Shown in pieces: positions 1 to 64,000 of a stretch of DNA of 64,000 nt; position 1 is the stretch's first letter; each line of letters begins with the position of its first letter. Below the pieces are notes generated by a model that saw only the letters and a program-made list of their open reading frames with translations, was not told the origin of the DNA and did not search any database. Position numbers and translations under genes: made by a program. Source of the DNA: Clostridium rhizosphaerae (GTDB lineage: Bacteria > Bacillota > Clostridia > Clostridiales > Clostridiaceae); assembly GCF_016765585.1 (NCBI RefSeq), contig NZ_JAESWC010000014.1, positions 248,001 through 312,000 of the forward strand. The letters run 5' to 3'.

Positions 1-1175
1 AACATAACAAGGTCAGCATCCTGCTCTATAGAACCTGATTCTCTAAGGTCTGAAAGCATAGGTCTGTGGTCTGCTCTTTGCTCAGGAGCACGAGAAAGCT
101 GTGAAAGTGCAATTACAGGGCATCCCATCTCTTTAGCAAGAGCTTTTATAGATCTTGATATTTCAGAAACTTCCTGCTGCCTGTTTTCCGGATTGCTTCC
201 TGACATAAGCTGAAGATAGTCAATTAAAATCATATCAATACTACCATGCTCAATCTTAAGCCTTCTGCACTTAGAACGCATTTCCATTACAGAGACCCCT
301 GCTGTATCATCTATAAATATCTTTGCTGCAGCAAGAGGCCCTGAAGCCCTGGCTATGTTCTCCCAATCTCTATCATCCAGGTTACCTGTTCGGAGTCTAA
401 GCATATCAACATTTGCCTCAGCACAAAGCAGCTTATAAGCAAGCTGTTCCTTAGACATTTCAAGAGAAAATATAGCAATACTTTTTCCGGATCTTAAAGC
501 TGCATGCTGAGCTAAGTTAAGGGCGAAGGTTGTTTTACCCATAGAAGGTCTTGCTGCTATAAGCACCATATCACCCTTTTGAAAACCGGAAGTCTTTGCA
601 TCAAGGTCTCCAAACCCTGATGGTACCCCTGTTACCTGACCTTTGTTATTGAAAAGTCTTTCAATTTCTAAAAAGCCTCTTTCAAGAACTACATTCATAG
701 GTTCGAAGTCTGCTGTATTTCTCTTTTCTGCAATATTAAATATTTTCTGCTCTGCTGAGTCAAGCACACCTTCAACATCGTCCTGCTTATTATAACTGGC
801 TTCTATTATTTCATTTGAAGCTCTTATAAGCTTTCTAAGCATTGCCTTTTGTCCTACAATTTCTATGTATGACTTAACATTTGCTGTAGACAGAGCTGTA
901 CCATATACTTCACTTATGTAAGTAAGCCCTCCAACAGATTCAAGTTTTTGGGCAGATTTTAAAGCTTCGGTTAAGGTAATTATATCTACAGGTGTATCTT
1001 TTTGATATAATTCAACCATCGTGCTGAAAAGCACCTTATGCGCATCTCTATAAAAATCCTCACTTTTTAAAACTTCCACAGCTGAAGCTATGGAAGTTCT
1101 TTCTTTAAGCATAGCACCTAATACCCACTGCTCTGCTTCAATATTGTGAGGCAAACTTCTTAGAGGTGTATCCAT
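1..1175 (-). CDS. dnaB: Replicative DNA helicase DnaB (3' end outside window)
   Basis: Hexameric helicase that unwinds the fork and recruits primase. My translation from the ATG at 1175 begins MDTPLRSLPHNIEAEQ and stays open to base 1, about 391 residues. It has the DnaB N-terminal domain, a linker, then the RecA-like ATPase with Walker A (RPSMGKTT), the Walker B/DYLQLM segment and DLRESGSIEQDAD near the window edge. Family members are about 440 residues, so roughly 50 C-terminal residues are missing. A GGAGGT Shine-Dalgarno sits just upstream. The neighbour order with lonC and rplI is usual in clostridia. Confidence 0.97.
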   Translation of the reverse strand, partial: MDTPLRSLPHNIEAEQWVLGAMLKERTSIASAVEVLKSEDFYRDAHKVLFSTMVELYQKDTPVDIITLTEALKSAQKLESVGGLTYISEVYGTALSTANVKSYIEIVGQKAMLRKLIRASNEIIEASYNKQDDVEGVLDSAEQKIFNIAEKRNTADFEPMNVVLERGFLEIERLFNNKGQVTGVPSGFGDLDAKTSGFQKGDMVLIAARPSMGKTTFALNLAQHAALRSGKSIAIFSLEMSKEQLAYKLLCAEANVDMLRLRTGNLDDRDWENIARASGPLAAAKIFIDDTAGVSVMEMRSKCRRLKIEHGSIDMILIDYLQLMSGSNPENRQQEVSEISRSIKALAKEMGCPVIALSQLSRAPEQRADHRPMLSDLRESGSIEQDADLVM

Positions 1176-1203
1176 GAAGAGACCTCCTTGCGTATATTAT
1201 TTT

Positions 1204-3096
1204 TTAAAATACCATTTCCATTAATTCTTCTATTGTTTCTACTGCTTTAACTTCGATATCCTTAAGACCTGATGGAACTTCCTTTAAATTATCCTTAGGT
1301 ACAACTACAAGCTTAATACCCTTTCTTCTTGCACCATATACCTTTTCAAATATTCCCCCTACAGGCTTAACATTTCCTCTTAAGGATATTTCACCGGTTA
1401 TTGCAATATCCTGTCTGATTGGCTTGTTTAACAAAGCACTTATTATACATACAGTTATTGCCGCACCTGCTGAAGGGCCATCAATATTTCCGCCTCCAAT
1501 AACATTAACATGGATATCATAGTCTTTTATATCCTTGTCAGTTATCTTTCTGATAACGGAAGCCGCATTAAATACAGAATCCTTTGCCATGCTTCCAGCA
1601 GTGTCATTAAAGCGAACCTGTCCAGTTCCTTTATCTTTTGCTTCAAAAACAGCTGTTTCTATTTCTAAAGTTGAACCAATATATCCATTCACACCTAGAC
1701 CATAAACATGACCTATTTCCCTATCATTTTCAGTCTTAACTTCTTCATAAGGAGTTAATCTTCCAATAGATATTATTTCGTGAACATCTTTTATCTGAAG
1801 CTTAATATTTTCACTTTCACCCTTGCTGTATAAAACATAACCATATACATCAGCTAGTATATTTACAGCTTTTCTTCCCTCTATGGTGTATCTGCTTATT
1901 AGCTCAGCTACCCCATCTTCAAGCTCTACCTTAAGCTTTTCTGCTGCATTTTCAACTATTTTCTCAATATCCTTTGCAGTTAAAGGCTCAAAATAAACCT
2001 CGGTACATCTTGAACGAAGAGCTGGGTTTATTTCATAAGGCTCTCTTGTTGTAGCACCAATAAGAACAAAGTCTGCCGGTGCTCCATTATCAAATAAATA
2101 TTTTATATATTTAGGTGTATTTTCATCCTCTGGATCATAGTAGGAAGATGAAAATTCAACTCTCTTATCCTCTAGAACTTTTAGAAGCTTGTTTTGAAGA
2201 ATTTCATCAAGTTCTCCAATTTCATCTATAAATAGTATTCCGCCATGGGCCTCTGTAACAAGTCCCGGCTTTGGCTCTGGAACACCAATTTCAGCTAAGT
2301 CTCTTTTGCTCCCTTGATAAATTGGGTCATGAACAGAACCTAATAAAGGGTTTGTTATTTCTCTAGGATCCCATCTTAAAGTAGTACCATCTACTTCTAC
2401 AAACTTAGCATCTTCTCTAAAAGGAGTATGCTTAATTTTTTTAGCCTCTTCAAGTGCGAGTCTTGCAGCAGTAGTTTTACCTACCCCTGGAGGTCCGTAT
2501 AAAATTATATGTTGAGGATATGGTGAAGCCATTTTTGACAACAATGACTTTATGGCTCTTTCCTGCCCTACTATTTCATCAAAGCTATCTGGTCTAAGCA
2601 TAGACTGAATATTTTTGGTAAGCTTTTTTGTATCCAAAACTTCTAGGTCTGCATACTTCTTTAAAGTCTTTGCATTTTCAGGACCCTTTTGCTTTTTAAG
2701 TATGCCTAATCTAACTTCATCAACATACTTATCCTGTTTTTCCATAAGAGCCTGTTCAACTTCTTTTTCAATTTCATTTTGTACATATCTTTTAGCTACA
2801 GCTTCTGCAATCCATTTATTTGTATCAGCCAAAACCTCATGTAAGTTGTTCTCGCTTGGTATAGTATCTATACCTTTTCCATCACTTACAATTCTGTTTA
2901 AAGCATAAATTCTTTTATATACATCGCCGCTGTGAATATGCTTTTGAAGCTTAAACTTTGTTATTCTTGCTCTCATAGCACCTTCATCAAGTACATTTTT
3001 AGTTACTTGGAACAAAACATCTACTTGAGACTCAATCGGAACTGTATTTATTTTATTTTCATCAAAGCTATAGTCAAACTTAAATTCTGATTTCAT
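1204..3096 (-). CDS. lonC: Lon-family ATP-dependent protease LonC
   Basis: Cytoplasmic AAA+ protease of the clostridial LonC type, 630 residues. Walker A (GPPGVGKTT) lies near residue 200, Walker B (ILFIDEIGEL) near 290 and an arginine-finger region (NPALRSRC) near 360. The C-terminal Lon protease domain has the Ser in DGPSAGA (S542) and the Lys in FEKVYG (K585), the 43-residue spacing known for the Lon Ser-Lys dyad. It lacks the large LAN substrate-binding domain of classical Lon. Start supported by GGGGGAAACATAATG. It lies between rplI and dnaB, probably co-transcribed with rplI. Confidence 0.93.
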   Translation of the reverse strand: MKSEFKFDYSFDENKINTVPIESQVDVLFQVTKNVLDEGAMRARITKFKLQKHIHSGDVYKRIYALNRIVSDGKGIDTIPSENNLHEVLADTNKWIAEAVAKRYVQNEIEKEVEQALMEKQDKYVDEVRLGILKKQKGPENAKTLKKYADLEVLDTKKLTKNIQSMLRPDSFDEIVGQERAIKSLLSKMASPYPQHIILYGPPGVGKTTAARLALEEAKKIKHTPFREDAKFVEVDGTTLRWDPREITNPLLGSVHDPIYQGSKRDLAEIGVPEPKPGLVTEAHGGILFIDEIGELDEILQNKLLKVLEDKRVEFSSSYYDPEDENTPKYIKYLFDNGAPADFVLIGATTREPYEINPALRSRCTEVYFEPLTAKDIEKIVENAAEKLKVELEDGVAELISRYTIEGRKAVNILADVYGYVLYSKGESENIKLQIKDVHEIISIGRLTPYEEVKTENDREIGHVYGLGVNGYIGSTLEIETAVFEAKDKGTGQVRFNDTAGSMAKDSVFNAASVIRKITDKDIKDYDIHVNVIGGGNIDGPSAGAAITVCIISALLNKPIRQDIAITGEISLRGNVKPVGGIFEKVYGARRKGIKLVVVPKDNLKEVPSGLKDIEVKAVETIEELMEMVF

Positions 3097-3129
3097 TATG
3101 TTTCCCCCTTATGCTGCAGCGTAATTTCT

Positions 3130-3216
3130 ATGTTTAGGAGAACTTTATAGTTTCACATGGTAAATTGCCATTTAAGAAACTTAAACGGCACACTTACTTT
3201 GAAATCTATATGCAAT
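3130..3216. repeat. Imperfect palindromic repeat, family 3, copy A
   Basis: Arms around TTTCACATGGTAAATTGCC and its imperfect complement ending GAAATCTATAT form a long hairpin centred on a TTTAAG/CTTAAA core. A diverged copy lies at 37340-37448 and a fragment at about 36044-36072. It sits between rplI and lonC. It may be a small non-autonomous palindromic element; no transposase is seen. Confidence 0.5.
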
Positions 3217-3663
3217 CTATTTTTGCTCTACAATGACAACATTAATTTTTGTAGACACTTCAGGGTAAAGTTTAACTTCAACCTCATAAGTTCCTAAAGT
3301 TCTTATAGTATCAACATTAACCTTTTTCTTATCTACGTTTATCTTGCATTGAGCATTTATTGCATCAGCTATATCCTTGCTTGTTATAGAACCAAACAAT
3401 CTTCCGCTCTCTCCTGATTTTGCACTTATCTTAACTTCTTTTCCTTTAAGATCGTTAGCTAACTTTTGAGCTGCTTCAATTTCAGCTAATTTTTTTCTTC
3501 TTTCTGCTTCTTTCTTCTGATTTAAAACAGTCATATTTGCTTCTGTAGCTTCTTGAGCAAGCTTCTTTGGAAACAAAAAATTTCTTGCATAACCATCAGA
3601 GGCATTTATAACTTCTCCTTTTTTACCTACATTTTTAACGTCAGCTAATAATATAACTTTCAT
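3217..3663 (-). CDS. rplI: 50S ribosomal protein L9
   Basis: Ribosomal protein L9, 148 residues, the usual bacterial length. The N-terminal rRNA-binding domain begins [17 protein letters not shown] and has the [13 protein letters not shown] motif, followed by a long charged connecting helix and the C-terminal domain. Its ATG overlaps the last base of the gdpP stop codon (TAATG), so the two are translationally coupled. The gdpP-rplI pairing is common in Firmicutes. Confidence 0.98.
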
Positions 3664-5654
3664 TACTTTTCACTCTCCCTTAAGTTTTTATCAATTGCAT
3701 CTTGTAATATCTCTAATGCATCCTCTATAGAATCGGCTTCAAACTTAGTTCCTGCCATAGTCATATGGCCGCCTCCCCCTATAGATTCCATGATTACTTG
3801 TACGTTGACATCACCCAGGGATCTTCCGCTAATAAATACCTCATCACCTATTTTAGCAAGAACAAATGATGCTTGGATACCAGTAATATTTAGCAGTTCA
3901 TCCGCTGCTTGGGCAACCAATACAGTATCTTCTATTTCTTTTGGACAAGTAGCCACAGCTATTCCATTTACTACCTTTGCAGATCTAATTATATCGGCTT
4001 TTTTGAGATAAGTATCCAAATTTTCCGCAAACAACTTTTTAATGTCTATAGTATCTGCGCCAAGGCGTCTTAAAAAGCTTGCAGCCTCAAAGGTTCTAAC
4101 ACCTGTTTTAAAGTAAAAGTTCTTTGTGTCTACGCATATGCCTGCAAGAAGCGCTTCCGCTTCAATAGGCTTAATCTTAGGATTCTCAATCATATACTGA
4201 AGCATCTCTGTAACAAGCTCAGAGGTTGAAGATGCGTAGGTTTCGATATAGCTTAGAAGTACCCCCTCTACAGCATCCGGTGATCTCCTATGGTGATCTA
4301 TAATTACTATCTTTTTAAACTGCTTAACCAGCTCAAAATCTAATACATATCCTTTATTATGGACATCAACAATTATAAGTAAACTATCTTCTTTTAAATT
4401 CTGCCTTACAGCTTCAGTGTTAATCATGGTATTCTGGTAACCCGGCTCCTCACTAAACTTTTTAAGTATTCCCTCTATAGCTGAATTTTTTTCATCAAGT
4501 ATAATATAGCAGGGTTTATTTAAAAGCTTAACTGCACTATTTATTCCAATAGCAGCACCAAAGCAGTCTATATCAGGATTTTTATGTCCCATAACAAAAA
4601 CATTGCTGCTTCCATTTATAAGATCAACTAAAGCATGAGCTATAACTCTTGCTCTAACCTTAGTTCTCTTTTCTACCTCTTTAGTTTTACCACCATAGAA
4701 AGAAAGCTTTTCTCCATTTTTAACAACTACCTGGTCTCCGCCTCGTCCCAAAGCAAGCTCCTGCGCTGAAGAAGCAAACTGATGATTTTCAAGAGGAGTT
4801 TTACCGTTTCTTCCTACTCCAATACTAAGCGTAACAGCTAATGTATTTCCATAATTAATATCTCTTATCGAATCCAATATATCAAACTTCTTGTCCATTT
4901 CAGCTTGAATACATTTATCCTGGCAGACAATAATATATTTATTGTTATAGTATTTTTTAAGAATCCCATTTAAGCTTAGAGCATAATTATTAATAGCCCT
5001 TTCTATCTCTGCATTTAAAATAGGTCTTTTATCCTCTTCAATACTTTTAATAACCTCATCCAAATTGTCCACTTCTACAAGCATAACAGAAGGCTTATTC
5101 CCCTCTATGCTGTTTTCAAGTTCAACCAGCTCCGTCACATCATAAAAATACAAAAGTACAATATTATCTTCTTTGTTTTTAACTTCAGAAGTATCTATTA
5201 TGCTTGTATATATATCGTAATATCTATTCTTAAGTTTAATATTTTTAAAATTGCTTCTCTTTTCATTTAAAACATACTTAATATTAAAATCCTTAACAAC
5301 CTCTGTGATGTTTTTACCAAATATATCCTGACCCTCCATAATAGAAGAAGCATTTTGGTTATACCAGACAATACTACCCTTATCACTTACCATGATAAAA
5401 GGAAAAGGAAGTTTAACAAGAGTACTTCTTGTAGCAACATCAAGTTGTGAAGAAAAGTCTTCAACAAATCTTTTCCACTCATCCTTTCGTTTTCGTGAGT
5501 GATACATATTATAAATTAAAAGAACAGCGTATACAACTAATGCTGCAGTACCTGCAATAAAATGACCATAAGCAAACATCACTATTATGGAAACTGCAAT
5601 AATGATCATATAAAGCTTGTTGCTTGCATTAAAATAATTGAATTTATTATCCAT
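3663..5654 (-). CDS. gdpP: Cyclic-di-AMP phosphodiesterase, GdpP/YybT family
   Basis: Membrane enzyme that hydrolyses c-di-AMP, 663 residues. Order: two N-terminal membrane segments (about 14-48), a PAS-like segment, a degenerate GGDEF domain that keeps only a SIGVGR remnant and no GGDEF, then DHH ([15 protein letters not shown] near 356, DHHRRSP) and DHHA1 with [10 protein letters not shown] near the end. The metal-binding Asp and His residues are present. It lies between yybS and rplI, as in other Firmicutes. Confidence 0.95.
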
Positions 5655-5670
5655 TATTTGGCCTCCCGCA

Positions 5671-6672
5671 TTATTTCTTCAGGATTCTATTAGGATTTAT
5701 TTTTCTAAAATCAAACAGCATATCTATTAAACCTAAATAAACAAGTATAGTTCCAAACATTGGATTAAGCGCAAGGAAGATAACTATTATAGTTATTATA
5801 GCGTTTGTTAATTTGAATCTATTTTTAAGATAATAAGAAACTACAGAAATACCCACTAATAAAAATGCGAACTGCATAATCACTTGTCCTGACACAAGTA
5901 TAGGCTTACCTATAGGTATATTTTTAGCACTTAAAAGTACACCAAGCGGTACAGGCATGACAATAAGAGCACCAATAAAGCTATTAATATAAAACTCTGT
6001 AAATGGAGTAAACTTTTTTAAGTTGTATCCAAATCTTCTTAGTACAGCCCTTGAAACAGCATAGTTAACAAATGAGGACACTATAGACTGCATAATTAAA
6101 GCTGCTGCTAAAAAATTCAATATATATTGAGGAGTTAGCATATTGAACACGCTTAGAGATTGATTTATCTGCTCCTCAGTCATACCAGCCTTTACGTACA
6201 GCTCTTTAACCATTGGTATGGTTTCTTTCATCATATCATTAAACTGATTAACCGTTGTTGTAAAAAAACCTGTAATGCTTGTTTTTTGAATTATTAGTAT
6301 TGTAATTAAAAAGTTTATAACAATAGCCAATAAAGATGCTAACGTTAGTATTATCAGCGTAAAATTGATACTTTTATTTTTTCTTATGCTGTAACCGAAA
6401 ACCAGCCCGGTAAAGCCAAAGGATAAGGCTGACAAAGCGGCCTGAATAGGGTTAAAAAGCATAGCTGTAATAATCGTGCTTACAATTATAGCTGTCAAAG
6501 TTACTTTGAAATTATGTCGAAGGTAAAGTATAGCTACAGGTATAGGTAAAATTAAAGTCCCTAAAAAAGCTATCATAGGCACATAACCTGTAATTAGCAT
6601 TAAAACTACAATTATAGCTGATATAAGGCCTGCTTCAACTGTAGATTTTGTACTGTTTGTTCTGTTTTCCAT
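5671..6672 (-). CDS. yybS: YybS-like DUF2232 membrane protein
   Basis: Integral membrane protein of 333 residues with about eight hydrophobic segments and short loops, matching DUF2232/YybS, which is found next to gdpP in many Firmicutes. Biochemical function is unknown; some relatives resemble ECF-transporter S components. Start supported by AGGAGAATACATAAATG. A 16-base gap to gdpP suggests one operon. Confidence 0.85.
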
Positions 6673-6692
6673 TTATGTATTCTCCTAGATTA

Positions 6693-7010
6693 TTAGTTTC
6701 TTTCTTTTATATGATTATAAAGTCTGCTTAAATCCTTCCCCTGTTTTTCTACTCCATCTTCTTCAATTATACCCACTTTAAGCTTTTTCTTAACGCTTTC
6801 ATCCACTGCAGTAAAAGAGTAACCTAATCTCTCTGCAAGAATATAAAGTATTATAATTGCCCCAGAAATGCAGTCTAAAATTGCATCATGAGCTACATTA
6901 CTTCCTTTAGTAAGCAGTTTAAAAAAATCTCCTATAATACAAAGCAGTTCCGCCTTAAGCTGCTCAATTATCTTTATATTGGACATTATATTAAATTCAT
7001 CTCTCTTCAA
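6693..7010 (-). CDS. Clostridial MazG-like small protein
   Basis: 105 residues, helical, resembling the short MazG-like proteins of clostridia, which are distantly related to NTP pyrophosphohydrolases. The EExxE metal motif of true MazG is not obvious, so activity is uncertain. The start is a TTG at 7010, chosen because a GGAGG lies eight bases upstream; that GGAGG is the end of the double-hairpin repeat at 7019-7105. An internal ATG at 6986 has no comparable ribosome-binding site. It lies 20 bases before yybS. Confidence 0.7.
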   Translation of the reverse strand: MKRDEFNIMSNIKIIEQLKAELLCIIGDFFKLLTKGSNVAHDAILDCISGAIIILYILAERLGYSFTAVDESVKKKLKVGIIEEDGVEKQGKDLSRLYNHIKERN

Positions 7011-7018
7011 TTAGCTTT

Positions 7019-7105
7019 CCTCCTTTTTGTCGGAACACGGGGCAGTTTAAGCCTGCTCATTCCCATTCGCAAACTGCCCGTAAAAGTGCATTTAGCACTT
7101 TTACC
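7019..7105 (-). repeat. Double-hairpin repeat, family 1, copy 1
   Basis: On the minus strand it reads hairpin GTAAAAGTGC-TAAAT-GCACTTTTAC, then a longer stem GGGCAGTTT/AAACTGCCC with a conserved GAATGGGAATGAG-type loop, then GTTCCGACAAAAAGGAGG. The last GGAGG is the Shine-Dalgarno of the MazG-like gene. Both stems differ from other copies by compensating base changes. Confidence 0.85.
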
Positions 7106-7220
7106 CCCATCTGTATACAAAGTAACCATTTTCAATAACTCTATAAATCTATTTTAGTTATTTTTAGGTATTAATGCAACAAAAGTTTGTCCTTTCCATT
7201 AATTATCTGTAATTATATGG

Positions 7221-7226
7221 TATAAT
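7221..7226 (+). promoter_or_regulatory. Probable -10 box of the hydrolase gene
   Basis: A perfect TATAAT 34 bases before the start at 7260. The -35 region is weak (TTAATT with a 16-base spacer), so this is only a likely sigma-A promoter. Confidence 0.4.
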
Positions 7227-7259
7227 AATCGAGAGAATATGTTAGGAGGGAGAAATTCA

Positions 7260-8162
7260 ATGCTTATTGCATTAATATTAGCTTTATTATTAATTTTGTC
7301 AATAGTCTCAGGAATTTATTTTTCAAATGTAGCGCTCAAGCCCAAAACCCGCGATTATGAAGAAACTTATGAATACGAACAGGAAAAAGGCAGAATCATA
7401 AAAGATGAATATGAAAAACTCCTTAAAGAAGAGTTTTATATAAAATCGCCCTATGGGTATAACCTTCACGCGATATACTTTCCAAATGGAAATTCAAAAA
7501 AGACAATAATCATAGTTCATGGAATAACCTGTAATCTATTTGTTTCTGTTAAATATATGAATATGTTCTATAAAAGAGGTTTTAACATCTTAATTTACGA
7601 TCATAGATTCCATGGAAAAAGCCAAGGAGACTTTTGCAGCTTTGGATTTTATGAAAAATATGATTTAAAGGCTTGTACAGATTGGGTGCTAGCCCGTAAC
7701 GGAAAAGATTCTATAGTTGGGCTTCATGGTGAATCCATGGGAGCAGCAACTGTGCTTCAAAACCTCGCTATAGATGATAGAATAGCCTTTTGTATAGCAG
7801 ACTGCCCTTATTCAGATCTTTTTAAACTTTTAAGATTGAGATTGAAACTGGATTACCACCTTGTACCATTTCCAGTTTTATATATAGCTAATATAGTTTC
7901 AAAGATAAGATACGGGGTTTATTTAAGCGACGTATCTCCTGTAAGGGATATTCATAATGTAGAAATTCCAATATTTTTTATTCATGGTCAAAATGATAAT
8001 TACATACCTCACGAAATGAGCGTTGATATGTTCAATATTAAAAAGGGTGTGAAAAAGCTTTATCTTGCACCAAATTCAGACCATGCTGAGGCTTACTGGA
8101 ACAATCAAGAAGAGTATGACAAATTAGTTGGAAACTTTTTAGAAGAATTAAATATTAAATAA
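7260..8162 (+). CDS. Membrane-anchored alpha/beta hydrolase
   Basis: 300-residue alpha/beta hydrolase of the YqkD/BAAT-like type. An N-terminal membrane anchor (about 2-22) is followed by the hydrolase fold, with the oxyanion segment VHGITCN, nucleophile elbow GLHGESMGA and a late FIHGQNDNYI acid region and DHAEAY histidine, giving a plausible Ser-Asp-His triad. The ATG at 7260 is preferred over the ATG at 7239 because AGGAGGG lies nine bases upstream of it and inside the longer reading. Substrate unknown. Confidence 0.85.
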   Translation: MLIALILALLLILSIVSGIYFSNVALKPKTRDYEETYEYEQEKGRIIKDEYEKLLKEEFYIKSPYGYNLHAIYFPNGNSKKTIIIVHGITCNLFVSVKYMNMFYKRGFNILIYDHRFHGKSQGDFCSFGFYEKYDLKACTDWVLARNGKDSIVGLHGESMGAATVLQNLAIDDRIAFCIADCPYSDLFKLLRLRLKLDYHLVPFPVLYIANIVSKIRYGVYLSDVSPVRDIHNVEIPIFFIHGQNDNYIPHEMSVDMFNIKKGVKKLYLAPNSDHAEAYWNNQEEYDKLVGNFLEELNIK

Positions 8163-8164
8163 AC

Positions 8165-8200
8165 AAATCCCATAGAATCATCAATTTCTATGGGATTTTT
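8165..8200 (+). terminator. Rho-independent terminator after the hydrolase
   Basis: Stem AAATCCCATAGAA/TTCTATGGGATTTTT begins right after the stop codon. Confidence 0.85.
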
Positions 8201-8361
8201 ATATCTGTAATTAATTATTACTTGTTTTATATTCTCAATTGAGATTTAATATTTGTAAAATATTTGCATTTTTATATTGAAATAGTGTAACATTCCAACT
8301 ATAATTATCATATACTTAATTATCAATTGAAAACATATTAATAAAACAAGGAGACTTAAAA

Positions 8362-9261
8362 ATGACCACGCAAAATTTTAAAAAGATTAAGCAAGTACTT
8401 TGGATAATACTATTTGCTAATTTAGCAGTAGCTTTACTTAAGATAATAATAGGAAGTTCAATAAAAAGTGCCAGCATGACTGCAGACGGTTTTCATTCGC
8501 TGACAGACGGTTCTTCTAATATAGTAGGACTTATCGGAATAAGCCTAGCATCAAAACCTGTTGACGAGGATCACCCATACGGACACAAAAAATTCGAGAC
8601 TTTATCCGGCCTCTTCATAGCGGGAATGCTCTTATTTATTGGAGGAAAAATTGTTTTTACTGCTATAGGTAGATTTGTAAACCCTGTTGCACCACAAATT
8701 ACTATTGAAAGCCTTATTACTTTAGCTGTAACTCTTGCTATTAATATCTTTGTAAGCACCTATGAATATAAACAAGGAAAGAACCTAAACAGTTATATTC
8801 TGATTTCCGACTCACTTCATACAAGAAGCGATATTTACGTATCCATAGGAGTAATCTTTACATTAATATGTGTAAAACTTGGTCTTCCGGCAATAATAGA
8901 CCCTATAGCTTCTTTAGTTGTATCAGGCTTCATATTTCATGCCTCCTATGAAATTTTTTCATCAGCAGGCGGTATATTAGTTGATAAAGCTGTTATTGAT
9001 ACTTCTAAAGTTAAAGAAATAGCGCTTGAATTTGAGGAAGTAAAAGGCGTTCATAAGATAAGAAGCCGTGGAAGCGAAAATGAAATGTACGTTGATATGC
9101 ATATATTGATCGAACCTAAAATGAGTGTTGAAAAATCTCATGAGCTTATTCACCTCCTAGAAAAGAAGATGCAAAAGGAGATAAACCAAAATCTTCAGGT
9201 AACCGTTCATATAGAGCCATTTTATAACAAGTCTGAAACTGCTAATTCCTTAAAATTTTAG
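8362..9261 (+). CDS. Cation diffusion facilitator (CDF) metal exporter
   Basis: 299-residue CDF-family divalent-metal/proton antiporter, six membrane segments. Signature residues are visible: MTADGFHSLTDGSSN in TM2 (HxxxD) and DSLHTRSD in TM5 (HxxxD), with the HPYGHKKFE loop after TM2, followed by the cytoplasmic ferredoxin-like dimerisation domain. Metal is not certain; the DGxHxxxD pattern fits Zn/Fe/Mn-type subfamilies. Start supported by AAGGAGACTTAAAAATG. A second CDF lies at 50629-51810. Confidence 0.92.
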   Translation: MTTQNFKKIKQVLWIILFANLAVALLKIIIGSSIKSASMTADGFHSLTDGSSNIVGLIGISLASKPVDEDHPYGHKKFETLSGLFIAGMLLFIGGKIVFTAIGRFVNPVAPQITIESLITLAVTLAINIFVSTYEYKQGKNLNSYILISDSLHTRSDIYVSIGVIFTLICVKLGLPAIIDPIASLVVSGFIFHASYEIFSSAGGILVDKAVIDTSKVKEIALEFEEVKGVHKIRSRGSENEMYVDMHILIEPKMSVEKSHELIHLLEKKMQKEINQNLQVTVHIEPFYNKSETANSLKF

Positions 9262-9267
9262 TGTAAT

Positions 9268-9295
9268 TTAAAAGCGGCCTTGAGGCCGCTTTTAA
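9268..9295. terminator. Bidirectional terminator between convergent genes
   Basis: Perfect stem AAAAGCGGCC/GGCCGCTTTT with a TTGA loop lies between the CDF gene and the converging ABC permease, whose stop codon falls inside the stem. Confidence 0.88.
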
Positions 9296-10119
9296 TGTGT
9301 TCCAAGTATTCCAAGTTCCCTGCACTTTCTTTCAACTCTCATAAATATGAAGCTTCCTAGAACTGCAAAACCTATCATAGCTATTATAATTATTATAAAC
9401 TCCTTTTGAAGAGAAAATAGGGGAGTCTGATTAATAAGTATTGCTCTGCTGCTGTCATAAATATATGTCATCGGAAGTATAAGAGAGATAAATAGAAATC
9501 CTCTTGGCATAACCTTTACCGGAAAGTATCCTCCTGAAAAGGCTGAGACCATTGAACTTGTTATATCAATAATTCCGTTTGCTTCTTTTGCAAGAAGCAC
9601 TAAAGCACCAACAGCTAAGCCTAGCCCAAGCATTCCAATTATACCCGGAATCAAGAACAATATAGCCTTAAGAAGTCCTGCCGTTATTGTAAAGCCAAAA
9701 GCAAAGTGACATACAATACCTGTGAGTATTACCTCAAAGGTTGTAGCACAAAAATTAAAAATGCTCTTGCTTGTCATTAAAACTATCCTATTTACAGGAG
9801 CACTCCAATTAGATTCCAGAACCCCCTGCCTCATTTCTTCCTTTAGTGAAAAGCCCATAGTCCAAAATACTGTTGACACATAAGAAGAAATCATGTAGCC
9901 AATAACTAAAAAACTCATAAAGTCGGAGTTTCCCGTATATTTTTCAAACCCCATAAGCTTTCCGCTGCCAGAAAAGCTTTTTCCCATAAAATAAAAGGGT
10001 GTAAGCCACATTATAGGATCAAACAAGGTCATTATAAAATTAACAGGGTACCTAAAATATATTTTCATACTTATAATAAATCTCGACCGAAAAACAATCA
10101 TTATATCTTTAAACTTCAA
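9292..10119 (-). CDS. ABC-2 type permease (second of two)
   Basis: 275-residue membrane subunit with six hydrophobic segments and the ABC-2 pattern (EEMRQGVLESNWSAPVNR after TM2, LPMTYIYDSSRAI before the last segments). It pairs with the permease at 10212 and the ATPase at 11045 to form an exporter of the antibiotic-resistance type. The start is a TTG at 10119, eight bases after GGAG; the nearby ATG at 10126 is out of frame and closes at once. That GGAG belongs to the repeat at 10129-10212. Confidence 0.88.
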   Translation of the reverse strand: MKFKDIMIVFRSRFIISMKIYFRYPVNFIMTLFDPIMWLTPFYFMGKSFSGSGKLMGFEKYTGNSDFMSFLVIGYMISSYVSTVFWTMGFSLKEEMRQGVLESNWSAPVNRIVLMTSKSIFNFCATTFEVILTGIVCHFAFGFTITAGLLKAILFLIPGIIGMLGLGLAVGALVLLAKEANGIIDITSSMVSAFSGGYFPVKVMPRGFLFISLILPMTYIYDSSRAILINQTPLFSLQKEFIIIIIAMIGFAVLGSFIFMRVERKCRELGILGTH

Positions 10120-10128
10120 TTTTCATTC

Positions 10129-10212
10129 TCCTTTTACCGAATACTGGGTATCTTATACTCGCTCGTTCCCACTCGCAAGATACCCGTTAAAGTCCATTTA
10201 GGACTTTAACCT
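10129..10212 (-). repeat. Double-hairpin repeat, family 1, copy 2
   Basis: Stem GTTAAAGTCC/GGACTTTAAC with loop ATTTA, next to stem GGGTATCTT/AAGATACCC with the conserved CTCGTTCCCACTCG loop and terminal CGGTAAAAGGAG. It fills the gap between the two permease genes and supplies the ribosome-binding site of the downstream TTG start. Confidence 0.85.
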
Positions 10213-11036
10213 TAGAACCTCTCTAGTGACCCAGAGTTCTTAACTTTATTCTCTATAACCTTAAACAATACCCTTCCAAGTACAAGCAAAATAAAACCTT
10301 CTATTAAACACATCATAATATTATATCTTGCTTCAAACAGTCCATTTCCATTGACCATAATCTGTCTCGAAGCCTCTATACCATAGGTGAAAGGAATTCC
10401 CTTTGCCAAAACTCTCATCCAATTTGGCATTACAGCTATAGGAAAGGTTATCCCGCAAAGTATCATCATAACTCCCCTTGCTACGTTAACTGCTGCATTT
10501 GCTTCCTTAAGCCACAAAATTATGCTTGCAAATAATGCTCCAAGTCCATAAACACCCGGCATCATAATAATAAACATCACTATCCAGGATAGTACGCTTC
10601 CTGTAAAATGCATCCCATAAATAAATCTATACTCCAAAACCGAAACTACAGATATAAAAATAGCCTGTATAATAGATACTAAGCCTCCACCTATAAGCAA
10701 ATCAAACTTATTTATAGGGCAAAGCCAGTTTGACTCTAGTGTTCCTCTAGTCTGCTCTTCTCTTAAGTATGTTCCAAAGCTCCACATGGTTGTATTAACC
10801 CACATCCAAGCCATAGTTCCTATTACAATAAAAAGCTCAAAGCTGTTTGTACCTGTTGTATTTTGAAAAGCCTGAAGTCCTGACCTATCAGGCCCAGCCA
10901 TACCGTATGCACTTAATATATACATAAGAGGAAATATCAGCGGCCAGATTATAAGCTGAATAAACCAGGTTGGATATCTCATCATCTGAATAAAATCCTT
11001 TTTAAAAACTGCATATATAGTTCTAAATCTTTGCAT
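10212..11036 (-). CDS. ABC-2 type permease (first of two)
   Basis: 274 residues, six membrane segments, paralogous to its neighbour: EEQTRGTLESNWLCPINK here against EEMRQGVLESNWSAPVNR there. It probably forms a heterodimeric channel with it. Start preceded by GTAGGTGAGATAATG and separated by 8 bases from the ATPase stop, so translation is coupled. Exported substrate cannot be read from sequence. Confidence 0.9.
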   Translation of the reverse strand: MQRFRTIYAVFKKDFIQMMRYPTWFIQLIIWPLIFPLMYILSAYGMAGPDRSGLQAFQNTTGTNSFELFIVIGTMAWMWVNTTMWSFGTYLREEQTRGTLESNWLCPINKFDLLIGGGLVSIIQAIFISVVSVLEYRFIYGMHFTGSVLSWIVMFIIMMPGVYGLGALFASIILWLKEANAAVNVARGVMMILCGITFPIAVMPNWMRVLAKGIPFTYGIEASRQIMVNGNGLFEARYNIMMCLIEGFILLVLGRVLFKVIENKVKNSGSLERF

Positions 11037-11044
11037 TATCTCAC

Positions 11045-12043
11045 CTACTCCCTAAGGCTCTTTCCGGTAAGATGTATAAATACATCCTCGAGAGAAGGCT
11101 CCAGCACATTTATATTAAGTATTTGGGATTTATTTTTCGAGATGCAGTCTAAAAGCTTTTGTATGATTGTATTTCCATTGGTGTGATGAATAGTTAAAGT
11201 GTAATTTCTCTTTTCTGAATTGTAATCGCTTATGACGTTTTTAATATTATCTAAAGTTTTTATTTCTTCTAATAATTTATTATCTACTTTGTTTAACTCT
11301 ATTTTAATACTCTTAATCTCATTTATACTTTTCTTTAAATTTTCCGGAGTATCTAAAGCAATTATTTTTCCTCCGTCTATAATTGCGATCCTGTCACAAA
11401 GGAAATCTGCTTCCTCCATGTAGTGAGTTGTTAAAAGTACAGTTCTTCCTTCATTTTTAATATCCATTATTATTTCTCTTAAATTAAGCGCTGATTGAGG
11501 ATCAAGTCCCAAGGTTGGTTCATCCAATAAAACTACGGGTGCATTTGGTATAAGAGCCTTTCCGAGAGCAACCTTCTGCTTCATTCCAGTTGAAAACTTT
11601 TCAACAAGTTCATCTGCTTTTTCTGAAAGTCCAAGCCTATTTATTATAAGCTCTGCTCTCTTTTTACCTTCACTTTTATTGCAGCCGTAAAGCGATGCAA
11701 AATACTCAAGGTTTTCTCTTGCAGTAAGCTTCCAATAGATGCTCCTATCCCCTGCAAGAACTGTCCCCAAGCTCTTAAGGGCTTCTAAAGGTTTTTTATC
11801 TACATCCTTATTCATAACACATACGCTGCCTGAGGTCGGTCTTAAAAGTCCCGTTATCATCTTTATCGTTGTGGTCTTTCCTGCTCCGTTTGGACCTAAA
11901 AGACCAAAAATTTCTCCTTTATATATATCAAAGCTGACACCATCTACAGCTTTAAATTCCTTCTTCTCTATAGTCTTTAAAAACTTCTTTTTTCTCGTTA
12001 TAAAATACTTTTTTAAATTCTTAACCTCTACCGCTTTTTCCAT
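11045..12043 (-). CDS. ABC exporter ATP-binding protein (DrrA-like)
   Basis: 332-residue ATPase for the two adjacent permeases. Walker A GPNGAGKTT, signature-region FSTGMKQKVALGKAL, Walker B VVLLDEPTLGLD and the switch His in LLTTHYMEEADFLCDR are intact. The C-terminal extra domain of about 100 residues is typical of DrrA-type exporters. The gene opens the three-gene operon; start supported by AAAGGAATAAGGGTATG. Confidence 0.94.
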   Translation of the reverse strand: MEKAVEVKNLKKYFITRKKKFLKTIEKKEFKAVDGVSFDIYKGEIFGLLGPNGAGKTTTIKMITGLLRPTSGSVCVMNKDVDKKPLEALKSLGTVLAGDRSIYWKLTARENLEYFASLYGCNKSEGKKRAELIINRLGLSEKADELVEKFSTGMKQKVALGKALIPNAPVVLLDEPTLGLDPQSALNLREIIMDIKNEGRTVLLTTHYMEEADFLCDRIAIIDGGKIIALDTPENLKKSINEIKSIKIELNKVDNKLLEEIKTLDNIKNVISDYNSEKRNYTLTIHHTNGNTIIQKLLDCISKNKSQILNINVLEPSLEDVFIHLTGKSLRE

Positions 12044-12178
12044 ACCCTTATTCCTTTCAACAACAATTGCTAACCTTTTAAATGGCTATATGGTTATATC
12101 ATTATATTCTCATCTGGAAATCTTCTTATATTGATATCTTCTTATCTTCTTATCGCGATATCTTCTTATCTTCCCAGC

Positions 12179-12439
12179 TTAAACAATAATTTTCACCTCT
12201 GTTCCATCTCCTGCTTTTACATCAACCAGGATCAAGCCTTTATAATCCTTAAGCACATCAAAGCCATGTCTAAGCTCTCTTAAATCTATGCTATCAACAT
12301 AGTGGCGCTGCTCTTCAGGAATATACTTTTTACCTATTGATAGACCAAAGTTTCCAAGACCAAGAGCACCCTTAACAAGCCATAAAGGCGCCGGAATTCT
12401 AAAACTTTTGCCGTCATCTGTTTTAATATAAATTCTCAC
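12179..12439 (-). CDS. Small protein homologous to the C-terminal domain of its neighbour
   Basis: 86 residues, no named family recognised. It aligns by eye with the C-terminal 75 residues of the SHOCT-like protein at 12530-12901: both open with a short beta strand, have an L-x-K-A-hydrophobic helix (WLVKGALGLGN against FLKAIGNAVNN) and end with KGLILVDVKAGDGTEVKI against EGKIVDVKSGNGDIVEV. It is therefore a stand-alone copy of that domain. It lies downstream of the neighbour and of a degenerate family-1 repeat. Confidence 0.6.
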   Translation of the reverse strand: MRIYIKTDDGKSFRIPAPLWLVKGALGLGNFGLSIGKKYIPEEQRHYVDSIDLRELRHGFDVLKDYKGLILVDVKAGDGTEVKIIV

Positions 12440-12449
12440 AATACTTTCC

Positions 12450-12525
12450 CCTTTCAGTCGAAATACTGGGTAGTCTCAGGCAGCTTAAGCTTTAATACAT
12501 CCATACCTAAGCTGCCTAACATTCT
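12450..12525 (-). repeat. Degenerate family-1 repeat, copy 3
   Basis: Keeps the GTCGAAATACTGGGTA end and a GGCAGCTTAAG/CTAAGCTGCC hairpin, but the second short hairpin seen in other copies is absent or rebuilt. It sits directly before the start of the gene ending at 12179, as the full copies do for their genes. Confidence 0.5.
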
Positions 12526-12529
12526 CTTA

Positions 12530-12901
12530 TTACTCTATAGAAACCTCTACTATATCACCATTACCGCTTTTAACATCAACTATCTTTCCTTCAAGTCCTG
12601 AATCAATTGCTTCCATTATCATTCTTACATCTATTCCATCCTGCTCTGAAACTCCAGGAATCTTTATATTATTAACTGCATTTCCTATAGCCTTTAAAAA
12701 TTTAACAGGAACATTAACATTTACATTATCCTGTGTACTTGATAAAACTCTAATTTTAACCATTTTATCGGAATTGCTTATTACAGCCGGCTGATCAATT
12801 ACTGCAGGCTTATTTAAAGCCTCTATAAGTTCTGTAGCCTTATCCGCATCAATCTTTCCATCCTCAACCATTTTTAAAATTCTTTTAACCTCTTCTTTCA
12901 T
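12530..12901 (-). CDS. SHOCT-like domain protein (YvlB-type N-terminus)
   Basis: About 123 residues. The first 35 form a SHOCT-like helical hairpin (VKRILKMVEDGKIDADKATELIEAL), a short oligomerisation domain found next to DUF2089 regulators and in YvlB-like proteins. The remainder is the domain shared with the 86-residue neighbour. The ATG at 12901 is preferred to the one at 12913, which has AAAGG abutting it with no spacer. It follows the DUF2089 gene by about 30 bases and is probably co-transcribed. Confidence 0.65.
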   Translation of the reverse strand: MKEEVKRILKMVEDGKIDADKATELIEALNKPAVIDQPAVISNSDKMVKIRVLSSTQDNVNVNVPVKFLKAIGNAVNNIKIPGVSEQDGIDVRMIMEAIDSGLEGKIVDVKSGNGDIVEVSIE

Positions 12902-12929
12902 TTCAATACCCATCCTTTCAATTTATAAT

Positions 12930-13301
12930 TTATTCTTCTTTCATCATGTTTAGAGCCTGCTCTGGAGTTATTTCTCCTCTTTCAAGCATATCTAAAACTT
13001 CCTTACTGCTTACAGTAGGCTTTTTTATAACTGTATAGCCTAAAGCAGAAACTACATCGTCAAGCTTTGCTCTGACTGTTGGATATGATATTCCGAGCTC
13101 TTTTTCAACATCTTTAATATTGCCTCTGCATTTTAGAAAAACTTCCATAAAGTTAAGCTGCTCACTGCTTAAATACTCAAATTTAGAAAGTTCGAAGTCA
13201 TTTTCAATAACTGTACCGCATTTATTGCATTTAAGCCTTGTAACCCTTAGTTTTGCACTACACACAGGACATTTGCTTATAATTCTATACGCTATGATCA
13301 T
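12930..13301 (-). CDS. DUF2089 zinc-ribbon/HTH regulator
   Basis: About 123 residues: an N-terminal zinc ribbon (CPVC...CNKC), then a helix-turn-helix region (GNIKDVEKELGISYPTVRAKLDDVV) and a C-terminal SHOCT-like tail (LDMLERGEITPEQALNMM). This matches DUF2089, thought to be a transcriptional regulator. The start is taken as the ATG at 13301; in-frame GTGs at 13304 and 13307 are possible. A good sigma-A promoter lies at 13336-13364. Confidence 0.82.
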   Translation of the reverse strand: MIIAYRIISKCPVCSAKLRVTRLKCNKCGTVIENDFELSKFEYLSSEQLNFMEVFLKCRGNIKDVEKELGISYPTVRAKLDDVVSALGYTVIKKPTVSSKEVLDMLERGEITPEQALNMMKEE

Positions 13302-13335
13302 CACCACCTAAATTTTTCTCTCTTGGTATATTTAC

Positions 13336-13364
13336 ATTATAATACCATAAATTAAATAAATCAA
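13336..13364 (-). promoter_or_regulatory. Sigma-A promoter of the DUF2089 operon
   Basis: On the minus strand TTGATT, a 17-base spacer, then a perfect TATAAT, about 35 bases before the DUF2089 start. Confidence 0.7.
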
Positions 13365-13414
13365 TATATAAATTAAATATTTTAATATTTCCATTAAATA
13401 TATTTAAAAATATT

Positions 13415-13449
13415 AAAGGTCATAATTAATTTTATTAATTACGACCTTT
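13415..13449 (-). terminator. Terminator after the polymer-forming protein
   Basis: Near-perfect stem AAAGGTCGTAATTAAT/ATTAATTATGACCTTT followed by AATATTTTT, just after the stop at 13462. Confidence 0.75.
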
Positions 13450-13461
13450 ATTTATTTAATA

Positions 13462-14247
13462 TTAGCTTATTTTAACCTGATTTTTTACTCTTCCGTCTTC
13501 ATTTATTAAAAGCTCTTCCTTATATTCAACATTATCTATATTGCAACCTCTTCCTATAGTAATGTTTTTACCTCTTACGATTTTAGCAGTTGTATATTCA
13601 AGATAAATTTCATCACCTTCAATAACATCAGCCTTAAGTCCTGCTCCATGAATTGTAAACAAGCTTATTATTTTATTCCATATACCTGCACTGCCTAATT
13701 CCCTAACTTGAATGTTTTCTCCGCCTATTTCCTTAGCTGTGCAATAACCACCTACATATATTTCTATTGTGTCCGCATTTAAAAGGCCATCAATTTCAAA
13801 GCCTCCCTTAGCTGTAAATTCCTCAGCCTCGCAGTCTCCGTTTATAGTTATGCCGCCTGAAATCCTTACGCTTTCTCCATGAAGATTTCCTCCAATTTTA
13901 GCAGAACCTGATATTTCAACCTCTTCTCCATCTATATCTTTATCAAAATTACCAGAGCCTGAAACCTTTATACTTTCACATTTAACATTACCCTCAATAT
14001 GAGAAGATCCGCTTATTTTTATTTCCTCTGCCTCAAGATTTCCAACAACTCTTGAAGATCCACTGGTTCTAAATTCAGATGCTTTAACATTACCTTCTGC
14101 TTTACCTGAACCGCTTATGGAAAACTCACCGCACTCAATATCCCCTGTTATTTTACCTGAACCGCTTATTTTAACTTCTTCATAGATCCCACCGCCGGCA
14201 GAACCCGAACCTGATATTTTTATACTTCCATTTGCTCCATTCATCAT
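13462..14247 (-). CDS. Polymer-forming (bactofilin-like) protein
   Basis: 261 residues built of repeated ISGSGK/ISGSSH turns spaced about 15-20 residues, predicting a right-handed beta-helix as in DUF583/bactofilin proteins, which polymerise without nucleotide. The repeats cover about residues 8-150; the C-terminal 100 residues are less regular. It follows a YhbD-like gene by 17 bases; in Bacillus subtilis yhbD lies beside the bactofilin genes yhbE/yhbF, so the pairing is conserved. Start supported by AGGAGGCTATTTAAATG. Confidence 0.85.
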   Translation of the reverse strand: MMNGANGSIKISGSGSAGGGIYEEVKISGSGKITGDIECGEFSISGSGKAEGNVKASEFRTSGSSRVVGNLEAEEIKISGSSHIEGNVKCESIKVSGSGNFDKDIDGEEVEISGSAKIGGNLHGESVRISGGITINGDCEAEEFTAKGGFEIDGLLNADTIEIYVGGYCTAKEIGGENIQVRELGSAGIWNKIISLFTIHGAGLKADVIEGDEIYLEYTTAKIVRGKNITIGRGCNIDNVEYKEELLINEDGRVKNQVKIS

Positions 14248-14264
14248 TTAAATAGCCTCCTATA

Positions 14265-14885
14265 TTATATCTTTAATTTTAATTCTTCAATTGACTTACT
14301 TATATTAACCTTTAAAACCAACTTTGCGCCGGTTTCAATATATGCTTCATTAGGAACTCCTATTAAAAAACAGGTTGCAACTCCAAACTTACGAACCAGA
14401 ACTATCTCACAATCTCTTCCTTCAAAGTTTTTATAATACTGCTCTACAGTCTGAAGAGCTAATTTCCCTTCATCCAAGCTTACCTCACCTGAATGCAGCA
14501 AGGTTTCTAGCAACCCTACAAAAAGTATCTTTTCAAAAGAAAAAATCTTAGTTTCTCCATGGATACTCTCGTAAATATCCATAGACATTTGAGCAACAAT
14601 CTTTTTACTAAAAAGCTCTTCCTTAGTTAACGCCACATCAGAGGGCATTGGCGAAAATACCTGCGCCAGCTCATCTAAGGATGCATCATCCTTCATATTG
14701 ATAATCTTGTCAATTCGCTCTAGTATTTTATCCTTAGGAAAAAATGTTTCCTGACCAGTGAAGCTGGACTTCTTTATAAACCAATCCTCAGGTATAAGAT
14801 TTTTTCTCTTCCACCTATACAACTGACCATAGGAGATACCCATAAGTTCTAGCAAATCTTTTTTTGATATTAGGTTTTCTTCCAT
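14265..14885 (-). CDS. YhbD-like DUF4004 regulator
   Basis: 206 residues. The N-terminus (ISKKDLLELMGISYGQLYRWKRKNLIP) is a MerR-like winged HTH, and the rest matches DUF4004/YhbD. The ATG at 14885 is preferred over the upstream 14927 because AAGGAAGTG precedes it. It leads the bactofilin gene. A promoter with a perfect palindrome in its spacer lies just upstream, suggesting autoregulation. Confidence 0.82.
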   Translation of the reverse strand: MEENLISKKDLLELMGISYGQLYRWKRKNLIPEDWFIKKSSFTGQETFFPKDKILERIDKIINMKDDASLDELAQVFSPMPSDVALTKEELFSKKIVAQMSMDIYESIHGETKIFSFEKILFVGLLETLLHSGEVSLDEGKLALQTVEQYYKNFEGRDCEIVLVRKFGVATCFLIGVPNEAYIETGAKLVLKVNISKSIEELKLKI

Positions 14886-14917
14886 ATTGTTCACTTCCTT
14901 ATATTGACTATAGATAT

Positions 14918-14946
14918 AGTGTAACAAAACATTGTTACGTTGTAAA
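14918..14946 (-). promoter_or_regulatory. Promoter with GTAACAA palindrome, probable YhbD operator
   Basis: Minus strand TTTACA, 17 bases, TACACT. The spacer holds the palindrome GTAACAA-TGTT-TTGTTAC (14921-14938), and another TTGTTACG lies at about 14951-14958. A dimeric regulator bound there would block RNA polymerase. Autoregulation by the YhbD-like HTH protein is inference. Confidence 0.5.
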
Positions 14947-15054
14947 GGGGTTGTTACGATATTTTTTGAAAAAATAAAAAAAGACTAGTGCGTGTGCAGT
15001 AGTCTAATATACAGAACCTCTTTCCTTAATTGATTTTAGAATAACTTCTCTTGC

Positions 15055-15407
15055 TTAATTTAGTAAAGCATACTCTTTAAAGCTTCTCATTTCAAAACAC
15101 ATTCTTCGGTTATCATCGCTGCAGTAAATAACCTTTCCTGTACCAACAATCTGTGCTTTAAAAACTGCAGAAGCCTTGTTTAAATCAATTAAGTCTACAT
15201 CCCTATTAAAAACACAAGCTATTTCCTGAGCTATCATAAAAACTTCATAATCGCTAAGTTCATTATCAGATAAAAATGCTATATCAATATCACTGTCTTC
15301 TCTGAAGGCACCCTTGACACTTGAGCCAAATAAAAAAATAAGTATGGTTCTATTCTACTTACTAAAATACTATGTATTTTACCTATTTCATTATCACTTA
15401 ATACCAA
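15055..15407 (-). pseudogene. Frameshifted MNT-type nucleotidyltransferase
   Basis: The 5' part, starting from a TTG at 15407 after a GAGGCGGTGAG ribosome-binding site, reads VLSDNEIGKIHSILVSRIEPYL. The 3' part, in another frame, reads IFLFGSSVKGAFREDSDIDIAF and continues to a stop at 15055. The nucleotidyltransferase signature GSxxxG...SDIDI is intact, but the frames are broken near a run of seven T (about 15335-15345). Corrected length is about 117 residues. No HEPN partner is adjacent, so a MntA/HepT-type toxin-antitoxin pair is not shown. A sequencing error cannot be excluded. Confidence 0.75.
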
Positions 15408-15535
15408 CTAACTCACCGCCTCTGATATAAACAGTATTTGAGTTCAATTTCTATAATTTTTAATCTTGCACTATATCCTTAATTATATCATAGTTCAATG
15501 CAAGTTAGTCGTGAGCCTTCATTTGTTATTTAAAA

Positions 15536-15570
15536 CAAAAACCTCCAGCGTAAAATAAACTGGCGATTTT
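15536..15570 (-). terminator. Possible terminator of the first matrix sub-operon
   Basis: Minus strand GCCAG/CTGG hairpin followed by AGGTTTTTG, about 50 bases after the stop at 15617. The stem is short. Confidence 0.4.
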
Positions 15571-15616
15571 TCCTAACTTAAACATGCTATTTTATTATAT
15601 CTAATTATAATTGCGC

Positions 15617-16597
15617 CTAATTCTTTATTTCAGGATCCCAGCTAAATAGCATTCTTGCATCACTTAATTCCTTACCACTATACCCAATATTTATGGGATT
15701 ACTACAATAATAATTTAAATATCTTATATATACTCCACCCTTTAATATAGAGCTCCATGGAAAAGATTGAATAGAATCTACCTTTAATGGTATTGGAATT
15801 TCATATATATAGTTGTCCCCGTCTTCTCTCGTTGCTCTTTCCTTACTTAATTCAATCGGGTTAATATGTTGTATAAAATAAGGTAGCTGGCCTGTTACCT
15901 CAAAATATATTATAGGATTGTTACTACACTTTTTATTCCTAGTTATTATAAGCTTATCAGGTGTTTCTTTAATACCTGGATTTCCTTTAGACTTTAAATA
16001 CTTAACGTCTATATTATCTATATTATCTATAGCATTTCCAAACTGTCCCACGCTAATATTTTGATAATTGCCGCTGTAATGTGGATAATCCTTTATGTAT
16101 TGAGCCTTATATACAACATCTTTAGTTTCCATACTTTCAAATCCATTTAGATACTTTGCAACAAATTTCCCACCTACATCCGTATTTAATTTACTTTGCT
16201 CATTGCTATTATTTTTCAATGTAATAGGTATCTCATATACATATCTTGTTACTTTATCATCACACTCTTCACGTTTCATTTTTGTATCATCTAATTCTAC
16301 AGGATTTATTGGTTGTACATAATAAGGAAGCCTTCCTGTTAGCTCTAAGTAAACTATAGGATTTGTTTTACACCTTTCAGATTTAATTATTTTAATTTTC
16401 GTAGGATTAACAAAATTATCAACACTTATACTTTTTATAATATCTCCTTTGTCAGCCACTGTTGCTTCCAGTGCCACAGATTTACTCGTATTAAATTGAG
16501 AATAAGATTTTGATATATTCATAAGTAATATATTTATACTAAACATAGCAGCGATACCAGTAAGCAATACTATCTTTGGCTTCTTTTTAGAACTCAT
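15617..16597 (-). CDS. Surface protein with two copies of an unrecognised domain
   Basis: 326 residues, no known family recognised. One N-terminal hydrophobic segment (8-27) is followed by SYSQFNTS, which resembles the SYxWF cleavage region of the TasA-like neighbours. Two copies of one domain follow (about 66-155 and 214-297), sharing TNPIVYLELTGRLPYYVQPI against NNPIIYFEVTGQLPYFIQHI, a YEIPI strand and a late YLN motif. It is the last gene of the SipW-TasA sub-operon controlled by the riboswitch at 19073-19143. Probably exported and anchored; role unknown. Confidence 0.6.
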   Translation of the reverse strand: MSSKKKPKIVLLTGIAAMFSINILLMNISKSYSQFNTSKSVALEATVADKGDIIKSISVDNFVNPTKIKIIKSERCKTNPIVYLELTGRLPYYVQPINPVELDDTKMKREECDDKVTRYVYEIPITLKNNSNEQSKLNTDVGGKFVAKYLNGFESMETKDVVYKAQYIKDYPHYSGNYQNISVGQFGNAIDNIDNIDVKYLKSKGNPGIKETPDKLIITRNKKCSNNPIIYFEVTGQLPYFIQHINPIELSKERATREDGDNYIYEIPIPLKVDSIQSFPWSSILKGGVYIRYLNYYCSNPINIGYSGKELSDARMLFSWDPEIKN

Positions 16598-16646
16598 CTA
16601 TAATGCCTCCTCTCTGATAATTATACGATTTACTACATGAATGCTA

Positions 16647-17336
16647 TTAAAATGTCGCTCCATCAACATTTTGCTTTGCTTTAATAGTAATATCACCAGT
16701 TGCTTCATCGCCCTGATATTCTATTGTTGCTAATTCTTTATCTAATATAAACTTAAGTTTGCATATCAATTTTTCATCTTTTTTGAACACAATGGCTTGC
16801 AATTTACTATTTAAGTTTTTAGTGAATTCATCATAACTTTCGCTTTTTTCATTAGATGAATATATTAATGTATCACCTTTATATATCTGTGAAATAACCT
16901 TATAAGCTTTCACCTTGTTACCATCATTTCCAAACTTTTTAGATTGAATATTAAGATTTCCCATGAGTATCATATCCAAAGTTCCTGCATTAGCAAAAGA
17001 TACAACTGTCCAATCCTTTGAAATATATCCCGGTTCTATATTATCCATTTTAATTGGAGCATTTGCAGAGCTGTCTGAATCAAATCTTAACTCAAAAGAG
17101 CCTACCGTAATAGAGGCCACGTTACTTGACGCGCTCGAAACAAACCAAGAATAAGTGCCTACCCCTGCACCTAAACTTATAAAACCGATTAGAATAGAAC
17201 ATATTAACAGAGTCTTGCTAATCTTTAATCTGCTAATAAAACTTTTATGTTTTTCTGATCTTTTAACAAGCTTATCTTCAGCAGCACTTTCATTTTCAGT
17301 AACTATCAAGCCTGACTTTTCAACACTCCATATCAT
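16647..17336 (-). CDS. TasA/camelysin-like secreted protein with cytoplasmic extension
   Basis: 229 residues. Unlike its paralogues it has about 40 polar residues before the hydrophobic segment (41-62), which ends in GTYSWFVSSAS, the SipW-type signal region. The mature part has the family pattern: an early strand, an IEPGY motif and NAGTLDM, the N-x-G-x-L motif shared by the island's TasA-like proteins. It is probably a SipW substrate exported to the surface. The long N-terminus may delay or regulate export. Start supported by GAGAGGTATTAATATG. Confidence 0.72.
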   Translation of the reverse strand: MIWSVEKSGLIVTENESAAEDKLVKRSEKHKSFISRLKISKTLLICSILIGFISLGAGVGTYSWFVSSASSNVASITVGSFELRFDSDSSANAPIKMDNIEPGYISKDWTVVSFANAGTLDMILMGNLNIQSKKFGNDGNKVKAYKVISQIYKGDTLIYSSNEKSESYDEFTKNLNSKLQAIVFKKDEKLICKLKFILDKELATIEYQGDEATGDITIKAKQNVDGATF

Positions 17337-17607
17337 ATTAATACCTCTCTAACCCTTATATTTTTATAGAATTCAAAAAAACTCAATTATGAACTTAAGT
17401 TCTTTTGAATTTTACCTGCCTGATTCTGTTGAAATAGGCAGGATTAATAATATTTCTTTATCTTTTCAGTCCTTGAAGGCTCCAATGGCTCCAATCCATA
17501 GTATCAATATTCTTAAATATATCTCTTCTTCCTTCCACTCTCACCTGGTATTGGCTTTTTTGTCTGCTGAGCATAAGGGCGGAAAGCAACCCTATTACTT
17601 TTATAAA
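17337..17607 (-). other. Intercistronic region with strong hairpin
   Basis: 271 bases between two TasA-like genes. A stem CCTGCC/GGCAGG lies at 17415-17442, followed on the minus strand by a GAACTTAAGTTC palindrome and a run of T, which could stop or stabilise the upstream mRNA. No convincing reading frame is seen; the plus-strand open frame there has no ribosome-binding site. Confidence 0.4.
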
Positions 17608-18339
17608 TTATTGAAGCTGTGAATTAAAATATGGCATAATGCTGTTTTCTATATAATTTGCCCCATTAACTCCTGGGATTCCGTCAAGATTTAATGCTTT
17701 TATAGCATCAGCATTAACTTGAGTTGTTTTTACTTCATATTTAAGCTTACATGTTTTTCCTTGCTCAGTAGCATTTGGGTTGTATGCAAGTTTAAACTTA
17801 ATAACATAATAATCTCCAGGCTTCATAGCTTCTTCATCCCAAGCAGTTCCAGGAATATCTAAAGGACCATTTCCATTAACCCAGTCTTTCATATTAGAAG
17901 CAAATTGTGAATTAGTTGCAACACCCTTGTCTATAAAATTATCTTTACGATAAGGAGTTGTTGCACCTTCTCTATAAAAATCTACTGAGTAATCTGTAAT
18001 CAACATATCTTTTGCTAAATCATTATCATCAGCTAATGTAAATCTTCCAAAGGTGGCCATATTTAAAGTTCCAGTATTTTTTACAGTTATTGTTGAGTAT
18101 CCGCCATCACCTGTTGTAAGAACCTCTCCTGGCTGTATGTTATTAGTCTTTAATGCTATATCAAAACTTCCACTATTTTTACTTGAATTATTTACATCAA
18201 CAATTATTGTTCCTGCCTTAAATGTGTTTGCTGAGCTAGTTGCAGTGCTGGTAAACCACGCATAGGATCCTATTCCAGCCCCAAAAGCTAAACCTCCTGC
18301 TAATACTAGACTTAATACTGTCTTTTTATTCATTTTCAT
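17608..18339 (-). CDS. TasA/camelysin-like biofilm matrix protein
   Basis: 243 residues. Signal segment 5-23 ends with SYAWFTSTATSSANTF, the typical start of TasA/CalY proteins. The mature domain has NIQPGEVLTTG and VKNTGTLNMATFG, the N-x-G-x-L motif. TasA of Bacillus subtilis is processed by SipW and forms matrix fibres; by analogy this is an exported fibre subunit. It follows the SipW gene at 18455 and its own start has AGAGGAATTATTAAATG. Expression should depend on the c-di-GMP-II riboswitch ahead of that operon. Confidence 0.85.
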   Translation of the reverse strand: MKMNKKTVLSLVLAGGLAFGAGIGSYAWFTSTATSSANTFKAGTIIVDVNNSSKNSGSFDIALKTNNIQPGEVLTTGDGGYSTITVKNTGTLNMATFGRFTLADDNDLAKDMLITDYSVDFYREGATTPYRKDNFIDKGVATNSQFASNMKDWVNGNGPLDIPGTAWDEEAMKPGDYYVIKFKLAYNPNATEQGKTCKLKYEVKTTQVNADAIKALNLDGIPGVNGANYIENSIMPYFNSQLQ

Positions 18340-18454
18340 TTAATAATTCCTCTACTTTCTTTTTACTGTTTCCCATTTTTTAACTTTTCGTATTTTTTCA
18401 CCTGTTCTATATCCCTACCTCCTTGACAGTAAATCATAGATATATTTGTCCGTA

Positions 18455-19006
18455 CTATTCTTGTCCAATTTTTCCGGCTTTCCCTTTTTTCTGCTCTGAT
18501 AATATGGTTTTCATCTGCTCGCAAATTAACAATCCCGTTGGTATTAATATTAATAATATAAATCCATAAACGCTTCCGGCAAATCTTGAAATATACCCTC
18601 CATATGGTATTCTAAAACTTACCTTACCAACAACCTGTTCTGGCTCTATAAGCTTGCCATCATCTGTATCATTGGCATCTCCTTTAGCTTTATACACATT
18701 TTTTCCATTTTGTAAAAATATTCCTATAACTCTATGTGTTACAAGCATATTCTCATTAGCTTTATAAGTTATTACATCGCCAACTTTGATATCTTCAGCC
18801 TTTATTGATTTATCAATAATTACATCTCCTGGATTAATTTTTGGTGCCATGCTTCCTGTCAAAATAGTCATAGGCTTATACCCTAGAAAGGATGGTATTT
18901 TATCCTTGCTTCCTTTTGCTCTTATAGACATTATTAAAGATAAAACAACTACGATTACTAAAGCACTAAAAAGTATATTTCCTACCAACTTAATAATTTT
19001 CTTCAT
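18455..19006 (-). CDS. sipW: SipW-type signal peptidase I
   Basis: 183-residue ER/archaeal-type signal peptidase. TM1 at 7-27, catalytic Ser52 in LTGSM, His91 in VTHRVIG replacing the usual Lys, an acidic KGDANDTDD region, and a C-terminal membrane segment (about 148-168). Ser-His peptidases of this type process TasA in Bacillus. It is first in the operon with two TasA-like genes and lies directly behind the riboswitch at 19073-19143. Confidence 0.92.
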   Translation of the reverse strand: MKKIIKLVGNILFSALVIVVVLSLIMSIRAKGSKDKIPSFLGYKPMTILTGSMAPKINPGDVIIDKSIKAEDIKVGDVITYKANENMLVTHRVIGIFLQNGKNVYKAKGDANDTDDGKLIEPEQVVGKVSFRIPYGGYISRFAGSVYGFILLILIPTGLLICEQMKTILSEQKKGKAGKIGQE

Positions 19007-19044
19007 ACATTTTACCTTTCTGACGAATTATATTTTTTATAAAT

Positions 19045-19076
19045 AAAAAATCCAATCTACTCTTTTGCAGATTGGG
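19045..19076 (-). terminator. Riboswitch-linked terminator before sipW
   Basis: Minus strand stem CCAATCT/AGATTGG followed by ATTTTTT. Its 5' arm overlaps the 3' end of the c-di-GMP-II aptamer, so ligand binding and termination should exclude each other. Confidence 0.8.
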
Positions 19077-19143
19077 TCGGTTGCACCACTGACTCAGTAA
19101 GTTTTAGGTGCCCACATACAAAACTTACCTCTATGTCTCCCAT
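19073..19143 (-). promoter_or_regulatory. c-di-GMP-II riboswitch before the sipW-tasA operon
   Basis: The minus strand has the class-II core: TGGGCACC, a variable stem-loop, then GGTGCAACCGACC. This matches from memory the core of the Clostridium acetobutylicum class-II aptamer (TTGGGCACTT...AGTGCAACCGACC). The overlapping terminator suggests an ON switch, as is known for several class-II members; direction here is inference. Confidence 0.88.
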
Positions 19144-19429
19144 TAAATTTATTTACACTTTTTACATTATTATTCTACTTTATTATTTTTACATATTTTG
19201 TAAAATATAGTTGTCGATACTGATTTTGTTTCATCATATAAGAATAATAATTCTTTATATTTCCCCTTATATTACAAAATAATCTAATGTAGGTTTTGTT
19301 AATTATTAATTAATTTATTAAGAAAACCAGCAAAATCAATATTCTACTAAAAAATATCAGCATAATTACTGTCGATTTTTTTTAGTATATCTTTTTACCA
19401 TAGAGCATATACTGATTAAGCTATTATTA
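19144..19429 (-). other. AT-rich leader region upstream of riboswitch
   Basis: About 290 bases with no open frame of interest. It should hold the promoter for the riboswitch-sipW transcript, but I cannot pick a convincing -35/-10 pair from the many AT-rich candidates. Confidence 0.3.
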
Positions 19430-19468
19430 AAAATGAAGCAGGCACTTCATATAAAGATGCCTGCTTCT
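19430..19468 (-). terminator. Second terminator after the 19586-25 kb matrix genes
   Basis: Minus strand stem GAAGCAGGCA/TGCCTGCTTC followed by ATTTTT. Confidence 0.75.
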
Positions 19469-19530
19469 ATTCATTTTCCTTATTATTTAAATGCTTATAC
19501 ATAATCATATGAATAGTTAACTTTTATATA

Positions 19531-19575
19531 CAAAAAAAGCTATCCCCCCACAAAAACTTCATGTAGAGAAATAGC
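19531..19575 (-). terminator. Terminator after the TasA-like gene at 19586
   Basis: Minus strand hairpin GCTATTTCTC/GGGGGATAGC followed by TTTTTTTG, immediately after the stop codon. Confidence 0.75.
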
Positions 19576-19585
19576 ATATGCCTTA

Positions 19586-20662
19586 TTAGTTTCCGAAATA
19601 GATAGAGTTTATTTCTTCAGAAATTGTATTACCATCTTTAATAAGTTTTACATCACAAATACTTCTATCTAAGCTGCATTTTAAATCATTATTCTTTATC
19701 ATCTCTTGAACTGCATTATACATAGGAGTTGAATTTTGATAATGTATATCATATTTATCATTATTCAAGTCTGCATGAGGTTGATTACCACACAATCTCC
19801 CGTACAGCTGATCCAGAACCTGCTGCTCAGTTAATTGACCCTTATCACCAGGTTCAGCATAGTATCCCTCTCCACCTACATCGAATAAGATCATATCGGC
19901 TTCATTAGCTGGTAAATCTCCATTGCTCGACTGATTATCATATGTTAACTTTCCATCCTTATTTTTAAAACTTCTAACATACTTACCATTTATCAAATCA
20001 AAGGTCCTAACTCTAGTACTGTTCTGGGGATTTGCCGGTGAAAAAGCTTCCGGTTGTCTCTGAACATTGTACTCTCCTTTGCTGCCTTTAAAGACATCGT
20101 GTTGGGAGATTGAGATAGTTATATTATCAAGTTTTAAATCAGCCAACTTAATTTTAGGGCTTTCCTGTCCATATCTATTGGAATTTTCTATAACCACTAT
20201 GTGATGTATAGTAGTGCCATGTTCTTTTTTATCTTCTGCTTTATCCAAATTACTATCATGCTTATCTATAGCTACACCCTTCCAGCTATAAAAGTTAGCA
20301 CTTACCATAGTACTTTTTCTGCTTATGTTCTTGGAATTATTCGCAATGCTTTCGTAGGTTTCATACTGATCTCTAGGAGCTGGAACATCTAACACCTGCC
20401 CGGTTAAATCCTTAATTATATATTTAGAAGCATCTGTTAACCACAATGGATAGCTTAAGCTTTGCTGGTTTTGATGTCCTGACAAAGTATCCTTAAATAC
20501 AGGCCCAGCTGAAGAATATAATTTAACCCTAAACTTAGGGAAGGCACCTGCGGATACAGTATTATTCTCGTTAGTAGTTTTATTTGTCAAAAAAGCAAAG
20601 GATCCAGCACTCATGAAACAGATTGTAATAAAAGCCAAAATTAAGATATATATTTTTCGCAT
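19586..20662 (-). CDS. Large TasA/camelysin-like secreted protein
   Basis: 358 residues from the ATG at 20662, chosen for its GGGGGAGGTACTG ribosome-binding site over the longer frame from 20689. Signal segment about 4-23 ends in GSFAFLTNKTTNENNTVSAGAF, the TasA-family pattern. The mature part is much larger than in its paralogues, is rich in Asn, Asp and Lys and contains a long insert (about 130-300) with no recognised domain. It is the last gene of its cluster, ahead of two terminators. Membership rests mainly on the N-terminus and context. Confidence 0.65.
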   Translation of the reverse strand: MRKIYILILAFITICFMSAGSFAFLTNKTTNENNTVSAGAFPKFRVKLYSSAGPVFKDTLSGHQNQQSLSYPLWLTDASKYIIKDLTGQVLDVPAPRDQYETYESIANNSKNISRKSTMVSANFYSWKGVAIDKHDSNLDKAEDKKEHGTTIHHIVVIENSNRYGQESPKIKLADLKLDNITISISQHDVFKGSKGEYNVQRQPEAFSPANPQNSTRVRTFDLINGKYVRSFKNKDGKLTYDNQSSNGDLPANEADMILFDVGGEGYYAEPGDKGQLTEQQVLDQLYGRLCGNQPHADLNNDKYDIHYQNSTPMYNAVQEMIKNNDLKCSLDRSICDVKLIKDGNTISEEINSIYFGN

Positions 20663-20676
20663 ACAGTACCTCCCCC

Positions 20677-21249
20677 TTACTTTGCCCAATTTGGATTGTT
20701 AGGTTGTGTCGCATAAATATTTAAATTGAACTTAAGTGTTTTGTTCTGAGCAGTATACGGTGTATCCTTATCTAGCTTTATTGTAATCTTACAGCTAGTT
20801 TTATCACCATTTTTAAGCAGTACAGGCTTACTGTTGTTCATTAAGTAAAAATACTTTTGAGTATTATATAATTCTTTTAGCGGACCTTCATAGCTGTTAC
20901 TTCCAATAACAAGCTTGTAGTTTAAATATGGCAGTAATGCCTCAATTCCATCTCCAGTAAAATTATCAAAGCTTACTTCTACTTTGCTGGTTAAAGTTCC
21001 AGTATTTTTAATAAAGAAATCAAAACTTTGATTGGCTCCCGGGATTAGCCCAGCAGCGTTTACTACAGCACTGCTGTATGGAGTTTTTCCGTCAATGGCT
21101 ATGAAATTTGAGTCAATATTTCCTATAGATAAATTAACGCTGTTTTGCACCTTCTGATTTACTACAAAGTACGAAAAGGTATAAGTAGTACTTGTATATA
21201 TGCATACCAAACCTAGTATAATTATTAATAGCTTTCTTTTACTTAACAT
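20677..21249 (-). CDS. TasA/camelysin-like secreted protein
   Basis: 190 residues. Signal segment 6-24 ends in TYTFSYFVVNQKVQNSVNLSIGNI, the family start. NTGTLTSKVEVSF carries the N-x-G-x-L motif and LIPGANQSF the family P-G turn. It ends with NNPNWAK, close to the NNPGWNN end of the paralogue at 22674. It overlaps the preceding LPKTG gene by 11 bases, so translation is coupled. Confidence 0.78.
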   Translation of the reverse strand: MLSKRKLLIIILGLVCIYTSTTYTFSYFVVNQKVQNSVNLSIGNIDSNFIAIDGKTPYSSAVVNAAGLIPGANQSFDFFIKNTGTLTSKVEVSFDNFTGDGIEALLPYLNYKLVIGSNSYEGPLKELYNTQKYFYLMNNSKPVLLKNGDKTSCKITIKLDKDTPYTAQNKTLKFNLNIYATQPNNPNWAK

Positions 21250-21967
21250 TAATACTACCTCCTTTTCTCAAAGAGGCTTCTTCTTTATGCCCAATAATTA
21301 AGAATCCGATTCCTGATATTGTTAATCCTATTACAACAAGTGTAATAAAATTATAGAATCCACCAGTTTTCGGCAAGGTTGTTATATTATCACTTACTGT
21401 AGTCCCATCGTCTAAGTTATATTGGATGCTAATATTAAACAGGTTCTGCAGGTCTTGAAATATATTGCCTGCCTCCTCTTGAAAATGAAGGCTTAATAGA
21501 AATTCCTTTTCATTATTTCCATCGATTTTAACCGGATTCTTCAGTATAGCCTTATTATTAAAATCCTCAAAGGTGCCCTCAAAAATAACATTGTTTCCAT
21601 CCTTAAGCTGAACCTTTAGATTTCTCAAAAATTCCTTATATACTTCTTCATCGGGATTAATAACTCTATTCAAGATAAAGTTATTTACTGATTGAACATT
21701 TACAGAAACATTCTTGATTTCTATTTCACCAGCGTTTGCATTCTTTATAAGAAATTGCTTGCCTAAAGTTCTCCCCGGATACCAAAACCCATCTTTATCA
21801 CTAAATATTTTGTCATCTCCATCGTTATTTTTTGAAACTATAGTAACCTTATTTTCAGTATTTTGCTGTGCACTTATCTTAAAATAGCTACCTGTAAAGA
21901 ACATAAATATTGTTATAGCTATAAAGGAAATGATAGTTTTTCTATTGATATATCTTTTAATCTTCAT
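21239..21967 (-). CDS. LPKTG-motif surface protein, possible matrix anchor
   Basis: 242 residues: signal peptide (about 10-32), extracellular domain, LPKTG at 198-202, membrane segment (about 206-226) and a 16-residue tail containing Lys and Arg. LPxTG marks sortase substrates, but no sortase gene is in the window and the tail is longer than usual. The extracellular domain shares FWYPGRTLGKQFLIKN with MWPGKTLEKEFYISN of the protein at 34302, so both are paralogues. By position it could anchor fibres to the wall, as TapA assists TasA in Bacillus; that is inference. Confidence 0.7.
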   Translation of the reverse strand: MKIKRYINRKTIISFIAITIFMFFTGSYFKISAQQNTENKVTIVSKNNDGDDKIFSDKDGFWYPGRTLGKQFLIKNANAGEIEIKNVSVNVQSVNNFILNRVINPDEEVYKEFLRNLKVQLKDGNNVIFEGTFEDFNNKAILKNPVKIDGNNEKEFLLSLHFQEEAGNIFQDLQNLFNISIQYNLDDGTTVSDNITTLPKTGGFYNFITLVVIGLTISGIGFLIIGHKEEASLRKGGSINVK

Positions 21968-21988
21968 AAATTCTCTCCTCCTTCACAG

Positions 21989-22606
21989 CTATTCACTCCA
22001 AGTATTGTTGTTCCACTGGGTGGATACTATATTTAATAGCTCTAGTGCATTATTGCTTAGTCTTATATTATTTTGATTTAGATCATTATTCGTTATATCT
22101 ATTGGAAGTTCGAGTTTTATTGTAAACGTAACTTTAGCATTATTTTTTAAATTATCAACATACCAAGTATTTTTATCATTTGCATCATTTCTTATAGTAA
22201 CATTTGCATCATTTCCTCTTGGGCTAACAGTTACTTTAAAGGGCGAACCATTTAAGAGCGTACCTTTTGTTATCTTCAATTTTGAACTTAGCGAGCCAGT
22301 ATTAGTAATAATAATGTCTTTTTCAAATGCATCTCCAGGTCTAAGGTTATTTGACTCAAGCCCTCCAGATAAGTTTTTAATATCTATAGAGTCATTTGAT
22401 ATATATTCATTTCCTTTTACAGCTACTGGAGCATACCTCCAACAATTCTGAGGGGTATCATTTGTTTCAATTTTTAAGTTTCCAAGAATTATTGATTGTG
22501 TGTCTGTTTTATCTCCAGTCCTAAAATAAGAATATGTCACTCTATTATTCAAACACACAATTATAATTATAGATAATATGAAAACTAACAGCTTATAACG
22601 CCTCAT
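21989..22606 (-). CDS. TasA/camelysin-like secreted protein
   Basis: 205 residues. Signal segment 5-22 ends in VTYSYFRTGDKTDTQSIILGNL, close to YFTDQKKTDVQSITLGNL of the protein at 22674, so these two are near paralogues. NTGSLSSKLKI carries the N-x-G-x-L motif and it ends with QWNNNTWSE. The gene follows 22674 and precedes the LPKTG gene with a 21-base gap. Confidence 0.8.
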   Translation of the reverse strand: MRRYKLLVFILSIIIIVCLNNRVTYSYFRTGDKTDTQSIILGNLKIETNDTPQNCWRYAPVAVKGNEYISNDSIDIKNLSGGLESNNLRPGDAFEKDIIITNTGSLSSKLKITKGTLLNGSPFKVTVSPRGNDANVTIRNDANDKNTWYVDNLKNNAKVTFTIKLELPIDITNNDLNQNNIRLSNNALELLNIVSTQWNNNTWSE

Positions 22607-22673
22607 CCATCTCCCTCCATATATAAATAATTACAGTACAAGCGTACTGTAATTATTTGTGTATATTAATATA

Positions 22674-23345
22674 TTAATTGTTCCAACCTGGATTGTTCCA
22701 CTGAGTTGCATCTACTTGAACGTCGAACTTAATGTTCTTATCCATTCCGCCATTATTTATTGAGCTATCAAGATATACCATAGTAAGAATTGCTATACTT
22801 TCACCTTTTTTTGCATCCAAAATAAATGAGCCAGGATTGGTAGCATCTACAGTTAATAAAACATCATCGCCAAGTGTTCCATCAGAATTCAAAGTATAAG
22901 CTTTAAACAAATGATTTCCGCACGGTAATAGAGCTGCAGTATTATCCATTCCTACAACTTGAGCATCTGCTATACTTAATTTTACCTTAGCATCTAATGA
23001 ACCAGTATTCTTAAGTGTGAAGGTCTTTCTAAGAACATCACCAGGCGCTACATTAGCTATATTGTTTTTGTCAGCCTTAACTATTTCGTCATATCCATTA
23101 TCAATTAATTCCAAAGCAGATTTAAGGTCGATTTTAGCAGCTTCTATATAGTTAGGTACTGCTCTTCCTACAACATCCCAGTTAGCATTTCCACTAACAG
23201 GTTGAAAATCCACATGCAAATTACCTAAAGTAATTGACTGTACATCTGTTTTCTTCTGGTCTGTAAAATAAGCAAAAGTTGCTCCTGTTGAACCTACTAA
23301 TAATGCTGCTGATAATAATAATGCTCCTATTGACTTTTTGTTCAC
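22674..23345 (-). CDS. TasA/camelysin-like biofilm matrix protein
   Basis: 223 residues from a GTG at 23345, chosen because GGGGG lies seven bases upstream; the longer frame from 23393 adds residues unlike a signal peptide. Signal segment ends in GATFAYFTDQKKTD. The mature domain has NVAPGDVLRKTF and KNTGSLDAKVKL, the two family turns. It stands right behind a SipW gene (23457) and is likely that enzyme's substrate and a major fibre subunit. Confidence 0.85.
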   Translation of the reverse strand: MNKKSIGALLLSAALLVGSTGATFAYFTDQKKTDVQSITLGNLHVDFQPVSGNANWDVVGRAVPNYIEAAKIDLKSALELIDNGYDEIVKADKNNIANVAPGDVLRKTFTLKNTGSLDAKVKLSIADAQVVGMDNTAALLPCGNHLFKAYTLNSDGTLGDDVLLTVDATNPGSFILDAKKGESIAILTMVYLDSSINNGGMDKNIKFDVQVDATQWNNPGWNN

Positions 23346-23456
23346 AATAATACCCCCTGGTTTATAAAATTTAATATTTCTTAAATTTTTCATGCTTATG
23401 GCTATGGCCAGTAACCGTAAACATATCTATATAAAAAGCGCGCTGTTTTACCAATA

Positions 23457-24056
23457 CTATTGAACTACTGTTTCTTCTGTCTTCTGCTTCTTTGATTCCT
23501 TTATATTTCTATATACCTCTGAGCCTGCTACATAGAAAAATAATAACCATATAGCTATTATTCCAGGCAGCCCCTTCAACTTTTGCAGGACAAAACCTAC
23601 GAATGGTATTCTAAATGAATATTTTCCTACTATCATATTTTCAGGTATAACATTTTCATCTGCAGTTTGGTTATTATCACCCTTAGTTTTAAATGCATAT
23701 TTTCCCTTATCATCTTTGTTAACTTCTATTATTCTATGTGTTGAAAGGAAGTTCCCTCCAAACATGTATGTTACTACATCGCCCTTCTTAAGCGAGCTCG
23801 GGTCTACCTTCTTTTCAATTATCAAATCACCAGGATTAAAAGTTGGCTGCATACTTCCAGATAAAACTGTGAGCCATCTATAGGATCCAACTGTTGGTAC
23901 TGCCCAATCTCTTCCTTTCGATTGAATATTCCCGTATACCGAAAGTCCAACCAATACTATAAGCAATGCAATAATTACATTCCCTGTATATTTCAAAGTT
24001 CTTTTAACAGCCTTATTACCAAAAACCTTTCTTATGTTTTCAACAATTTTTTTCAT
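23457..24056 (-). CDS. SipW-type signal peptidase I
   Basis: 199 residues from the ATG at 24056 (AGAGG ten bases upstream; the longer form would start with TTG at 24077). TM near 26-42, catalytic Ser68 in LSGSM, His107 in STHRIIE, KGDNNQTADEN region, and a C-terminal membrane segment. The Ser-His dyad puts it in the ER/archaeal class. It heads the TasA-like genes at 22674-19586. Confidence 0.92.
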   Translation of the reverse strand: MKKIVENIRKVFGNKAVKRTLKYTGNVIIALLIVLVGLSVYGNIQSKGRDWAVPTVGSYRWLTVLSGSMQPTFNPGDLIIEKKVDPSSLKKGDVVTYMFGGNFLSTHRIIEVNKDDKGKYAFKTKGDNNQTADENVIPENMIVGKYSFRIPFVGFVLQKLKGLPGIIAIWLLFFYVAGSEVYRNIKESKKQKTEETVVQ

Positions 24057-24291
24057 TGTTTCTTCGCCTCTTTCCAAAATATTAATTAATACAACAATTT
24101 AACTTTTGAATTTAAGCTATTCAGATTTTCCTACATATTATATTTATTCATTACTTCTTCAAGCTATTACCATAATCTTTTATAGGTAATGAATTTTTTT
24201 ATGTAAGTAAAATTTATTTTTTCATTTTCTTACATTCTTATATTTATTCAAGGTTTTCTATATTAGAAGGGTAATGCTACACTGTTTTTTA

Positions 24292-24840
24292 TTAAAATCT
24301 ATATTTTTTACCTTTTTTATTTCTCCCCTTATATACATTGATAAATATACTTAAAATAATTAGAAAACAAATAGTGGTTACTCCGGCAGTGCCTTTCATA
24401 AACATAATTACAAATCCAAGAAGTGGTACCCTAAATAAATATTTGCTTATTATATTTTCATCACCTACAGATTCCAGATCTTCCACATTATTATTATCAC
24501 CCTTAGTATTAAATAGCAGCTTCCCATCCTTATTTATTACATTTATTACTCTATGTGTGGTTAGGGAATTTCCAAACCTAAATGTTATAATATCGCCTTG
24601 TTTTAAATCATATGGGTTAATTGTTTTACCAACAATAACATCTCCTGCATTAAAAGTAGGACTCATGCTGCCTGATAAAACGGACATTATCTTGTAAGGT
24701 CCTAACCCTGGAATATAATCCTTTTGCCCCATACCCCTAATATTTATCAGTAAATAAAATACGATTAAAACAACTACGACTATAAATAATAGATCCATTA
24801 ATTTTTTAAAAATTGTTTTAAACAATTCGTTTTCCCCCAT
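24292..24840 (-). CDS. SipW-type signal peptidase I
   Basis: 182 residues. TM1 about 16-34, Ser58 in LSGSM, His96 in TTHRVIN, KGDNNNVED motif and a C-terminal membrane segment. The ATG at 24840 has no ribosome-binding site; a TTG at 24825 lies behind GGGGGAA and may be the real start. It is separated from the genes upstream by a terminator at 24889-24937, so it needs its own promoter, and from 23457 by 235 bases of AT-rich sequence. Confidence 0.9.
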   Translation of the reverse strand: MGENELFKTIFKKLMDLLFIVVVVLIVFYLLINIRGMGQKDYIPGLGPYKIMSVLSGSMSPTFNAGDVIVGKTINPYDLKQGDIITFRFGNSLTTHRVINVINKDGKLLFNTKGDNNNVEDLESVGDENIISKYLFRVPLLGFVIMFMKGTAGVTTICFLIILSIFINVYKGRNKKGKKYRF

Positions 24841-24888
24841 TTATACTTTTTTAACATACATATGCTTCAAATATCGGCTTATGCAGTA

Positions 24889-24937
24889 AAAAAATCGGAG
24901 CTGTATCAAAAGCTTTTTTTACCTTTGTTACAACTCC
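24889..24937 (-). terminator. Terminator after the Ser-Lys signal peptidase gene
   Basis: Minus strand GGAGTTGTA/TACAGCTCC hairpin followed by GATTTTTTTA. Confidence 0.75.
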
Positions 24938-25004
24938 TTATCAGGTGATTAGATTATATAATAATAGCATCAATAGATGCTGTTATTAGCAATAATTATA
25001 CCTT

Positions 25005-25547
25005 TTAAAGCTTCAAAGGCTTTGCTATTTTGTACGAAGGAAACAAGGAAACAACTGCATAACCCTTTATATCAGAAATTAACTGAGGCCCAACACTTGG
25101 ATCTCTGCTATCTAAACTTTCTCCCGGTTCACGGTTATCTCCAATGACAAAAACACTACCTTCTGGAACTACCTGCTCTTTCATATCCTCTGATTTTCCC
25201 TGGGCATAAACCTCAGGAACAGGACTATTGTTCACATAAACAACTCCATTTTTTATAAATATTTTATCTCCCGGCAGAGCAAGAACCCTTTTTATAATTT
25301 CATAGCCTTTTCCCTGCTCATTTATAATTGCAACATCTCCATACTTTGGCTTGCCAAAATGTGAAGAAAATTTATTTATAAGTATTAGACTATTATCCTT
25401 AAGAGTTGGACTCATAGAAAGTCCAGACACTTTAGTTAAGCCTATAGTATTAGTTATTAAGACATATATGATAAATAACTTTGCTATAAACTTTATCCAA
25501 TCAAATACTTGTGTTTTCATATTTACATTTTCTTTTGCAGCTTCCAT
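25005..25547 (-). CDS. Bacterial-type signal peptidase I (Ser-Lys)
   Basis: 180 residues with one N-terminal membrane segment (about 18-38). Catalytic Ser44 in SGLSMSPT and Lys86 in EIIKRVLALPGD, plus the GDNR...SLDSR box, are the SipS/SipT type, unlike the four SipW enzymes nearby. It lies 19 bases behind three genes for secreted helical proteins, so those, which have ordinary AxA-like signal peptides, are its likely substrates. Start supported by GGGGGAATACAAATATG. Confidence 0.93.
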   Translation of the reverse strand: MEAAKENVNMKTQVFDWIKFIAKLFIIYVLITNTIGLTKVSGLSMSPTLKDNSLILINKFSSHFGKPKYGDVAIINEQGKGYEIIKRVLALPGDKIFIKNGVVYVNNSPVPEVYAQGKSEDMKEQVVPEGSVFVIGDNREPGESLDSRDPSVGPQLISDIKGYAVVSLFPSYKIAKPLKL

Positions 25548-25565
25548 ATTTGTATTCCCCCCTAA

Positions 25566-26075
25566 CTATTTAGCCTGCTGTGAATTTGTATTGTTTGGTG
25601 CTTCATAAACTTGTTTAGGGGGATTATAGCTTTGATTTAAATTATCCATAGCGTTTTTAGCACTTTCTACAATAACATTTAATTTATCCTGTATCTGTTT
25701 TTTATCTGCTTCATTTGAAAACTTGGTACTATTTATTATGTTTGAAGCATAATCAATAACAGCCTGCTTTCTTTTTGTCTTTTCTTCTTCAGTAAACTTG
25801 TCTAAATCCTTCGAGGAAGCCTCCATTTTAAGCTTTAATTCTTTTGTAATCCTCTGCTTTTGAAGCTCAGTTTCTGATTTTACTGTCCTTTCTATCTCTG
25901 TTTTTGCTATGGTTGTTTTCTTATTAAACCAATTGTTTAACATTGCATTAATATCTCCATCAGCAAAAACCACTCCAATATTAGTAAATAACATACTGCT
26001 TATAATAACCGTCCCTATAACGGCTTTTTTTCTTGTCTGACTTTTCTTTTTTTTATTTATATCTAATCTTTTCAT
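25566..26075 (-). CDS. Secreted helical protein (QLxxWY family), short member
   Basis: 169 residues from the ATG at 26075 (AGGTGGGTGATTGG upstream). Basic N-terminus, signal peptide ending near VVFADGD, then a motif AMLNNWFNKKTTIAKTEI matching the QLxxWY motif of the next two proteins, followed by a charged, helical, probably coiled-coil region and a Pro/Asn/Gln-rich C-terminus. No named family recognised. Function unknown; the operon with a signal peptidase points to a surface or matrix role. Confidence 0.6.
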   Translation of the reverse strand: MKRLDINKKKKSQTRKKAVIGTVIISSMLFTNIGVVFADGDINAMLNNWFNKKTTIAKTEIERTVKSETELQKQRITKELKLKMEASSKDLDKFTEEEKTKRKQAVIDYASNIINSTKFSNEADKKQIQDKLNVIVESAKNAMDNLNQSYNPPKQVYEAPNNTNSQQAK

Positions 26076-26101
26076 GATCCAATCACCCACCTAAGTTTTA
26101 A

Positions 26102-26134
26102 ATTAAGAACCCTCCTGTGAGGGCTCTTAATTTA
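26102..26134 (-). terminator. Intercistronic hairpin
   Basis: Stem TTAAGAGCCCTC/GAGGGTTCTTAA with an ACAG loop but only a weak T run. It may reduce or process the transcript between the two helical-protein genes rather than end it fully. Confidence 0.5.
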
Positions 26135-26151
26135 TAATTGATTTTTATTTA

Positions 26152-26928
26152 CTATTTAGTAATTCCGGCTACTAAAGTATCTAAAGCAGTCTTAGCAGCA
26201 TCCTCAATTGACTTTCCAGCACTTTGAATTTCAGTTGTCTTGTCGCCCACTAGCTTATTCGTGTCAGCTTCTATTGCAGCTTCTGTATTTGTTATTTTTT
26301 CATCCATATGAGACTTAATTTCGCCTACTGCAGCTTTCTTTTCAGTATCTATCTTTCCATTAATAGAATCTTTTGCCGTATTAATTGTGTTAGTTAAAGT
26401 GCTCTCTGCTGATGTTTTAGTTGCTCCTACATTTGTATTAACTGCACTTAATGAAGCTGCTGCTTGATTATTAACTGCCTTGTTTATTTCTCCCTGTGCG
26501 TAATTCTGTCCTTGCTTTGCAAGACCATCGATATATATATTTGATGTAGTCACAAATCCATCGAATTGTCCTGGCATTCCTGCTTCAATTGTACCTTGCA
26601 TAGTTGTTATAGCATCCGTATGCTCCTTTAATGCTGCATTTATAGCATCATTTGCACGCTTTTCTTCATTTTCTCCTGCTGTCTTAACATCACTAACTGC
26701 TTTTCCTTTAGTTGTATTAAACCAACTTGTAAGATCTGGAATTTTAGTTTTTGCATAGCTAGTTACATCTAATGTAGCACTAGCTACAGCCTTTCCAAAT
26801 TGTACATCATACCAAGTTTTTAACTGTGCTCCAGCATTTGTACTTGCAAAAACTGTTCCTGTTCCGCCTACTAATGTAGCAGCTATAACTCCTGCAGCAA
26901 TTTTATTTTTTAAACCTTTTGTTATCAT
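26152..26928 (-). CDS. Secreted helical protein (QLxxWY family)
   Basis: 258 residues. Signal peptide ends near TVFASTNA; directly after it comes NAGAQLKTWYDVQFGKAV, shared with DAGKQLQKWYQGRYKTV of the protein at 26955. The rest is Ala/Thr/Lys/Glu-rich with heptad-like repeats such as INTAKDSINGKIDTEKKAA, suggesting long helices or coiled coils. No Pfam family recognised. Second gene of the four-gene operon ending in signal peptidase I. Confidence 0.65.
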   Translation of the reverse strand: MITKGLKNKIAAGVIAATLVGGTGTVFASTNAGAQLKTWYDVQFGKAVASATLDVTSYAKTKIPDLTSWFNTTKGKAVSDVKTAGENEEKRANDAINAALKEHTDAITTMQGTIEAGMPGQFDGFVTTSNIYIDGLAKQGQNYAQGEINKAVNNQAAASLSAVNTNVGATKTSAESTLTNTINTAKDSINGKIDTEKKAAVGEIKSHMDEKITNTEAAIEADTNKLVGDKTTEIQSAGKSIEDAAKTALDTLVAGITK

Positions 26929-26954
26929 TTTTATATTCCTCCTAAAAATTCAAT

Positions 26955-27713
26955 TTAATTTATTTTTCCTACAATGTTTATTAACTGTCCTTTAGCTTGA
27001 TTTTCAAGCTCACTGCCTGTGCTTTGCAAGCCCTTAGCTTGTCCATCTACAAGAACCTGAGTATTTTCTTCTACGTTCTTTTTTGATTCTATAATATTTG
27101 AATCCATATTATCTTTAATACTATTTAAAGCCTTTCCTTGATAAGTACTAATATTAGATGTTATATGTTCCTTTGAATTTGAAATAGTTTTTGCCAGCTC
27201 CTCCTGAGCATTTTTTGAACCGCTCTCCATTACTTCTTTACTGGCGTTTACTTCATTATCCAAGGAAACATTTAAATCAGTGAAAAATTCATTTACACTA
27301 TCATCTATAGTCTTATCAAACCCCTCATTTTGCTGCCCAATATAGTTATCAAAGTCCTTTGCAATTATGCCGCCCTTTTTAGTTAACTGATTCTTTTTGG
27401 TGCTGATTTGATTTATATACTTATTATTGTATTGTAATATTGATACGCTGTTAAAAGATGTCCCTGCTTCAGCTTTTTGAAGCTTTTCTTTAGCATCTGA
27501 AATCAAGAATTCCTGTAAATCATCAATCCTATTAAACATATCATCAACTCTAGGATCAATCGTATTTTTTGTTATGCTCTTTGTTACAGTCTTATATCTA
27601 CCTTGATACCACTTTTGCAGCTGCTTTCCAGCATCGCTAACAGCAAATACTGTTCCAGTACTTAACGATGTTATAAGCACCATTGAAGTTACTAAAGCTT
27701 TTGTCTTTTTCAC
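26955..27713 (-). CDS. Secreted helical protein (QLxxWY family), first of three
   Basis: 252 residues from a GTG at 27713, nine bases after GAGGAGGG; the longer frame from 27740 runs through that ribosome-binding site. Signal peptide ends near TVFAVSDA, followed by DAGKQLQKWYQGRYKTV. The remainder is helical and charged (SKEHITSNISTYQGKALNSIKDNM). It starts an operon with a probable promoter at 27798-27825. Confidence 0.65.
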   Translation of the reverse strand: MKKTKALVTSMVLITSLSTGTVFAVSDAGKQLQKWYQGRYKTVTKSITKNTIDPRVDDMFNRIDDLQEFLISDAKEKLQKAEAGTSFNSVSILQYNNKYINQISTKKNQLTKKGGIIAKDFDNYIGQQNEGFDKTIDDSVNEFFTDLNVSLDNEVNASKEVMESGSKNAQEELAKTISNSKEHITSNISTYQGKALNSIKDNMDSNIIESKKNVEENTQVLVDGQAKGLQSTGSELENQAKGQLINIVGKIN

Positions 27714-27797
27714 AATCTCATCCCTCCTCTCACCTGACAAATTTATTTTACAATTTATGGAATAATATGTATATTAACTACAGGTTTACTGTTTGGT

Positions 27798-27825
27798 ATA
27801 CTATAGTGTAATAAGAAAGTATCAA
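27798..27825 (-). promoter_or_regulatory. Probable promoter of the helical-protein operon
   Basis: Minus strand TTGATA, 16 bases, TAGTAT, about 85 bases before the GTG start at 27713. Confidence 0.45.
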
Positions 27826-27850
27826 AAGTGTAATAAACTATTGTTTGCAA

Positions 27851-27879
27851 AAAGTAAAAACGGGAATGTCTCCATTCCC
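27851..27879 (-). terminator. Terminator of the response-regulator transcript
   Basis: Minus strand GGGAATG-GAGA-CATTCCC followed by GTTTTTACTTTTT, right after the stop at 27883. Confidence 0.85.
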
Positions 27880-27882
27880 TGA

Positions 27883-28515
27883 TTATCCTACCAATCCATG
27901 CGTGTTGGCATATATAGCAGCTTGTGTTCTATCACTAAACCCAAGCTTATTTAATATTTGGCTCATATGTTTTTTTACAGTATATTCTGTAATATACAGA
28001 CTGCTTGCTATTTCATTATTGCAAAGACCTTTTCCTACAGCTGCCAGCACTTCCTTTTCTCTCTGAGTTAAATTATTTACAGCTGGATCGTTTATTGAAT
28101 TTCTTTTTTCAAGTCTCATAGCACTGGTCATAAGGTTTGCATCATAAAACTTTCTACCTGCTTTAACTATTTTTACTCCATATAAAATTTCCTCTGGAAG
28201 AGCATCTTTTAAAATATAGCCTTCAATTCCTAGCTCTTCTGCTTTTCTAAAATCTCTATAATCTGATGAAGTTGTTAATATTATAAATTTGCATCGTCTC
28301 ATATTGCCTTTAATTTCTTTAACTATATCCAATCCATTTTCGTTACCTAACTTCAGGTCTATTATTGCAATGTCAGGCTCACTTTCTAAAATAAGCTTTA
28401 ATCCATCTTTTACATTACTGCTTTCTCCTGTAATTTCAATATTATTATCCATGGATAATATTGATTTTAACCCCTGCCTAACTAAGCAATGACTATCAAT
28501 AATAATAACCTTCAT
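27883..28515 (-). CDS. LuxR/NarL-type response regulator (riboswitch-controlled)
   Basis: 210 residues: receiver domain (1-120) and C-terminal LuxR HTH (LTQREKEVLAAVGKGLCNNEIA...YTVKKHMSQILNKL). Phosphoacceptor Asp53 and the later Thr and Lys are present, but the acidic pair is Asp7-Ser8 instead of Asp-Asp, so phosphorylation may be weak or not needed. No histidine kinase is nearby. It follows a c-di-GMP-II riboswitch and lies in series with the regulator at 28676. Its likely targets are the island's operons. Confidence 0.9.
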   Translation of the reverse strand: MKVIIIDSHCLVRQGLKSILSMDNNIEITGESSNVKDGLKLILESEPDIAIIDLKLGNENGLDIVKEIKGNMRRCKFIILTTSSDYRDFRKAEELGIEGYILKDALPEEILYGVKIVKAGRKFYDANLMTSAMRLEKRNSINDPAVNNLTQREKEVLAAVGKGLCNNEIASSLYITEYTVKKHMSQILNKLGFSDRTQAAIYANTHGLVG

Positions 28516-28558
28516 AAATAACTTACCCCCTCATCCGTATAAACAATCTTTTAAAAAT

Positions 28559-28594
28559 AAAAAACCGACTGACTGTAAAATCAATCGGTCGGTT
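28559..28594 (-). terminator. Riboswitch-linked terminator before the second regulator
   Basis: Minus strand stem AACCGACCGATTGA/TCAGTCGGTT (one mismatch) followed by TTTTTTA. The 5' arm is the 3' end of the c-di-GMP-II aptamer. Confidence 0.85.
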
Positions 28595-28654
28595 GCACTA
28601 CTAGCTCCATAAATTCCAAGTGCCCAAGTAAAGAATTTATATCTCAGCTTCCGT
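28585..28654 (-). promoter_or_regulatory. c-di-GMP-II riboswitch between two response-regulator genes
   Basis: Minus strand core TTGGGCACTTGG, a variable stem ending GAGCTAGTAGTGCAACCGACCG, with ACGGAAGC forming the 5' side of P1. It is nearly the canonical class-II sequence. It begins about 20 bases after the stop of the upstream regulator, leaving no room for a separate promoter outside that coding region. Confidence 0.93.
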
Positions 28655-28675
28655 AAAAATTATATATTTAACTTA

Positions 28676-29308
28676 TTAACCAACAACTCCATGATTGCTG
28701 GCATATATGGCTGCCTGTGTTCTGTCATACAAATTAAGCTTATTAAGTACTTGTCTAATATGCTTCTTAACTGTGTATTCTGTAATAAACAGCCTATCAG
28801 CTATTTCACTGTTCTTATATCCGTTTCCCAAGGCACCAAGCACCTCAAATTCTCTTTCTGTTAAGTTTTGTATAGGATCATCGGAAGGAAGTCCTCTTTT
28901 ATCCAGTCTCATGGCACTAGCCATTAAGTTTGCATCATAAAATTTTCTTCCTGCATTAACTATCTTTATTGCATATATTATTTCTTCAGGCAGAGCATCC
29001 TTTAAAATATACCCCTCAACGCCCATTTGTTCAGCTGCTCTAAAATCCCTATAGTCCGATGTGGTTGTTAATATTATAATCTTACAATCTATCATATTAT
29101 TTTTTATTTCTTTTACTATCTCTAATCCGCTTTCCTTACCTAACCTTAAATCCACTATTGCAATATCAGGTCTTTTTTCGATGATAAGTCTAAGCCCTTC
29201 TTCTATACTGCTGCCTTCTCCAGCTATTTCAATATCTTTATTCTCTGATAATATCCCCTTTAACCCCTGCCTAACCAAATAATAGCTATCTATAATAACT
29301 ACCTTCAT
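28676..29308 (-). CDS. LuxR/NarL-type response regulator (riboswitch-controlled)
   Basis: 210 residues from the ATG at 29308 (GGGGGAAGTTACGT upstream); the longer frame from 29350 would run into the riboswitch terminator. It is a close paralogue of the regulator at 27883, with receiver Asp53 and LuxR HTH (LTEREFEVLGALGNGYKNSEIA). The acidic pair is again Asp7-Ser8. First gene after the riboswitch at 29379-29448; no kinase partner in the window. Confidence 0.9.
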   Translation of the reverse strand: MKVVIIDSYYLVRQGLKGILSENKDIEIAGEGSSIEEGLRLIIEKRPDIAIVDLRLGKESGLEIVKEIKNNMIDCKIIILTTTSDYRDFRAAEQMGVEGYILKDALPEEIIYAIKIVNAGRKFYDANLMASAMRLDKRGLPSDDPIQNLTEREFEVLGALGNGYKNSEIADRLFITEYTVKKHIRQVLNKLNLYDRTQAAIYASNHGVVG

Positions 29309-29351
29309 ACGTAACTTCCCCCTCATTCGTATAAACAGTATTTTTAGCAAT

Positions 29352-29388
29352 AAAAAACCAACTGACTTAAAAAATCAATCGGCCGGTT
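29352..29388 (-). terminator. Riboswitch-linked terminator before the first regulator
   Basis: Minus strand stem AACCGGCCGATTGA/TCAGTTGGTT (one mismatch, two G-U) followed by TTTTTTA, overlapping the aptamer 3' end. Confidence 0.85.
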
Positions 29389-29448
29389 GCACTACTAGCT
29401 CCATGAATTCGAAGTGCCCAAATGAGGAATTCATATCTTAGCTTCCGT
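29379..29448 (-). promoter_or_regulatory. c-di-GMP-II riboswitch before the first response regulator
   Basis: Minus strand core TTGGGCACTTCG, variable stem, GAGCTAGTAGTGCAACCGGCC, with ACGGAAGC forming P1. The conserved positions are the same as in the copy at 28585 while the variable stem differs by compensating changes (GAATTCAT here, AAATTTAT there), which supports the fold. Confidence 0.93.
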
Positions 29449-29695
29449 AATTATTATATAAATAATTTACTTTTTTTTCCATAAAAATTTTAGGCTATAT
29501 TATCCAATTTATTGACATCAATAGTACAAAAGTATAATATCTCTTCTGCTTAAGTACCATATATTGTGCATATACTCCCATATAAATCACTTTATTTACA
29601 TATGCAAGCATAGATTTTGTCATAATTTTTTAGTGTCAATTAGTTATATCTTTTCCAAATACCCCATATAATAAAAGTTGGCCAATTATCTATTC
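29449..29695 (-). other. Upstream region of the regulator transcript with CTTAAGTAC motif
   Basis: About 250 AT-rich bases without a gene. It must hold the promoter for the riboswitch transcript. AGTACAAAAGTATA (29523-29536) and CTTAAGTAC (29549-29557) recur upstream of the TasA-like operon at 32324, making them candidate binding sites. No clear -35/-10 pair. Confidence 0.35.
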
Positions 29696-30730
29696 TCACA
29701 CCACCTCAAACAAAAACACCTTCCTGCCTTCCAATACATAAAAGCAGCTTATCTCACTTTCCTTTCCGGCATAAACATAAAGCACAGGCTTCTCAGCTTC
29801 ATCTGCAAGTCTTATTAAATCCTCCATTTCAACCACTCTTATTACTGTTTCAGTGCCATCAACAGGGTTGTCTTTGAGTGCTACCAATCTATCTTTGTAG
29901 TCTCTTAATATTTTTTCTGACTTTTCAAAAGCTGCCTTTTTACGCTTTTCAGGTTTCGTTAAGAATAATATAAATAAAGTTCCCAAAATACTTCCTACCA
30001 AAGCTATGGAAAATATAATTATGCTTTGAGTATATTTTGGTGATACAACTTTTATTGTTTTTTCTAAAGCTCCTTTTTTATCCTGAGAAAGCTTCCCCCC
30101 TATCTCAAAGTATTTGTTTCCTAATGGGATTTCCATTCTTGGGGACATCTGCTCATTTATAACTCCCAAATCTGCTTTAGTGTTTATATTTATTGTCCAT
30201 ATTACAGTAAGCTTATTATTTAAAGTTAAATTTACACTTTTATTTATCTGTTGAATCAAATCATTATAAGTTTTTAAACTTAATGGCATTTCCTTTTGGA
30301 GTTCTCCATTAGAGCTGTCAAAGCTGAAGTCTGTTTTATTTTGAAGTATAAATTTCTTAGTAAATACATTCTTGCTGTCCTTTTCATTGCCTATGGAACT
30401 TTCAAGAAGAGCTGTTATTTCATATTGCCCTGAAACCTGAATATTTTTGTCTGATGAAATATTATATTTTAAAATTGTGTTTATCTTATCTACATAATCA
30501 GTTAAATAAATGTTTCCTTCCCCTAAGACCTTTTGTTCAATTAATGGATTTGGAATGAGGCTTACATTATAATTTACTACTGCCTTGTTGTTATAGGAAA
30601 TTACAGCCTCCTTTTTATCCATATATTTATCCTTTGATATAGTTTTTATAAGTAAAGCTGCTGATACTAAAAATATAATTACAAATACGAAAAGAAGCTG
30701 CTTTCTTAATTTGTTATTTATTGTTTTCAT
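29696..30730 (-). CDS. DUF5305 membrane protein of signal-peptidase clusters
   Basis: 344 residues from the ATG at 30730 (GGTGTGGTGGAT upstream). One N-terminal membrane segment (about 10-30), a large extracellular beta-rich region, a second membrane segment (about 234-258) and a cytoplasmic C-terminus of about 85 residues. This matches DUF5305, which often lies beside SipW-like peptidases and TasA-like proteins. Its role, possibly in assembly or signalling across the membrane, is unknown. Last gene of the sub-cluster starting at 32324. Confidence 0.75.
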   Translation of the reverse strand: MKTINNKLRKQLLFVFVIIFLVSAALLIKTISKDKYMDKKEAVISYNNKAVVNYNVSLIPNPLIEQKVLGEGNIYLTDYVDKINTILKYNISSDKNIQVSGQYEITALLESSIGNEKDSKNVFTKKFILQNKTDFSFDSSNGELQKEMPLSLKTYNDLIQQINKSVNLTLNNKLTVIWTININTKADLGVINEQMSPRMEIPLGNKYFEIGGKLSQDKKGALEKTIKVVSPKYTQSIIIFSIALVGSILGTLFILFLTKPEKRKKAAFEKSEKILRDYKDRLVALKDNPVDGTETVIRVVEMEDLIRLADEAEKPVLYVYAGKESEISCFYVLEGRKVFLFEVV

Positions 30731-30774
30731 TTTTATCCACCACACCTTAATATTACTCATTCTATAGAAAAGAA

Positions 30775-30815
30775 CTGCTGCAAGACATTAAAACCATAAT
30801 GTATCTTTGCAGCAG
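30775..30815 (-). terminator. Hairpin between TasA-like and DUF5305 genes
   Basis: Minus strand CTGCTGCAA/TTGCAGCAG hairpin followed by TTCTTTTC, a partial terminator that could set the ratio of matrix protein to DUF5305 protein. Confidence 0.6.
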
Positions 30816-30824
30816 CCCCTCATT

Positions 30825-31628
30825 TTATTGATTAAATTGTTTTACATTTATGGTTACGGTAAATGTATCTGTTAATTTCTCTAAGGAGTTATCACTTACT
30901 GTGTAAGGAAGACCTATTATTACACAGTTATCATTTACAGGATCATAGCCGCTGATTCCTTGAGACTTAAGCACTTTGTCAACAGCACCCTTATATTCTT
31001 CCGGAACATCTAGGGTAATTATATCTCCGGGCTGCATAGTTATCCCACCAAGCATACTGTTTAATCCGCTTTGAAGATCTCTAAGCCTTGGCATTGGCAT
31101 GGTCATAAGAGCCTCTTCACTATAGTCTGACAAATCCTTAATTCTGCTTAACACATCACTTGCAACCAGCTTATATTCATTTCTGCCGTCTTTTCTATAC
31201 TGTCTATAACCGCTTATTGCTATTGCATTATCAGCAAACTTACTGTTTATGTTTGATATAGTTACGCTGCTTATTTTTACTGGTATGGTTGATTTATTTT
31301 CAAAGCCTAAAGCATAAAGTGCACCGGAACCTGGATACATTCCGCTTAATGTAAATGTTGCGTTATTTGAGTCATTCTTTATTAAAGTTGAAGTAGAATA
31401 ATTTTTATTTCCTGATTCGAGAACTCGTGAGCTCCATGGAATAGTCTCACCCCTGTCAAATAATAACCCATCTAACTCTATTTCCTTAGGTCCCACAAAC
31501 TCAACCTTTAATTCTCCGGTAGAAGCCGAAGCAGTTATATTTAGGTTATCAGTCCAAGCTGCATAGCCTGCTCCTGTTGTAAGAAGCGCTGCAAGTACAG
31601 CGGATAATATTATTTTATTTTTCTTCAT
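30825..31628 (-). CDS. TasA/camelysin-like secreted protein
   Basis: 267 residues. Signal segment 5-22 ends in GAGYAAWTDNLNITASASTGEL, almost the same as in the adjacent protein at 31662 (AGYAAWTDNLNITNVIQTGEL). YPGSGALYALGFENKSTIPVKISSV gives the family turn, with N-x-S-x-I in place of N-x-G-x-L. The central region (about 140-200) is an insert with charged helices. Probably a SipW substrate. Confidence 0.75.
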   Translation of the reverse strand: MKKNKIILSAVLAALLTTGAGYAAWTDNLNITASASTGELKVEFVGPKEIELDGLLFDRGETIPWSSRVLESGNKNYSTSTLIKNDSNNATFTLSGMYPGSGALYALGFENKSTIPVKISSVTISNINSKFADNAIAISGYRQYRKDGRNEYKLVASDVLSRIKDLSDYSEEALMTMPMPRLRDLQSGLNSMLGGITMQPGDIITLDVPEEYKGAVDKVLKSQGISGYDPVNDNCVIIGLPYTVSDNSLEKLTDTFTVTINVKQFNQ

Positions 31629-31661
31629 TACGAGATTGCACCTCTTTTCTATGATTTTATA

Positions 31662-32324
31662 TTAATTATGTTGAACCAAGTTGAAGTCTACTTTGAATTT
31701 AATCCAGCTTTTTTCGAGTTCATTTGGCTTTTGAGCTGTTCCTGTTGCACTGTCTAAGCTTACTTTAAGATTTTCAAAGGATACATATTCCGTTGGAGTT
31801 GAACCTTGAGCCGGTTCTAATTGAACGCCTGAAAGCTGTGTATTTAGAGCCGCTTGAAGTCCTGCCAAAGATGTATCTACTGACTTAACTATCTTTGTTC
31901 TATCAGCTTTATAAACTGTTACATTTCCTGAAACCTTTATTTTTGAATAGTCTGTTTGTGATATTGCTGTATATCCATTAGGTGCAGTCTCGTTCAAAGG
32001 ATTATAAGTAACTGCCACGCTGCCTATTTTAGCCGGTATAGTTCCATCATTTTTGAAAGAAGCATTTAAAGTTGCTCCTGCTCCAGGATATAAGTTTTGG
32101 ATTGTGAAGTTGATGCTGTTAGTTCTTCCTGTTGGAGCTATTGCTGATGCATTTGCTGTTACATAAGCATCACCTGATGCACTTGCTGAAGTAAATGTAG
32201 CTGCAAGTTCTCCTGTTTGAATTACATTTGTTATATTAAGATTGTCTGTCCATGCTGCATAACCTGCTCCCATTGTCAGTAAGCCTGCTACTAGGGCAGC
32301 TGTTAAAACCTTTGCTTTTTTCAT
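31662..32324 (-). CDS. TasA/camelysin-like secreted protein
   Basis: 220 residues. Signal segment 5-22 ends in GAGYAAWTDNLNI; the mature domain has LYPGAGATLNASFKNDGTIPAKIGSV, the family P-G turn and N-x-G-x-I motif, and many small residues. It starts an operon with a -10 box at 32381-32386 and a weak -35. Start supported by AAAGGGGATATTTTAATG. The nearest SipW is the membrane-fused enzyme at 32475. Confidence 0.8.
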   Translation of the reverse strand: MKKAKVLTAALVAGLLTMGAGYAAWTDNLNITNVIQTGELAATFTSASASGDAYVTANASAIAPTGRTNSINFTIQNLYPGAGATLNASFKNDGTIPAKIGSVAVTYNPLNETAPNGYTAISQTDYSKIKVSGNVTVYKADRTKIVKSVDTSLAGLQAALNTQLSGVQLEPAQGSTPTEYVSFENLKVSLDSATGTAQKPNELEKSWIKFKVDFNLVQHN

Positions 32325-32380
32325 TAAAATATCCCCTTTCAGTTTTAATTATCAATTAATAATTTTTATCCTATGTTTCT

Positions 32381-32447
32381 ATTATATTGAAATTAATTCT
32401 CATTACCTACGACCTTAAGTACAAAAACATATAGTACTTTGGTACAA
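32381..32447 (-). promoter_or_regulatory. Activator-type promoter of the 32324 operon
   Basis: Minus strand perfect TATAAT (32381-32386) with a poor -35 (TAGGTA, 17-base spacer). Just upstream lie CTTAAGTAC and an inverted repeat AAGTAC-N11-GTACTT (32416-32438). A weak -35 with adjacent operator-like repeats suggests control by one of the LuxR-type regulators; this is inference. Confidence 0.45.
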
Positions 32448-32475
32448 TAAAAAACACAGAGCCTAAACTCTGTGC
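32447..32475 (-). terminator. Terminator after the membrane-fused SipW gene
   Basis: Minus strand GCACAGAG/CTCTGTG stem followed by TTTTTTATTG, abutting the stop codon. Confidence 0.88.
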
Positions 32476-33650
32476 TAAAATTCCACTTTTTCTTTCAAAA
32501 CCTTATTTCTGCTGTCTTTTAATATAAGCGTGGGCCAGCCTATCTTAGGCACTATATTAATGACCTTTCCTTTTATCATATCTATGCTTACAAGTTCACT
32601 GTCAGCTATAGAGTTGTTATCACCCTTCGTCTCATACTTAATTTCATTTTTTTCATCTACAAGCTTTGTTATTCTGTGAAAAATATATATATTATCTTTT
32701 TTATAAGCCACTATGTCCCCAGTTTTTACATCTGCTTCTTTAAGCCTTTTTACAAGCACTACATCTCCAGGATTTATTAAAGGCTTCATGCTTCCTGTAG
32801 CAATAACTGCAGGATATACAGGAAACACCCCCATAGAAAACCATATTATGATTACAGAAATTAGACTTGTAATTATAAGTCCAGCTGGTTTTTCTTTATT
32901 TATATCTCTCTTCTTGATTCCTTTTGATTCCTTAAGATAAAAGTATTGTAAAAGCATCATGCTGAAGATTGGACTTAAGCCTCCCATAATTGCAGTAGCT
33001 ATCCATTGTAAATTAGGAAGTATAGGAGAAATATACAAAATTCCTTGAACTATTACTAAATATATTATTGATAGCCTTTCCGTGTCTAAATAAACTAAAT
33101 AAGCTGCCATTATGCTCATTGAAAGCTGAGGAAGCACAGTTTCACCGAAAAACTTCATAATTTCAAAGTTTCCCTTAAGGCTTAAGGCCTTATTCAAAGG
33201 AAGATTTATAATTGTAAGCAGCACAACTGCAAAGCTAATTCTAATCCAAGGCTTATCTTTTGAACCATTATTTATTAAATAAGCTCTAATTTTTTCTTTT
33301 CCAACTAAGGTTGATAATAGCAAAACAGCATTTTTAAATATTCCTAACGGACTTAAATCATAGGGACTGCTTCCAAAACCTTGTATAAAGCCCCCCATTA
33401 CTTGTATTACAATATAAAATACTGCAAGGTATACTACCCATTCCGTTAAAAACTTTTTATATTTTGATTTCGCAGCTCCTTTAAGCTTCGGAAGTTTTGA
33501 AACAAATAATATTACTAAAATCCATAGTATTGGTTTTATGCCATATATGAAATAGCTTTTTTTGTTGAAGGTAAAAACAGAAAGATTATCAACTGTATAA
33601 ATAATTCCAAGCATAAGTACCAGTAGAAAATTGATTAATCTTTTGTTCAT
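32475..33650 (-). CDS. SipW-type signal peptidase fused to a polytopic membrane domain
   Basis: 391 residues. Residues 1-240 hold about seven hydrophobic segments with no recognised family; residues 255-385 are an ER/archaeal-type signal peptidase with Ser287 in ATGSMKP, His325 in IFHRITK and the KGDNNSIAD motif. Ordinary SipW enzymes are about 180-200 residues. The extra domain may hold substrates or sense the membrane. The start follows the regulator gene's stop directly (TAAATG), so the two are coupled. Confidence 0.88.
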   Translation of the reverse strand: MNKRLINFLLVLMLGIIYTVDNLSVFTFNKKSYFIYGIKPILWILVILFVSKLPKLKGAAKSKYKKFLTEWVVYLAVFYIVIQVMGGFIQGFGSSPYDLSPLGIFKNAVLLLSTLVGKEKIRAYLINNGSKDKPWIRISFAVVLLTIINLPLNKALSLKGNFEIMKFFGETVLPQLSMSIMAAYLVYLDTERLSIIYLVIVQGILYISPILPNLQWIATAIMGGLSPIFSMMLLQYFYLKESKGIKKRDINKEKPAGLIITSLISVIIIWFSMGVFPVYPAVIATGSMKPLINPGDVVLVKRLKEADVKTGDIVAYKKDNIYIFHRITKLVDEKNEIKYETKGDNNSIADSELVSIDMIKGKVINIVPKIGWPTLILKDSRNKVLKEKVEF

Positions 33651-34277
33651 TTATCCTTCAATGCCTCCAAGCTCCATACTGTTCATGTAATAAGCTACCT
33701 GAGAGCGCTTGCTTAGACTTAACTTACCCAATATGCTGCTTACGTGCTTTTTTACTGTACTCTCTGATAAGAACAGTTTTTCTGCTATAGCTATATTACT
33801 TAGCCCCCTGCTGACCTCCATAAGTATATCTTTTTCTCTTGAGGTTAAACTGTTTACAGAAAAACTCATATTATTTCCAAGCTTATATTGAACTATTGAA
33901 GGGTGATAGTATTTTATCTCTCTATTTACTGTTTTAACAGCATAAATTAAATCTTCTATACTAGCACTTTTTAGAATATATCCATCTACACCTATATGTT
34001 CTCCTCTAATAAAATCAGAATTAGAAATAACAGAACTTATTACTATAAACTTAACTTTGCTTTGTTTTTGCTTTATCTCAGAAATTATATCCAGTCCATC
34101 TTCTTCTTTAAGCTTTAAATCTATAATAGCAAGATCTATATTTTTAGCTTCTAATAAACTTAAGGCCTCTTTTTTATTAGAAGCCTCATAGGCTTCATAT
34201 ATTTTAAATTCCTTAAGTAAAATAGCTTTTACTCCAGATCTTACAATTGGGTGGTCATCTACAACTAAAACCTTCAT
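33651..34277 (-). CDS. LuxR/NarL-type response regulator
   Basis: 208 residues from the ATG at 34277 (AAAGGTG upstream). Receiver with the complete acidic pair Asp7-Asp8, Asp53, Ser and Lys, and a LuxR HTH (LTSREKDILMEVSRGLSNIAIA...STVKKHVSSIL). It keeps the phosphorylation pocket that the two riboswitch-controlled regulators have altered. It sits in an operon between an anchored surface protein and the fused SipW. No kinase in the window. Confidence 0.9.
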   Translation of the reverse strand: MKVLVVDDHPIVRSGVKAILLKEFKIYEAYEASNKKEALSLLEAKNIDLAIIDLKLKEEDGLDIISEIKQKQSKVKFIVISSVISNSDFIRGEHIGVDGYILKSASIEDLIYAVKTVNREIKYYHPSIVQYKLGNNMSFSVNSLTSREKDILMEVSRGLSNIAIAEKLFLSESTVKKHVSSILGKLSLSKRSQVAYYMNSMELGGIEG

Positions 34278-34301
34278 CCCCATCACCTTTCACATCTTAC
34301 T

Positions 34302-34991
34302 TTATTCCTTCTTACCCTTTTTTAAATACAGCACAAAACCTAATACAAATAATAAAACTCCAAATATAGTGAGCACATATGTGTCAAAAAAAGAGCCTGT
34401 TTGAACCAAAGTTTCACCCTTTACTCCCTTATCTATTGGAGGAAGATAGACAGACTCAATTTCAGCAAAGTTAACCTGAATATTAAACTTATATTGAAGC
34501 TTCATAGTAGAGTTATCGGAATCCTTATCAAATAAAAACTGAACCTTAAATTTTTTCATTTCATTTGCATTTATTGCTATAGAATTTTCTCCAACTAAGT
34601 TTTTATTTAAAAGTGCGTCTTCATTTCCTTTCCAAATTTCTTTTCCTTCATAACTAAAGGAAAGCTTTGTATCCTTAATAAAGTTCGTATACTCTGTTGT
34701 GCTTTTATCTAATTCCTTTCCGTTCTTATCATAAAGCTTTCCATCAACAATAATATTTTTAACATAACATTGAAAGTCATTATCATTGGAAATGTAAAAT
34801 TCTTTCTCCAAGGTTTTACCAGGCCACATTATTTCTTCTCCAGTAAATAAAATCTCATTTAGATTCCCTTTATCAGACAGATGATAGATTATCTTATTAT
34901 CATCTGCTTTTACTAGAATCTTTGGCACTGTGATACCTACCATAAAAATAAATATACATATAAAACAGCAAAACTTTTTTAAATTTTTCAC
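34302..34991 (-). CDS. Membrane-anchored surface protein, paralogue of the LPKTG protein
   Basis: 229 residues from a GTG at 34991 behind GAGGTG. Signal peptide (about 5-28), extracellular domain with MWPGKTLEKEFYISND, then VQTGS, a membrane segment and a KKGKKE tail. This is the layout of a sortase substrate, but the motif is degenerate (QTG in place of LPxTG), so it may simply stay in the membrane. It shares the PG[KR]TL motif and length with the protein at 21239. Confidence 0.68.
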   Translation of the reverse strand: MKNLKKFCCFICIFIFMVGITVPKILVKADDNKIIYHLSDKGNLNEILFTGEEIMWPGKTLEKEFYISNDNDFQCYVKNIIVDGKLYDKNGKELDKSTTEYTNFIKDTKLSFSYEGKEIWKGNEDALLNKNLVGENSIAINANEMKKFKVQFLFDKDSDNSTMKLQYKFNIQVNFAEIESVYLPPIDKGVKGETLVQTGSFFDTYVLTIFGVLLFVLGFVLYLKKGKKE

Positions 34992-35087
34992 ATCAACTAC
35001 ACCTCATATACTTTCTTTATATATATTTATTCTTAGTTAATAGTAATGTTTACTTAATTTTAAAATTAAATAATTATTTTTAAAGCT

Positions 35088-35192
35088 ATATACAATGCAA
35101 AAGTTCTAATACATTAACAGTGTCCCAAAAATCCTTGAAGATTGGATATTTTGTGACATCGTTGATGTAAGAACTTTATTGCATTATATATA
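35088..35192. repeat. Long palindromic repeat, family 2, copy A
   Basis: Imperfect terminal inverted repeats TATACAATGCAAAAGTTCT and AGAACTTTATTGCATTATATA enclose an inner hairpin ATCC-TTGAAGATT-GGAT. Near-identical copies lie at 45125-45231 and 47459-47564. No coding capacity, so it resembles a MITE. Confidence 0.85.
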
Positions 35193-35376
35193 CTTTATTA
35201 CAAAATTATATCCCTTCTATAATAATCTGGTATTATTTTACATAAACTTCTATATATTCGATTAATTCTTCTTAACATCAAATTAATTTGTCTAAATATT
35301 TTACTATATTTTCCAGTAAATATGTATCATAATTATTTATGCATACTTAATATAGTAAATTAAGCAAAATAACAAT

Positions 35377-35433
35377 AGATACAATGCAAAGTTCTAGTAC
35401 ACAAATGATATAAGAACTTTACTGCATTATATA
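35377..35433. repeat. Short family-2 repeat, copy D
   Basis: Has the family-2 ends (GATACAATGCAAAGTTCT and AGAACTTTACTGCATTATAT) but lacks the inner hairpin, as if the middle was deleted. Confidence 0.7.
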
Positions 35434-35459
35434 GATAGTTTTAAGAGAGGGGATTTATC

Positions 35460-35651
35460 ATGATAAAGCTTATATGTAAGGAATGTGGTGAGAGTTGGTA
35501 TACAGCAAATACAAGACCAAATCAAAAATGCGGCAACTGCGGCGGAACATTGATTGAGGAGGACTTTATACCCTCTAAGGATATAGAAAATGATGAGTCT
35601 GATGATAATGCAAAAATTAAAGATGAATGCAAGATTATTTATCTTAATTAA
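35460..35651 (+). CDS. Small zinc-ribbon protein
   Basis: 63 residues with CKEC near the N-terminus and CGNC about 20 residues later, a four-cysteine zinc ribbon, followed by an acidic tail. No specific family recognised. Start supported by GAGAGGGGATTTATCATG, and a terminator follows at once, so it is a real single-gene transcript. Confidence 0.7.
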   Translation: MIKLICKECGESWYTANTRPNQKCGNCGGTLIEEDFIPSKDIENDESDDNAKIKDECKIIYLN

Positions 35652-35659
35652 TTTTAAAT

Positions 35660-35708
35660 AAAAAAACTGGTCTGTATTTTCTATAAATACAAACCAGCTT
35701 TATTTTTT
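35660..35708. terminator. Bidirectional terminator
   Basis: Stem AAACTGGT(C)TGTATTT/AAATACAAACCAGCTTT with A and T runs on the two sides, between the convergent zinc-ribbon gene and bofA. Confidence 0.8.
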
Positions 35709-35766
35709 ATTATCGTAAAAAAATCTAGTTAAAAGTTTGGGACTTACTCAAACTTATATTTTTGCC

Positions 35767-36021
35767 CTAAAGTAACAGCTTGAAGATTATTAAGAATATA
35801 ACCCCTGGAACTCCAAAGAACCCTGCAACTAAAGCTGTTATCCAGTTGATTCCTATGAAGAAATTGAAATATCCGCCGATAAAATTTACTATTACAAGAA
35901 GTATTACGCCTAAAACGGCATTGGCAATAAGCTTAAACAGTATTTTAATCGGCCAGGAAAATAATTTTACAACAAGAAATAAACATATTATTGCAATGAG
36001 AAAATATCCTGCATATTCCAT
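35767..36021 (-). CDS. bofA: BofA-like inhibitor of pro-sigma-K processing
   Basis: 84 residues, almost wholly hydrophobic, with the BofA pattern: two or three membrane segments and the GINWITALVAGFFGVPGVIFLII end. In spore formers BofA restrains the SpoIVFB protease that activates sigma-K. Position downstream of recR and yaaL is the usual one. Confidence 0.88.
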   Translation of the reverse strand: MEYAGYFLIAIICLFLVVKLFSWPIKILFKLIANAVLGVILLVIVNFIGGYFNFFIGINWITALVAGFFGVPGVIFLIIFKLLL

Positions 36022-36111
36022 TGTATACCCCCTATTAAACTGTTGTTATATAGATTTACTCTGAAATCTATATATAATTATATTCTAATATATCACAAAC
36101 TATTAATAAAA

Positions 36112-36384
36112 TCACACAATATCTTCCTCGTAATGCTTAAAGGAGTTATCGACCCTTATTCCTTTATCCTTTGCTTCTTTTAAAAGATATATAAATCTTG
36201 ACTTTGCAGCCTGCTCCATATATATTGCATAATCTACAAGCTCAGGAGTACTTACCTGTTCAAAATAGTGAGCCGCTTTTTCCATTTCTCCCTTGGCTTC
36301 CTCAATAGCTTTAATAAGCTCTATTTGATCTTCTGTATACTTAATTTTATTTGATAAATATTCAACTATTGCTAATCTGTTCAT
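36112..36384 (-). CDS. yaaL: YaaL-like DUF2508 protein
   Basis: 90 residues from the ATG at 36384, preceded by GGGAGGGTTATAT; the longer frame from 36408 includes that ribosome-binding site. Helical, with the DUF2508 pattern (AIEEAKGEMEKAAHYFEQVSTPELVDYAIYMEQAAKSRF). Function unknown; conserved between recR and bofA. Confidence 0.85.
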   Translation of the reverse strand: MNRLAIVEYLSNKIKYTEDQIELIKAIEEAKGEMEKAAHYFEQVSTPELVDYAIYMEQAAKSRFIYLLKEAKDKGIRVDNSFKHYEEDIV

Positions 36385-36457
36385 ATATAACCCTCCCAAT
36401 TTGGACAATCTGTTATTTAAATCATTGCCTCAATTTGGAATTTGTATACATTATAAC

Positions 36458-37054
36458 TTAAATTTCTCTTCTTCCCTCTAATGCCTTTGATAGCGTAACC
36501 TCATCAGCATAGTCAAGGTCTCCTCCTACAGGAATTCCGTGAGCAATTCTCGTAACCTTAACTCCTAAAGGTTTTATAATCTTTGATATAAACATAGCTG
36601 TAGCTTCACCTTCAATATTGGGATTTGTAGCTACAATAACTTCTTTAACCTCTCCGTTTAATCTTCTAATAAGCTCTCTAAGCTTTATCTGCTCAGGTCC
36701 CCTGCCTGCCATAGGCGAAATTGTTCCATGGAGCACATGATATACCCCATTATATTCCCTTACCTTTTCCATAGACATAATATCCTTAGGCTGTTCTACT
36801 ACGCAAACCATACTTTTATCTCTGCTTGGATTTCCGCATATGCTGCATGGATCTTTATCCGTAAAGTTTCCGCAAATTGAGCAGTATTTTATTGTTCCAC
36901 GAGCCTTAACCAAGGCTTCTGAAAATTCCTTTACCTCTTCCTGAGGAAGGTTTAAAACATGAAGAGTGAGCCTCTGAGCAGTTTTATAGCCAATACCGGG
37001 GAGCTTGGCAAATTCTTCTATAAGCTTTTCTATAGCAACTGGATAAAAATCCAT
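36458..37054 (-). CDS. recR: Recombination protein RecR
   Basis: 198 residues, standard length. HhH motif ([18 protein letters not shown]), C4 zinc finger ([17 protein letters not shown]), Toprim domain ([15 protein letters not shown]) and C-terminal Walker-B-like region. Acts with RecO/RecF in loading RecA. Its leader contains three tandem family-1 repeats, the nearest ending GGAGG before the start. Confidence 0.97.
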
Positions 37055-37060
37055 AGTTAT

Positions 37061-37316
37061 TCCTCCTTTTAGTCGGAAGCACTGAGTAATTAAAGACCCT
37101 CGCTCCGCTCGAAAATTACTCGTTAAAGGTCATTTAGACCTTTAACCTCCTTTTTATCGGAACACTGGGTAATCTAAAGTGCTCGTTCCCACTCGCAGAC
37201 TACCCGTTGAAGTCCATTTAGGACTTCAACCTCCTTTTGTCGGAAGCGCTGAGCAATTAAGCTCTCGCTTCCGCTCGATAATTGCTCGTTAAAGGTCATT
37301 TAGACCTTTAACCTCC
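37061..37316 (-). repeat. Three tandem double-hairpin repeats, family 1, copies 4-6
   Basis: Units of about 85 bases (37061-37145, 37146-37230, 37231-37316) each have CCTCCTTTT-GTCGGAA (plus strand), a long stem with a TTCCGCTC/TTCCCACTC loop, then a short stem with loop ATTTA. The short stems read GTTAAAGGTC/GACCTTTAAC, GTTGAAGTCC/GGACTTCAAC and GTTAAAGGTC/GACCTTTAAC. Units join exactly at the GGAGG/GTTAAAG boundary. They lie between ybaB and recR. Confidence 0.92.
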
Positions 37317-37339
37317 TTTGATGCTAGATATCGCGATAT

Positions 37340-37448
37340 CTTCATAGTTTCAATTAGTAAATCGCTATTTGAGTGAGCAAAAATCCTGATGCCTCTACAG
37401 GTTTTTGAGGAACTCAAACAGCAGATTTACTTTCAAATCTATATAGTT
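37340..37448. repeat. Imperfect palindromic repeat, family 3, copy B
   Basis: Ends ATAGTTTCAATTAGTAAATC and GATTTACTTTCAAATCTATAT match copy A at 3130-3216; the middle has an extra hairpin (AAAAATCCTGATGCC...CAGGTTTTT). Lies beyond the tandem family-1 repeats in the 480-base gap between ybaB and recR. Confidence 0.6.
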
Positions 37449-37535
37449 AAAATACCCAAAACTAAATTAAGAATGAAAAACTCGGAATGAGTTACTATTA
37501 TTGTCTCTCATTCTTCATTCTTCATTCTTCATTAA

Positions 37536-37880
37536 CTAAAACATTCCTGGTATGTTAAGTCCGCCTGTTAATTTACCCATTTGGTTTGCTGTATCTTCTT
37601 CAGCTTTTCTAAGTGCTGCATTACAAGCAGTCATGATTAAGTCTTGAAGCATTTCAACATCATCTGGATCAACTACATCTGGATTTATTTTTATTTCTAC
37701 TATTTGTTTCTTTCCATTAGTAGTTACAACAACAGCACCGCCGCCTGCTTTTTCTTCATATCTTTTGTTCTCAAGATCCTTCTGCATATCTTCCATTTGC
37801 TGTTGGAACTTTTGAGCTGTCTTCATAAGATTATTCATATTAGCTCCGCCTCCGAAGCCTCCAAAACCGCCTTTAGCCAT
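37536..37880 (-). CDS. ybaB: YbaB/EbfC-family nucleoid-associated protein
   Basis: 114 residues: Gly-rich N-terminus ([30 protein letters not shown]), helical hairpin and beta region of YbaB/EbfC, a DNA-binding dimer. Located between dnaX and recR as in most bacteria. Start supported by AGGAGGGTATAAATAATG. Confidence 0.95.
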
Positions 37881-37917
37881 TATTTATACCCTCCTAAAAT
37901 TTTTAAAAATATTATTC

Positions 37918-38035
37918 GCGCATTATATATATAGAAAGCTTTAAAATTCTTACATTGTGCCAAGCAAAATATCCAATCTTCAAGAATTTTTGCGAGAGCA
38001 GAATGTACTAGAATTTTTGCTTTGTATATAGAATA
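37918..38035. repeat. Inverted, diverged family-2 repeat, copy E
   Basis: Contains AAAATATCCAATCTTCAAG, the complement of the family-2 inner core CTTGAAGATTGGATATTTT, flanked by TTCTTACATTGTGC and GCTTTGTATATAG. It lies between dnaX and ybaB. Confidence 0.6.
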
Positions 38036-38068
38036 TAAAAAATTCTATATACATGCACCATTATATAC

Positions 38069-39691
38069 CTATTCATCAATTATTTCTACAAGTTCTTCGC
38101 CAAAAGTCTCCATGAGCATTGCTTCTGGAGATTTTGCTTTTTCCTGCCTTTTGTCCACAATATATCTTATTCTGATTTTTTCTTTTAGTGCCTGTGAAAA
38201 TACTTCTTCAACAACTTTTCTATTATCTTCCTTCTCAAGCCTTTGTTTATTGAAAGCATACATTTCCTCAAATTTTATCTCTATTACTCCATCTTTGCAG
38301 CCTACAAGCTCACCTGTAATCAAAGAAGCATAAATAACCATTTGTCTTCTCGACTTTAAAAGTTCCATTATGTCTCTCCAGGACTTTCTTACCGTGTCAA
38401 GTGTTACCGTTGAATGAGGGTTAGCCTCCTCATATACCTGCTCTTTAACTTGTTCAGGCTTTTTAACCTGCTGTGCTGGAGCTCTATTAACTATTTTTTG
38501 AGAATCAGCAGAGCCTTCAGCAATAGTCACAGTAACCTGACCGTTTTTAATTGCTTCTTCAAGCTTGTTTATCCTAGCTAACATTACTTCCTTAGAAGTA
38601 TCATATTCAATTTTGCATATTTTTATTATCGCAAGCTCTAAATATATTCTTGTCTGCTTGCTCCACTTTGACTGCTCCTCTGTTTCCTGAAGTATTCTAA
38701 TAATTCTCATAAGCTCTTCCATTCTTATCTTCTGAGACTGCTCTTTTATAATTTGAATATTTTCTAAGGACATATCAAGTATTTCTTCAGGATTATTACT
38801 TACCTTAACCATCATGAGGTTTCTCACGTGGCTTATCATTTCTTTAATAAAATTATAAATATCCTTGCCGCTTATTACTATATCATCAACAGCTCGCATG
38901 GATCTTTCTACATTTTTATCTATAAGTGCATCTGTAAGTTTAAGCAGATTATCATTTGTAACAAGTCCAAGCATATTTATAAGTTCATCATAATCAACCT
39001 TACTATTGCCCATAGATATGGCCTGATCAAGTACACTTAAAGCATCTCTCATTGCACCGTCAGACATTCTTGAGATCAAATGAAGGCTTTTATCATCTGC
39101 AAAAACACCCTGTTCATTAACTATTCTTCTTAGCCTTTCAAAAATGTCCTCAGACTTAATTCTTGTAAAATCAAAGCGCTGGCATCTTGAAAGTATAGTT
39201 ATAGGAAGCTTTTGAGGATCTGTAGTTGCAAGTATAAATATTGTTCTGCTCGGGGGTTCCTCCAACGTTTTAAGAAAGGCATTTACAGCACCGTCTGAAA
39301 GCATGTGAACCTCGTCCATTATATAAACCTTATATTTAGCCTCTCTAGGCGGATATTGAACCTCATCTATTATGTCTCTTATGTTACCTACTCCATTATG
39401 AGAAGCAGCATCCAGCTCAACTACATCTATTGAGAGTCCAGCATTTATGCTTTTACACATTTCACATTCATTACAGGGCTCACCATCTTGTATATTAAGA
39501 CAATTTACCGCCTTTGCAAGTATTTTAGCGGTAGAGGTTTTTCCTGTCCCCCTTGTTCCGCACAAAAGATAAGCATGAGCTATTCTATTATTTATTATCT
39601 GATTTTTCAAGGTTGTAGTTATATGTTTCTGACCAACCACATCCTTAAAAGCTTTTGGTCTCCATTCTCTGTATAAAGCGGTATATGCCAT
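38069..39691 (-). CDS. dnaX: DNA polymerase III subunit gamma/tau
   Basis: 540-residue clamp-loader ATPase. Walker A CGTRGTGKTSTAK, four-cysteine zinc module (CLNIQDGEPCNECEMC), DEVHML Walker B and SRCQRFDF sensor region, then domain III and a tau-like C-terminus after about residue 360. Start supported by AAAGGGGTGAAACTATG. First of the dnaX-ybaB-recR-yaaL-bofA block. Confidence 0.97.
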   Translation of the reverse strand: MAYTALYREWRPKAFKDVVGQKHITTTLKNQIINNRIAHAYLLCGTRGTGKTSTAKILAKAVNCLNIQDGEPCNECEMCKSINAGLSIDVVELDAASHNGVGNIRDIIDEVQYPPREAKYKVYIMDEVHMLSDGAVNAFLKTLEEPPSRTIFILATTDPQKLPITILSRCQRFDFTRIKSEDIFERLRRIVNEQGVFADDKSLHLISRMSDGAMRDALSVLDQAISMGNSKVDYDELINMLGLVTNDNLLKLTDALIDKNVERSMRAVDDIVISGKDIYNFIKEMISHVRNLMMVKVSNNPEEILDMSLENIQIIKEQSQKIRMEELMRIIRILQETEEQSKWSKQTRIYLELAIIKICKIEYDTSKEVMLARINKLEEAIKNGQVTVTIAEGSADSQKIVNRAPAQQVKKPEQVKEQVYEEANPHSTVTLDTVRKSWRDIMELLKSRRQMVIYASLITGELVGCKDGVIEIKFEEMYAFNKQRLEKEDNRKVVEEVFSQALKEKIRIRYIVDKRQEKAKSPEAMLMETFGEELVEIIDE

Positions 39692-40044
39692 AGTTTCACC
39701 CCTTTGTGTATTAGATATCAGCTTATATTATACCTTAATAAGATTATATTTAAAATAACTTTACTTAAAAATAGTTTTTGTATAGTTGCTTTCTATAAAG
39801 ATTGTTTTCACTAAAATTTATATAATATCGATTGTACTCAATAGCTTTTTTGCAATATTAATTACTCGAATTTAGGACAAACAATATATAATATTTATTA
39901 TCTTGTAAATTAAGCTTAAAATTATGAATTTTATAGTTACATATTTTATTATCATTAGCAAATTAATTTTGAATATATTTACATTTTTGTAATTATTATA
40001 TACAATTAATTTAAAATAGGATATGAAAAGGTTTATATACTGAT
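39692..40044. other. AT-rich gap between dnaX and the riboswitch
   Basis: About 350 bases. TTTACA (39979-39984) followed by TATATAC could be the promoter of the riboswitch transcript. The 60-residue open frame on the minus strand (39872-40054) has no ribosome-binding site and I do not regard it as a gene. Confidence 0.35.
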
Positions 40045-40135
40045 AATAGCACACTTACTGAAAGGTAGGGCCGCAAAGCCATGGATCTAAAGGAATATAC
40101 TTTCCTATGACTGCCAGGTTGCCAAAATATATTCT
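40045..40135 (+). promoter_or_regulatory. c-di-GMP-I (GEMM) riboswitch
   Basis: Contains the class-I signature in order: GCACA, a short P2 stem with TACTGAAAGGTA, AGGGCCGCAAAGCC, ATGGATCTAA, a P3 stem GGAATATACTTTCC, and TATGACTGCCAGGTTGCC closing P1. It lies about 195 bases before the sigma-factor gene. No clear terminator follows, so direction of control is not readable. Confidence 0.9.
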
Positions 40136-40266
40136 CTTTGTTATATCTTCTGTTAAATTTATGTATTTTTATTTATACATATTTATTGTAATTTAGATTA
40201 ATAATTTTAGCTAATTTACGCACTTTTTACGTAACTAATAATAATAAATTTTATTGTTACCATAGG

Positions 40267-40295
40267 TTTACATTTTTAAATCTTAAACCTTTTTA
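40267..40295 (+). promoter_or_regulatory. Toxin-type (TcdR/UviA sigma) promoter candidate
   Basis: TTTACA, 16 bases, CTTTTTA, 33 bases before the sigma-factor start. TTTACA with a non-standard C-rich -10 is what group-5 clostridial sigma factors (TcdR, BotR, TetR, UviA) are known to use, so the sigma gene probably activates itself. Confidence 0.55.
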
Positions 40296-40328
40296 TATTA
40301 TAAAAAATTATAAAAGGGTGGGATTATT

Positions 40329-40853
40329 ATGGAAGACCTATGCAAGCTTATAATCAATTCAAAAATGCACAACGAAAGCAGTACTTTAGCTATTTTGGAC
40401 AAGTTCAGCCCCTTGATAAACAAATATTCTAGAAAATTAGCTTATGATGGAGCTCACACGGACTTAGTAATATGCCTTCTCGAAACTATCGAAAGCATTC
40501 CTGTATATACTAATAAAAATTTAAGAAATGATGCTGGTATTATTGCTTATATTAACACTTCAATAAAACATAAATACATAATTCTTTCTAAAAAGAATTG
40601 TAAAATAACTAACAGTGAAACCGAATTAAATACCGACTTCTTTGGGGAAAATCCATACAATTCTGTTGATGATAAATTATTTATTCAGGAGATTTTAGAC
40701 AAGCTTCCTGCTTTTCAGAAAGATGTTATAAAAAAGATATATATAAATAATATAGCCGAGAATGATTTAGCTAAACAGCTAAGAGTTTCAAGACAGGCTA
40801 TAAACAGAACAAAAAATAGAGCGCTCAATAACTTGAGAAAGTTTTTAAATTAA
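40329..40853 (+). CDS. TcdR/UviA-like ECF (group 5) sigma factor
   Basis: 174 residues. An N-terminal sigma region-2-like part (LAILDKFSPLINKYSRKLAYDGAHTDL) and a C-terminal region 4 with HTH (LPAFQKDVIKKIYINNIAENDLAKQLRVSRQAINRTKNRALNNLRKFL). Length and layout fit the clostridial TcdR/BotR/TetR/UviA group that drives toxin and bacteriocin genes. Followed after 16 bases by a UviB-like holin, as uviA-uviB are paired in Clostridium perfringens. Under a c-di-GMP-I riboswitch. Confidence 0.85.
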   Translation: MEDLCKLIINSKMHNESSTLAILDKFSPLINKYSRKLAYDGAHTDLVICLLETIESIPVYTNKNLRNDAGIIAYINTSIKHKYIILSKKNCKITNSETELNTDFFGENPYNSVDDKLFIQEILDKLPAFQKDVIKKIYINNIAENDLAKQLRVSRQAINRTKNRALNNLRKFLN

Positions 40854-40869
40854 AAGGGGGGAAAAAAAT

Positions 40870-41094
40870 ATGGAAAATGATTTAATAAAACTAGCTTCAA
40901 CCCAGGGCATATGGGCTGCACTAGCTGTTGTATTAATCTTTTACATCCTAAAAGCACAGGAAAAAAGAGATCTTACACAAGCAGAAAGAGAAGAAAAATA
41001 TCAAGAGATAATAACCAAACTAACTGATGAATTTAATGTAATAAAAGATATTCAAAAGGATGTTTTAGATATTAAAGATTATTTACATAAATAA
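40870..41094 (+). CDS. UviB/BhlA-like holin
   Basis: 74 residues: a short N-terminus, one membrane segment (about 12-29), then a charged amphipathic helix (EKRDLTQAEREEKYQEIITKL) as in the BhlA/UviB family of bacteriocin-associated holins. Such proteins make membrane holes that release leaderless proteins. Start supported by AGGGGGGAAAAAAATATG. Between the sigma factor and an NlpC/P60 hydrolase. Confidence 0.88.
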   Translation: MENDLIKLASTQGIWAALAVVLIFYILKAQEKRDLTQAEREEKYQEIITKLTDEFNVIKDIQKDVLDIKDYLHK

Positions 41095-41252
41095 GAAATG
41101 GGAGAGGAATTTTTAATTTTCCTCTCCCTCTTTAATTAAAAATATTATAAAAGGCAGTTGCTATTTTAGCCTATACTTACTTTTTAATGTATGTAGTTAG
41201 ATTGAAGCGCTTCTCTTAACTGCAAATAAACATAAACTAGGAGGAATTTATT

Positions 41253-41939
41253 ATGGGACTTTTTCAAAGTAATTTAGAAGCTTTCCAAAATCAATACACA
41301 TCATTCAGAGTTCGTACATGGGTAATAGAAAATGATTTAGAAAGAATTAAATACAGCGGTTTTATACAACTTCCTTACAAGCTTGGAGCTAAAAATACCC
41401 CAAACATGATTAACAGCTATTTAATGCCTTTATGTACAGATTCTAATGGGTATTTTAACAAAACTACTGCTGAAATCCAACAGCTTGCAACAAATAATCC
41501 ATCTTCTGCCGGAGTTGATTGTTCAGGTCTTGTATATTATGTATTAAACGAAGCAAGCTACGGAGCTGTTAATAGTTTTTTTAACGTGTCTTATGCATAT
41601 GGTGTAAGCGCAAACAATCTAGCAACCACTGTTAACGGAGTTCAAAAAACTTCTGCAAAGCAAATTGTTCCGGGATGTACTTTTAGAATGGATAATGGAA
41701 ACCACGTTGCTGTAGTATATAAAGTTGAGACGAACTCAAGCAATGTAGTTACAAGAATATGGTACGCTCACTCAAATGGAAGCAAGGGTCCTCATACCGC
41801 TTATATTGATATAGGAAATGAAAATTATGATTTGAAATCTTCATATCAAACCTGGCACGATATCGCCTATACTGACAGCACTGCTAAGTCATTATATAAC
41901 TACACTGTATTATTAAACTGTGTGGCAAATCAATCATAG
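41253..41939 (+). CDS. Leaderless NlpC/P60-type cell-wall hydrolase
   Basis: 228 residues. Catalytic Cys90 in GVDCSGLVYYVL and His151 in GNHVAVVYKV fit an NlpC/P60 or amidase-like papain fold. There is no signal peptide, so release probably needs the holin encoded just upstream, as for phage endolysins. Start supported by AGGAGGAATTTATTATG. The 158-base gap could hold its own promoter, but no TTTACA-type box is evident. Confidence 0.82.
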   Translation: MGLFQSNLEAFQNQYTSFRVRTWVIENDLERIKYSGFIQLPYKLGAKNTPNMINSYLMPLCTDSNGYFNKTTAEIQQLATNNPSSAGVDCSGLVYYVLNEASYGAVNSFFNVSYAYGVSANNLATTVNGVQKTSAKQIVPGCTFRMDNGNHVAVVYKVETNSSNVVTRIWYAHSNGSKGPHTAYIDIGNENYDLKSSYQTWHDIAYTDSTAKSLYNYTVLLNCVANQS

Positions 41940-41956
41940 GATTTTTAGCTTTAAAT

Positions 41957-42005
41957 AAAAAAGGTGTTGCAAAACCTCATTAAGATCAGTTTTGTAACAC
42001 CTTCT
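41957..42005. terminator. Bidirectional terminator
   Basis: Stem AAGGTGTTGCAAAAC/GTTTTGTAACACCTT with A and T runs, between the hydrolase and the convergent lipoprotein gene. Confidence 0.88.
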
Positions 42006-42011
42006 TTATTA

Positions 42012-42662
42012 TTAATCTGCATTAGGTTTGATATAACAAATTCTTTCCAGCAAGTTATTGTCATCAAAAAGCATTATCATAGAAACAGGTGCTGTGTTCA
42101 TATTTTTCGATGTTATACTTAAGATTTTATTGTATTTTAAATATGTATTGTCCTTGCGGAATCTATTTAACTTTTCCTTTATATCTTCAATGTTCACTGA
42201 AGTTAGTTCATCAGTCTTATATTTGCTTGAAATTATATCGTAGCTGTCCCCAATCTTAATTAAGTTATTAAGTGATGAGCCTTCTCCATAAAAATCAATT
42301 TGAAAAATTTCATTATCCTTTTGCAGATTAAAAGGTTTTTCCTTATCATAACAATATATTATAAAATTCATATTATTATAGCCCAAATCAGTAAAGTATC
42401 CCTTTTGTGTAATGAGCGTTTCATTATTAAAATTGGTAGTACTTTTCGGTTTTCCATACAACTTAATAATATCTTCATAGCTTGACTTCATACCTATGCC
42501 TTTTGGAAGAATATTTTCAATATTTAATTCTTCTTTATTAATTATCACCTTAGTACTTCCGCTCATGTTATTTGAAGTTACGATAGGTGTTTCATCTTTT
42601 TTAACAGAGCATGCAGAAAAGGCTATTATTATCAATATTATTATCCAAATACTCTTCTTCAT
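42012..42662 (-). CDS. Putative lipoprotein
   Basis: 216 residues with a lipobox (AFSACS) after a 16-residue hydrophobic segment, so a lipid-anchored surface protein. The KGIGMKSSYEDIIKLYGKP segment resembles the turn of SmpA/BamE-like or DUF-type lipoproteins, but I cannot assign a family. Downstream of the pro-peptide gene, from which it is separated by a strong terminator. Confidence 0.7.
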   Translation of the reverse strand: MKKSIWIIILIIIAFSACSVKKDETPIVTSNNMSGSTKVIINKEELNIENILPKGIGMKSSYEDIIKLYGKPKSTTNFNNETLITQKGYFTDLGYNNMNFIIYCYDKEKPFNLQKDNEIFQIDFYGEGSSLNNLIKIGDSYDIISSKYKTDELTSVNIEDIKEKLNRFRKDNTYLKYNKILSITSKNMNTAPVSMIMLFDDNNLLERICYIKPNAD

Positions 42663-42686
42663 TAAAACTCTCCTTTAATATTTAAT

Positions 42687-42745
42687 ATAAAAATAAGTAC
42701 TAGATTATAAAATTAATTCCTTTAGTAATCTAGTACTTATTCTTT
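42687..42745 (-). terminator. Terminator after the pro-peptide gene
   Basis: Long near-perfect stem AATAAGTACTAGATTA/TAATCTAGTACTTATT followed by TTTATATT on the minus strand. Confidence 0.8.
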
Positions 42746-42837
42746 ATTAAGCAGTAATATCTCAGAAGTTAGTTAAAATTGATGCTTAACTTTACCTTCT
42801 ATTACCTATTGGCCCAATTTAATAATAGAAAATAATT

Positions 42838-42978
42838 TTATGCATTCATAGTTATTGTGGTAGTGTTTTGTCCGATCGGTCCTGGTTCATCTGTACCTTT
42901 GTCCGATTTTGTTACCACAGCCCCTACTATAAGGAAAGTAATTAATAAAACTGATAGACCTTTTAATACTTTTTTCAT
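42838..42978 (-). CDS. Small secreted pro-peptide, RRNPP-type signalling peptide
   Basis: 46 residues, too short for usual gene calling: KK-rich start, hydrophobic signal segment (about 5-23, LSVLLITFLIVGAVV) and a polar C-terminus TKSDKGTDEPGPIGQNTTTITMNA. Ribosome-binding site GGGGGGATGAG eight bases or fewer before ATG, own sigma-A promoter (43011-43038) and a terminator. It lies directly after an HTH-TPR regulator. In RRNPP systems the C-terminal part is cut out, exported, re-imported and bound by the TPR domain. The mature peptide is not known. Confidence 0.78.
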   Translation of the reverse strand: MKKVLKGLSVLLITFLIVGAVVTKSDKGTDEPGPIGQNTTTITMNA

Positions 42979-43010
42979 AAATTCTCATCCCCCCATTAGT
43001 TATTAACCAT

Positions 43011-43038
43011 ATTATACCATATATTCCCACTCTTGTAA
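43011..43038 (-). promoter_or_regulatory. Promoter of the pro-peptide gene with inverted repeat
   Basis: Minus strand TTACAA, 16 bases, extended TGG-TATAAT, 33 bases before the peptide start. GTAAC and GTTAC arms flank the -35 region (43035-43064), a possible site for the HTH-TPR regulator. Confidence 0.65.
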
Positions 43039-43060
43039 CTACCCATTTTATACTTTTTTG

Positions 43061-44329
43061 TTACAGAATTTTTTGTGCCTCTTTTAAATAAAGTTTATAT
43101 TCCTCTTTGTTATTAGTATCAGAGCTTAAAGCTAATAGTTTTATATATATCTTTAAAGCTTCCTCTGTGTTGTCCATTTTATTAAATAGGCTTATCATTT
43201 TAAGATATATATCTATAAGCTCTTCATACTTTTTATATTCAGCATATAAGTCTTCCAACACCTTATACCCATCGATTATAAATTTATAGTCATTATTCTT
43301 TTCTGCAATAACTATTGAATAATTAATCAGCTGTAGGGCTTCTATCTTCATATCCTGCTTTAAAAATACCCTAGCCTTATTAAGCACTGTATGACTGAGA
43401 TTATAAATATCTTTTTTTTGTCTTATGAAATAAGCTTTATCCAAATACAAAAGAGATTTGTCAAGCTCATTCATATCCATATACAAAACTCCTAAGCTGT
43501 TATATATATAGCCTAAAAGCAAATCCTCTGGATTATCAAATTTATTGATTAAATCCCTAAGTATCTCAGCTGCAAACTGATAATTATTACTCTCGATATA
43601 GCAATTAGACTTTAAAATAACTGCACCAGCATACTCTTTAACATCTATAGAAACATCACATAATTCTATATAGTTATCTATATATTTTATTGCAAGTTCA
43701 GTATTATTTAATCTTTTATAGCATAATGCTATATTATAAAGACCGCTTTTCATTGTATTTTTATCATTAACAATAATAGAGTTTTCATAACATCTATTAA
43801 GGTAAGTTTTTGCCTCTATATAATTCAGCATCATGATCTTGCATTTACCTAACTTATTATAAATGAAAGCTTTTTCCTCAGGCTTATCATCAACATTATC
43901 CAAAATTTCATAATAATATGTAAAAGCTTCTTCATATAATCTATTTTCATAAAGACTGTCAGCCTTTATTTTATATACTTCCGGTATTAATTGTTTAATG
44001 TTATAATCTTTCACCAACATTGTTATTACATTTATATCCTCAGAGGTTAGCTCATTCTTTAATTTTTCACGACAGAACTCCTCGGCCTGTTCTTTTGCAG
44101 TAATCATTAGCCAATGTTCATCTATAACCAGAGTTACCCCCAATTCATCAGCCTTTTTATTAAAAATCCCCACAAGTTCAGAAGCAACATGATAAGGCAG
44201 TTTTCTTTTTCCATTCTCAATCATGCTTATAAAATTTCTGGATACTCCCGTAGCATTAAGCTCTTCCTGCCTTATGTTTAATTCTTTCCTTAACTTTTTT
44301 ATTTTTTCGCCCACATCAAGAAATTTCAT
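43061..44329 (-). CDS. HTH-TPR transcriptional regulator, RRNPP family
   Basis: 422 residues: XRE-type HTH at about 7-62 (IKKLRKELNIRQEELNATGVSRNFISMIENGKRKLPYHVASEL in substance) and about eight TPR-like repeats from 110 to the end (for example YNIALCYKRLNNTELAIKYIDNYIEL). This is the layout of PlcR/Rgg/QsrB-type peptide receptors. The adjacent downstream gene encodes a matching pro-peptide. It lies between dnaX and the SRP RNA. Confidence 0.88.
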   Translation of the reverse strand: MKFLDVGEKIKKLRKELNIRQEELNATGVSRNFISMIENGKRKLPYHVASELVGIFNKKADELGVTLVIDEHWLMITAKEQAEEFCREKLKNELTSEDINVITMLVKDYNIKQLIPEVYKIKADSLYENRLYEEAFTYYYEILDNVDDKPEEKAFIYNKLGKCKIMMLNYIEAKTYLNRCYENSIIVNDKNTMKSGLYNIALCYKRLNNTELAIKYIDNYIELCDVSIDVKEYAGAVILKSNCYIESNNYQFAAEILRDLINKFDNPEDLLLGYIYNSLGVLYMDMNELDKSLLYLDKAYFIRQKKDIYNLSHTVLNKARVFLKQDMKIEALQLINYSIVIAEKNNDYKFIIDGYKVLEDLYAEYKKYEELIDIYLKMISLFNKMDNTEEALKIYIKLLALSSDTNNKEEYKLYLKEAQKIL

Positions 44330-44500
44330 CTATACCACCACTTTACCCTTATGTAAAATCTATACAAAACATAAACTCTGTTTTCATGCCTTATATTTTG
44401 TAACTATAATAATTATATCAACTTATAAACATTATATCCATTTATTAACTGATATTTAATAAATAATTTGCTTGTCCCATTACATTTTTAAGTTTTTACT
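44330..44500. other. Leader of the HTH-TPR regulator
   Basis: AT-rich bases between the regulator start and the SRP RNA terminator. No clear promoter pair or other feature. Confidence 0.3.
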
Positions 44501-44507
44501 TTATCAA

Positions 44508-44536
44508 AAAATAAAAAAAGATGCCTTCTTAGCATC
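44508..44536 (-). terminator. Terminator of the SRP RNA
   Basis: Minus strand GATGC-TAAGAAG-GCATC followed by TTTTTTTATTTTTT. Confidence 0.85.
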
Positions 44537-44567
44537 ACAAAACTTAATTATAAGATTGTTATGTAAA

Positions 44568-44833
44568 CCGTGCACCTCGCTTCGACTGATAGCATATGAG
44601 CGTTATCTATACAGTTAACTCAAACCAGGTTTCCCTACGGCACACAAAAATGATCACTTACCGCTGCTTCCTTCCGGACCTGACGGGGTTCATGAGTTTC
44701 TGTTGCGTAGGACCCAATTCTCAACGCCACTTTTATAGACCAGACCTCACATGCTAGAGCCTAAGCGAGGAATTCAACCCTGCTGTAGCGGATTGCAGGT
44801 TACAGGGCACCGCTAGTTCCCCATCTAGCACGG
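44568..44833 (-). ncRNA. scr: Signal recognition particle RNA, large Firmicutes type
   Basis: About 266 nt. 5' CCGTGC pairs with 3' GCACGG. It has the 5' Alu-domain sequence GCGGTGCCCTGTAACC...GGTTGAATTCC and the conserved apical S-domain CAGGTCCGGAAGGAAGCAGCGGTA, where Ffh binds. The length fits the Bacillus/Clostridium scRNA rather than the short 4.5S RNA. It lies 11 bases behind tRNA-Ser and is likely co-transcribed. Confidence 0.97.
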
Positions 44834-44844
44834 AAAAGTTTAAC

Positions 44845-44934
44845 TGGCGGAGAAAGGGGGATTCGAACCCCCGGTAGAGTTTCCCCTACACACGCTTTCC
44901 AGGCGTGCTCCTTAAACCACTCGGACATCTCTCC
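44845..44934 (-). tRNA. tRNA-Ser (GGA)
   Basis: 90 nt with encoded CCA. Acceptor GGAGAGA/TTTCTCC, long variable arm typical of Ser, anticodon loop CTGGAAA with anticodon GGA, T-loop GGTTCGAATCC. Confidence 0.97.
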
Positions 44935-45349
44935 ATATACTCATGAAACTAAACTTTTCTGTTGTTGTCATAACGACAAGATTGATTATACTATGATTTT
45001 TATTTTAAATCAATAGACTTTATTATAAATATTTATGGAAAGTAATGAAATTTATTCTTTAATAAGTATCTATACAAAATTTCTTCAATACTTTCTGTAT
45101 ATTCTATGTTTGTTAAGGAATCATTATATACAATGCAAAGTTTCTAATACATTAATGATGCCCTAAAAATCCTTGAAGATTGGATATTTTATGACATCAT
45201 TAATGTAAGAACTTTATTGTATTGTATATAAACAACATCAACTATAATATTTAATGTTAATAAATATAAACTTATATGTAATCCCGAGAAAAACCTGCAT
45301 ATTTACTAGTAAACAAAGATTAATTTAATATAACGACTGCTAGTTAGGG
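44935..45349. other. Gene-free region between divergent tRNA groups
   Basis: About 415 bases. Contains the family-2 repeat at 45125-45231; the rest is AT-rich with nothing further recognisable apart from the tRNA promoter at its end. Confidence 0.4.
45125..45231. repeat. Long palindromic repeat, family 2, copy B
   Basis: TATACAATGCAAAGTTTCT...AGAACTTTATTGTATTGTATA ends with the inner ATCC/GGAT hairpin and an extended inverted repeat ATTAATGATG/CATCATTAAT. More than 80 percent identical by eye to copies A and C. Confidence 0.88.
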
Positions 45350-45378
45350 TTGATGAAATTTAATACAGCATATATAAT
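45350..45378 (+). promoter_or_regulatory. Sigma-A promoter of the tRNA operon
   Basis: TTGATG, 17 bases, TATAAT, about 44 bases before tRNA-Val. Confidence 0.72.
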
Positions 45379-45421
45379 AAAATTCGTCGGGTAAGCCGAT
45401 AAACAATAAACCTTGAAGCGA

Positions 45422-45497
45422 GGGCGCATAGCTCAGCTGGGAGAGCATCTGCCTTACAAGCAGAGGGTCACAGGTTCGATCCCTGTTGTGCCCACCA
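45422..45497 (+). tRNA. tRNA-Val (TAC)
   Basis: 76 nt with encoded CCA; acceptor GGGCGCA/TGTGCCC, anticodon loop CTTACAA giving TAC. Confidence 0.97.
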
Positions 45498-45512
45498 TTA
45501 AAAACTTAATAT

Positions 45513-45587
45513 GCTGGCATGGCTCAACGGTAGAGCAGCTGACTTGTAATCAGCAGGTTGTAGGTTCGATTCCTATTGCCAGCTCCA
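45513..45587 (+). tRNA. tRNA-Thr (TGT)
   Basis: 75 nt with encoded CCA; acceptor GCTGGCA/TGCCAGC, anticodon loop CTTGTAA giving TGT. Confidence 0.97.
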
Positions 45588-45590
45588 CAT

Positions 45591-45675
45591 GGAGGAATTC
45601 CCGAGTGGCCAAAGGGGGCAGACTGTAAATCTGTTATCAGTGATTTCGATGGTTCGAATCCATCTTCCTCCACCA
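45591..45675 (+). tRNA. tRNA-Tyr (GTA)
   Basis: 85 nt with encoded CCA and long variable arm; acceptor GGAGGAA/TTCCTCC, anticodon loop CTGTAAA giving GTA. Confidence 0.97.
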
Positions 45676-45703
45676 AAAAGACATACGAATGTATGTCTTT
45701 TTT
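45676..45703 (+). terminator. Terminator of the tRNA operon
   Basis: AAAAAGACATAC/GTATGTCTTTTTT stem directly after the tRNA-Tyr CCA. Confidence 0.85.
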
Positions 45704-45730
45704 ATTTTATCATATTTAATCTACTTATAC

Positions 45731-45766
45731 AAAGCAAAAGTTCAGAAGCCCTCTGCTCTGAACTTT
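45731..45766 (-). terminator. Terminator of the DUF1980 gene
   Basis: Minus strand AAAGTTCAGA/TCTGAACTTT stem followed by TGCTTTG, overlapping the stop codon. Confidence 0.65.
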
Positions 45767-46487
45767 ATTCATATATGTACGGATTACCTGGTTTATTTAC
45801 TTTATTTATCTTCTGCACCAATATAACGGGCTGCTTTCCTTTATTACTTACTATACCCTCAATATTTACCCACTCATCTTTGCTTAAGCTTATTGCTTTG
45901 TCATACTTAACCGTTATTCCCATAACCTGTGAATCTGCCGCACAGCAGTTTATCAGCAATCTTGTTAAAATAAACTCATCTTCTTTAAGTTTATCGTTTT
46001 TCAAAACAGAGCCTGTTATTTTTATTTTTTTGCCAACATGCTTATCAAGATTTTTACTCAAATCCTCTAGATAGTGAATGTAATTTTTTTCAGTAAATAT
46101 TACTTCATTTCCTTCAATCACCTGTTCTTCACTGTGAGAATGCCTTCCTATATTCTCAACATCTTCCGAGCTTACAAGAATAACCCCCTTCTTATCTCCA
46201 ATATCTGAGGTTAATCCGCCCGGTGCAAAGAAAATACCAAATACTAGAGCAAGAAGAAATAAAGTATAACCATTTTTGCGGGTTATTCTTGTTTTAACAG
46301 TAAATATCTTAAATAATTGTACTATTGTAAGCTCTCCAAGAACTATAAAAGAGAACATAGAGTACTTAACAAGCTTTGGATGAATATATAAAGTTATTTT
46401 TCCTGTATAAAGAAGAAAGTATATGTACAAGGTGAACATTAAAAGTATAAAAAACCATATGAATTCACTTATATTAAATTTTTTCAT
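45765..46487 (-). CDS. TIGR03943/DUF1980 membrane protein (YcgQ-like)
   Basis: 240 residues: about four membrane segments in the first 100 residues, then an extracytoplasmic domain of about 130 residues with ILTRLLINCCAADSQVMGI. This matches the TIGR03943/DUF1980 family, partner of DUF318 permeases (YcgR/YcgQ of Bacillus subtilis, a Zur-regulated zinc set). Ten bases separate it from the permease gene. Start supported by AGGAGAGACATAATG. Confidence 0.85.
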   Translation of the reverse strand: MKKFNISEFIWFFILLMFTLYIYFLLYTGKITLYIHPKLVKYSMFSFIVLGELTIVQLFKIFTVKTRITRKNGYTLFLLALVFGIFFAPGGLTSDIGDKKGVILVSSEDVENIGRHSHSEEQVIEGNEVIFTEKNYIHYLEDLSKNLDKHVGKKIKITGSVLKNDKLKEDEFILTRLLINCCAADSQVMGITVKYDKAISLSKDEWVNIEGIVSNKGKQPVILVQKINKVNKPGNPYIYE

Positions 46488-46497
46488 TATGTCTCTC

Positions 46498-47412
46498 CTA
46501 TATATTAATTACTGCATTCACAATAAAGCCTGCTGCAAAGCACATTATAAAAATTAAGGATATAAGCTTTACTATGAAACCTTTTTTAAAAGAAGCACTG
46601 AGCATTAGTGTGTTTTTTATATCAATCATAGGTCCTAAAATAAGAAAAGCTATTATAGCACCTGGTGTAAATTGACCTAAGAAGGTGCTTGCTATAAAAG
46701 CATCTGCCTCAGAACAAAGTGATATTAAGTAAGCAAAAAGCATCATTGCTATTATTGAATATACAGGATGCTGTCCAAGCTTAAGTACATAGTCTCTTTC
46801 TATAATCGTTTGAAAAAAAGCCGATATAAAAGCTCCCAGTATAAGAAATTTACCAATATCATAAAGCTCGGAGTTTGTATGGTAAATTACCTCCATAAAT
46901 CTTGACTCTTTCTTTTTATAGCTATGATCATAGCCACAGGAGCATAAATTTCCACTATCTATGTAAGAGAGTTTTACGGCCTCTTTGCCCTGCTGAAATA
47001 TATCTACCAGCATTCCTATAGCTACTGCTATAAAAAGTCCTAATCCGCCTCGTAGCAGCACTATATAGGGTCTTCCATGAAAGGCATAGTAAGTAGACAA
47101 AAGAACTATAGGATTTACTATAGGCACAGAAAGCATGAAGGCAACCGCCATATTTAGAGGAACCCCCTTTTTAATAAGCCTTCTGCCTATGGGTATTACT
47201 GCACACTCACACACCGGAAATATAAGCCCCGAGAGTGCTGCGGCCAAAACTCCCAGAAGCTTATTTTTAGGCAGAATTTTTGCAATTGTATCTTCAGATA
47301 TAAATACCTGAATTACAGCTGAAATAATAGAACCAAGTAGTATAAAAGGCAGCGCCTCAAGTACTATGCTTATAAATATCACTGAAAAATTTTGAATAAT
47401 ACTGTTACTCAC
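46498..47412 (-). CDS. DUF318/ArsP-type permease (YcgR-like)
   Basis: 304 residues, about eight membrane segments. Motifs PVCECAVIPIGRRLIKKGVP and LSVPIVNPIVLLSTYYAF are characteristic of DUF318 permeases. Relatives move metals, metalloids or bound organic forms. The GTG start at 47412 follows AGGAG. Together with the DUF1980 gene and COG0523 GTPases it forms a metal-homeostasis operon. Confidence 0.85.
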   Translation of the reverse strand: MSNSIIQNFSVIFISIVLEALPFILLGSIISAVIQVFISEDTIAKILPKNKLLGVLAAALSGLIFPVCECAVIPIGRRLIKKGVPLNMAVAFMLSVPIVNPIVLLSTYYAFHGRPYIVLLRGGLGLFIAVAIGMLVDIFQQGKEAVKLSYIDSGNLCSCGYDHSYKKKESRFMEVIYHTNSELYDIGKFLILGAFISAFFQTIIERDYVLKLGQHPVYSIIAMMLFAYLISLCSEADAFIASTFLGQFTPGAIIAFLILGPMIDIKNTLMLSASFKKGFIVKLISLIFIMCFAAGFIVNAVINI

Positions 47413-47458
47413 TTCTTAATCTTCTCCTAATCAATTTTTTAAGCATTAAATTTCTAAT

Positions 47459-47564
47459 AAATACAATGCGAAAGTTATAATACATTAATGACGTCCTAAA
47501 AATCCTTGAAAATTGGATATTTTATGACATCATTAATGCAAGAACTTTATTGCATTGTGTATAT
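47459..47564. repeat. Long palindromic repeat, family 2, copy C
   Basis: ATACAATGCGAAAGTTAT...AAGAACTTTATTGCATTGTGTAT ends and the inner ATCC/GGAT hairpin. Its end overlaps the last codons of the GTPase-like gene at 47533, which therefore may have gained its C-terminus from the repeat. Confidence 0.85.
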
Positions 47565-48180
47565 ATAACCGTATATTTCTTATTAGACTACTCTCTAGTA
47601 CATCAGACCTTTTTAAAACCTCTTCCAATTCTTCTAAATTCTCAAGCATAAATATAAACGCATTTGCATTTATATTTTTAAACAGCTCTTTCAAAGTTTT
47701 TAACTTTTCTTTCTCTAACATATTACAATTATTTATTATTATTAAATTGCTGTAGACTATATAAGGCTCCACAAGCTCTTTCATGTTGCTGTAAAACATA
47801 TCAAAGGTTAAAGCATCTGCTGTATGATAAATTGTGGGTTCACTGCATAGCTTTGATAGTTGTTCCTCGTTAAAAATATTTAAAACTTCACTTAAAAGTC
47901 TCATGCCGTTATGCTCAATAATAACTCTATTGGGATTATAAAACTCAATCATTTGTTTAAGATATGCTGAAGTTAATGCTTCTGAAGGGCCATATTCTTT
48001 TAATATTATTTTGCTTTTGAAATGCAGTTTTATATTTATCCTTTGCTGTCCCTCCTCACATTGAATTATGAGGACTGTTTCCTTAGGTACTAAAGTATCT
48101 TTAAGAAAGGTATTTATAAAAAATGTTTTTCCTGAACCAAGAAAGCCTGTAAAAATATCAATTTCACTTTTCATATTCAT
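47533..48180 (-). CDS. Degenerate COG0523 (CobW-like) GTPase
   Basis: 215 residues. Walker A GFLGSGKTFF is present, but the CxCC metal motif of COG0523 proteins is missing, EPSG is replaced by EHNGM and the base-specificity NKxD by NNCN. It lacks the C-terminal CobW domain. Its final codons lie inside a family-2 repeat. It is a paralogue of the complete GTPase 13 bases upstream and may be a decaying or regulatory partner. Confidence 0.7.
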   Translation of the reverse strand: MNMKSEIDIFTGFLGSGKTFFINTFLKDTLVPKETVLIIQCEEGQQRINIKLHFKSKIILKEYGPSEALTSAYLKQMIEFYNPNRVIIEHNGMRLLSEVLNIFNEEQLSKLCSEPTIYHTADALTFDMFYSNMKELVEPYIVYSNLIIINNCNMLEKEKLKTLKELFKNINANAFIFMLENLEELEEVLKRSDVLESSLIRNIRLYIHNAIKFLH

Positions 48181-48192
48181 ATATTTTATCCT

Positions 48193-49143
48193 CTAAAGAC
48201 TAAAGAGCCTTTTTATATTTTCCTTGTTCAAATCCACCCCTATGACGCAAAGTCTTCCCGAGTAATCTGGTGCTGTTTTTCTCATTTCAAATTCTCCAGG
48301 CACATAGTCGAACTGTATCCATTCTTCATTCTCTACTTGGACAATACCCTTTGCCCTAAGAATTGTTCCATAAGCCTTATTTTCATTTGCTTTATCCAAA
48401 TAATTCTTTAACAACTTACTACTGAAGGCTTTTGGAGTTTCAAAGCTTATAGTTTGAAACACATCGTTGCCTTTATGCCCAGCAGAAGCTCTTAATCCTA
48501 AACTTCCAGAAGCTCTTTTTATCAAATTAACTTCATTTTGTACTGACTTTTTATCATTAAGCTCTGAAATTTTTTGTCCGCTAAGCTTATCCCAAGGTGT
48601 TGTTACAACAAAGGCTCTGTTGTTTAAACTGCTGATATTTTCTTTAATGCTTAAAAGCTTATCTGAGTTTATCTTCTGAGTTCTGCTTAACACTACAGTT
48701 TTTGCATTCATAATTTGATTTTTATAAAACTCACCAAAATTCTTAATATACATATCATACTTTAAGACATCAATAACAGTTATAACCATGTCTACTTCTA
48801 TAAGGCCTTTAAGTTCTGCACTGCTGCAAGCTGATAATATCTCAGAAAGCTTTGCAACTCCTGAAGGCTCAATAATAATCCTCACCGGTCTATACTTATC
48901 TATAACTTCCTTTACTGCCTTTTTAAAATCACCAGCAATGCTGCAGCAGATACAACCTGCATTTATTTCCTTAACCTCTATATTAGAGGTCTTGAGTATA
49001 CTGCCATCTATACCAATTTCACCAAATTCATTTTCTATAACAACTACCTTTTCTTTATAAAAGCTTTCGTTTATAAGTTTTTTAATCAATGTTGTTTTTC
49101 CTGCACCTAAGAATCCTGAAAATACGTCTATTTTTACTTTCAT
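48193..49143 (-). CDS. COG0523 CobW/YciC-type metallochaperone GTPase
   Basis: 316 residues. GFLGAGKTTLI Walker A, metal motif GCICCSIAGDF (near 63), IEPSG switch region and a C-terminal CobW domain (FQTISFETPKAFSSKLL). Such GTPases deliver zinc or other metals to target proteins. Context with DUF318 and DUF1980 genes resembles the Bacillus yciC and ycgRQ zinc-limitation set, but I see no Zur box. Start supported by GGGAGGGAAAAGCATG. Confidence 0.9.
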   Translation of the reverse strand: MKVKIDVFSGFLGAGKTTLIKKLINESFYKEKVVVIENEFGEIGIDGSILKTSNIEVKEINAGCICCSIAGDFKKAVKEVIDKYRPVRIIIEPSGVAKLSEILSACSSAELKGLIEVDMVITVIDVLKYDMYIKNFGEFYKNQIMNAKTVVLSRTQKINSDKLLSIKENISSLNNRAFVVTTPWDKLSGQKISELNDKKSVQNEVNLIKRASGSLGLRASAGHKGNDVFQTISFETPKAFSSKLLKNYLDKANENKAYGTILRAKGIVQVENEEWIQFDYVPGEFEMRKTAPDYSGRLCVIGVDLNKENIKRLFSL

Positions 49144-49151
49144 GCTTTTCC

Positions 49152-49311
49152 CTCCCTTCTAGTCGGAAGCACTGAGCAATTAAAGCCTCTCTCCCGCTGA
49201 AAAATTTTCCGTTAAAGCCCATTTAGGGCTTTGTCTCCGACTACGGGGCAACCTAAGCACGTTCGCTTCCGCTCACAGGTTGCCCGTTAAAGCCCATTTA
49301 GGGCTTTAACC
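49152..49311 (-). repeat. Two tandem double-hairpin repeats, family 1, copies 7-8
   Basis: Units at about 49152-49233 and 49234-49311. Short stems GTTAAAGCCC/GGGCTTT and GTTAAAGCCC/GGGCTTTAAC with loop ATTTA; long stem of the second GGGGCAACCT/AGGTTGCCC with a TTCGCTTCCGCTC loop. The first copy is slightly decayed and ends CTCCCTTCTAGTCGG on the plus strand, adjoining the metallochaperone start. Confidence 0.85.
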
Positions 49312-49349
49312 TATCATTAAATAATATTTAATATTAATTAGATTTATAC

Positions 49350-49384
49350 TAAAAAATAAAAAAAGAGCTCAAATTAATGAGCTC
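49350..49384 (-). terminator. Terminator of the sugar-binding lipoprotein gene
   Basis: GAGCTC-ATTAATTT-GAGCTC followed by TTTTTTTATTTTTT on the minus strand; the stop codon lies in the loop. Confidence 0.85.
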
Positions 49385-50594
49385 CGTTGTATAAGGTTAC
49401 CGCATAGTCTAGGGTTTCTTTTGCATCTTTCATTTGTCCTGACTGAAGTTTTGCTCCTGCATCATTTAAAGCATTAAATAACTTTCCTAGGTCATCTCCG
49501 TAGTTAAGAGGCTCTGATTTCTCCAGCATTGTAAGAAAAGCTTCCATTTGAGGATATTTTTTTGTATACTCCTGCTGCATGGATTTTCTTGATGGTATAG
49601 CTATTCCGCTTTCTGCAACAAGTCTTTGTACTTCACCTTCCGAGAAAAATTTTGCAACTTCAACAGCTTCTTTTCTATACTTTGTACTATTGCTTACTAA
49701 AACTCCAGTGGATTGAAAAAAGCCTCCTGTTGTATTTCCCTTTGGTAAAGTAACAACTCCCCAGTTAAAACCAGGATTGCTGCTTATTACATAACTTGCA
49801 TCTCCTGAAAATCCTATAGCCATAGCTGCATCTTTCTTGATGAAGGCTTCCACTGAATAATCTCTTGATAAAGCTCTTCCATCTGCAGCTATTTTCTTTG
49901 TAAATAATGAATTAAAGAAGTTTAAACCCTTTATACATGCCTCACTATTAAAAGAGGGTTTGTTCCCTTCCGTTATTTTTCCGCCGCTTTGAAGCATAAA
50001 AGGTATAAAGAACATAGGATTATACTCCACTGATAAACCAACTATGCTTCCCTTTGTAAGCTTTGTTGCTGAAGCTTCTAGCTCCTCCCAAGTTGTTGGC
50101 GGTTTAGCCCCTGCCTCATTAAACATATCCTTGTTATAAAACAAACCTAAGCTTTGTCCTGCCTCAGGAAGTCCATAAAGCTTTCCATTAATACGAAATT
50201 GATTTAAAAGATTAACATTAAAATCCTCAAGATCTTTTTTATCAATAAGTTCATCAAAGGATAATAGCTTTCCTGAAGCTGCAAGTTTTGAGGTACTAAC
50301 ACTATCCATCATAAAAATATCCGGAGCCTGCCCCGCTTGTAATTTCTTATTTAATTCATTCCCATAATTATTCCCACCATCTTCAATTTCAATTTTAATC
50401 GAAGTATGTTTCTTTTCAAACTTATCCTTTAAATCTAAAAGCTCTGTCTGCTGAAGAGTCGGAAGAGACTGCATAAAACATTTAATTGTTACTACCCCCG
50501 ATTTTTTTGAAACAGCTGCAGAGCTGCAGCCGCTTAAAATTGAAGAGGCACACAAAGCAGCAGTAATAAAACTTAATATTTTCACTCTTGTCAT
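49374..50594 (-). CDS. ABC-importer solute-binding lipoprotein (family 1, sugar type)
   Basis: 406 residues with lipobox ILSGCSS near residue 22. The rest is a family-1 extracellular solute-binding protein like MalE/UgpB (LKDKFEKKHTSIKIEIEDGGNNYGNELNKKLQAGQAPDIFMMD). No permease or ATPase genes are adjacent, so it is an orphan that must share a transporter. Sugar is unknown. Start supported by GGGGGATTTATTATG. Confidence 0.88.
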   Translation of the reverse strand: MTRVKILSFITAALCASSILSGCSSAAVSKKSGVVTIKCFMQSLPTLQQTELLDLKDKFEKKHTSIKIEIEDGGNNYGNELNKKLQAGQAPDIFMMDSVSTSKLAASGKLLSFDELIDKKDLEDFNVNLLNQFRINGKLYGLPEAGQSLGLFYNKDMFNEAGAKPPTTWEELEASATKLTKGSIVGLSVEYNPMFFIPFMLQSGGKITEGNKPSFNSEACIKGLNFFNSLFTKKIAADGRALSRDYSVEAFIKKDAAMAIGFSGDASYVISSNPGFNWGVVTLPKGNTTGGFFQSTGVLVSNSTKYRKEAVEVAKFFSEGEVQRLVAESGIAIPSRKSMQQEYTKKYPQMEAFLTMLEKSEPLNYGDDLGKLFNALNDAGAKLQSGQMKDAKETLDYAVTLYNGAH

Positions 50595-50628
50595 AATAAA
50601 TCCCCCATAAATTTATGTAACTTTAATT

Positions 50629-51810
50629 TTAATAAAACTCCCTGTCAAAAGTAACAATACTTCTATAACTTGAACATAGATTTGATATAATACCTTTAAT
50701 CTGTTCGCTAATAAGTTCTTTCTTTTCATCATTAAAACAGGCCTTATCTAAAACAACATCAAAAATAAGTGTTTTATTCTCATCATTTCCAACTACTCTA
50801 AAATCGTGCATGGACAATACTCCTGTTATTTGGGCTATTTCTTTCGATACCGTTTCTTTTAATTCTCGTACATCAGGACTATCTATTTTTATAGGATCCA
50901 TATGAATTGAAAGGTACATATTCATTTTGCTTCCTATTTCCTTTTCAGCCTTATCAATAACATCATGTATTTCCATAACGGATACATCACAGGGAACCTC
51001 CGCATGAAGAGAGGTGATGTATCTTCCCGGACCGTAGTTGTGTATAACTAAATCATGTACTCCTGTTATATATGGATATGATAATACACTACTCTTAAGT
51101 TCTTCAACAAACTCTTCACTTGGAGCTTTTCCAAGCAAGGTATCTACCATTTCTTTTCCAAGCTCAATTCCTGAATGAAGAATAAATAATGATACGATAA
51201 ATGCTACATACCCATCTATAGGAAAAGTAGTAAATCTTGTTACTAAAAGTGAAAAAATAACCATAGCAAGTACTAAAATATCTGTAAAAGATTCTAAAGC
51301 AGATGCCTTAAGTGCTGAAGAGTCTATAGTATTTCCTAGGTAATTTGTAAACCTATTAAGAGTAATCTGCAGAGGCAGAGCAAACAGCATGCAGATAAAG
51401 CTTATTTTATTAAAAGGCACGGTTACAGGATGCATTATACGAACTACTGAATTTCTTAAAAATTCATAACCTACAACTAGTATCGCTCCTGCAAAAAGAA
51501 GGGCAGTAAGATATTCAACTCTTCCATAGCCAAAAGGATGTTTATCATCTGCAGGCCGGTTTACTATTTTAAAGCTGATAATAGTAACCAAAGACGATAT
51601 TGCATCAGTTAAATTATGAAAAGCATCCGCTGTAACAGCAATACTGTTCAAAAACAGTCCAACAATAAGTTCTAATATAAGTATTGTAGAATTAATAATA
51701 ATACCTACAGTTCCACCAAGCTTTCCATAAGCTTGTCTGACATCTTGAGAATTGACATTCTTGTGGTCTTTAACAAATTTTTTTATCAAAAAATCAAAAA
51801 AAGGTTTCAT
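50629..51810 (-). CDS. Cation diffusion facilitator with extended C-terminus
   Basis: 393 residues. Six-segment CDF core with AVTADAFHNLTDA (HxxxD) and the HPFGYGRVE loop; the TM5 motif is SALESFTD, with Ser-Phe in place of the usual His-containing site. About 90 extra C-terminal residues (from about 300) look like a second ferredoxin-like domain (VSMHDFRVVGND...LIFDVVLD). Longer than the CDF at 8362. Metal unknown; relatives are implicated in Mn, Zn or Fe export. Confidence 0.88.
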   Translation of the reverse strand: MKPFFDFLIKKFVKDHKNVNSQDVRQAYGKLGGTVGIIINSTILILELIVGLFLNSIAVTADAFHNLTDAISSLVTIISFKIVNRPADDKHPFGYGRVEYLTALLFAGAILVVGYEFLRNSVVRIMHPVTVPFNKISFICMLFALPLQITLNRFTNYLGNTIDSSALKASALESFTDILVLAMVIFSLLVTRFTTFPIDGYVAFIVSLFILHSGIELGKEMVDTLLGKAPSEEFVEELKSSVLSYPYITGVHDLVIHNYGPGRYITSLHAEVPCDVSVMEIHDVIDKAEKEIGSKMNMYLSIHMDPIKIDSPDVRELKETVSKEIAQITGVLSMHDFRVVGNDENKTLIFDVVLDKACFNDEKKELISEQIKGIISNLCSSYRSIVTFDREFY

Positions 51811-51924
51811 ATTTCATTTTCCTCCTTACTTTCAATCATATCAACGCCTACATTTTATAAATTATACCATAAAAACCCATGAAGGTAATCTATCAAAATA
51901 CATAATTTTTCATTACATATAAGC

Positions 51925-51950
51925 AAAAAACCCGGCTTATCTAGCCAGGG
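51925..51950 (-). terminator. Terminator of the chemoreceptor gene
   Basis: Minus strand CCCTGGCT-AGAT-AAGCCGGG followed by TTTTTTGC, just after the stop at 51958. Confidence 0.85.
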
Positions 51951-51957
51951 CTTTAAA

Positions 51958-53646
51958 TTAATCTATTTTAAACTTTCCAACACTATCATTTACTTTGTTT
52001 GTCATTTCATCAATTTTAGATGCCAGATTAGTAAACTGTCTCATTGTTAAGGCATGCTCTTGAACAGATGCAGAGATTTCTTGAGTTGAAGCTGAAATCT
52101 GTTCTGATATCGCTGAAACTTCATGAACATTACTCGTTAAAGTTTCCTCTTCCTGAACTATGTTTTTCAAACCCTCAGATATATTTTTGAACTGCGGTGT
52201 AGTGTTATGAACCTCTGTTTGTATATTTTTAAAAGCATATCTTGTATCATCTATTATGCTAATTTGACTCTCTATCTTGCTAGAAATATCTTTAGTAGTA
52301 TCAACTACCCCTTCTACATTTGTAACTATACCACCTATTATATCATTAATACTCTTTGAAGAACTTACAACCTGTTCTGCGAGCTTTCTTATTTCCTCTG
52401 CTACAACCGAGAAACCTTTTCCAGCTTCTCCTGCTCTTGCTGCCTCTATAGCTGCATTTAAAGCTAATAAGTTAGTCTGCTCAGCGACGCTGTTAATTAC
52501 ATTCATTATCTCTCCAATTTTATTTGTATCCTCACTTAAAAGCTGTATATTTGAAGCTGCATATCCAAAGGAGTCTCTTACTTCCTCAATTGAACCTATT
52601 AATTCTTTAATTTTTTCAGCTCCAACATCAGCAGTTTTCTCGATTGCAGCACTGCTTGAAGTTGTATTATTTACTTTAGCTTGTATTTGCTCGAGCTCTT
52701 GGTTAAACTTTTCTAATGCTGTTGTTACCTGTCCTATATTACCATCTTGCTCTTCAATTCCCTGTGCCACCTCTGTAATAGATTCGGATACAACTTTGCT
52801 GGAATTTTCTACTTTTTGACTTGAAGATTTTAGTGTGCAAGAAACCTTTGAAAGCTCCTCCATATTTCCCTTTGTATCAGTTATCATCTGCTTTAGCATT
52901 TCTACAGATTTATTTAAAGCATTAGTTAATTTCTTTATTTCATCTTTAGTCCTGCTTTCAAACTTTACTGTAAAATCACCCCTTGAAAAGTCATCCAACT
53001 TATTAACTACATTAACAATCGGCGTAGTTATATTTTTTGATATGATTATACCTAAGATAACTGCAATAAACTGAACAATCAATGATATTATAATTATTTG
53101 TATCATAGAGCTAGCTATCATTGAATTCATAGCATTTAGTGATATTCCAACACTTATATTACCAACTAGTTTATCGCCTTGATAAAAAGGAGTTGAAACA
53201 TTATATACCTTATCACCTTTATCTGTTTTATAAATATAACCAGTGCTTTTTCCTTGTTTTATATTTCCTGTAACAGCTGCAGTATTTTCAGTGCTTGCGG
53301 AAGCTACCGCATCGGTACTTTTATCACTTTTGTTTGCAGCAGCAAAGTTATCATCACTAGATGCAATAACTTTTAAATTTGTATCTGAAAGAGATAGGTA
53401 TGAAATATTATCTTTACTTTGATCTTTGACTTCTTTTAGTACTTCACTTATTTTCTCTCCATCACTTAAATTATATTTGCTAACTTCCCTATTAACTACT
53501 GTAACAAGATTCTCACCATCATTTTTCATCTGATTAGTAACTGCTGTTCTCATTTCATAATAGGAAACTCCCATAAAAGTAAGAGTGCAAATTAAAGTTA
53601 ACAAAAACATTGAAGCTAATATTTTTGTCTTTAATGATTTAAACAT
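51958..53646 (-). CDS. Methyl-accepting chemotaxis protein
   Basis: 562 residues: TM1 (about 8-28), an extracellular Cache-like sensor region (about 35-180) with an Ala/Ser/Asn-rich loop, TM2 (about 182-204), HAMP, then the long signalling hairpin with the conserved tip [37 protein letters not shown]. Ligand cannot be read. It is divergent from the diguanylate cyclase gene. Confidence 0.95.
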
Positions 53647-53876
53647 AGTTTTCCCCCTAGTTGTATATCTTCATAACTTTACAGATAAGTATTCGACATT
53701 TCTATTGTTTTTCCTTTATATTCCTTCGGGGAAAATATTGGAATTAATAAAAGGCATATAATCAAATAACTGTCTAGCAATTATTCTTGTAGAAAAAAGG
53801 TAAATTTGATAATATTATATATATCCTAAGATATATATAATATTAAATAGTATATTAGCTTGATTGGAGTTATTTT

Positions 53877-56033
53877 ATGAATTCTAATGATATGATTAAA
53901 AAAATTGATGAATTAAATAATTGCGCTGAAGATGTAATACGCCATAAACCTATAAGATCTATTGAACTATCCAATGAAGCTTATGAACTTTCAAAACATA
54001 TTGAATACAAAATAGGTACTTTAAAAAGCTTGCTTATACTTGGAAAGTCTTCTTACATAGTTGGAAATTTTGAAAAAGCAATCATATACTTAATGGATGC
54101 TCTTGAAATTGCTAAAATTGAAAATTTTAAAGAATACCAGGCGGATTTATTGAATATTTTAGGTAATGTTAATCTAGCCCTTGCAAATTATAATTTAGCC
54201 CTGGAATATTACATGAAATCTCTTGATATCATACGTAATATTGGCTATAAGAAAAGTCAGTCTGGAGTATTAAATAATATTGGAGAGATTTATAAAGATT
54301 TAAAAAATTATGAGATTGCGCTGGACTACTATACTGAAAGTCTTGAACTATGTAGCTTAGCTAATAACGAAAATGTTGAATGTATTGTGATTCAGAATAT
54401 TGGAGAGGTATATTATTATTTAAATAATTTTAATATGGCAGAAAAATATACCGAAAAAAGTTTGAATTTGTCCCGCAAGGTTAAGGATAGAATGATTGAG
54501 GCTGCCTGTCTTCATCAGCTTGGCAAAATTGTTTTTAAGCAGAACAATTCGGATAAAGCTTTAAATTTATTTTTAAAAAGTCTTGAAATAAGCAAAGAAA
54601 CCGAAGAACGATATTTTATAATTAGCGTAATGATAGATATATATAAATTGCTAATCAGAATGAATAATAATGATGAAGCTATTGAATATCTTGAAAAAGC
54701 TTTAATCATAGCTCACGAAATCAACTCTAAAGAGATGATTATGAAAATATATTCCTACTTAGCAAAAAATCATGAAAAAATAGGGAAGCTTGATAAAGCC
54801 CTTTATTATTATAAAAAGTTTCATGATGAAGAAAGAAAAGGAATAAACGAGGAAATTGCTCACAAATTAAAAAATATTACTATGCAGTTTAAAATGGAAC
54901 AATCCCATCAGGAAAAAGAGATTTATCGTCTTAAAAATGTTGAGTTAAAAGAAAAAACGGAAGCTTTGGAAAAGAAGACAACTGAACTTATAGAATCTTA
55001 TAATAATATGAAAACTATAAGTGAAATAGGCCAAAATATTACTTCTACATTAGATTTTGAAAAGATTTTAAACTTAGTATATAAAAGCATAAATGATTTA
55101 ATGCAAGCTTATGCTTTTGGAATTGCACTATATGATAAATCTACCGAGAATATTGAGTATAGTCTATTTATCGAAAACTCTATAAGATATCCTGTTTTTA
55201 AAAGCAGTATTAATAACAAGAATACTTGGGCAGCTTGGTGTATCTTAAATAAAAAAGAAGTACTTATTAACGATGTAGAAAAAGAGTATAGAAATTATAT
55301 CCAGGATAGAAATTTTATTCATGGTACCAAAGCAGGATCATTAATTTATTGTCCGCTGATATTTGAGGATAGCGTATTAGGTGTAATAACTGTTCAGAGT
55401 ATATCTAAAAATGCTTACTCTCAATATAATCTTGATACTGTAAAAGCTCTTGCTTCCTATATTGCTATTGCTATTAGAAATGCACAGAAATCAAATGATC
55501 TTGAAAAATTGAATAAAAAATTACTTGGTTTATCAAATCTAGATGGACTAACAAAAATACCAAACAGAAGATATTTTGATGAAGAACTTGAAATCTTATG
55601 GGAAAGTTCAAAAGTTAATAGGGAGCCTCTTTCTCTTATGCTGATCGATGTAGATAACTTTAAGGAATACAATGATAACTATGGTCACCTACTAGGGGAT
55701 TACTGCCTTCAACAAGTTGCAAGCACCTTACAATCTGTATTAAATAATGTAGATGGCTTTGTTGCAAGGTATGGAGGGGATGAATTTGTAGGGGTTTTCC
55801 CAAACACCTCCTCAGATGCCGCTTTTAGCTTAGCAGAAACTATGAAAAGTCATATTAACGCTTTAAATATAGAGCATAAGTTTTCAAAGGTGTCAGATCA
55901 TATAACCTTAACCTTTGGTATTTGCACTCTTATGCCTGATGAAAACTTAAAAATAAGCTCTCTAACTGATTCTGCAGATAAAGCTTTATATTCTGCAAAA
56001 CAGAAGGGCCGTAATACAATAGCTGTATATTAA
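53877..56033 (+). CDS. TPR-GAF-GGDEF diguanylate cyclase
   Basis: 718 residues. About seven TPR repeats (30-320), a coiled coil (about 330-385, EKEIYRLKNVELKEKTEALEKKT), a GAF domain (about 400-545) and a GGDEF domain with intact GGDEF at 633-637 and the LIDVDNFKEYND metal site. The allosteric inhibition site RxxD is absent (NNVD at that place), so product inhibition is not expected. No membrane segment. It is the only c-di-GMP synthase in the window and thus a candidate source for the riboswitch ligand. Confidence 0.92.
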   Translation: MNSNDMIKKIDELNNCAEDVIRHKPIRSIELSNEAYELSKHIEYKIGTLKSLLILGKSSYIVGNFEKAIIYLMDALEIAKIENFKEYQADLLNILGNVNLALANYNLALEYYMKSLDIIRNIGYKKSQSGVLNNIGEIYKDLKNYEIALDYYTESLELCSLANNENVECIVIQNIGEVYYYLNNFNMAEKYTEKSLNLSRKVKDRMIEAACLHQLGKIVFKQNNSDKALNLFLKSLEISKETEERYFIISVMIDIYKLLIRMNNNDEAIEYLEKALIIAHEINSKEMIMKIYSYLAKNHEKIGKLDKALYYYKKFHDEERKGINEEIAHKLKNITMQFKMEQSHQEKEIYRLKNVELKEKTEALEKKTTELIESYNNMKTISEIGQNITSTLDFEKILNLVYKSINDLMQAYAFGIALYDKSTENIEYSLFIENSIRYPVFKSSINNKNTWAAWCILNKKEVLINDVEKEYRNYIQDRNFIHGTKAGSLIYCPLIFEDSVLGVITVQSISKNAYSQYNLDTVKALASYIAIAIRNAQKSNDLEKLNKKLLGLSNLDGLTKIPNRRYFDEELEILWESSKVNREPLSLMLIDVDNFKEYNDNYGHLLGDYCLQQVASTLQSVLNNVDGFVARYGGDEFVGVFPNTSSDAAFSLAETMKSHINALNIEHKFSKVSDHITLTFGICTLMPDENLKISSLTDSADKALYSAKQKGRNTIAVY

Positions 56034-56067
56034 AAGCTCCTGAGAAAGTCTCAGGAGCTTTTGCTTT
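56032..56067 (+). terminator. Terminator of the diguanylate cyclase gene
   Basis: AAAAGCTCCTGA/TCTCAGGAGCTTTT stem followed by GCTTTG, overlapping the stop codon. Confidence 0.85.
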
Positions 56068-56096
56068 GTTTAGGGAATATTATATGAAAAAGAATT

Positions 56097-58307
56097 TTAT
56101 ACTAAAACAAACTCTTGCTGATTCTGTGTACGACTGTCATTTCCAATGTATACAACGAATTCACCTTTTTCACTGGTAAAATTCATGTTGATATCATAGA
56201 ACCTTAACATTTCTTCAGTTATCGTAAACGTCACTTTTCTTTCTTCTCCAGGCTGCAATTCTATTTTCTGAAAGCCTTTTAGCTGTCGTACTGGTCTTGC
56301 TACGCTTCCTTTTTTATCTTGAATATACATCTGAACTACTTCTTTACCAGTAACTTTACCTGTATTTTTAATAAGGATTGAAGCTTCAATACTTTCTCCA
56401 TTTCTAAGTTCACTCTTATTTAGTGTAACTTTTGATATATCGAAATTAGTATAGGAAAGCCCATAACCAAAAGGATATAACGGTGCATTTGGAACATCAA
56501 GATATTTTGAAAGATATTTTACATCTTTTTGCTCATCAGAATATGGTCTTCCTGTATGAAATTCACTATAATACACAGGAACTTGTCCTACGTTATAAGG
56601 AAAACTCATAGAAAGCTTACCTGAAGGATTTGCATCACCGAATAAAACTTCTGCAATTGCATTTCCACCTTCTGTCCCAGGAAGCCAACCTTCCAAAATG
56701 GCTTTTGCTTTCTCACTGAGACTCTTAATTGTAAGCGGTCTTCCATTAAAAAGTACAACCACGATATTTTTATTTACTTCGTATATTTTTTCAAATAAAT
56801 CCATCTGTACTTTAGGAATATCAATATTTGAACGGCTGGAAGCTTCTCCGGATTGAATAGCAATCTCACCTAAAGGCATTACTACCACATCAGCCTTTTT
56901 CGCGTTTTGTATAGCCTCTTCCAATAGTTTATCCGCGATTTTATTATCCTCTAATATATTCTGATTTTTATGATAAGTATCTATTCCGCTGTCAGGATCA
57001 ATAAAACCACATCCCTTTGCAAAGGTTACATTATCTATTCCAAGGTTCTTTATTCCTTCTTGAACCGTTACGTTCTCATCTATCTTTGCAAATATGGACC
57101 ATACACCGGATATCCACTTATTATCAACATGAGGTCCTATTACCGCAATACTTTGTCCTTCTTTTTGCAGTGGAAGTATATTATCATTTTTCAATAGAAC
57201 CATTGATTCGATAGCAGCATCTTTTGCTGCCTCTCTATGTTCCTTACATAATATAATCTCTGCTTCATCTGCTTCACTTGCATCTTTATATGGATTTTCG
57301 AATAGACCTAACTTATTTTTCAATTCAAGAATTCTCAGAACTGCTTCATTAATAAGTGCTTCATCTATCTTTTTTTCTTCAACTAAATTTTTTAAGTTTG
57401 AGCAGTAACAAGTTGTCATCATATCTATATCAACGCCTGCTTCAATTGCTAGCGCTGCAGCTTCTTTTTTATCCACTGCCATTCCATGATGAATCAATTC
57501 TTCAATTGCTGCCCAATCTGAAACAATTACGCCATCAAATCCCATCTCACTTCTTAAAGTGTCTCTCAGTAATTTTTTATTACCTGTAGATGGAATACGA
57601 TCTAAAGTATTGAAGGAAGTCATGACTGTAGCACAACCTGCATCTACACCCGCTTGATAAGCTGGTAAATAGTCTTCTCTTAAAGTTCTTTCTGATAATT
57701 CTACAGTATTATAATCTCGACCTGCCATTGGAGCACCATAACCTGCGAAGTGTTTTACGCAGGCAGCAATTCTGCCTTTTTCTTTAAGCTCACCTTTTCC
57801 TTGATATCCTTCTACCATAGCCCTTGAAAGACGGCTGTTCAAAAAAGTATCTTCCCCAGTTGACTCCATAACTCTTCCCCATCTTGCATCTCTAACCAAA
57901 TCTACCATTGGTGAAAATGTTAGGTGAAGTCCTGACGCTGCTGATTCCTTTGCAGAAATAGCTGCTGCTTTCTCAACTATTTCTGGGTTAAAGGTAGCAC
58001 CTTGAGCAAGAGGAATTGGGAAAATAGTGCGATATCCATTAATGACATCTGCCATAAAAAGAAGTGGAATGTGGTGAGGCTGCTTCTTCATATAATTTTC
58101 TTGAATTCTTCGTAAAAGCTTTGCTCCCCCTCCACCAAGTACTGAACCAGCATTTTGAATTTCTTCTTCAGAAAAACCAGCTTCATTTTCAGGTCCGGTT
58201 ATAACCCCTTCTTTTTCATAATAATAACTACATACTTGTAATAGTTGATCAATTTTTTCTTCCAATGACATATCTTCAAGTAATTCTATCAGCTTTTCTC
58301 TATCCAT
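56097..58307 (-). CDS. Glycoside hydrolase family 3 (beta-glucosidase/xylosidase)
   Basis: 736 residues, usual for bacterial GH3 (BglX-like). TIM-barrel domain with KHFAGYGAP and the nucleophile Asp in GVIVSDWAA, the C-terminal sandwich with KNDNILPLQK, and a fibronectin-III-like domain at the end. No signal peptide, so it cleaves imported oligosaccharides in the cytoplasm. Last gene of the locus, 20 bases after a CE7 esterase. Start supported by AAAGGAGAAAATTAATG. Confidence 0.93.
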   Translation of the reverse strand: MDREKLIELLEDMSLEEKIDQLLQVCSYYYEKEGVITGPENEAGFSEEEIQNAGSVLGGGGAKLLRRIQENYMKKQPHHIPLLFMADVINGYRTIFPIPLAQGATFNPEIVEKAAAISAKESAASGLHLTFSPMVDLVRDARWGRVMESTGEDTFLNSRLSRAMVEGYQGKGELKEKGRIAACVKHFAGYGAPMAGRDYNTVELSERTLREDYLPAYQAGVDAGCATVMTSFNTLDRIPSTGNKKLLRDTLRSEMGFDGVIVSDWAAIEELIHHGMAVDKKEAAALAIEAGVDIDMMTTCYCSNLKNLVEEKKIDEALINEAVLRILELKNKLGLFENPYKDASEADEAEIILCKEHREAAKDAAIESMVLLKNDNILPLQKEGQSIAVIGPHVDNKWISGVWSIFAKIDENVTVQEGIKNLGIDNVTFAKGCGFIDPDSGIDTYHKNQNILEDNKIADKLLEEAIQNAKKADVVVMPLGEIAIQSGEASSRSNIDIPKVQMDLFEKIYEVNKNIVVVLFNGRPLTIKSLSEKAKAILEGWLPGTEGGNAIAEVLFGDANPSGKLSMSFPYNVGQVPVYYSEFHTGRPYSDEQKDVKYLSKYLDVPNAPLYPFGYGLSYTNFDISKVTLNKSELRNGESIEASILIKNTGKVTGKEVVQMYIQDKKGSVARPVRQLKGFQKIELQPGEERKVTFTITEEMLRFYDINMNFTSEKGEFVVYIGNDSRTQNQQEFVLV

Positions 58308-58327
58308 TAATTTTCTCCTTTTAAAAC

Positions 58328-59287
58328 CTAACCGATCATATTATTTCTTTTCAAAAACTCAAGCTTTTTCTGCATATGGACATTACCACAACCATCATGG
58401 CCATTAAACGGATATACTGCAATTTCTTTTGGTGCATTTATTCGGTTATAGGTTGCATAATAATGTTTTGCAGGACAAATATTGTCTTTTAATGCTACCG
58501 ATGCTAACACCGGACATTTTATTTTATCTGCCATATTCATGGTGTCAAAATAGCTTATGGTATCATACACCTTTTCAGCGCGATCCGGAAATCTTCGAAT
58601 ATATTCTGTTAGAGAGGCAAAAGAACCATTCTCTCCTTCTATTCTTGCTTCAATATTGCTGTTACTTGGAACATCAGCTATTGCAAGCTTTGCTCTATCA
58701 TCAAGAGCTGCCATAGCCATAACAAGCGCTCCACCTTGACTTACACCATGCAAAACAATTCGGGAAGAATCAACTTTTTCATTTGATTCTGCGAAATCGA
58801 TTGCCCTCATACAATCCATATAAACGGCCCTATAATAATAATTCTCTTTGTTTAATATTCCAAGGGAATTTACATTTTGAAAAAGCCCGCCTTCATAATC
58901 GGCGTTGCTTCCCGTATCTCCACCTTGTAATCTGCAGTCTATTGCAACCACTGCCATACCCATCATTAACCAGGTCATATACTCGTGAGGAACTCCTCTT
59001 CCACCGGTAAACCCATGATAGTGTATTAGGCAAGGAAACTTTTCTTTTTTAGTAAATGTAGGGATCAAAAACCATCCTTTTATCTTGGTACCGTCGTAAC
59101 CATCATAGGTTAAATCATATACCTTCATATAAGGAGAAGGATATTCCTGTTCCTCAAGTTTTGCATTCAGTTTAACTGACTTTGACATTGCAATTGTACT
59201 ATCCCAGAACTCATCAAAATCTTTCTTTTTTGTAAGCTCAGGCATATAAGACTCATACTCTTTTATTCTATCATCTATATATTTCAT
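58328..59287 (-). CDS. CE7 acetyl-xylan/cephalosporin-C deacetylase
   Basis: 319 residues, the length of CE7 esterases. Nucleophile in HGVSQGGAL, the RGVPHEY and RLQGGDTGSN segments typical of the family, and a C-terminal His in FNGHDGCG. Removes acetyl groups from short xylo- or other oligosaccharides in the cytoplasm. With the GH3 enzyme and ABC importer this points to use of acetylated plant oligosaccharides. Start supported by GAGGCGAGTTGTATG. Confidence 0.92.
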   Translation of the reverse strand: MKYIDDRIKEYESYMPELTKKKDFDEFWDSTIAMSKSVKLNAKLEEQEYPSPYMKVYDLTYDGYDGTKIKGWFLIPTFTKKEKFPCLIHYHGFTGGRGVPHEYMTWLMMGMAVVAIDCRLQGGDTGSNADYEGGLFQNVNSLGILNKENYYYRAVYMDCMRAIDFAESNEKVDSSRIVLHGVSQGGALVMAMAALDDRAKLAIADVPSNSNIEARIEGENGSFASLTEYIRRFPDRAEKVYDTISYFDTMNMADKIKCPVLASVALKDNICPAKHYYATYNRINAPKEIAVYPFNGHDGCGNVHMQKKLEFLKRNNMIG

Positions 59288-59331
59288 ACAACTCGCCTCT
59301 AATCTGCTTTCTCATTCAATTTATAAGGTTG

Positions 59332-60369
59332 TTATATTATAGAACATCTATTTCTGCTAGCACATGAACCTCTTTTTAATAATGACGCCTCATATACTAA
59401 ATGACTTGTGTTACCACCCTGTAACATTTCAAATAAGGCATCGATTGCACCCAGTGACATTTGTTCTGCTGGCTGACATATAGTATCTAATGATGGATTG
59501 TAATATTCTGCTACCTCAATACCATCAAACCCTATAATCGACATATCCTCTGGAACACGAAGCCCTGAAGATATAGCAGCTTTTGCTGCTCCAATTGCCA
59601 TTGTATCAGCCATTGTTACAACTGCAGTCATATCTTTATTACGACTCATAAGGTTTTTCATCATATTAAAACCGAACTCATAACCAGATTCCGATACATT
59701 TATGGAAGATACTAATACAGGATCAAATGGGATTCCATTCGCTTCAAGAGCTTTTTTATAGCCACCAAAACGCAAACGATTCGGTGTTACAATATTGCCA
59801 ACTGTACTATAGATACATCCAATTCTTCTATGTCCTAAATTAATGAGATACTCTGTAGCTTTAGCGCTTTCAGCCTCGTCATCAATAATTACACTGGAAT
59901 ATAAATTTTCATCAACATCTTTTCCTGCGGAAACAGTTAATAGTACACATGGAACGCCAAGTCTATCAAAATCTTCGTTTGTGTATTCAAAATTACCGCC
60001 CATAAGAATTACACCGTTCAGGTTTCGATCCTGTACTTCCTTAATAGCCATTGACATCTCATGATCTGAATAATTTACATTACGAATCTCTAGATGATAT
60101 CCTCTTAGGAATACCTTTTGTTCAATTGTGTGAATCATTTTTTGAAAAAATGGGTTTGTAATACCTTTTACTAATAGAGCTATTGTTTTAGACTGCACCA
60201 TCCTCAGACTTCTTGCATTGTTATTTGGTACATAATTAAGTTCTCGTACGGCAGCCATTACTTTTTCCTTAGTCTCACTACTCGAAATACCGCTATTATT
60301 TAATACTCTGGAAACTGTTGCAATTCCAACTCCTGATAATCTAGCTACATCTTTAATCGTTACACCCAT
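59332..60369 (-). CDS. LacI-family transcriptional regulator
   Basis: 345 residues from the ATG at 60369 (MGVTIKDVARLSGVG); GGAGGG lies 12 bases upstream within the longer frame from 60396. N-terminal LacI HTH with hinge (GIATVSRVLNNSG) and periplasmic-binding-type sensor domain. Probably the local repressor of the importer and hydrolase genes. No clear palindromic operator was found nearby. Confidence 0.93.
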   Translation of the reverse strand: MGVTIKDVARLSGVGIATVSRVLNNSGISSSETKEKVMAAVRELNYVPNNNARSLRMVQSKTIALLVKGITNPFFQKMIHTIEQKVFLRGYHLEIRNVNYSDHEMSMAIKEVQDRNLNGVILMGGNFEYTNEDFDRLGVPCVLLTVSAGKDVDENLYSSVIIDDEAESAKATEYLINLGHRRIGCIYSTVGNIVTPNRLRFGGYKKALEANGIPFDPVLVSSINVSESGYEFGFNMMKNLMSRNKDMTAVVTMADTMAIGAAKAAISSGLRVPEDMSIIGFDGIEVAEYYNPSLDTICQPAEQMSLGAIDALFEMLQGGNTSHLVYEASLLKRGSCASRNRCSII

Positions 60370-60558
60370 AACTAATTTGTACCCTCCATATGACACAAAA
60401 ATCTAGTTCTTAAACATATTCTACCATTTCTTCAAATTCAAAACTATAGAATATTACATTAATTTATCAATAAAACAGGTAGAGAGAGCCCTAATCATAT
60501 AAAAATGTTAGATACTCTCTATTATAACTACCTTTTTATTAAACTAACTGTACAATAA

Positions 60559-62091
60559 TTATTTTGCAGATAATTTACTGTATTGTGTTTTAACTGCTTT
60601 AGCAACGTCATCAACACCAGCAGCTTTTAATTGTTTTCTATATTCAGCAACTGCTGCTTTAGGATCCTGTTTTGTTTTACCTAAAAGAATTTGAATACCA
60701 AGCTGTGAATCAATATTTGCAATAGCTGATAATTGAGAAGAAACGCTTGTGCTATCAAAACTGAATCCAATATAAGGACTTTCCATTGCAACTTTTGACC
60801 AAGCATCGTTTAAAGTATATCTGCGAGGATCTTCAGTGCTTTGAGGAATGTTAAGATTGTCCATACGGAATGCCCATCCAGCAAATCCGCCGCCATCTTT
60901 TTTAGCATCAAAGTTTGCAGGCTGTGCGATTTTTCCATCTTTAAGCTCATACTGCTTGCCTTGGATACCATATTGGAATAAGTCATAGCATTCTTTATCT
61001 GTCATTAACTTTTCAATTAACATTAAAGCTCTTTCAGGGTTCTTTGAGTTTTTGCTAATACCTGTTGCTGCTCCAACTCCAGTTGACTTTATGAACTTAC
61101 CGTTAGCCTCTGGGAAAGCGTAAAATTCAGTATCAATTCCAGGTAATTTCTTTAACTGATTACCATAGTTACCAGTCCAGTCTGGCTGATGGCTGATATA
61201 AGAAGCAGATAAACCATTGTAGAAGTTATCTTTATCATCTTGTGAAGAAGATAAAATATCTTTTGACCAGTAACCTTTTTGTGCCCAATCATGCATTTTT
61301 ACTGCAAAGTTTTCAAATTCATCTGTAAATGCTGGGTGGAACACATTTCCTGGATCTTTTTTACTTGCTGCTAAGTACATTTCAGAAGATGGAATACCAG
61401 GAGCATCAATCCAATCACCTGTTGTTCCAATAAGCATTTTATAAAGGTCCATTGATAAGTTGGAACTTCCGTTTAGCGGAACCATTCCACTCTTTAATGC
61501 AGCATCCATATATGTTTCCATATCAGAAACAGAAGAAACCTTTTTAATATTGTTTTTATCCATAATATCTTTTCTTGTTACAAAACCATATGCTGTATAT
61601 TCACTATAGTTATTTGGAACAGCATATATCTTGCCATTTACTTTTACATTGTTCCATTTGCTGCCTAATTCTGTTTTAAGCTTTGGAGCATAAGTATCTA
61701 TCATATTTGTAATATCAACAAGTGCATCTTGTTTTGCTAAAGTAGCGTAAGGAACAGCAGCTCCTGATGCTACATATGACATATCAAATTGTTCCCCTGA
61801 GGTCCATAATAATGGGTATTTAGTATTGACATCTCCCCAGTCAATATATTTTACTTCAAGTGTTGCATTAATGCTTGCTTTTAGCTTTTTATTTAATTCA
61901 GCTAAAATGTTTTTATTTGCTACACCTTCTCCTCCATATAAATACATAACAAGATTTACTTCTTTTGAAGTATCTACCTTGCCATCTACTGTTTTAGCGC
62001 CGGAGCCTGTTCCTTTACTGGCACATCCAGAAAGAAGGCTTCCACACATCATCACTCCTAATATTGCCGCAATTAGTTTTTTAGTTTTCAT
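60559..62091 (-). CDS. ABC-importer solute-binding lipoprotein (LplA-like)
   Basis: 510 residues with lipobox LLSGCASKG near residue 22. Length and the motif MERALMLIEKLMTDKECYDLFQYGIQGKQYEL (in substance) fit the LplA/YtcQ group that works with LplB and LplC permeases in Firmicutes for complex oligosaccharides. It follows both permease genes; a hairpin at 62136-62171 lies between. Confidence 0.9.
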   Translation of the reverse strand: MKTKKLIAAILGVMMCGSLLSGCASKGTGSGAKTVDGKVDTSKEVNLVMYLYGGEGVANKNILAELNKKLKASINATLEVKYIDWGDVNTKYPLLWTSGEQFDMSYVASGAAVPYATLAKQDALVDITNMIDTYAPKLKTELGSKWNNVKVNGKIYAVPNNYSEYTAYGFVTRKDIMDKNNIKKVSSVSDMETYMDAALKSGMVPLNGSSNLSMDLYKMLIGTTGDWIDAPGIPSSEMYLAASKKDPGNVFHPAFTDEFENFAVKMHDWAQKGYWSKDILSSSQDDKDNFYNGLSASYISHQPDWTGNYGNQLKKLPGIDTEFYAFPEANGKFIKSTGVGAATGISKNSKNPERALMLIEKLMTDKECYDLFQYGIQGKQYELKDGKIAQPANFDAKKDGGGFAGWAFRMDNLNIPQSTEDPRRYTLNDAWSKVAMESPYIGFSFDSTSVSSQLSAIANIDSQLGIQILLGKTKQDPKAAVAEYRKQLKAAGVDDVAKAVKTQYSKLSAK

Positions 62092-62135
62092 GATATCCTC
62101 CCTTAAATTTATATTTTATTTGTGACTGCATATGA

Positions 62136-62171
62136 TGAACTGTTTAATTTGAGTTTTCATACTGCAGTTCA
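62136..62171 (-). terminator. Hairpin between permease and binding-protein genes
   Basis: TGAACTG/CAGTTCA stem without a good T run on the minus strand. More likely an mRNA-stabilising or processing element that keeps the binding protein at a higher level than the permeases. Confidence 0.45.
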
Positions 62172-62204
62172 CTTTTATTTATAATAAGCTGTATTAACAG
62201 CAAA

Positions 62205-63110
62205 TTAACCCTTTACTGCTCCAACGGTCAGTCCGCTTACAAAATATTTTTGAACAAAAGGATAAACAAGAATAATTGGTCCTATTGCTACTACTGCCGT
62301 TGCCATCTTAATAGATTCAGAAGGTAATTCTGCAGTGTTAATCGAAAGCCCCTGCTGTACTAACAATTGTACATTTGCTTGGCTAACAATTCTTTGTAAG
62401 AAATACTGTAATGGATACTTATAGGTAGATTGGATATAAAGCATAGCATTATACCATTCATTCCAATATCCAAGAGTTAGAAACAATCCAATAGTTGCAA
62501 GTGAAGGTTTTGCAAGCGGTAAAAATATCTTCCAATAAATATAGAAGTCTCCCGCTCCATCAATTGCTGCAGATTCGTATAGAGAATCTGGAATTGCTTT
62601 CATAAAGTTTCTCATCAAGAATATAGACCACGGACTCATTATTCCCGGTAAAATCATTGCCCAAATACTATCTTTCAGGTGAAGTCCATTTACCATAAGA
62701 ATATAAGAAGGAATTAATCCTCCACTAAATAAAGTTGTGAAATATATAAAGAAAGAAATCTGATTTCTATATTTAAAATCATTTCTGCATAGTACATAAC
62801 CAGCCATTGACATAAAGAATAGTCCAAGGACAGTTCCTAATACAGCAATTGTTATTGTTACACGATAAGCTGAAATTAAATTAGCTGAGTTATGAAATAA
62901 AAATTCATATGCATTGAAACTGATTTTTTTAGGAATCAACTTGTAACCTTCTGTTAAGATTTCTTTCTCATTCATAAATGAAGATGAGATCATAAGTACA
63001 AAAGGAACTAAGCATATTAAGGCAAATATAGCTACAGCAATATAGAAGATAACCCTCATTGTTAACTCATCTTTTCCTATAGGTCTTTTGATATTCGTTA
63101 TTTCTTGCAT
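62205..63110 (-). CDS. Carbohydrate ABC permease (LplC/YtcP-like)
   Basis: 301 residues, six membrane segments, with the EAA-loop motif (YESAAIDGAGDFYIYWKIFLPLAKP) that contacts the ATPase. CUT1-type inner-membrane subunit. No ATPase gene is in the window, so the importer probably uses a shared MsmX-like ATPase. Lies 19 bases after the first permease. Confidence 0.92.
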   Translation of the reverse strand: MQEITNIKRPIGKDELTMRVIFYIAVAIFALICLVPFVLMISSSFMNEKEILTEGYKLIPKKISFNAYEFLFHNSANLISAYRVTITIAVLGTVLGLFFMSMAGYVLCRNDFKYRNQISFFIYFTTLFSGGLIPSYILMVNGLHLKDSIWAMILPGIMSPWSIFLMRNFMKAIPDSLYESAAIDGAGDFYIYWKIFLPLAKPSLATIGLFLTLGYWNEWYNAMLYIQSTYKYPLQYFLQRIVSQANVQLLVQQGLSINTAELPSESIKMATAVVAIGPIILVYPFVQKYFVSGLTVGAVKG

Positions 63111-63129
63111 ACTTATTTTTCCTTTCTAT

Positions 63130-64000
63130 TTAGAATAATGCACTATCAGGCTCAATTTTCTTAACAATAGCATTTACTGTTAATACAAGTATGAGACCGA
63201 AAAGAGATTGATAAAAACCAACAGCTGCACCTTGTGAGAAATTAAACTGACCAACTAAGCTTCTGAATACAAAAGTATCAATAATATCTGTCTGTTTATA
63301 TAACACTGAGTTATTACCAATAAGATTATAGAAAAGATCAAATGAACCCTTCAATATACCGCCTAAACCAAATAGGAATAATAAGATAAAGGTTGGCTTT
63401 AATAAAGGAACTACAATACAACGAATTTTTTGCCAAGCTGTAGCACCATCAAGTTCTGCTGCTTCGTAGATTTCACTACTGATACCTGTTATAGCAGCTA
63501 GATAAATAATCATGCCGTAACCTGTGCTTGCCCAAAGTTTAAAGAAAACAATGATATATTTCCATATCCCCTGATCTGAATAAAAATCATGTTTTGCAAG
63601 TCCAAAGTTTGTAAGTATTGTATTAATAAAACCATGATTAAAATTAAAAAAGTTATATGCGAAAAATCCTACAATTACCATTGAAATAAAATGTGGTAAT
63701 AAGATAATTGACTGAGATAACTTTTTGAACCATCTGCTTTTAATTTCTGAAATCATAATTGCAAAAGCTACCTGAGATATGTTTGTCAGTGCTAAAAATG
63801 CAAGGTTATAAAGTAAGGTATTCTTTGTAATTCTCCAAAGATCTCCTGTCTTAACCAGAAACTCAAAGTTTTTAAGCCCAACAAAGTTACTTCCAAAAAT
63901 ACCTTTGCCAATGTTATAGTCAACAAAAGCAATATAAGCACCTGGCATTGGTATATAAGAAAATATTATGAAATAAATAATTACTGGGGATATCATCAGA
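63130..64000 (-). CDS. Carbohydrate ABC permease (LplB-like), 5' end outside window
   Basis: At least 288 residues, six membrane segments, EAA loop (YEAAELDGATAWQKIRCIVVPLLKP). The reading frame continues open to base 64000; the methionine at 63996 sits inside a hydrophobic stretch, and family members have about 20-30 more N-terminal residues, so the true start is probably beyond the window. Confidence 0.9.
   Translation of the reverse strand, partial: LMISPVIIYFIIFSYIPMPGAYIAFVDYNIGKGIFGSNFVGLKNFEFLVKTGDLWRITKNTLLYNLAFLALTNISQVAFAIMISEIKSRWFKKLSQSIILLPHFISMVIVGFFAYNFFNFNHGFINTILTNFGLAKHDFYSDQGIWKYIIVFFKLWASTGYGMIIYLAAITGISSEIYEAAELDGATAWQKIRCIVVPLLKPTFILLFLFGLGGILKGSFDLFYNLIGNNSVLYKQTDIIDTFVFRSLVGQFNFSQGAAVGFYQSLFGLILVLTVNAIVKKIEPDSALF

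Follow-up and report, generated by a model that had tools for sequence, protein, structure and literature searches.

The 19.4-kb block at positions 15617-34991 of the window, the whole 64,000-nucleotide stretch of Clostridium rhizosphaerae DNA that was analysed, is probably a biofilm-matrix island that encodes protein fibres and is wired to c-di-GMP at the RNA level, through all four steps of the mechanism proposed below. The best reading of its sequence is a c-di-GMP-ON programme with at least two classes of TasA-superfamily fibre, each with its own peptidase class.

Island layout, peptidases and TasA-type proteins

The ends of the block coincide exactly with its outermost open reading frames, and all genes lie on the - strand (Table 1) of a 4.85-Mb genome that is 96.85% complete. 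Within it, our searches recovered three sets of elements that the first-pass annotation had named, namely four SipW-type peptidases of the Ser-His kind, three response regulators of NarL/LuxR type and three class II c-di-GMP (c-di-GMP-II) riboswitches, all complete; two LPXTG-type relatives of its TasA-type proteins are also present. That annotation had counted seven TasA/camelysin-type N-termini; the kind was borne out, and by eye the number is eight (TasL1, TasL2, TasA1, TasL3, TasL4, Cam367, TasA2 and TasL5), with a possible but doubtful ninth at 15617-16597 (P326). Its description of a TasA/SipW matrix island larger than tapA-sipW-tasA of Bacillus subtilis, with c-di-GMP riboswitches inside, also stands. 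By sequence comparison, the island is an assembly of three modules (A, B and C), two of which occur alone in relatives, and not a single invention. Palindromes at 35075-35445 were rejected as island-specific regulators; they belong to a dispersed repeat with 30 copies of the seed.

Table 1. Features of the block and the main evidence for each.
Feature	Module	Position	Strand	Remarks
LPX1, LPXTG-type (VQTGS) anchored secreted protein	A	34302..34991	-	TasA-superfamily core; Gram_pos_anchor 22.5 bits (cut-off 20); profile link to LPX2/TasL4/TasA1 after signal peptide removal; G003 homologue 36% identical
RR1, NarL/LuxR response regulator	A	33651..34286	-	DD pocket intact, no adjoining kinase; 49.5% identity to G003 cassette regulator
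SipW391, long SipW-type Ser-His peptidase	A	32475..33650	-	TIGR02228 82.4 bits; alignment A3: S-M...F-H-R, KGDNN; additional hydrophobic N-terminal part (by eye)
Terminator-like hairpin just 3' of SipW391		32453..32476	-	Possible partial attenuator ahead of TasL1
TasL1, predicted TasA/AbpX-type fibre subunit	A	31662..32324	-	N-terminus GYAAWTD
TasL2, predicted TasA/AbpX-type fibre subunit	A	30825..31628	-	In alignment A4; mature-domain link to TasL1 8.7e-8
DUF5305 protein		29696..30760	-	PF17231 109.3 bits; usual long-SipW partner
RS2, c-di-GMP-II aptamer ahead of RR2		29372..29454	-	RF01786 74.5 bits
RS2 terminator, ON type		29356..29384	-	5' arm takes P1 3' strand of RS2
RR2, riboswitch-headed orphan response regulator		28676..29308	-	Pocket DS, not DD; Response_reg + GerE (Pfam); frame open from 29350, ATG at 29308 preceded by GAGGGGG
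RS3, c-di-GMP-II aptamer ahead of RR3, just behind RR2		28578..28661	-	RF01786 78.5 bits
RS3 terminator, competes with P1 of RS3		28563..28590	-	
RR3, riboswitch-headed orphan response regulator		27883..28515	-	Pocket DS; 70% identical to RR2; Response_reg + GerE (Pfam)
CC1, secreted protein, coiled-coil-like (by eye)		26955..27740	-	No family over cut-off
CC2, CC1 paralogue		26152..26928	-	Mature-part link to CC1 2.4e-8
CC3, small secreted protein		25566..26090	-	Similar N-terminus (by eye)
Ordinary signal peptidase I		25005..25547	-	TIGR02227 120.7 bits; fifth peptidase of block
SipWb, short SipW-type Ser-His peptidase	B	24292..24840	-	TIGR02228 118.4 bits
SipWa, short SipW-type Ser-His peptidase	B	23457..24077	-	TIGR02228 115.7 bits
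TasA1, TasA/camelysin-type protein	B	22674..23393	-	PF12389 41.2 bits; TIGR04088 29.5 bits
TasL3, TasA-type protein	B	21989..22606	-	Mature-domain link to TasA1 5.3e-4 (round 1); PF12389 16.7 bits, below cut-off
LPX2, LPKTG-anchored TasA-superfamily protein	B	21239..21967	-	Link to LPX1 3.5e-11; TasL4 in round 2; LPKTG in sequence
TasL4, TasA-type protein	B	20677..21249	-	Link to TasA1 5.9e-8
Cam367	B	19586..20689	-	SipW-type signal peptide (FAFLTNK); five relatives likewise end module B with a 350-382 aa protein of like motif
RS1, c-di-GMP-II aptamer ahead of SipWc	C	19066..19149	-	RF01786 75.9 bits
RS1 terminator, ON type, competes with P1 of RS1		19052..19075	-	
SipWc, short SipW-type Ser-His peptidase	C	18455..19006	-	TIGR02228 122.3 bits; directly behind riboswitch
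TasA2, TasA/camelysin-type protein	C	17608..18339	-	PF12389 27.7 bits; TIGR04088 24.5 bits; Sporosalibacterium homologue 58% identical, there behind riboswitch-SipW
TasL5, TasA-type protein	C	16647..17336	-	TIGR04088 15.2 bits, below cut-off; G003 homologue 39% identical
P326, secreted, internal repeat (by eye), final gene	C	15617..16597	-	No Pfam/NCBIfam family; weak match (2.1e-6) to 411-aa neighbour of L187 cassette; in G003 a 177-aa protein in same place, similar by eye

All four SipW-type peptidases, the only ones found in the genome, exceed the TIGR02228 cut-off of 51.85, and their active-site blocks read Ser-Met and (Thr/Phe)-His-Arg (alignments A2 and A3). Ordinary signal peptidases carry Lys at the SipW His position. 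The possibility that the four are ordinary signal peptidase I enzymes was rejected on these scores and Ser-His alignments. The Bacillus SipW equivalog NF046067 was not reached by any of them (128.3, 104, 107.3 and 58.4 bits against 190). Two N-terminal classes were recognized by eye, the long SipW occurring with GYAxW-type substrates and the short SipWs with [YF][AS][YW]F-type substrates, and the module-specific N-termini are also seen where both peptidase types share a locus (L042 and L149). The idea of the first-pass annotation that each fibre type has its own peptidase is thus retained for two classes.

Profile searches, one of the checks which that annotation had proposed, supported the S26B-type assignment of all four peptidases, and the curated TasA models passed few proteins. 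PF12389 (cut-off 22.5) was passed by two of the eight, TasA1 and TasA2, with TasL3 below it and none listed for TasL1, TasL2, TasL4, TasL5 and Cam367, where absence from the VIA family lists does not exclude a family. TIGR04088 was likewise passed by 2/8 protein by protein, and a genome search added TasL1; the same search missed TasA2, although TasA2 passes as a protein, and a genome search with a short model is therefore not complete. The TasA equivalog NF046066 was not reached (TasA1 23.0 and TasL3 15.5 bits against 450). After removal of signal peptides, profile iteration joined seven of the eight TasA-type proteins and both LPXTG proteins, although TasA2 as the starting point found nothing but itself. 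Cam367 stood apart when the iteration was started from it, with links to eight family members only, and was reached once from TasL4; Cam367 and, more doubtfully, P326 are candidate TasA-type proteins at most.

Most of these proteins did not fall outside the TasA fold, the outcome that would have refuted the first-pass annotation, on the joint evidence of the profile iteration, the PDB matches of module A and the TasL1 model. Module A subunits matched the archaeal protein AbpX in the PDB (3.5e-18 and 8.7e-13; A4 profile), and TasA was also matched. The predicted structure of TasL1 has the TasA jelly-roll fold and retrieved the TasA fibre as the first match in a fold search; its pLDDT falls below 50 at residues 21-25 and 27-30, in the N-terminal segment that is a candidate donor strand. 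The model of TasA2 is poor (pLDDT 58.9) and adds little, since in fold searches the score of TasA is closely followed by those of many jelly-roll proteins unrelated to it. No significant TasA match was found when the TasA2 profile was compared with the PDB, and the TasA link of the LPX family profile was not significant (0.088).

Riboswitches, response regulators and related clostridial loci

The three riboswitches match RF01786 completely (model positions 1-84), at 74.5-78.5 bits where the gathering score is 53.5, and 16 alignment columns are invariant across 52 sequences, RS1-RS3 included. They are the only class II switches found in the genome (150 of 377 first-look candidates scored), and an RF01786 search found none in 14 control genomes. 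In all three, the 3' strand of P1, a stem of the aptamer, doubles as the 5' arm of a terminator; terminator and P1 compete, and therefore high c-di-GMP should switch the genes behind RS1-RS3 ON. Among SipW-linked switches (L091 and L092 omitted as copies of named loci), an overlapping terminator platform is present in 30/50, against 0.15 expected from shuffles, and is missing by the rule applied in 20/50. Among the 147 family riboswitch matches listed, and with own-genome rows omitted, a switch lies within 10 kb of SipW-type genes in 15/79 listed rows and of ordinary signal peptidases in 0/67, which together with the genome-wide search led us to reject a chance gathering of riboswitches in the block. 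Elsewhere in the same genus, class II switches lie among type-IV-pilus-like genes (by eye).

Two inferred transcription units have a riboswitch at their head, one comprising the matrix genes SipWc-TasA2-TasL5-P326 and the other the regulators. The wiring to c-di-GMP claimed by the first-pass annotation accordingly holds directly for matrix genes in one unit; the other unit consists of regulators, and the middle operon, with two peptidases, is without a switch. Neither module A nor module B has its own riboswitch; the tie of both to c-di-GMP therefore depends on RR2 and RR3. A binding motif shared ahead of the transcription units did not emerge beyond shuffles (120 shared words versus 46-123), nor was a common promoter or inverted-repeat motif found (promoter scan 124 versus 102.7 expected).

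RR2 and RR3 were identified by Pfam and RR1 by homology and tree; the tree, from which L090, L091, L092 and L139 were omitted as copies of named loci, places all three in a clade with the response regulators of a recurrent cassette. RR2 and RR3 keep the phospho-accepting Asp, Thr and Lys and have lost the second acidic residue of the phospho-pocket, which reads DS compared with DD in 34/34 kinase-linked regulators. The pocket is also altered in three further clade members that do not adjoin the kinase, namely L161 2290-2904 and L197 5437-6051 (both with neither acid) and L146 (DN), whereas RR1 retains DD though kinase-less. The block contains no kinase open reading frame, and a full-length homologue of the cassette kinase was not found in the genome; partial homologues are present, the best with 31% identity over 358-561 in a 400-aa frame.

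The cassette has the order [c-di-GMP-II riboswitch]-histidine kinase-response regulator-TasA/AbpX-like-long SipW-DUF5305-LPXTG and occurs in varied forms in several clostridial families. Module A is part of it, with response regulator, TasL, long SipW, DUF5305 and LPX in one block; the kinase directly behind the riboswitch is absent in the window. A class II switch is present at 19/80 named long-SipW loci, with 14 of the 21 switches directly before the kinase, and DUF5305 at 73/80. Kinase-bearing loci without a class II switch number 15/34; at seven long-SipW loci without one, six of them with a kinase, no class I c-di-GMP switch reached the gathering score. Within the family, 17/67 SipW loci have a riboswitch and 50/67 do not, in a set that includes loci chosen by riboswitch and five more picked with a nearby switch known, all of them also in the SipW list, and that leaves out the SipW matches G181, G063 and G084. 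In Pyrodictiaceae and Desulfurococcales MAGs, loci carry TasL-TasL-SipW-DUF5305 in line. The island is not a peculiarity of one genome, as class II switches recur at SipW/TasA loci in Clostridia, and these similar switch-plus-fibre gene sets suggest that c-di-GMP may turn on a protein biofilm matrix directly via RNA.

Proposed mechanism and alternative explanations

We propose that binding of c-di-GMP would hold P1, so that the terminator cannot form and transcription continues (step 1). The TasA-type preproteins would then be matured by SipW-type peptidases, the long SipW serving the AbpX-like GYAxW class of module A and the short SipWs the [YF][AS][YW]F class of modules B and C (step 2). Mature subunits may assemble through donor strands at their N-termini, and the TasA-like proteins of LPXTG type may fix the fibres to the wall via a sortase, of which a single one was found in the genome, where GGDEF occurs at 20 places (step 3). 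According to the available part of the report (PMC7395162), BsaA of C. perfringens polymerises without needing the sortase, and step 3 is weakened as a generalization. RR2 and RR3, putative duplicates of the regulator of the riboswitch-kinase-RR-fibre cassette, would act kinase-free, their c-di-GMP-set amount replacing phosphorylation, and would activate modules A and B in a two-layer feed-forward switch (step 4). We tentatively extend this scheme to a two-layer, RNA-first c-di-GMP matrix programme of Clostridia, in which ON-riboswitches might drive fibre operons and the regulators of further ones, with the window lineage kinase-freed and two peptidase-specific TasA-superfamily fibre classes, one of AbpX type, in one matrix; this wider view is conceivable, though we would not favour it.

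The TasA-like genes could instead encode camelysin-type proteases or spore-surface proteins and not fibres, under the usual c-di-GMP-II control of surface proteins. The name of PF12389, Camelysin metallo-endopeptidase, fits this explanation, as do the surface proteins and pili described under class II control in the accessible parts of two papers (PMC3649979, PMC8470499) and the pilus-linked switches of the same genus. It is nevertheless unlikely, because the profiles of module A match the fibre structures of AbpX and TasA, the TasA fibre is the top match of the TasL1 model, and long and short SipWs accompany matching N-terminal classes with several subunits per peptidase. We regard as very improbable that the switches are OFF switches through which c-di-GMP represses, or act on translation, the island then being a motile-phase or dispersal programme. 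The SipW-linked switches that lack an overlapping terminator and a figure legend giving CD3513 and CD2831 as 'negatively regulated' (PMC3649979) would suit it, but all three window switches have the terminator, the text of that paper, as far as available, describes C. difficile expression as raised by c-di-GMP through all four class II switches, and maximum pilA1 transcription requires the class II switch according to the available part of a review (PMC8470499).

A more substantial alternative, which we still judge rather less probable than its opposite, is that RR2 and RR3 are ordinarily phosphorylated by a kinase elsewhere in the genome and that the riboswitch adds only gain. The retained Asp, Thr and Lys and the partial kinase homologues are compatible with it, whereas the loss of the second acidic residue in both regulators, seen in none of the 34 kinase-linked relatives, the altered pockets of three other clade members that do not adjoin the kinase, and the failure to find a full-length cassette kinase argue against it.

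Significance and comparison with known systems

In the literature searched, accounts of the route from c-di-GMP to a clostridial protein matrix deal with type IV pili and with single adhesins. ON-switches of the c-di-GMP-II class are known, and so are SipW/TasA fibres; the two were not found paired in that literature. The island and its relatives would offer a direct, testable path from riboswitch to SipW/TasA fibre operon. With the same wiring across several clostridial families and a fibre akin to archaeal bundling pili, they may provide a second TasA-type matrix model beside B. subtilis. RR2 and RR3 may be response regulators that have moved from phosphorylation to riboswitch control, for which sister cassettes with a retained kinase are natural controls.

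As in the tapA-sipW-tasA operon of B. subtilis, insofar as the source covers it (PMC9674648), a SipW-type Ser-His peptidase adjoins TasA-type substrates with the TasA jelly-roll fold, and the modelled N-terminal segment of the island subunit could serve as a donor strand, in line with the donor-strand exchange that builds the TasA fibre. In contrast, the island has four peptidases, at least eight substrates and class II c-di-GMP riboswitches, and its proteins do not reach the equivalog cut-offs for TasA and SipW. The archaeal bundling pili AbpA/AbpX (PDB 7ueg, 9sj2, 9rhp) share the AbpX match of the module A subunits; the island is bacterial, and the cassettes add a kinase, a response regulator, a riboswitch and an LPXTG anchor.

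The sipW-bsaABCRSD locus of C. perfringens, in the available part of its description (PMC7395162), likewise unites a response regulator with SipW and a secreted protein that forms fibres, and its sipW promoter is under two-component control: the operon needs BsaR/BsaS, and BsaR binds the promoter. It differs in having one peptidase and a kinase, which the island lacks, and the available text names a riboswitch only in its reference list. The class II switches of C. difficile (pilA1/CD3513 and CD2831), as partly available (PMC3649979, PMC8470499), resemble those of the island in that an aptamer precedes surface-structure genes whose expression c-di-GMP raises, but their targets are a type IV pilin and a collagen-binding protein rather than SipW/TasA genes or response regulators.

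Layout of the island and its riboswitches

The window corresponds to positions 248001–312000 of contig C6 in the 4.85-Mb genome of Clostridium rhizosphaerae (96.85% complete). The island within it is transcribed from one strand in the order given in the table; labels such as TasL1 were coined in this analysis. It holds three complete c-di-GMP-II aptamers (RS1–RS3; 74.5–78.5 bits), four SipW-type signal peptidases, TasA-type proteins and three regulators, confirming what the first-pass annotation had observed. RS1–RS3 are the only class II matches in the genome among the 150 of 377 first-look candidates scored, and none of the five class I c-di-GMP switches found in the genome lies inside the island.

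Features of the island, its surroundings and related loci
Feature	Location	Coordinates	Strand
Island, every gene	window	15617–34991	-
Order 1: LPX1, RR1, SipW391, TasL1, TasL2, DUF5305	island		-
Order 2: riboswitch-RR2, riboswitch-RR3	island		-
Order 3: CC1–CC3, ordinary signal peptidase I	island		-
Order 4: SipWb, SipWa, TasA1, TasL3, LPX2, TasL4, Cam367	island		-
Order 5: riboswitch-SipWc, TasA2, TasL5, P326	island		-
Three secreted coiled-coil-like proteins (by eye) beside ordinary signal peptidase	window	25005–27740	-
Two copies of dispersed palindromic MITE-like repeat, before LPX1	window	35075–35195, 35350–35445	-
c-di-GMP-I riboswitch before 174-aa protein	window	40038–40126	+
174-aa protein	window	40329–40853	+
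Genome's best-scoring GGDEF protein	window	53877–56033	+
Four class II switches at one TasA/SipW locus	L085	6563–9528	
Three class II switches at one TasA/SipW locus	L086	10245–13031	
Class II switch amid type-IV-pilus-like genes (by eye)	L043 (G003)	12001–12084	
Class II switch amid type-IV-pilus-like genes (by eye)	L044 (G001)	8368–8451	
Regulator not beside a kinase	L161	2290–2904	
Regulator not beside a kinase	L197	5437–6051	
Regulator cut by contig end	L197	18–590	

In each of RS1–RS3, the 5' arm of a terminator hairpin (-11.5 to -14.6 kcal/mol) overlaps the 3' strand of P1 by 7–11 nt, and an overlapping terminator (≤ -9 kcal/mol) occurs in 30 of 50 SipW-linked switches, where shuffles give 0.15. 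Judged from sequence, the arrangement is that expected for an ON switch. The four class II switches of C. difficile are described as acting positively, with one figure legend of the same paper reading "negatively" (PMC3649979), and full transcription of pilA1 is reported to depend on its class II switch (PMC8470499). Including the leaders up to the start codons, RS2 and RS3 are identical in 126 of 150 columns; thus, each switch was probably duplicated together with its regulator (RR2 or RR3). RS3 starts immediately 3' of RR2, so, in the absence of a separate promoter, expression of RR3 probably requires both switches to be open.

Class II switches also stand in tandem, up to three in a row, at TasA/SipW loci of relatives (L085 and L086), which could sharpen the response. 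In G003 and G001 (G001–G003 being the genus-mates of C. rhizosphaerae in the genome collection), the type-IV-pilus-like genes around a class II switch may represent a second c-di-GMP output; no switch at such genes was found in C. rhizosphaerae among the 150 of 377 candidates scored. By eye, the 174-aa protein behind the nearby class I switch resembles a sigma-70 region-4-type factor and is followed by an NlpC/P60-like protein. Across loci L042–L141, the sole match of CC1 is CC2 and vice versa, and CC3 finds nothing but itself. The genome contains 30 exact copies of the 18-base seed of the repeat before LPX1 (reversed control, 0), and one copy of the repeat folds at z -8.5.

Response regulators and the missing kinase

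In a midpoint-rooted tree of 68 regulators, RR1–RR3 cluster with all 34 kinase-linked response regulators (branch 100/99), and RR2 and RR3 are sisters (100/99). The relatives' cassettes carry a histidine kinase with HisKA_3 and HATPase_c domains (both of two tested), and in the C. rhizosphaerae genome the G003 kinase matches best at 31% over its C-terminal part, in a 400-aa frame. Sequence comparison suggests that this lineage duplicated the regulator and lost the kinase. The acidic pair of the phospho-pocket is DD in all 34 kinase-linked regulators and in RR1, and DS in RR2 and RR3. The extra regulators of L161 and L197 (2290–2904 and 5437–6051), near long-SipW cassettes, share a supported seven-row group with RR2/RR3; they keep neither acid of the pair, and their conserved Thr and Lys are replaced. 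The L146 regulator, likewise not beside a kinase, has DN, and that of L143, whose kinase lies slightly further away, has an intact pocket. The altered pockets of RR2/RR3, L161, L197 and L146 thus suggest that regulators without an adjoining kinase tend toward pocket decay, RR1 being the exception. We infer that RR2 and RR3 are controlled through their synthesis rather than by phosphorylation, which is the weakest step of the model because both retain the phospho-Asp, Thr and Lys.

Peptidases, substrates and recurrence in relatives

TIGR02228 matches the genome at four places, all within the island; all four peptidases have Ser-Met and His-Arg active-site blocks, and each scores below the cut-off of the Bacillus SipW equivalog. 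The N-terminal substrate motif GYAxW goes with long SipW, and short SipW is accompanied by [YF][AS][YW]F or a comparable motif, a split that holds inside loci with both types (L042 and L149). This supports, without proving, cognate pairs of peptidases and substrates.

The pairing with class II switches recurs. Among the rows listed in the family scans, 15 of the 79 for SipW-type peptidases have a switch within 10 kb, against none of the 67 for ordinary signal peptidases (Fisher p 5.4e-5). A set of 80 named long-SipW loci (the best 80 of 428) contains 21 switches, which are spread over 19 loci and always share the strand of SipW; the gene that follows first is the kinase (14), an LPXTG protein (4), SipW (2) or another gene (1). 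The 34 kinase-bearing loci have a switch ≤250 nt before the kinase (14), elsewhere (2), a contig-end cut (3) or none (15); no c-di-GMP-I switch reached the Rfam gathering score in seven switch-less loci, six with a kinase. Carriers of cassette or switch include Sporosalibacterium faouarense, Natronincola peptidivorans, Geosporobacter subterraneus, Sedimentibacter saalensis and C. polynesiense. In S. faouarense (L149) and a Bacillota MAG (L187), riboswitch-kinase-RR-long SipW adjoins riboswitch-short SipW-TasA. DUF5305 occurs in 73 of these best 80 of 428 loci, and the TasL-SipW-DUF5305 core extends to Bacilli and Tenericutes MAGs and two archaeal MAGs, at none of which a switch was found. TasL-TasL-SipW-DUF5305 stands in line in Pyrodictiaceae and Desulfurococcales MAGs (L219 and L222), which suggests that AbpX-type fibres regularly come with DUF5305.

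In a family survey of 100 loci, each ≤20 kb, SipW was found with a profile of this analysis in 67, 17 of them with a class II switch. Module A (LPX1 to DUF5305) occurs without B or C, e.g., in L087–L092. A row like module B (SipWb to Cam367), TasA-TasA-LPX-TasA-TasA, occurs without A or C in five loci, preceded by two in-line short SipWs (L096 and L100, the latter with a switch between them), by one SipW in line and another on the opposite strand (L105 and L115), or accompanied by one SipW (L134). G003 combines modules A and C (SipWc-TasA2-TasL5-P326), and the genes flanking them look by eye the same as those in the window. A sortase-size gene precedes switch-SipW-TasA-LPX in three relatives of one genus; the one tested, in L062, is a sortase.

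A proposed c-di-GMP-controlled matrix and its precedents

GGDEF domains occur at 20 places in the genome, and the best-scoring protein, in which TPR-like repeats (by eye) precede the domain, is encoded ~19 kb from the island. Raised c-di-GMP would open RS1, yielding SipWc and its TasA-type substrates, as well as RS2 and RS3, yielding RR2 and RR3. These regulators likely activate the remaining modules, as BsaR reportedly does with the C. perfringens sipW operon (PMC7395162). The SipW-type peptidases would mature the subunits of the island, which may polymerise through donor strands as described for TasA (PMC9674648), and the LPXTG proteins of the TasA superfamily may tether the fibres via the single sortase found in the genome. 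The earlier reading, TasA/SipW matrix modules under class II c-di-GMP switches, is partly supported and widened. Among the titles and abstract openings listed by a literature search, none paired SipW/TasA with a c-di-GMP riboswitch, and DUF5305 gave no match in the same scope; according to a review, C. acetobutylicum had so far yielded no TasA-like biofilm protein (PMC8209462). In the island, known kinds of element come together: class II c-di-GMP switches with matrix modules of the SipW/TasA/AbpX type.
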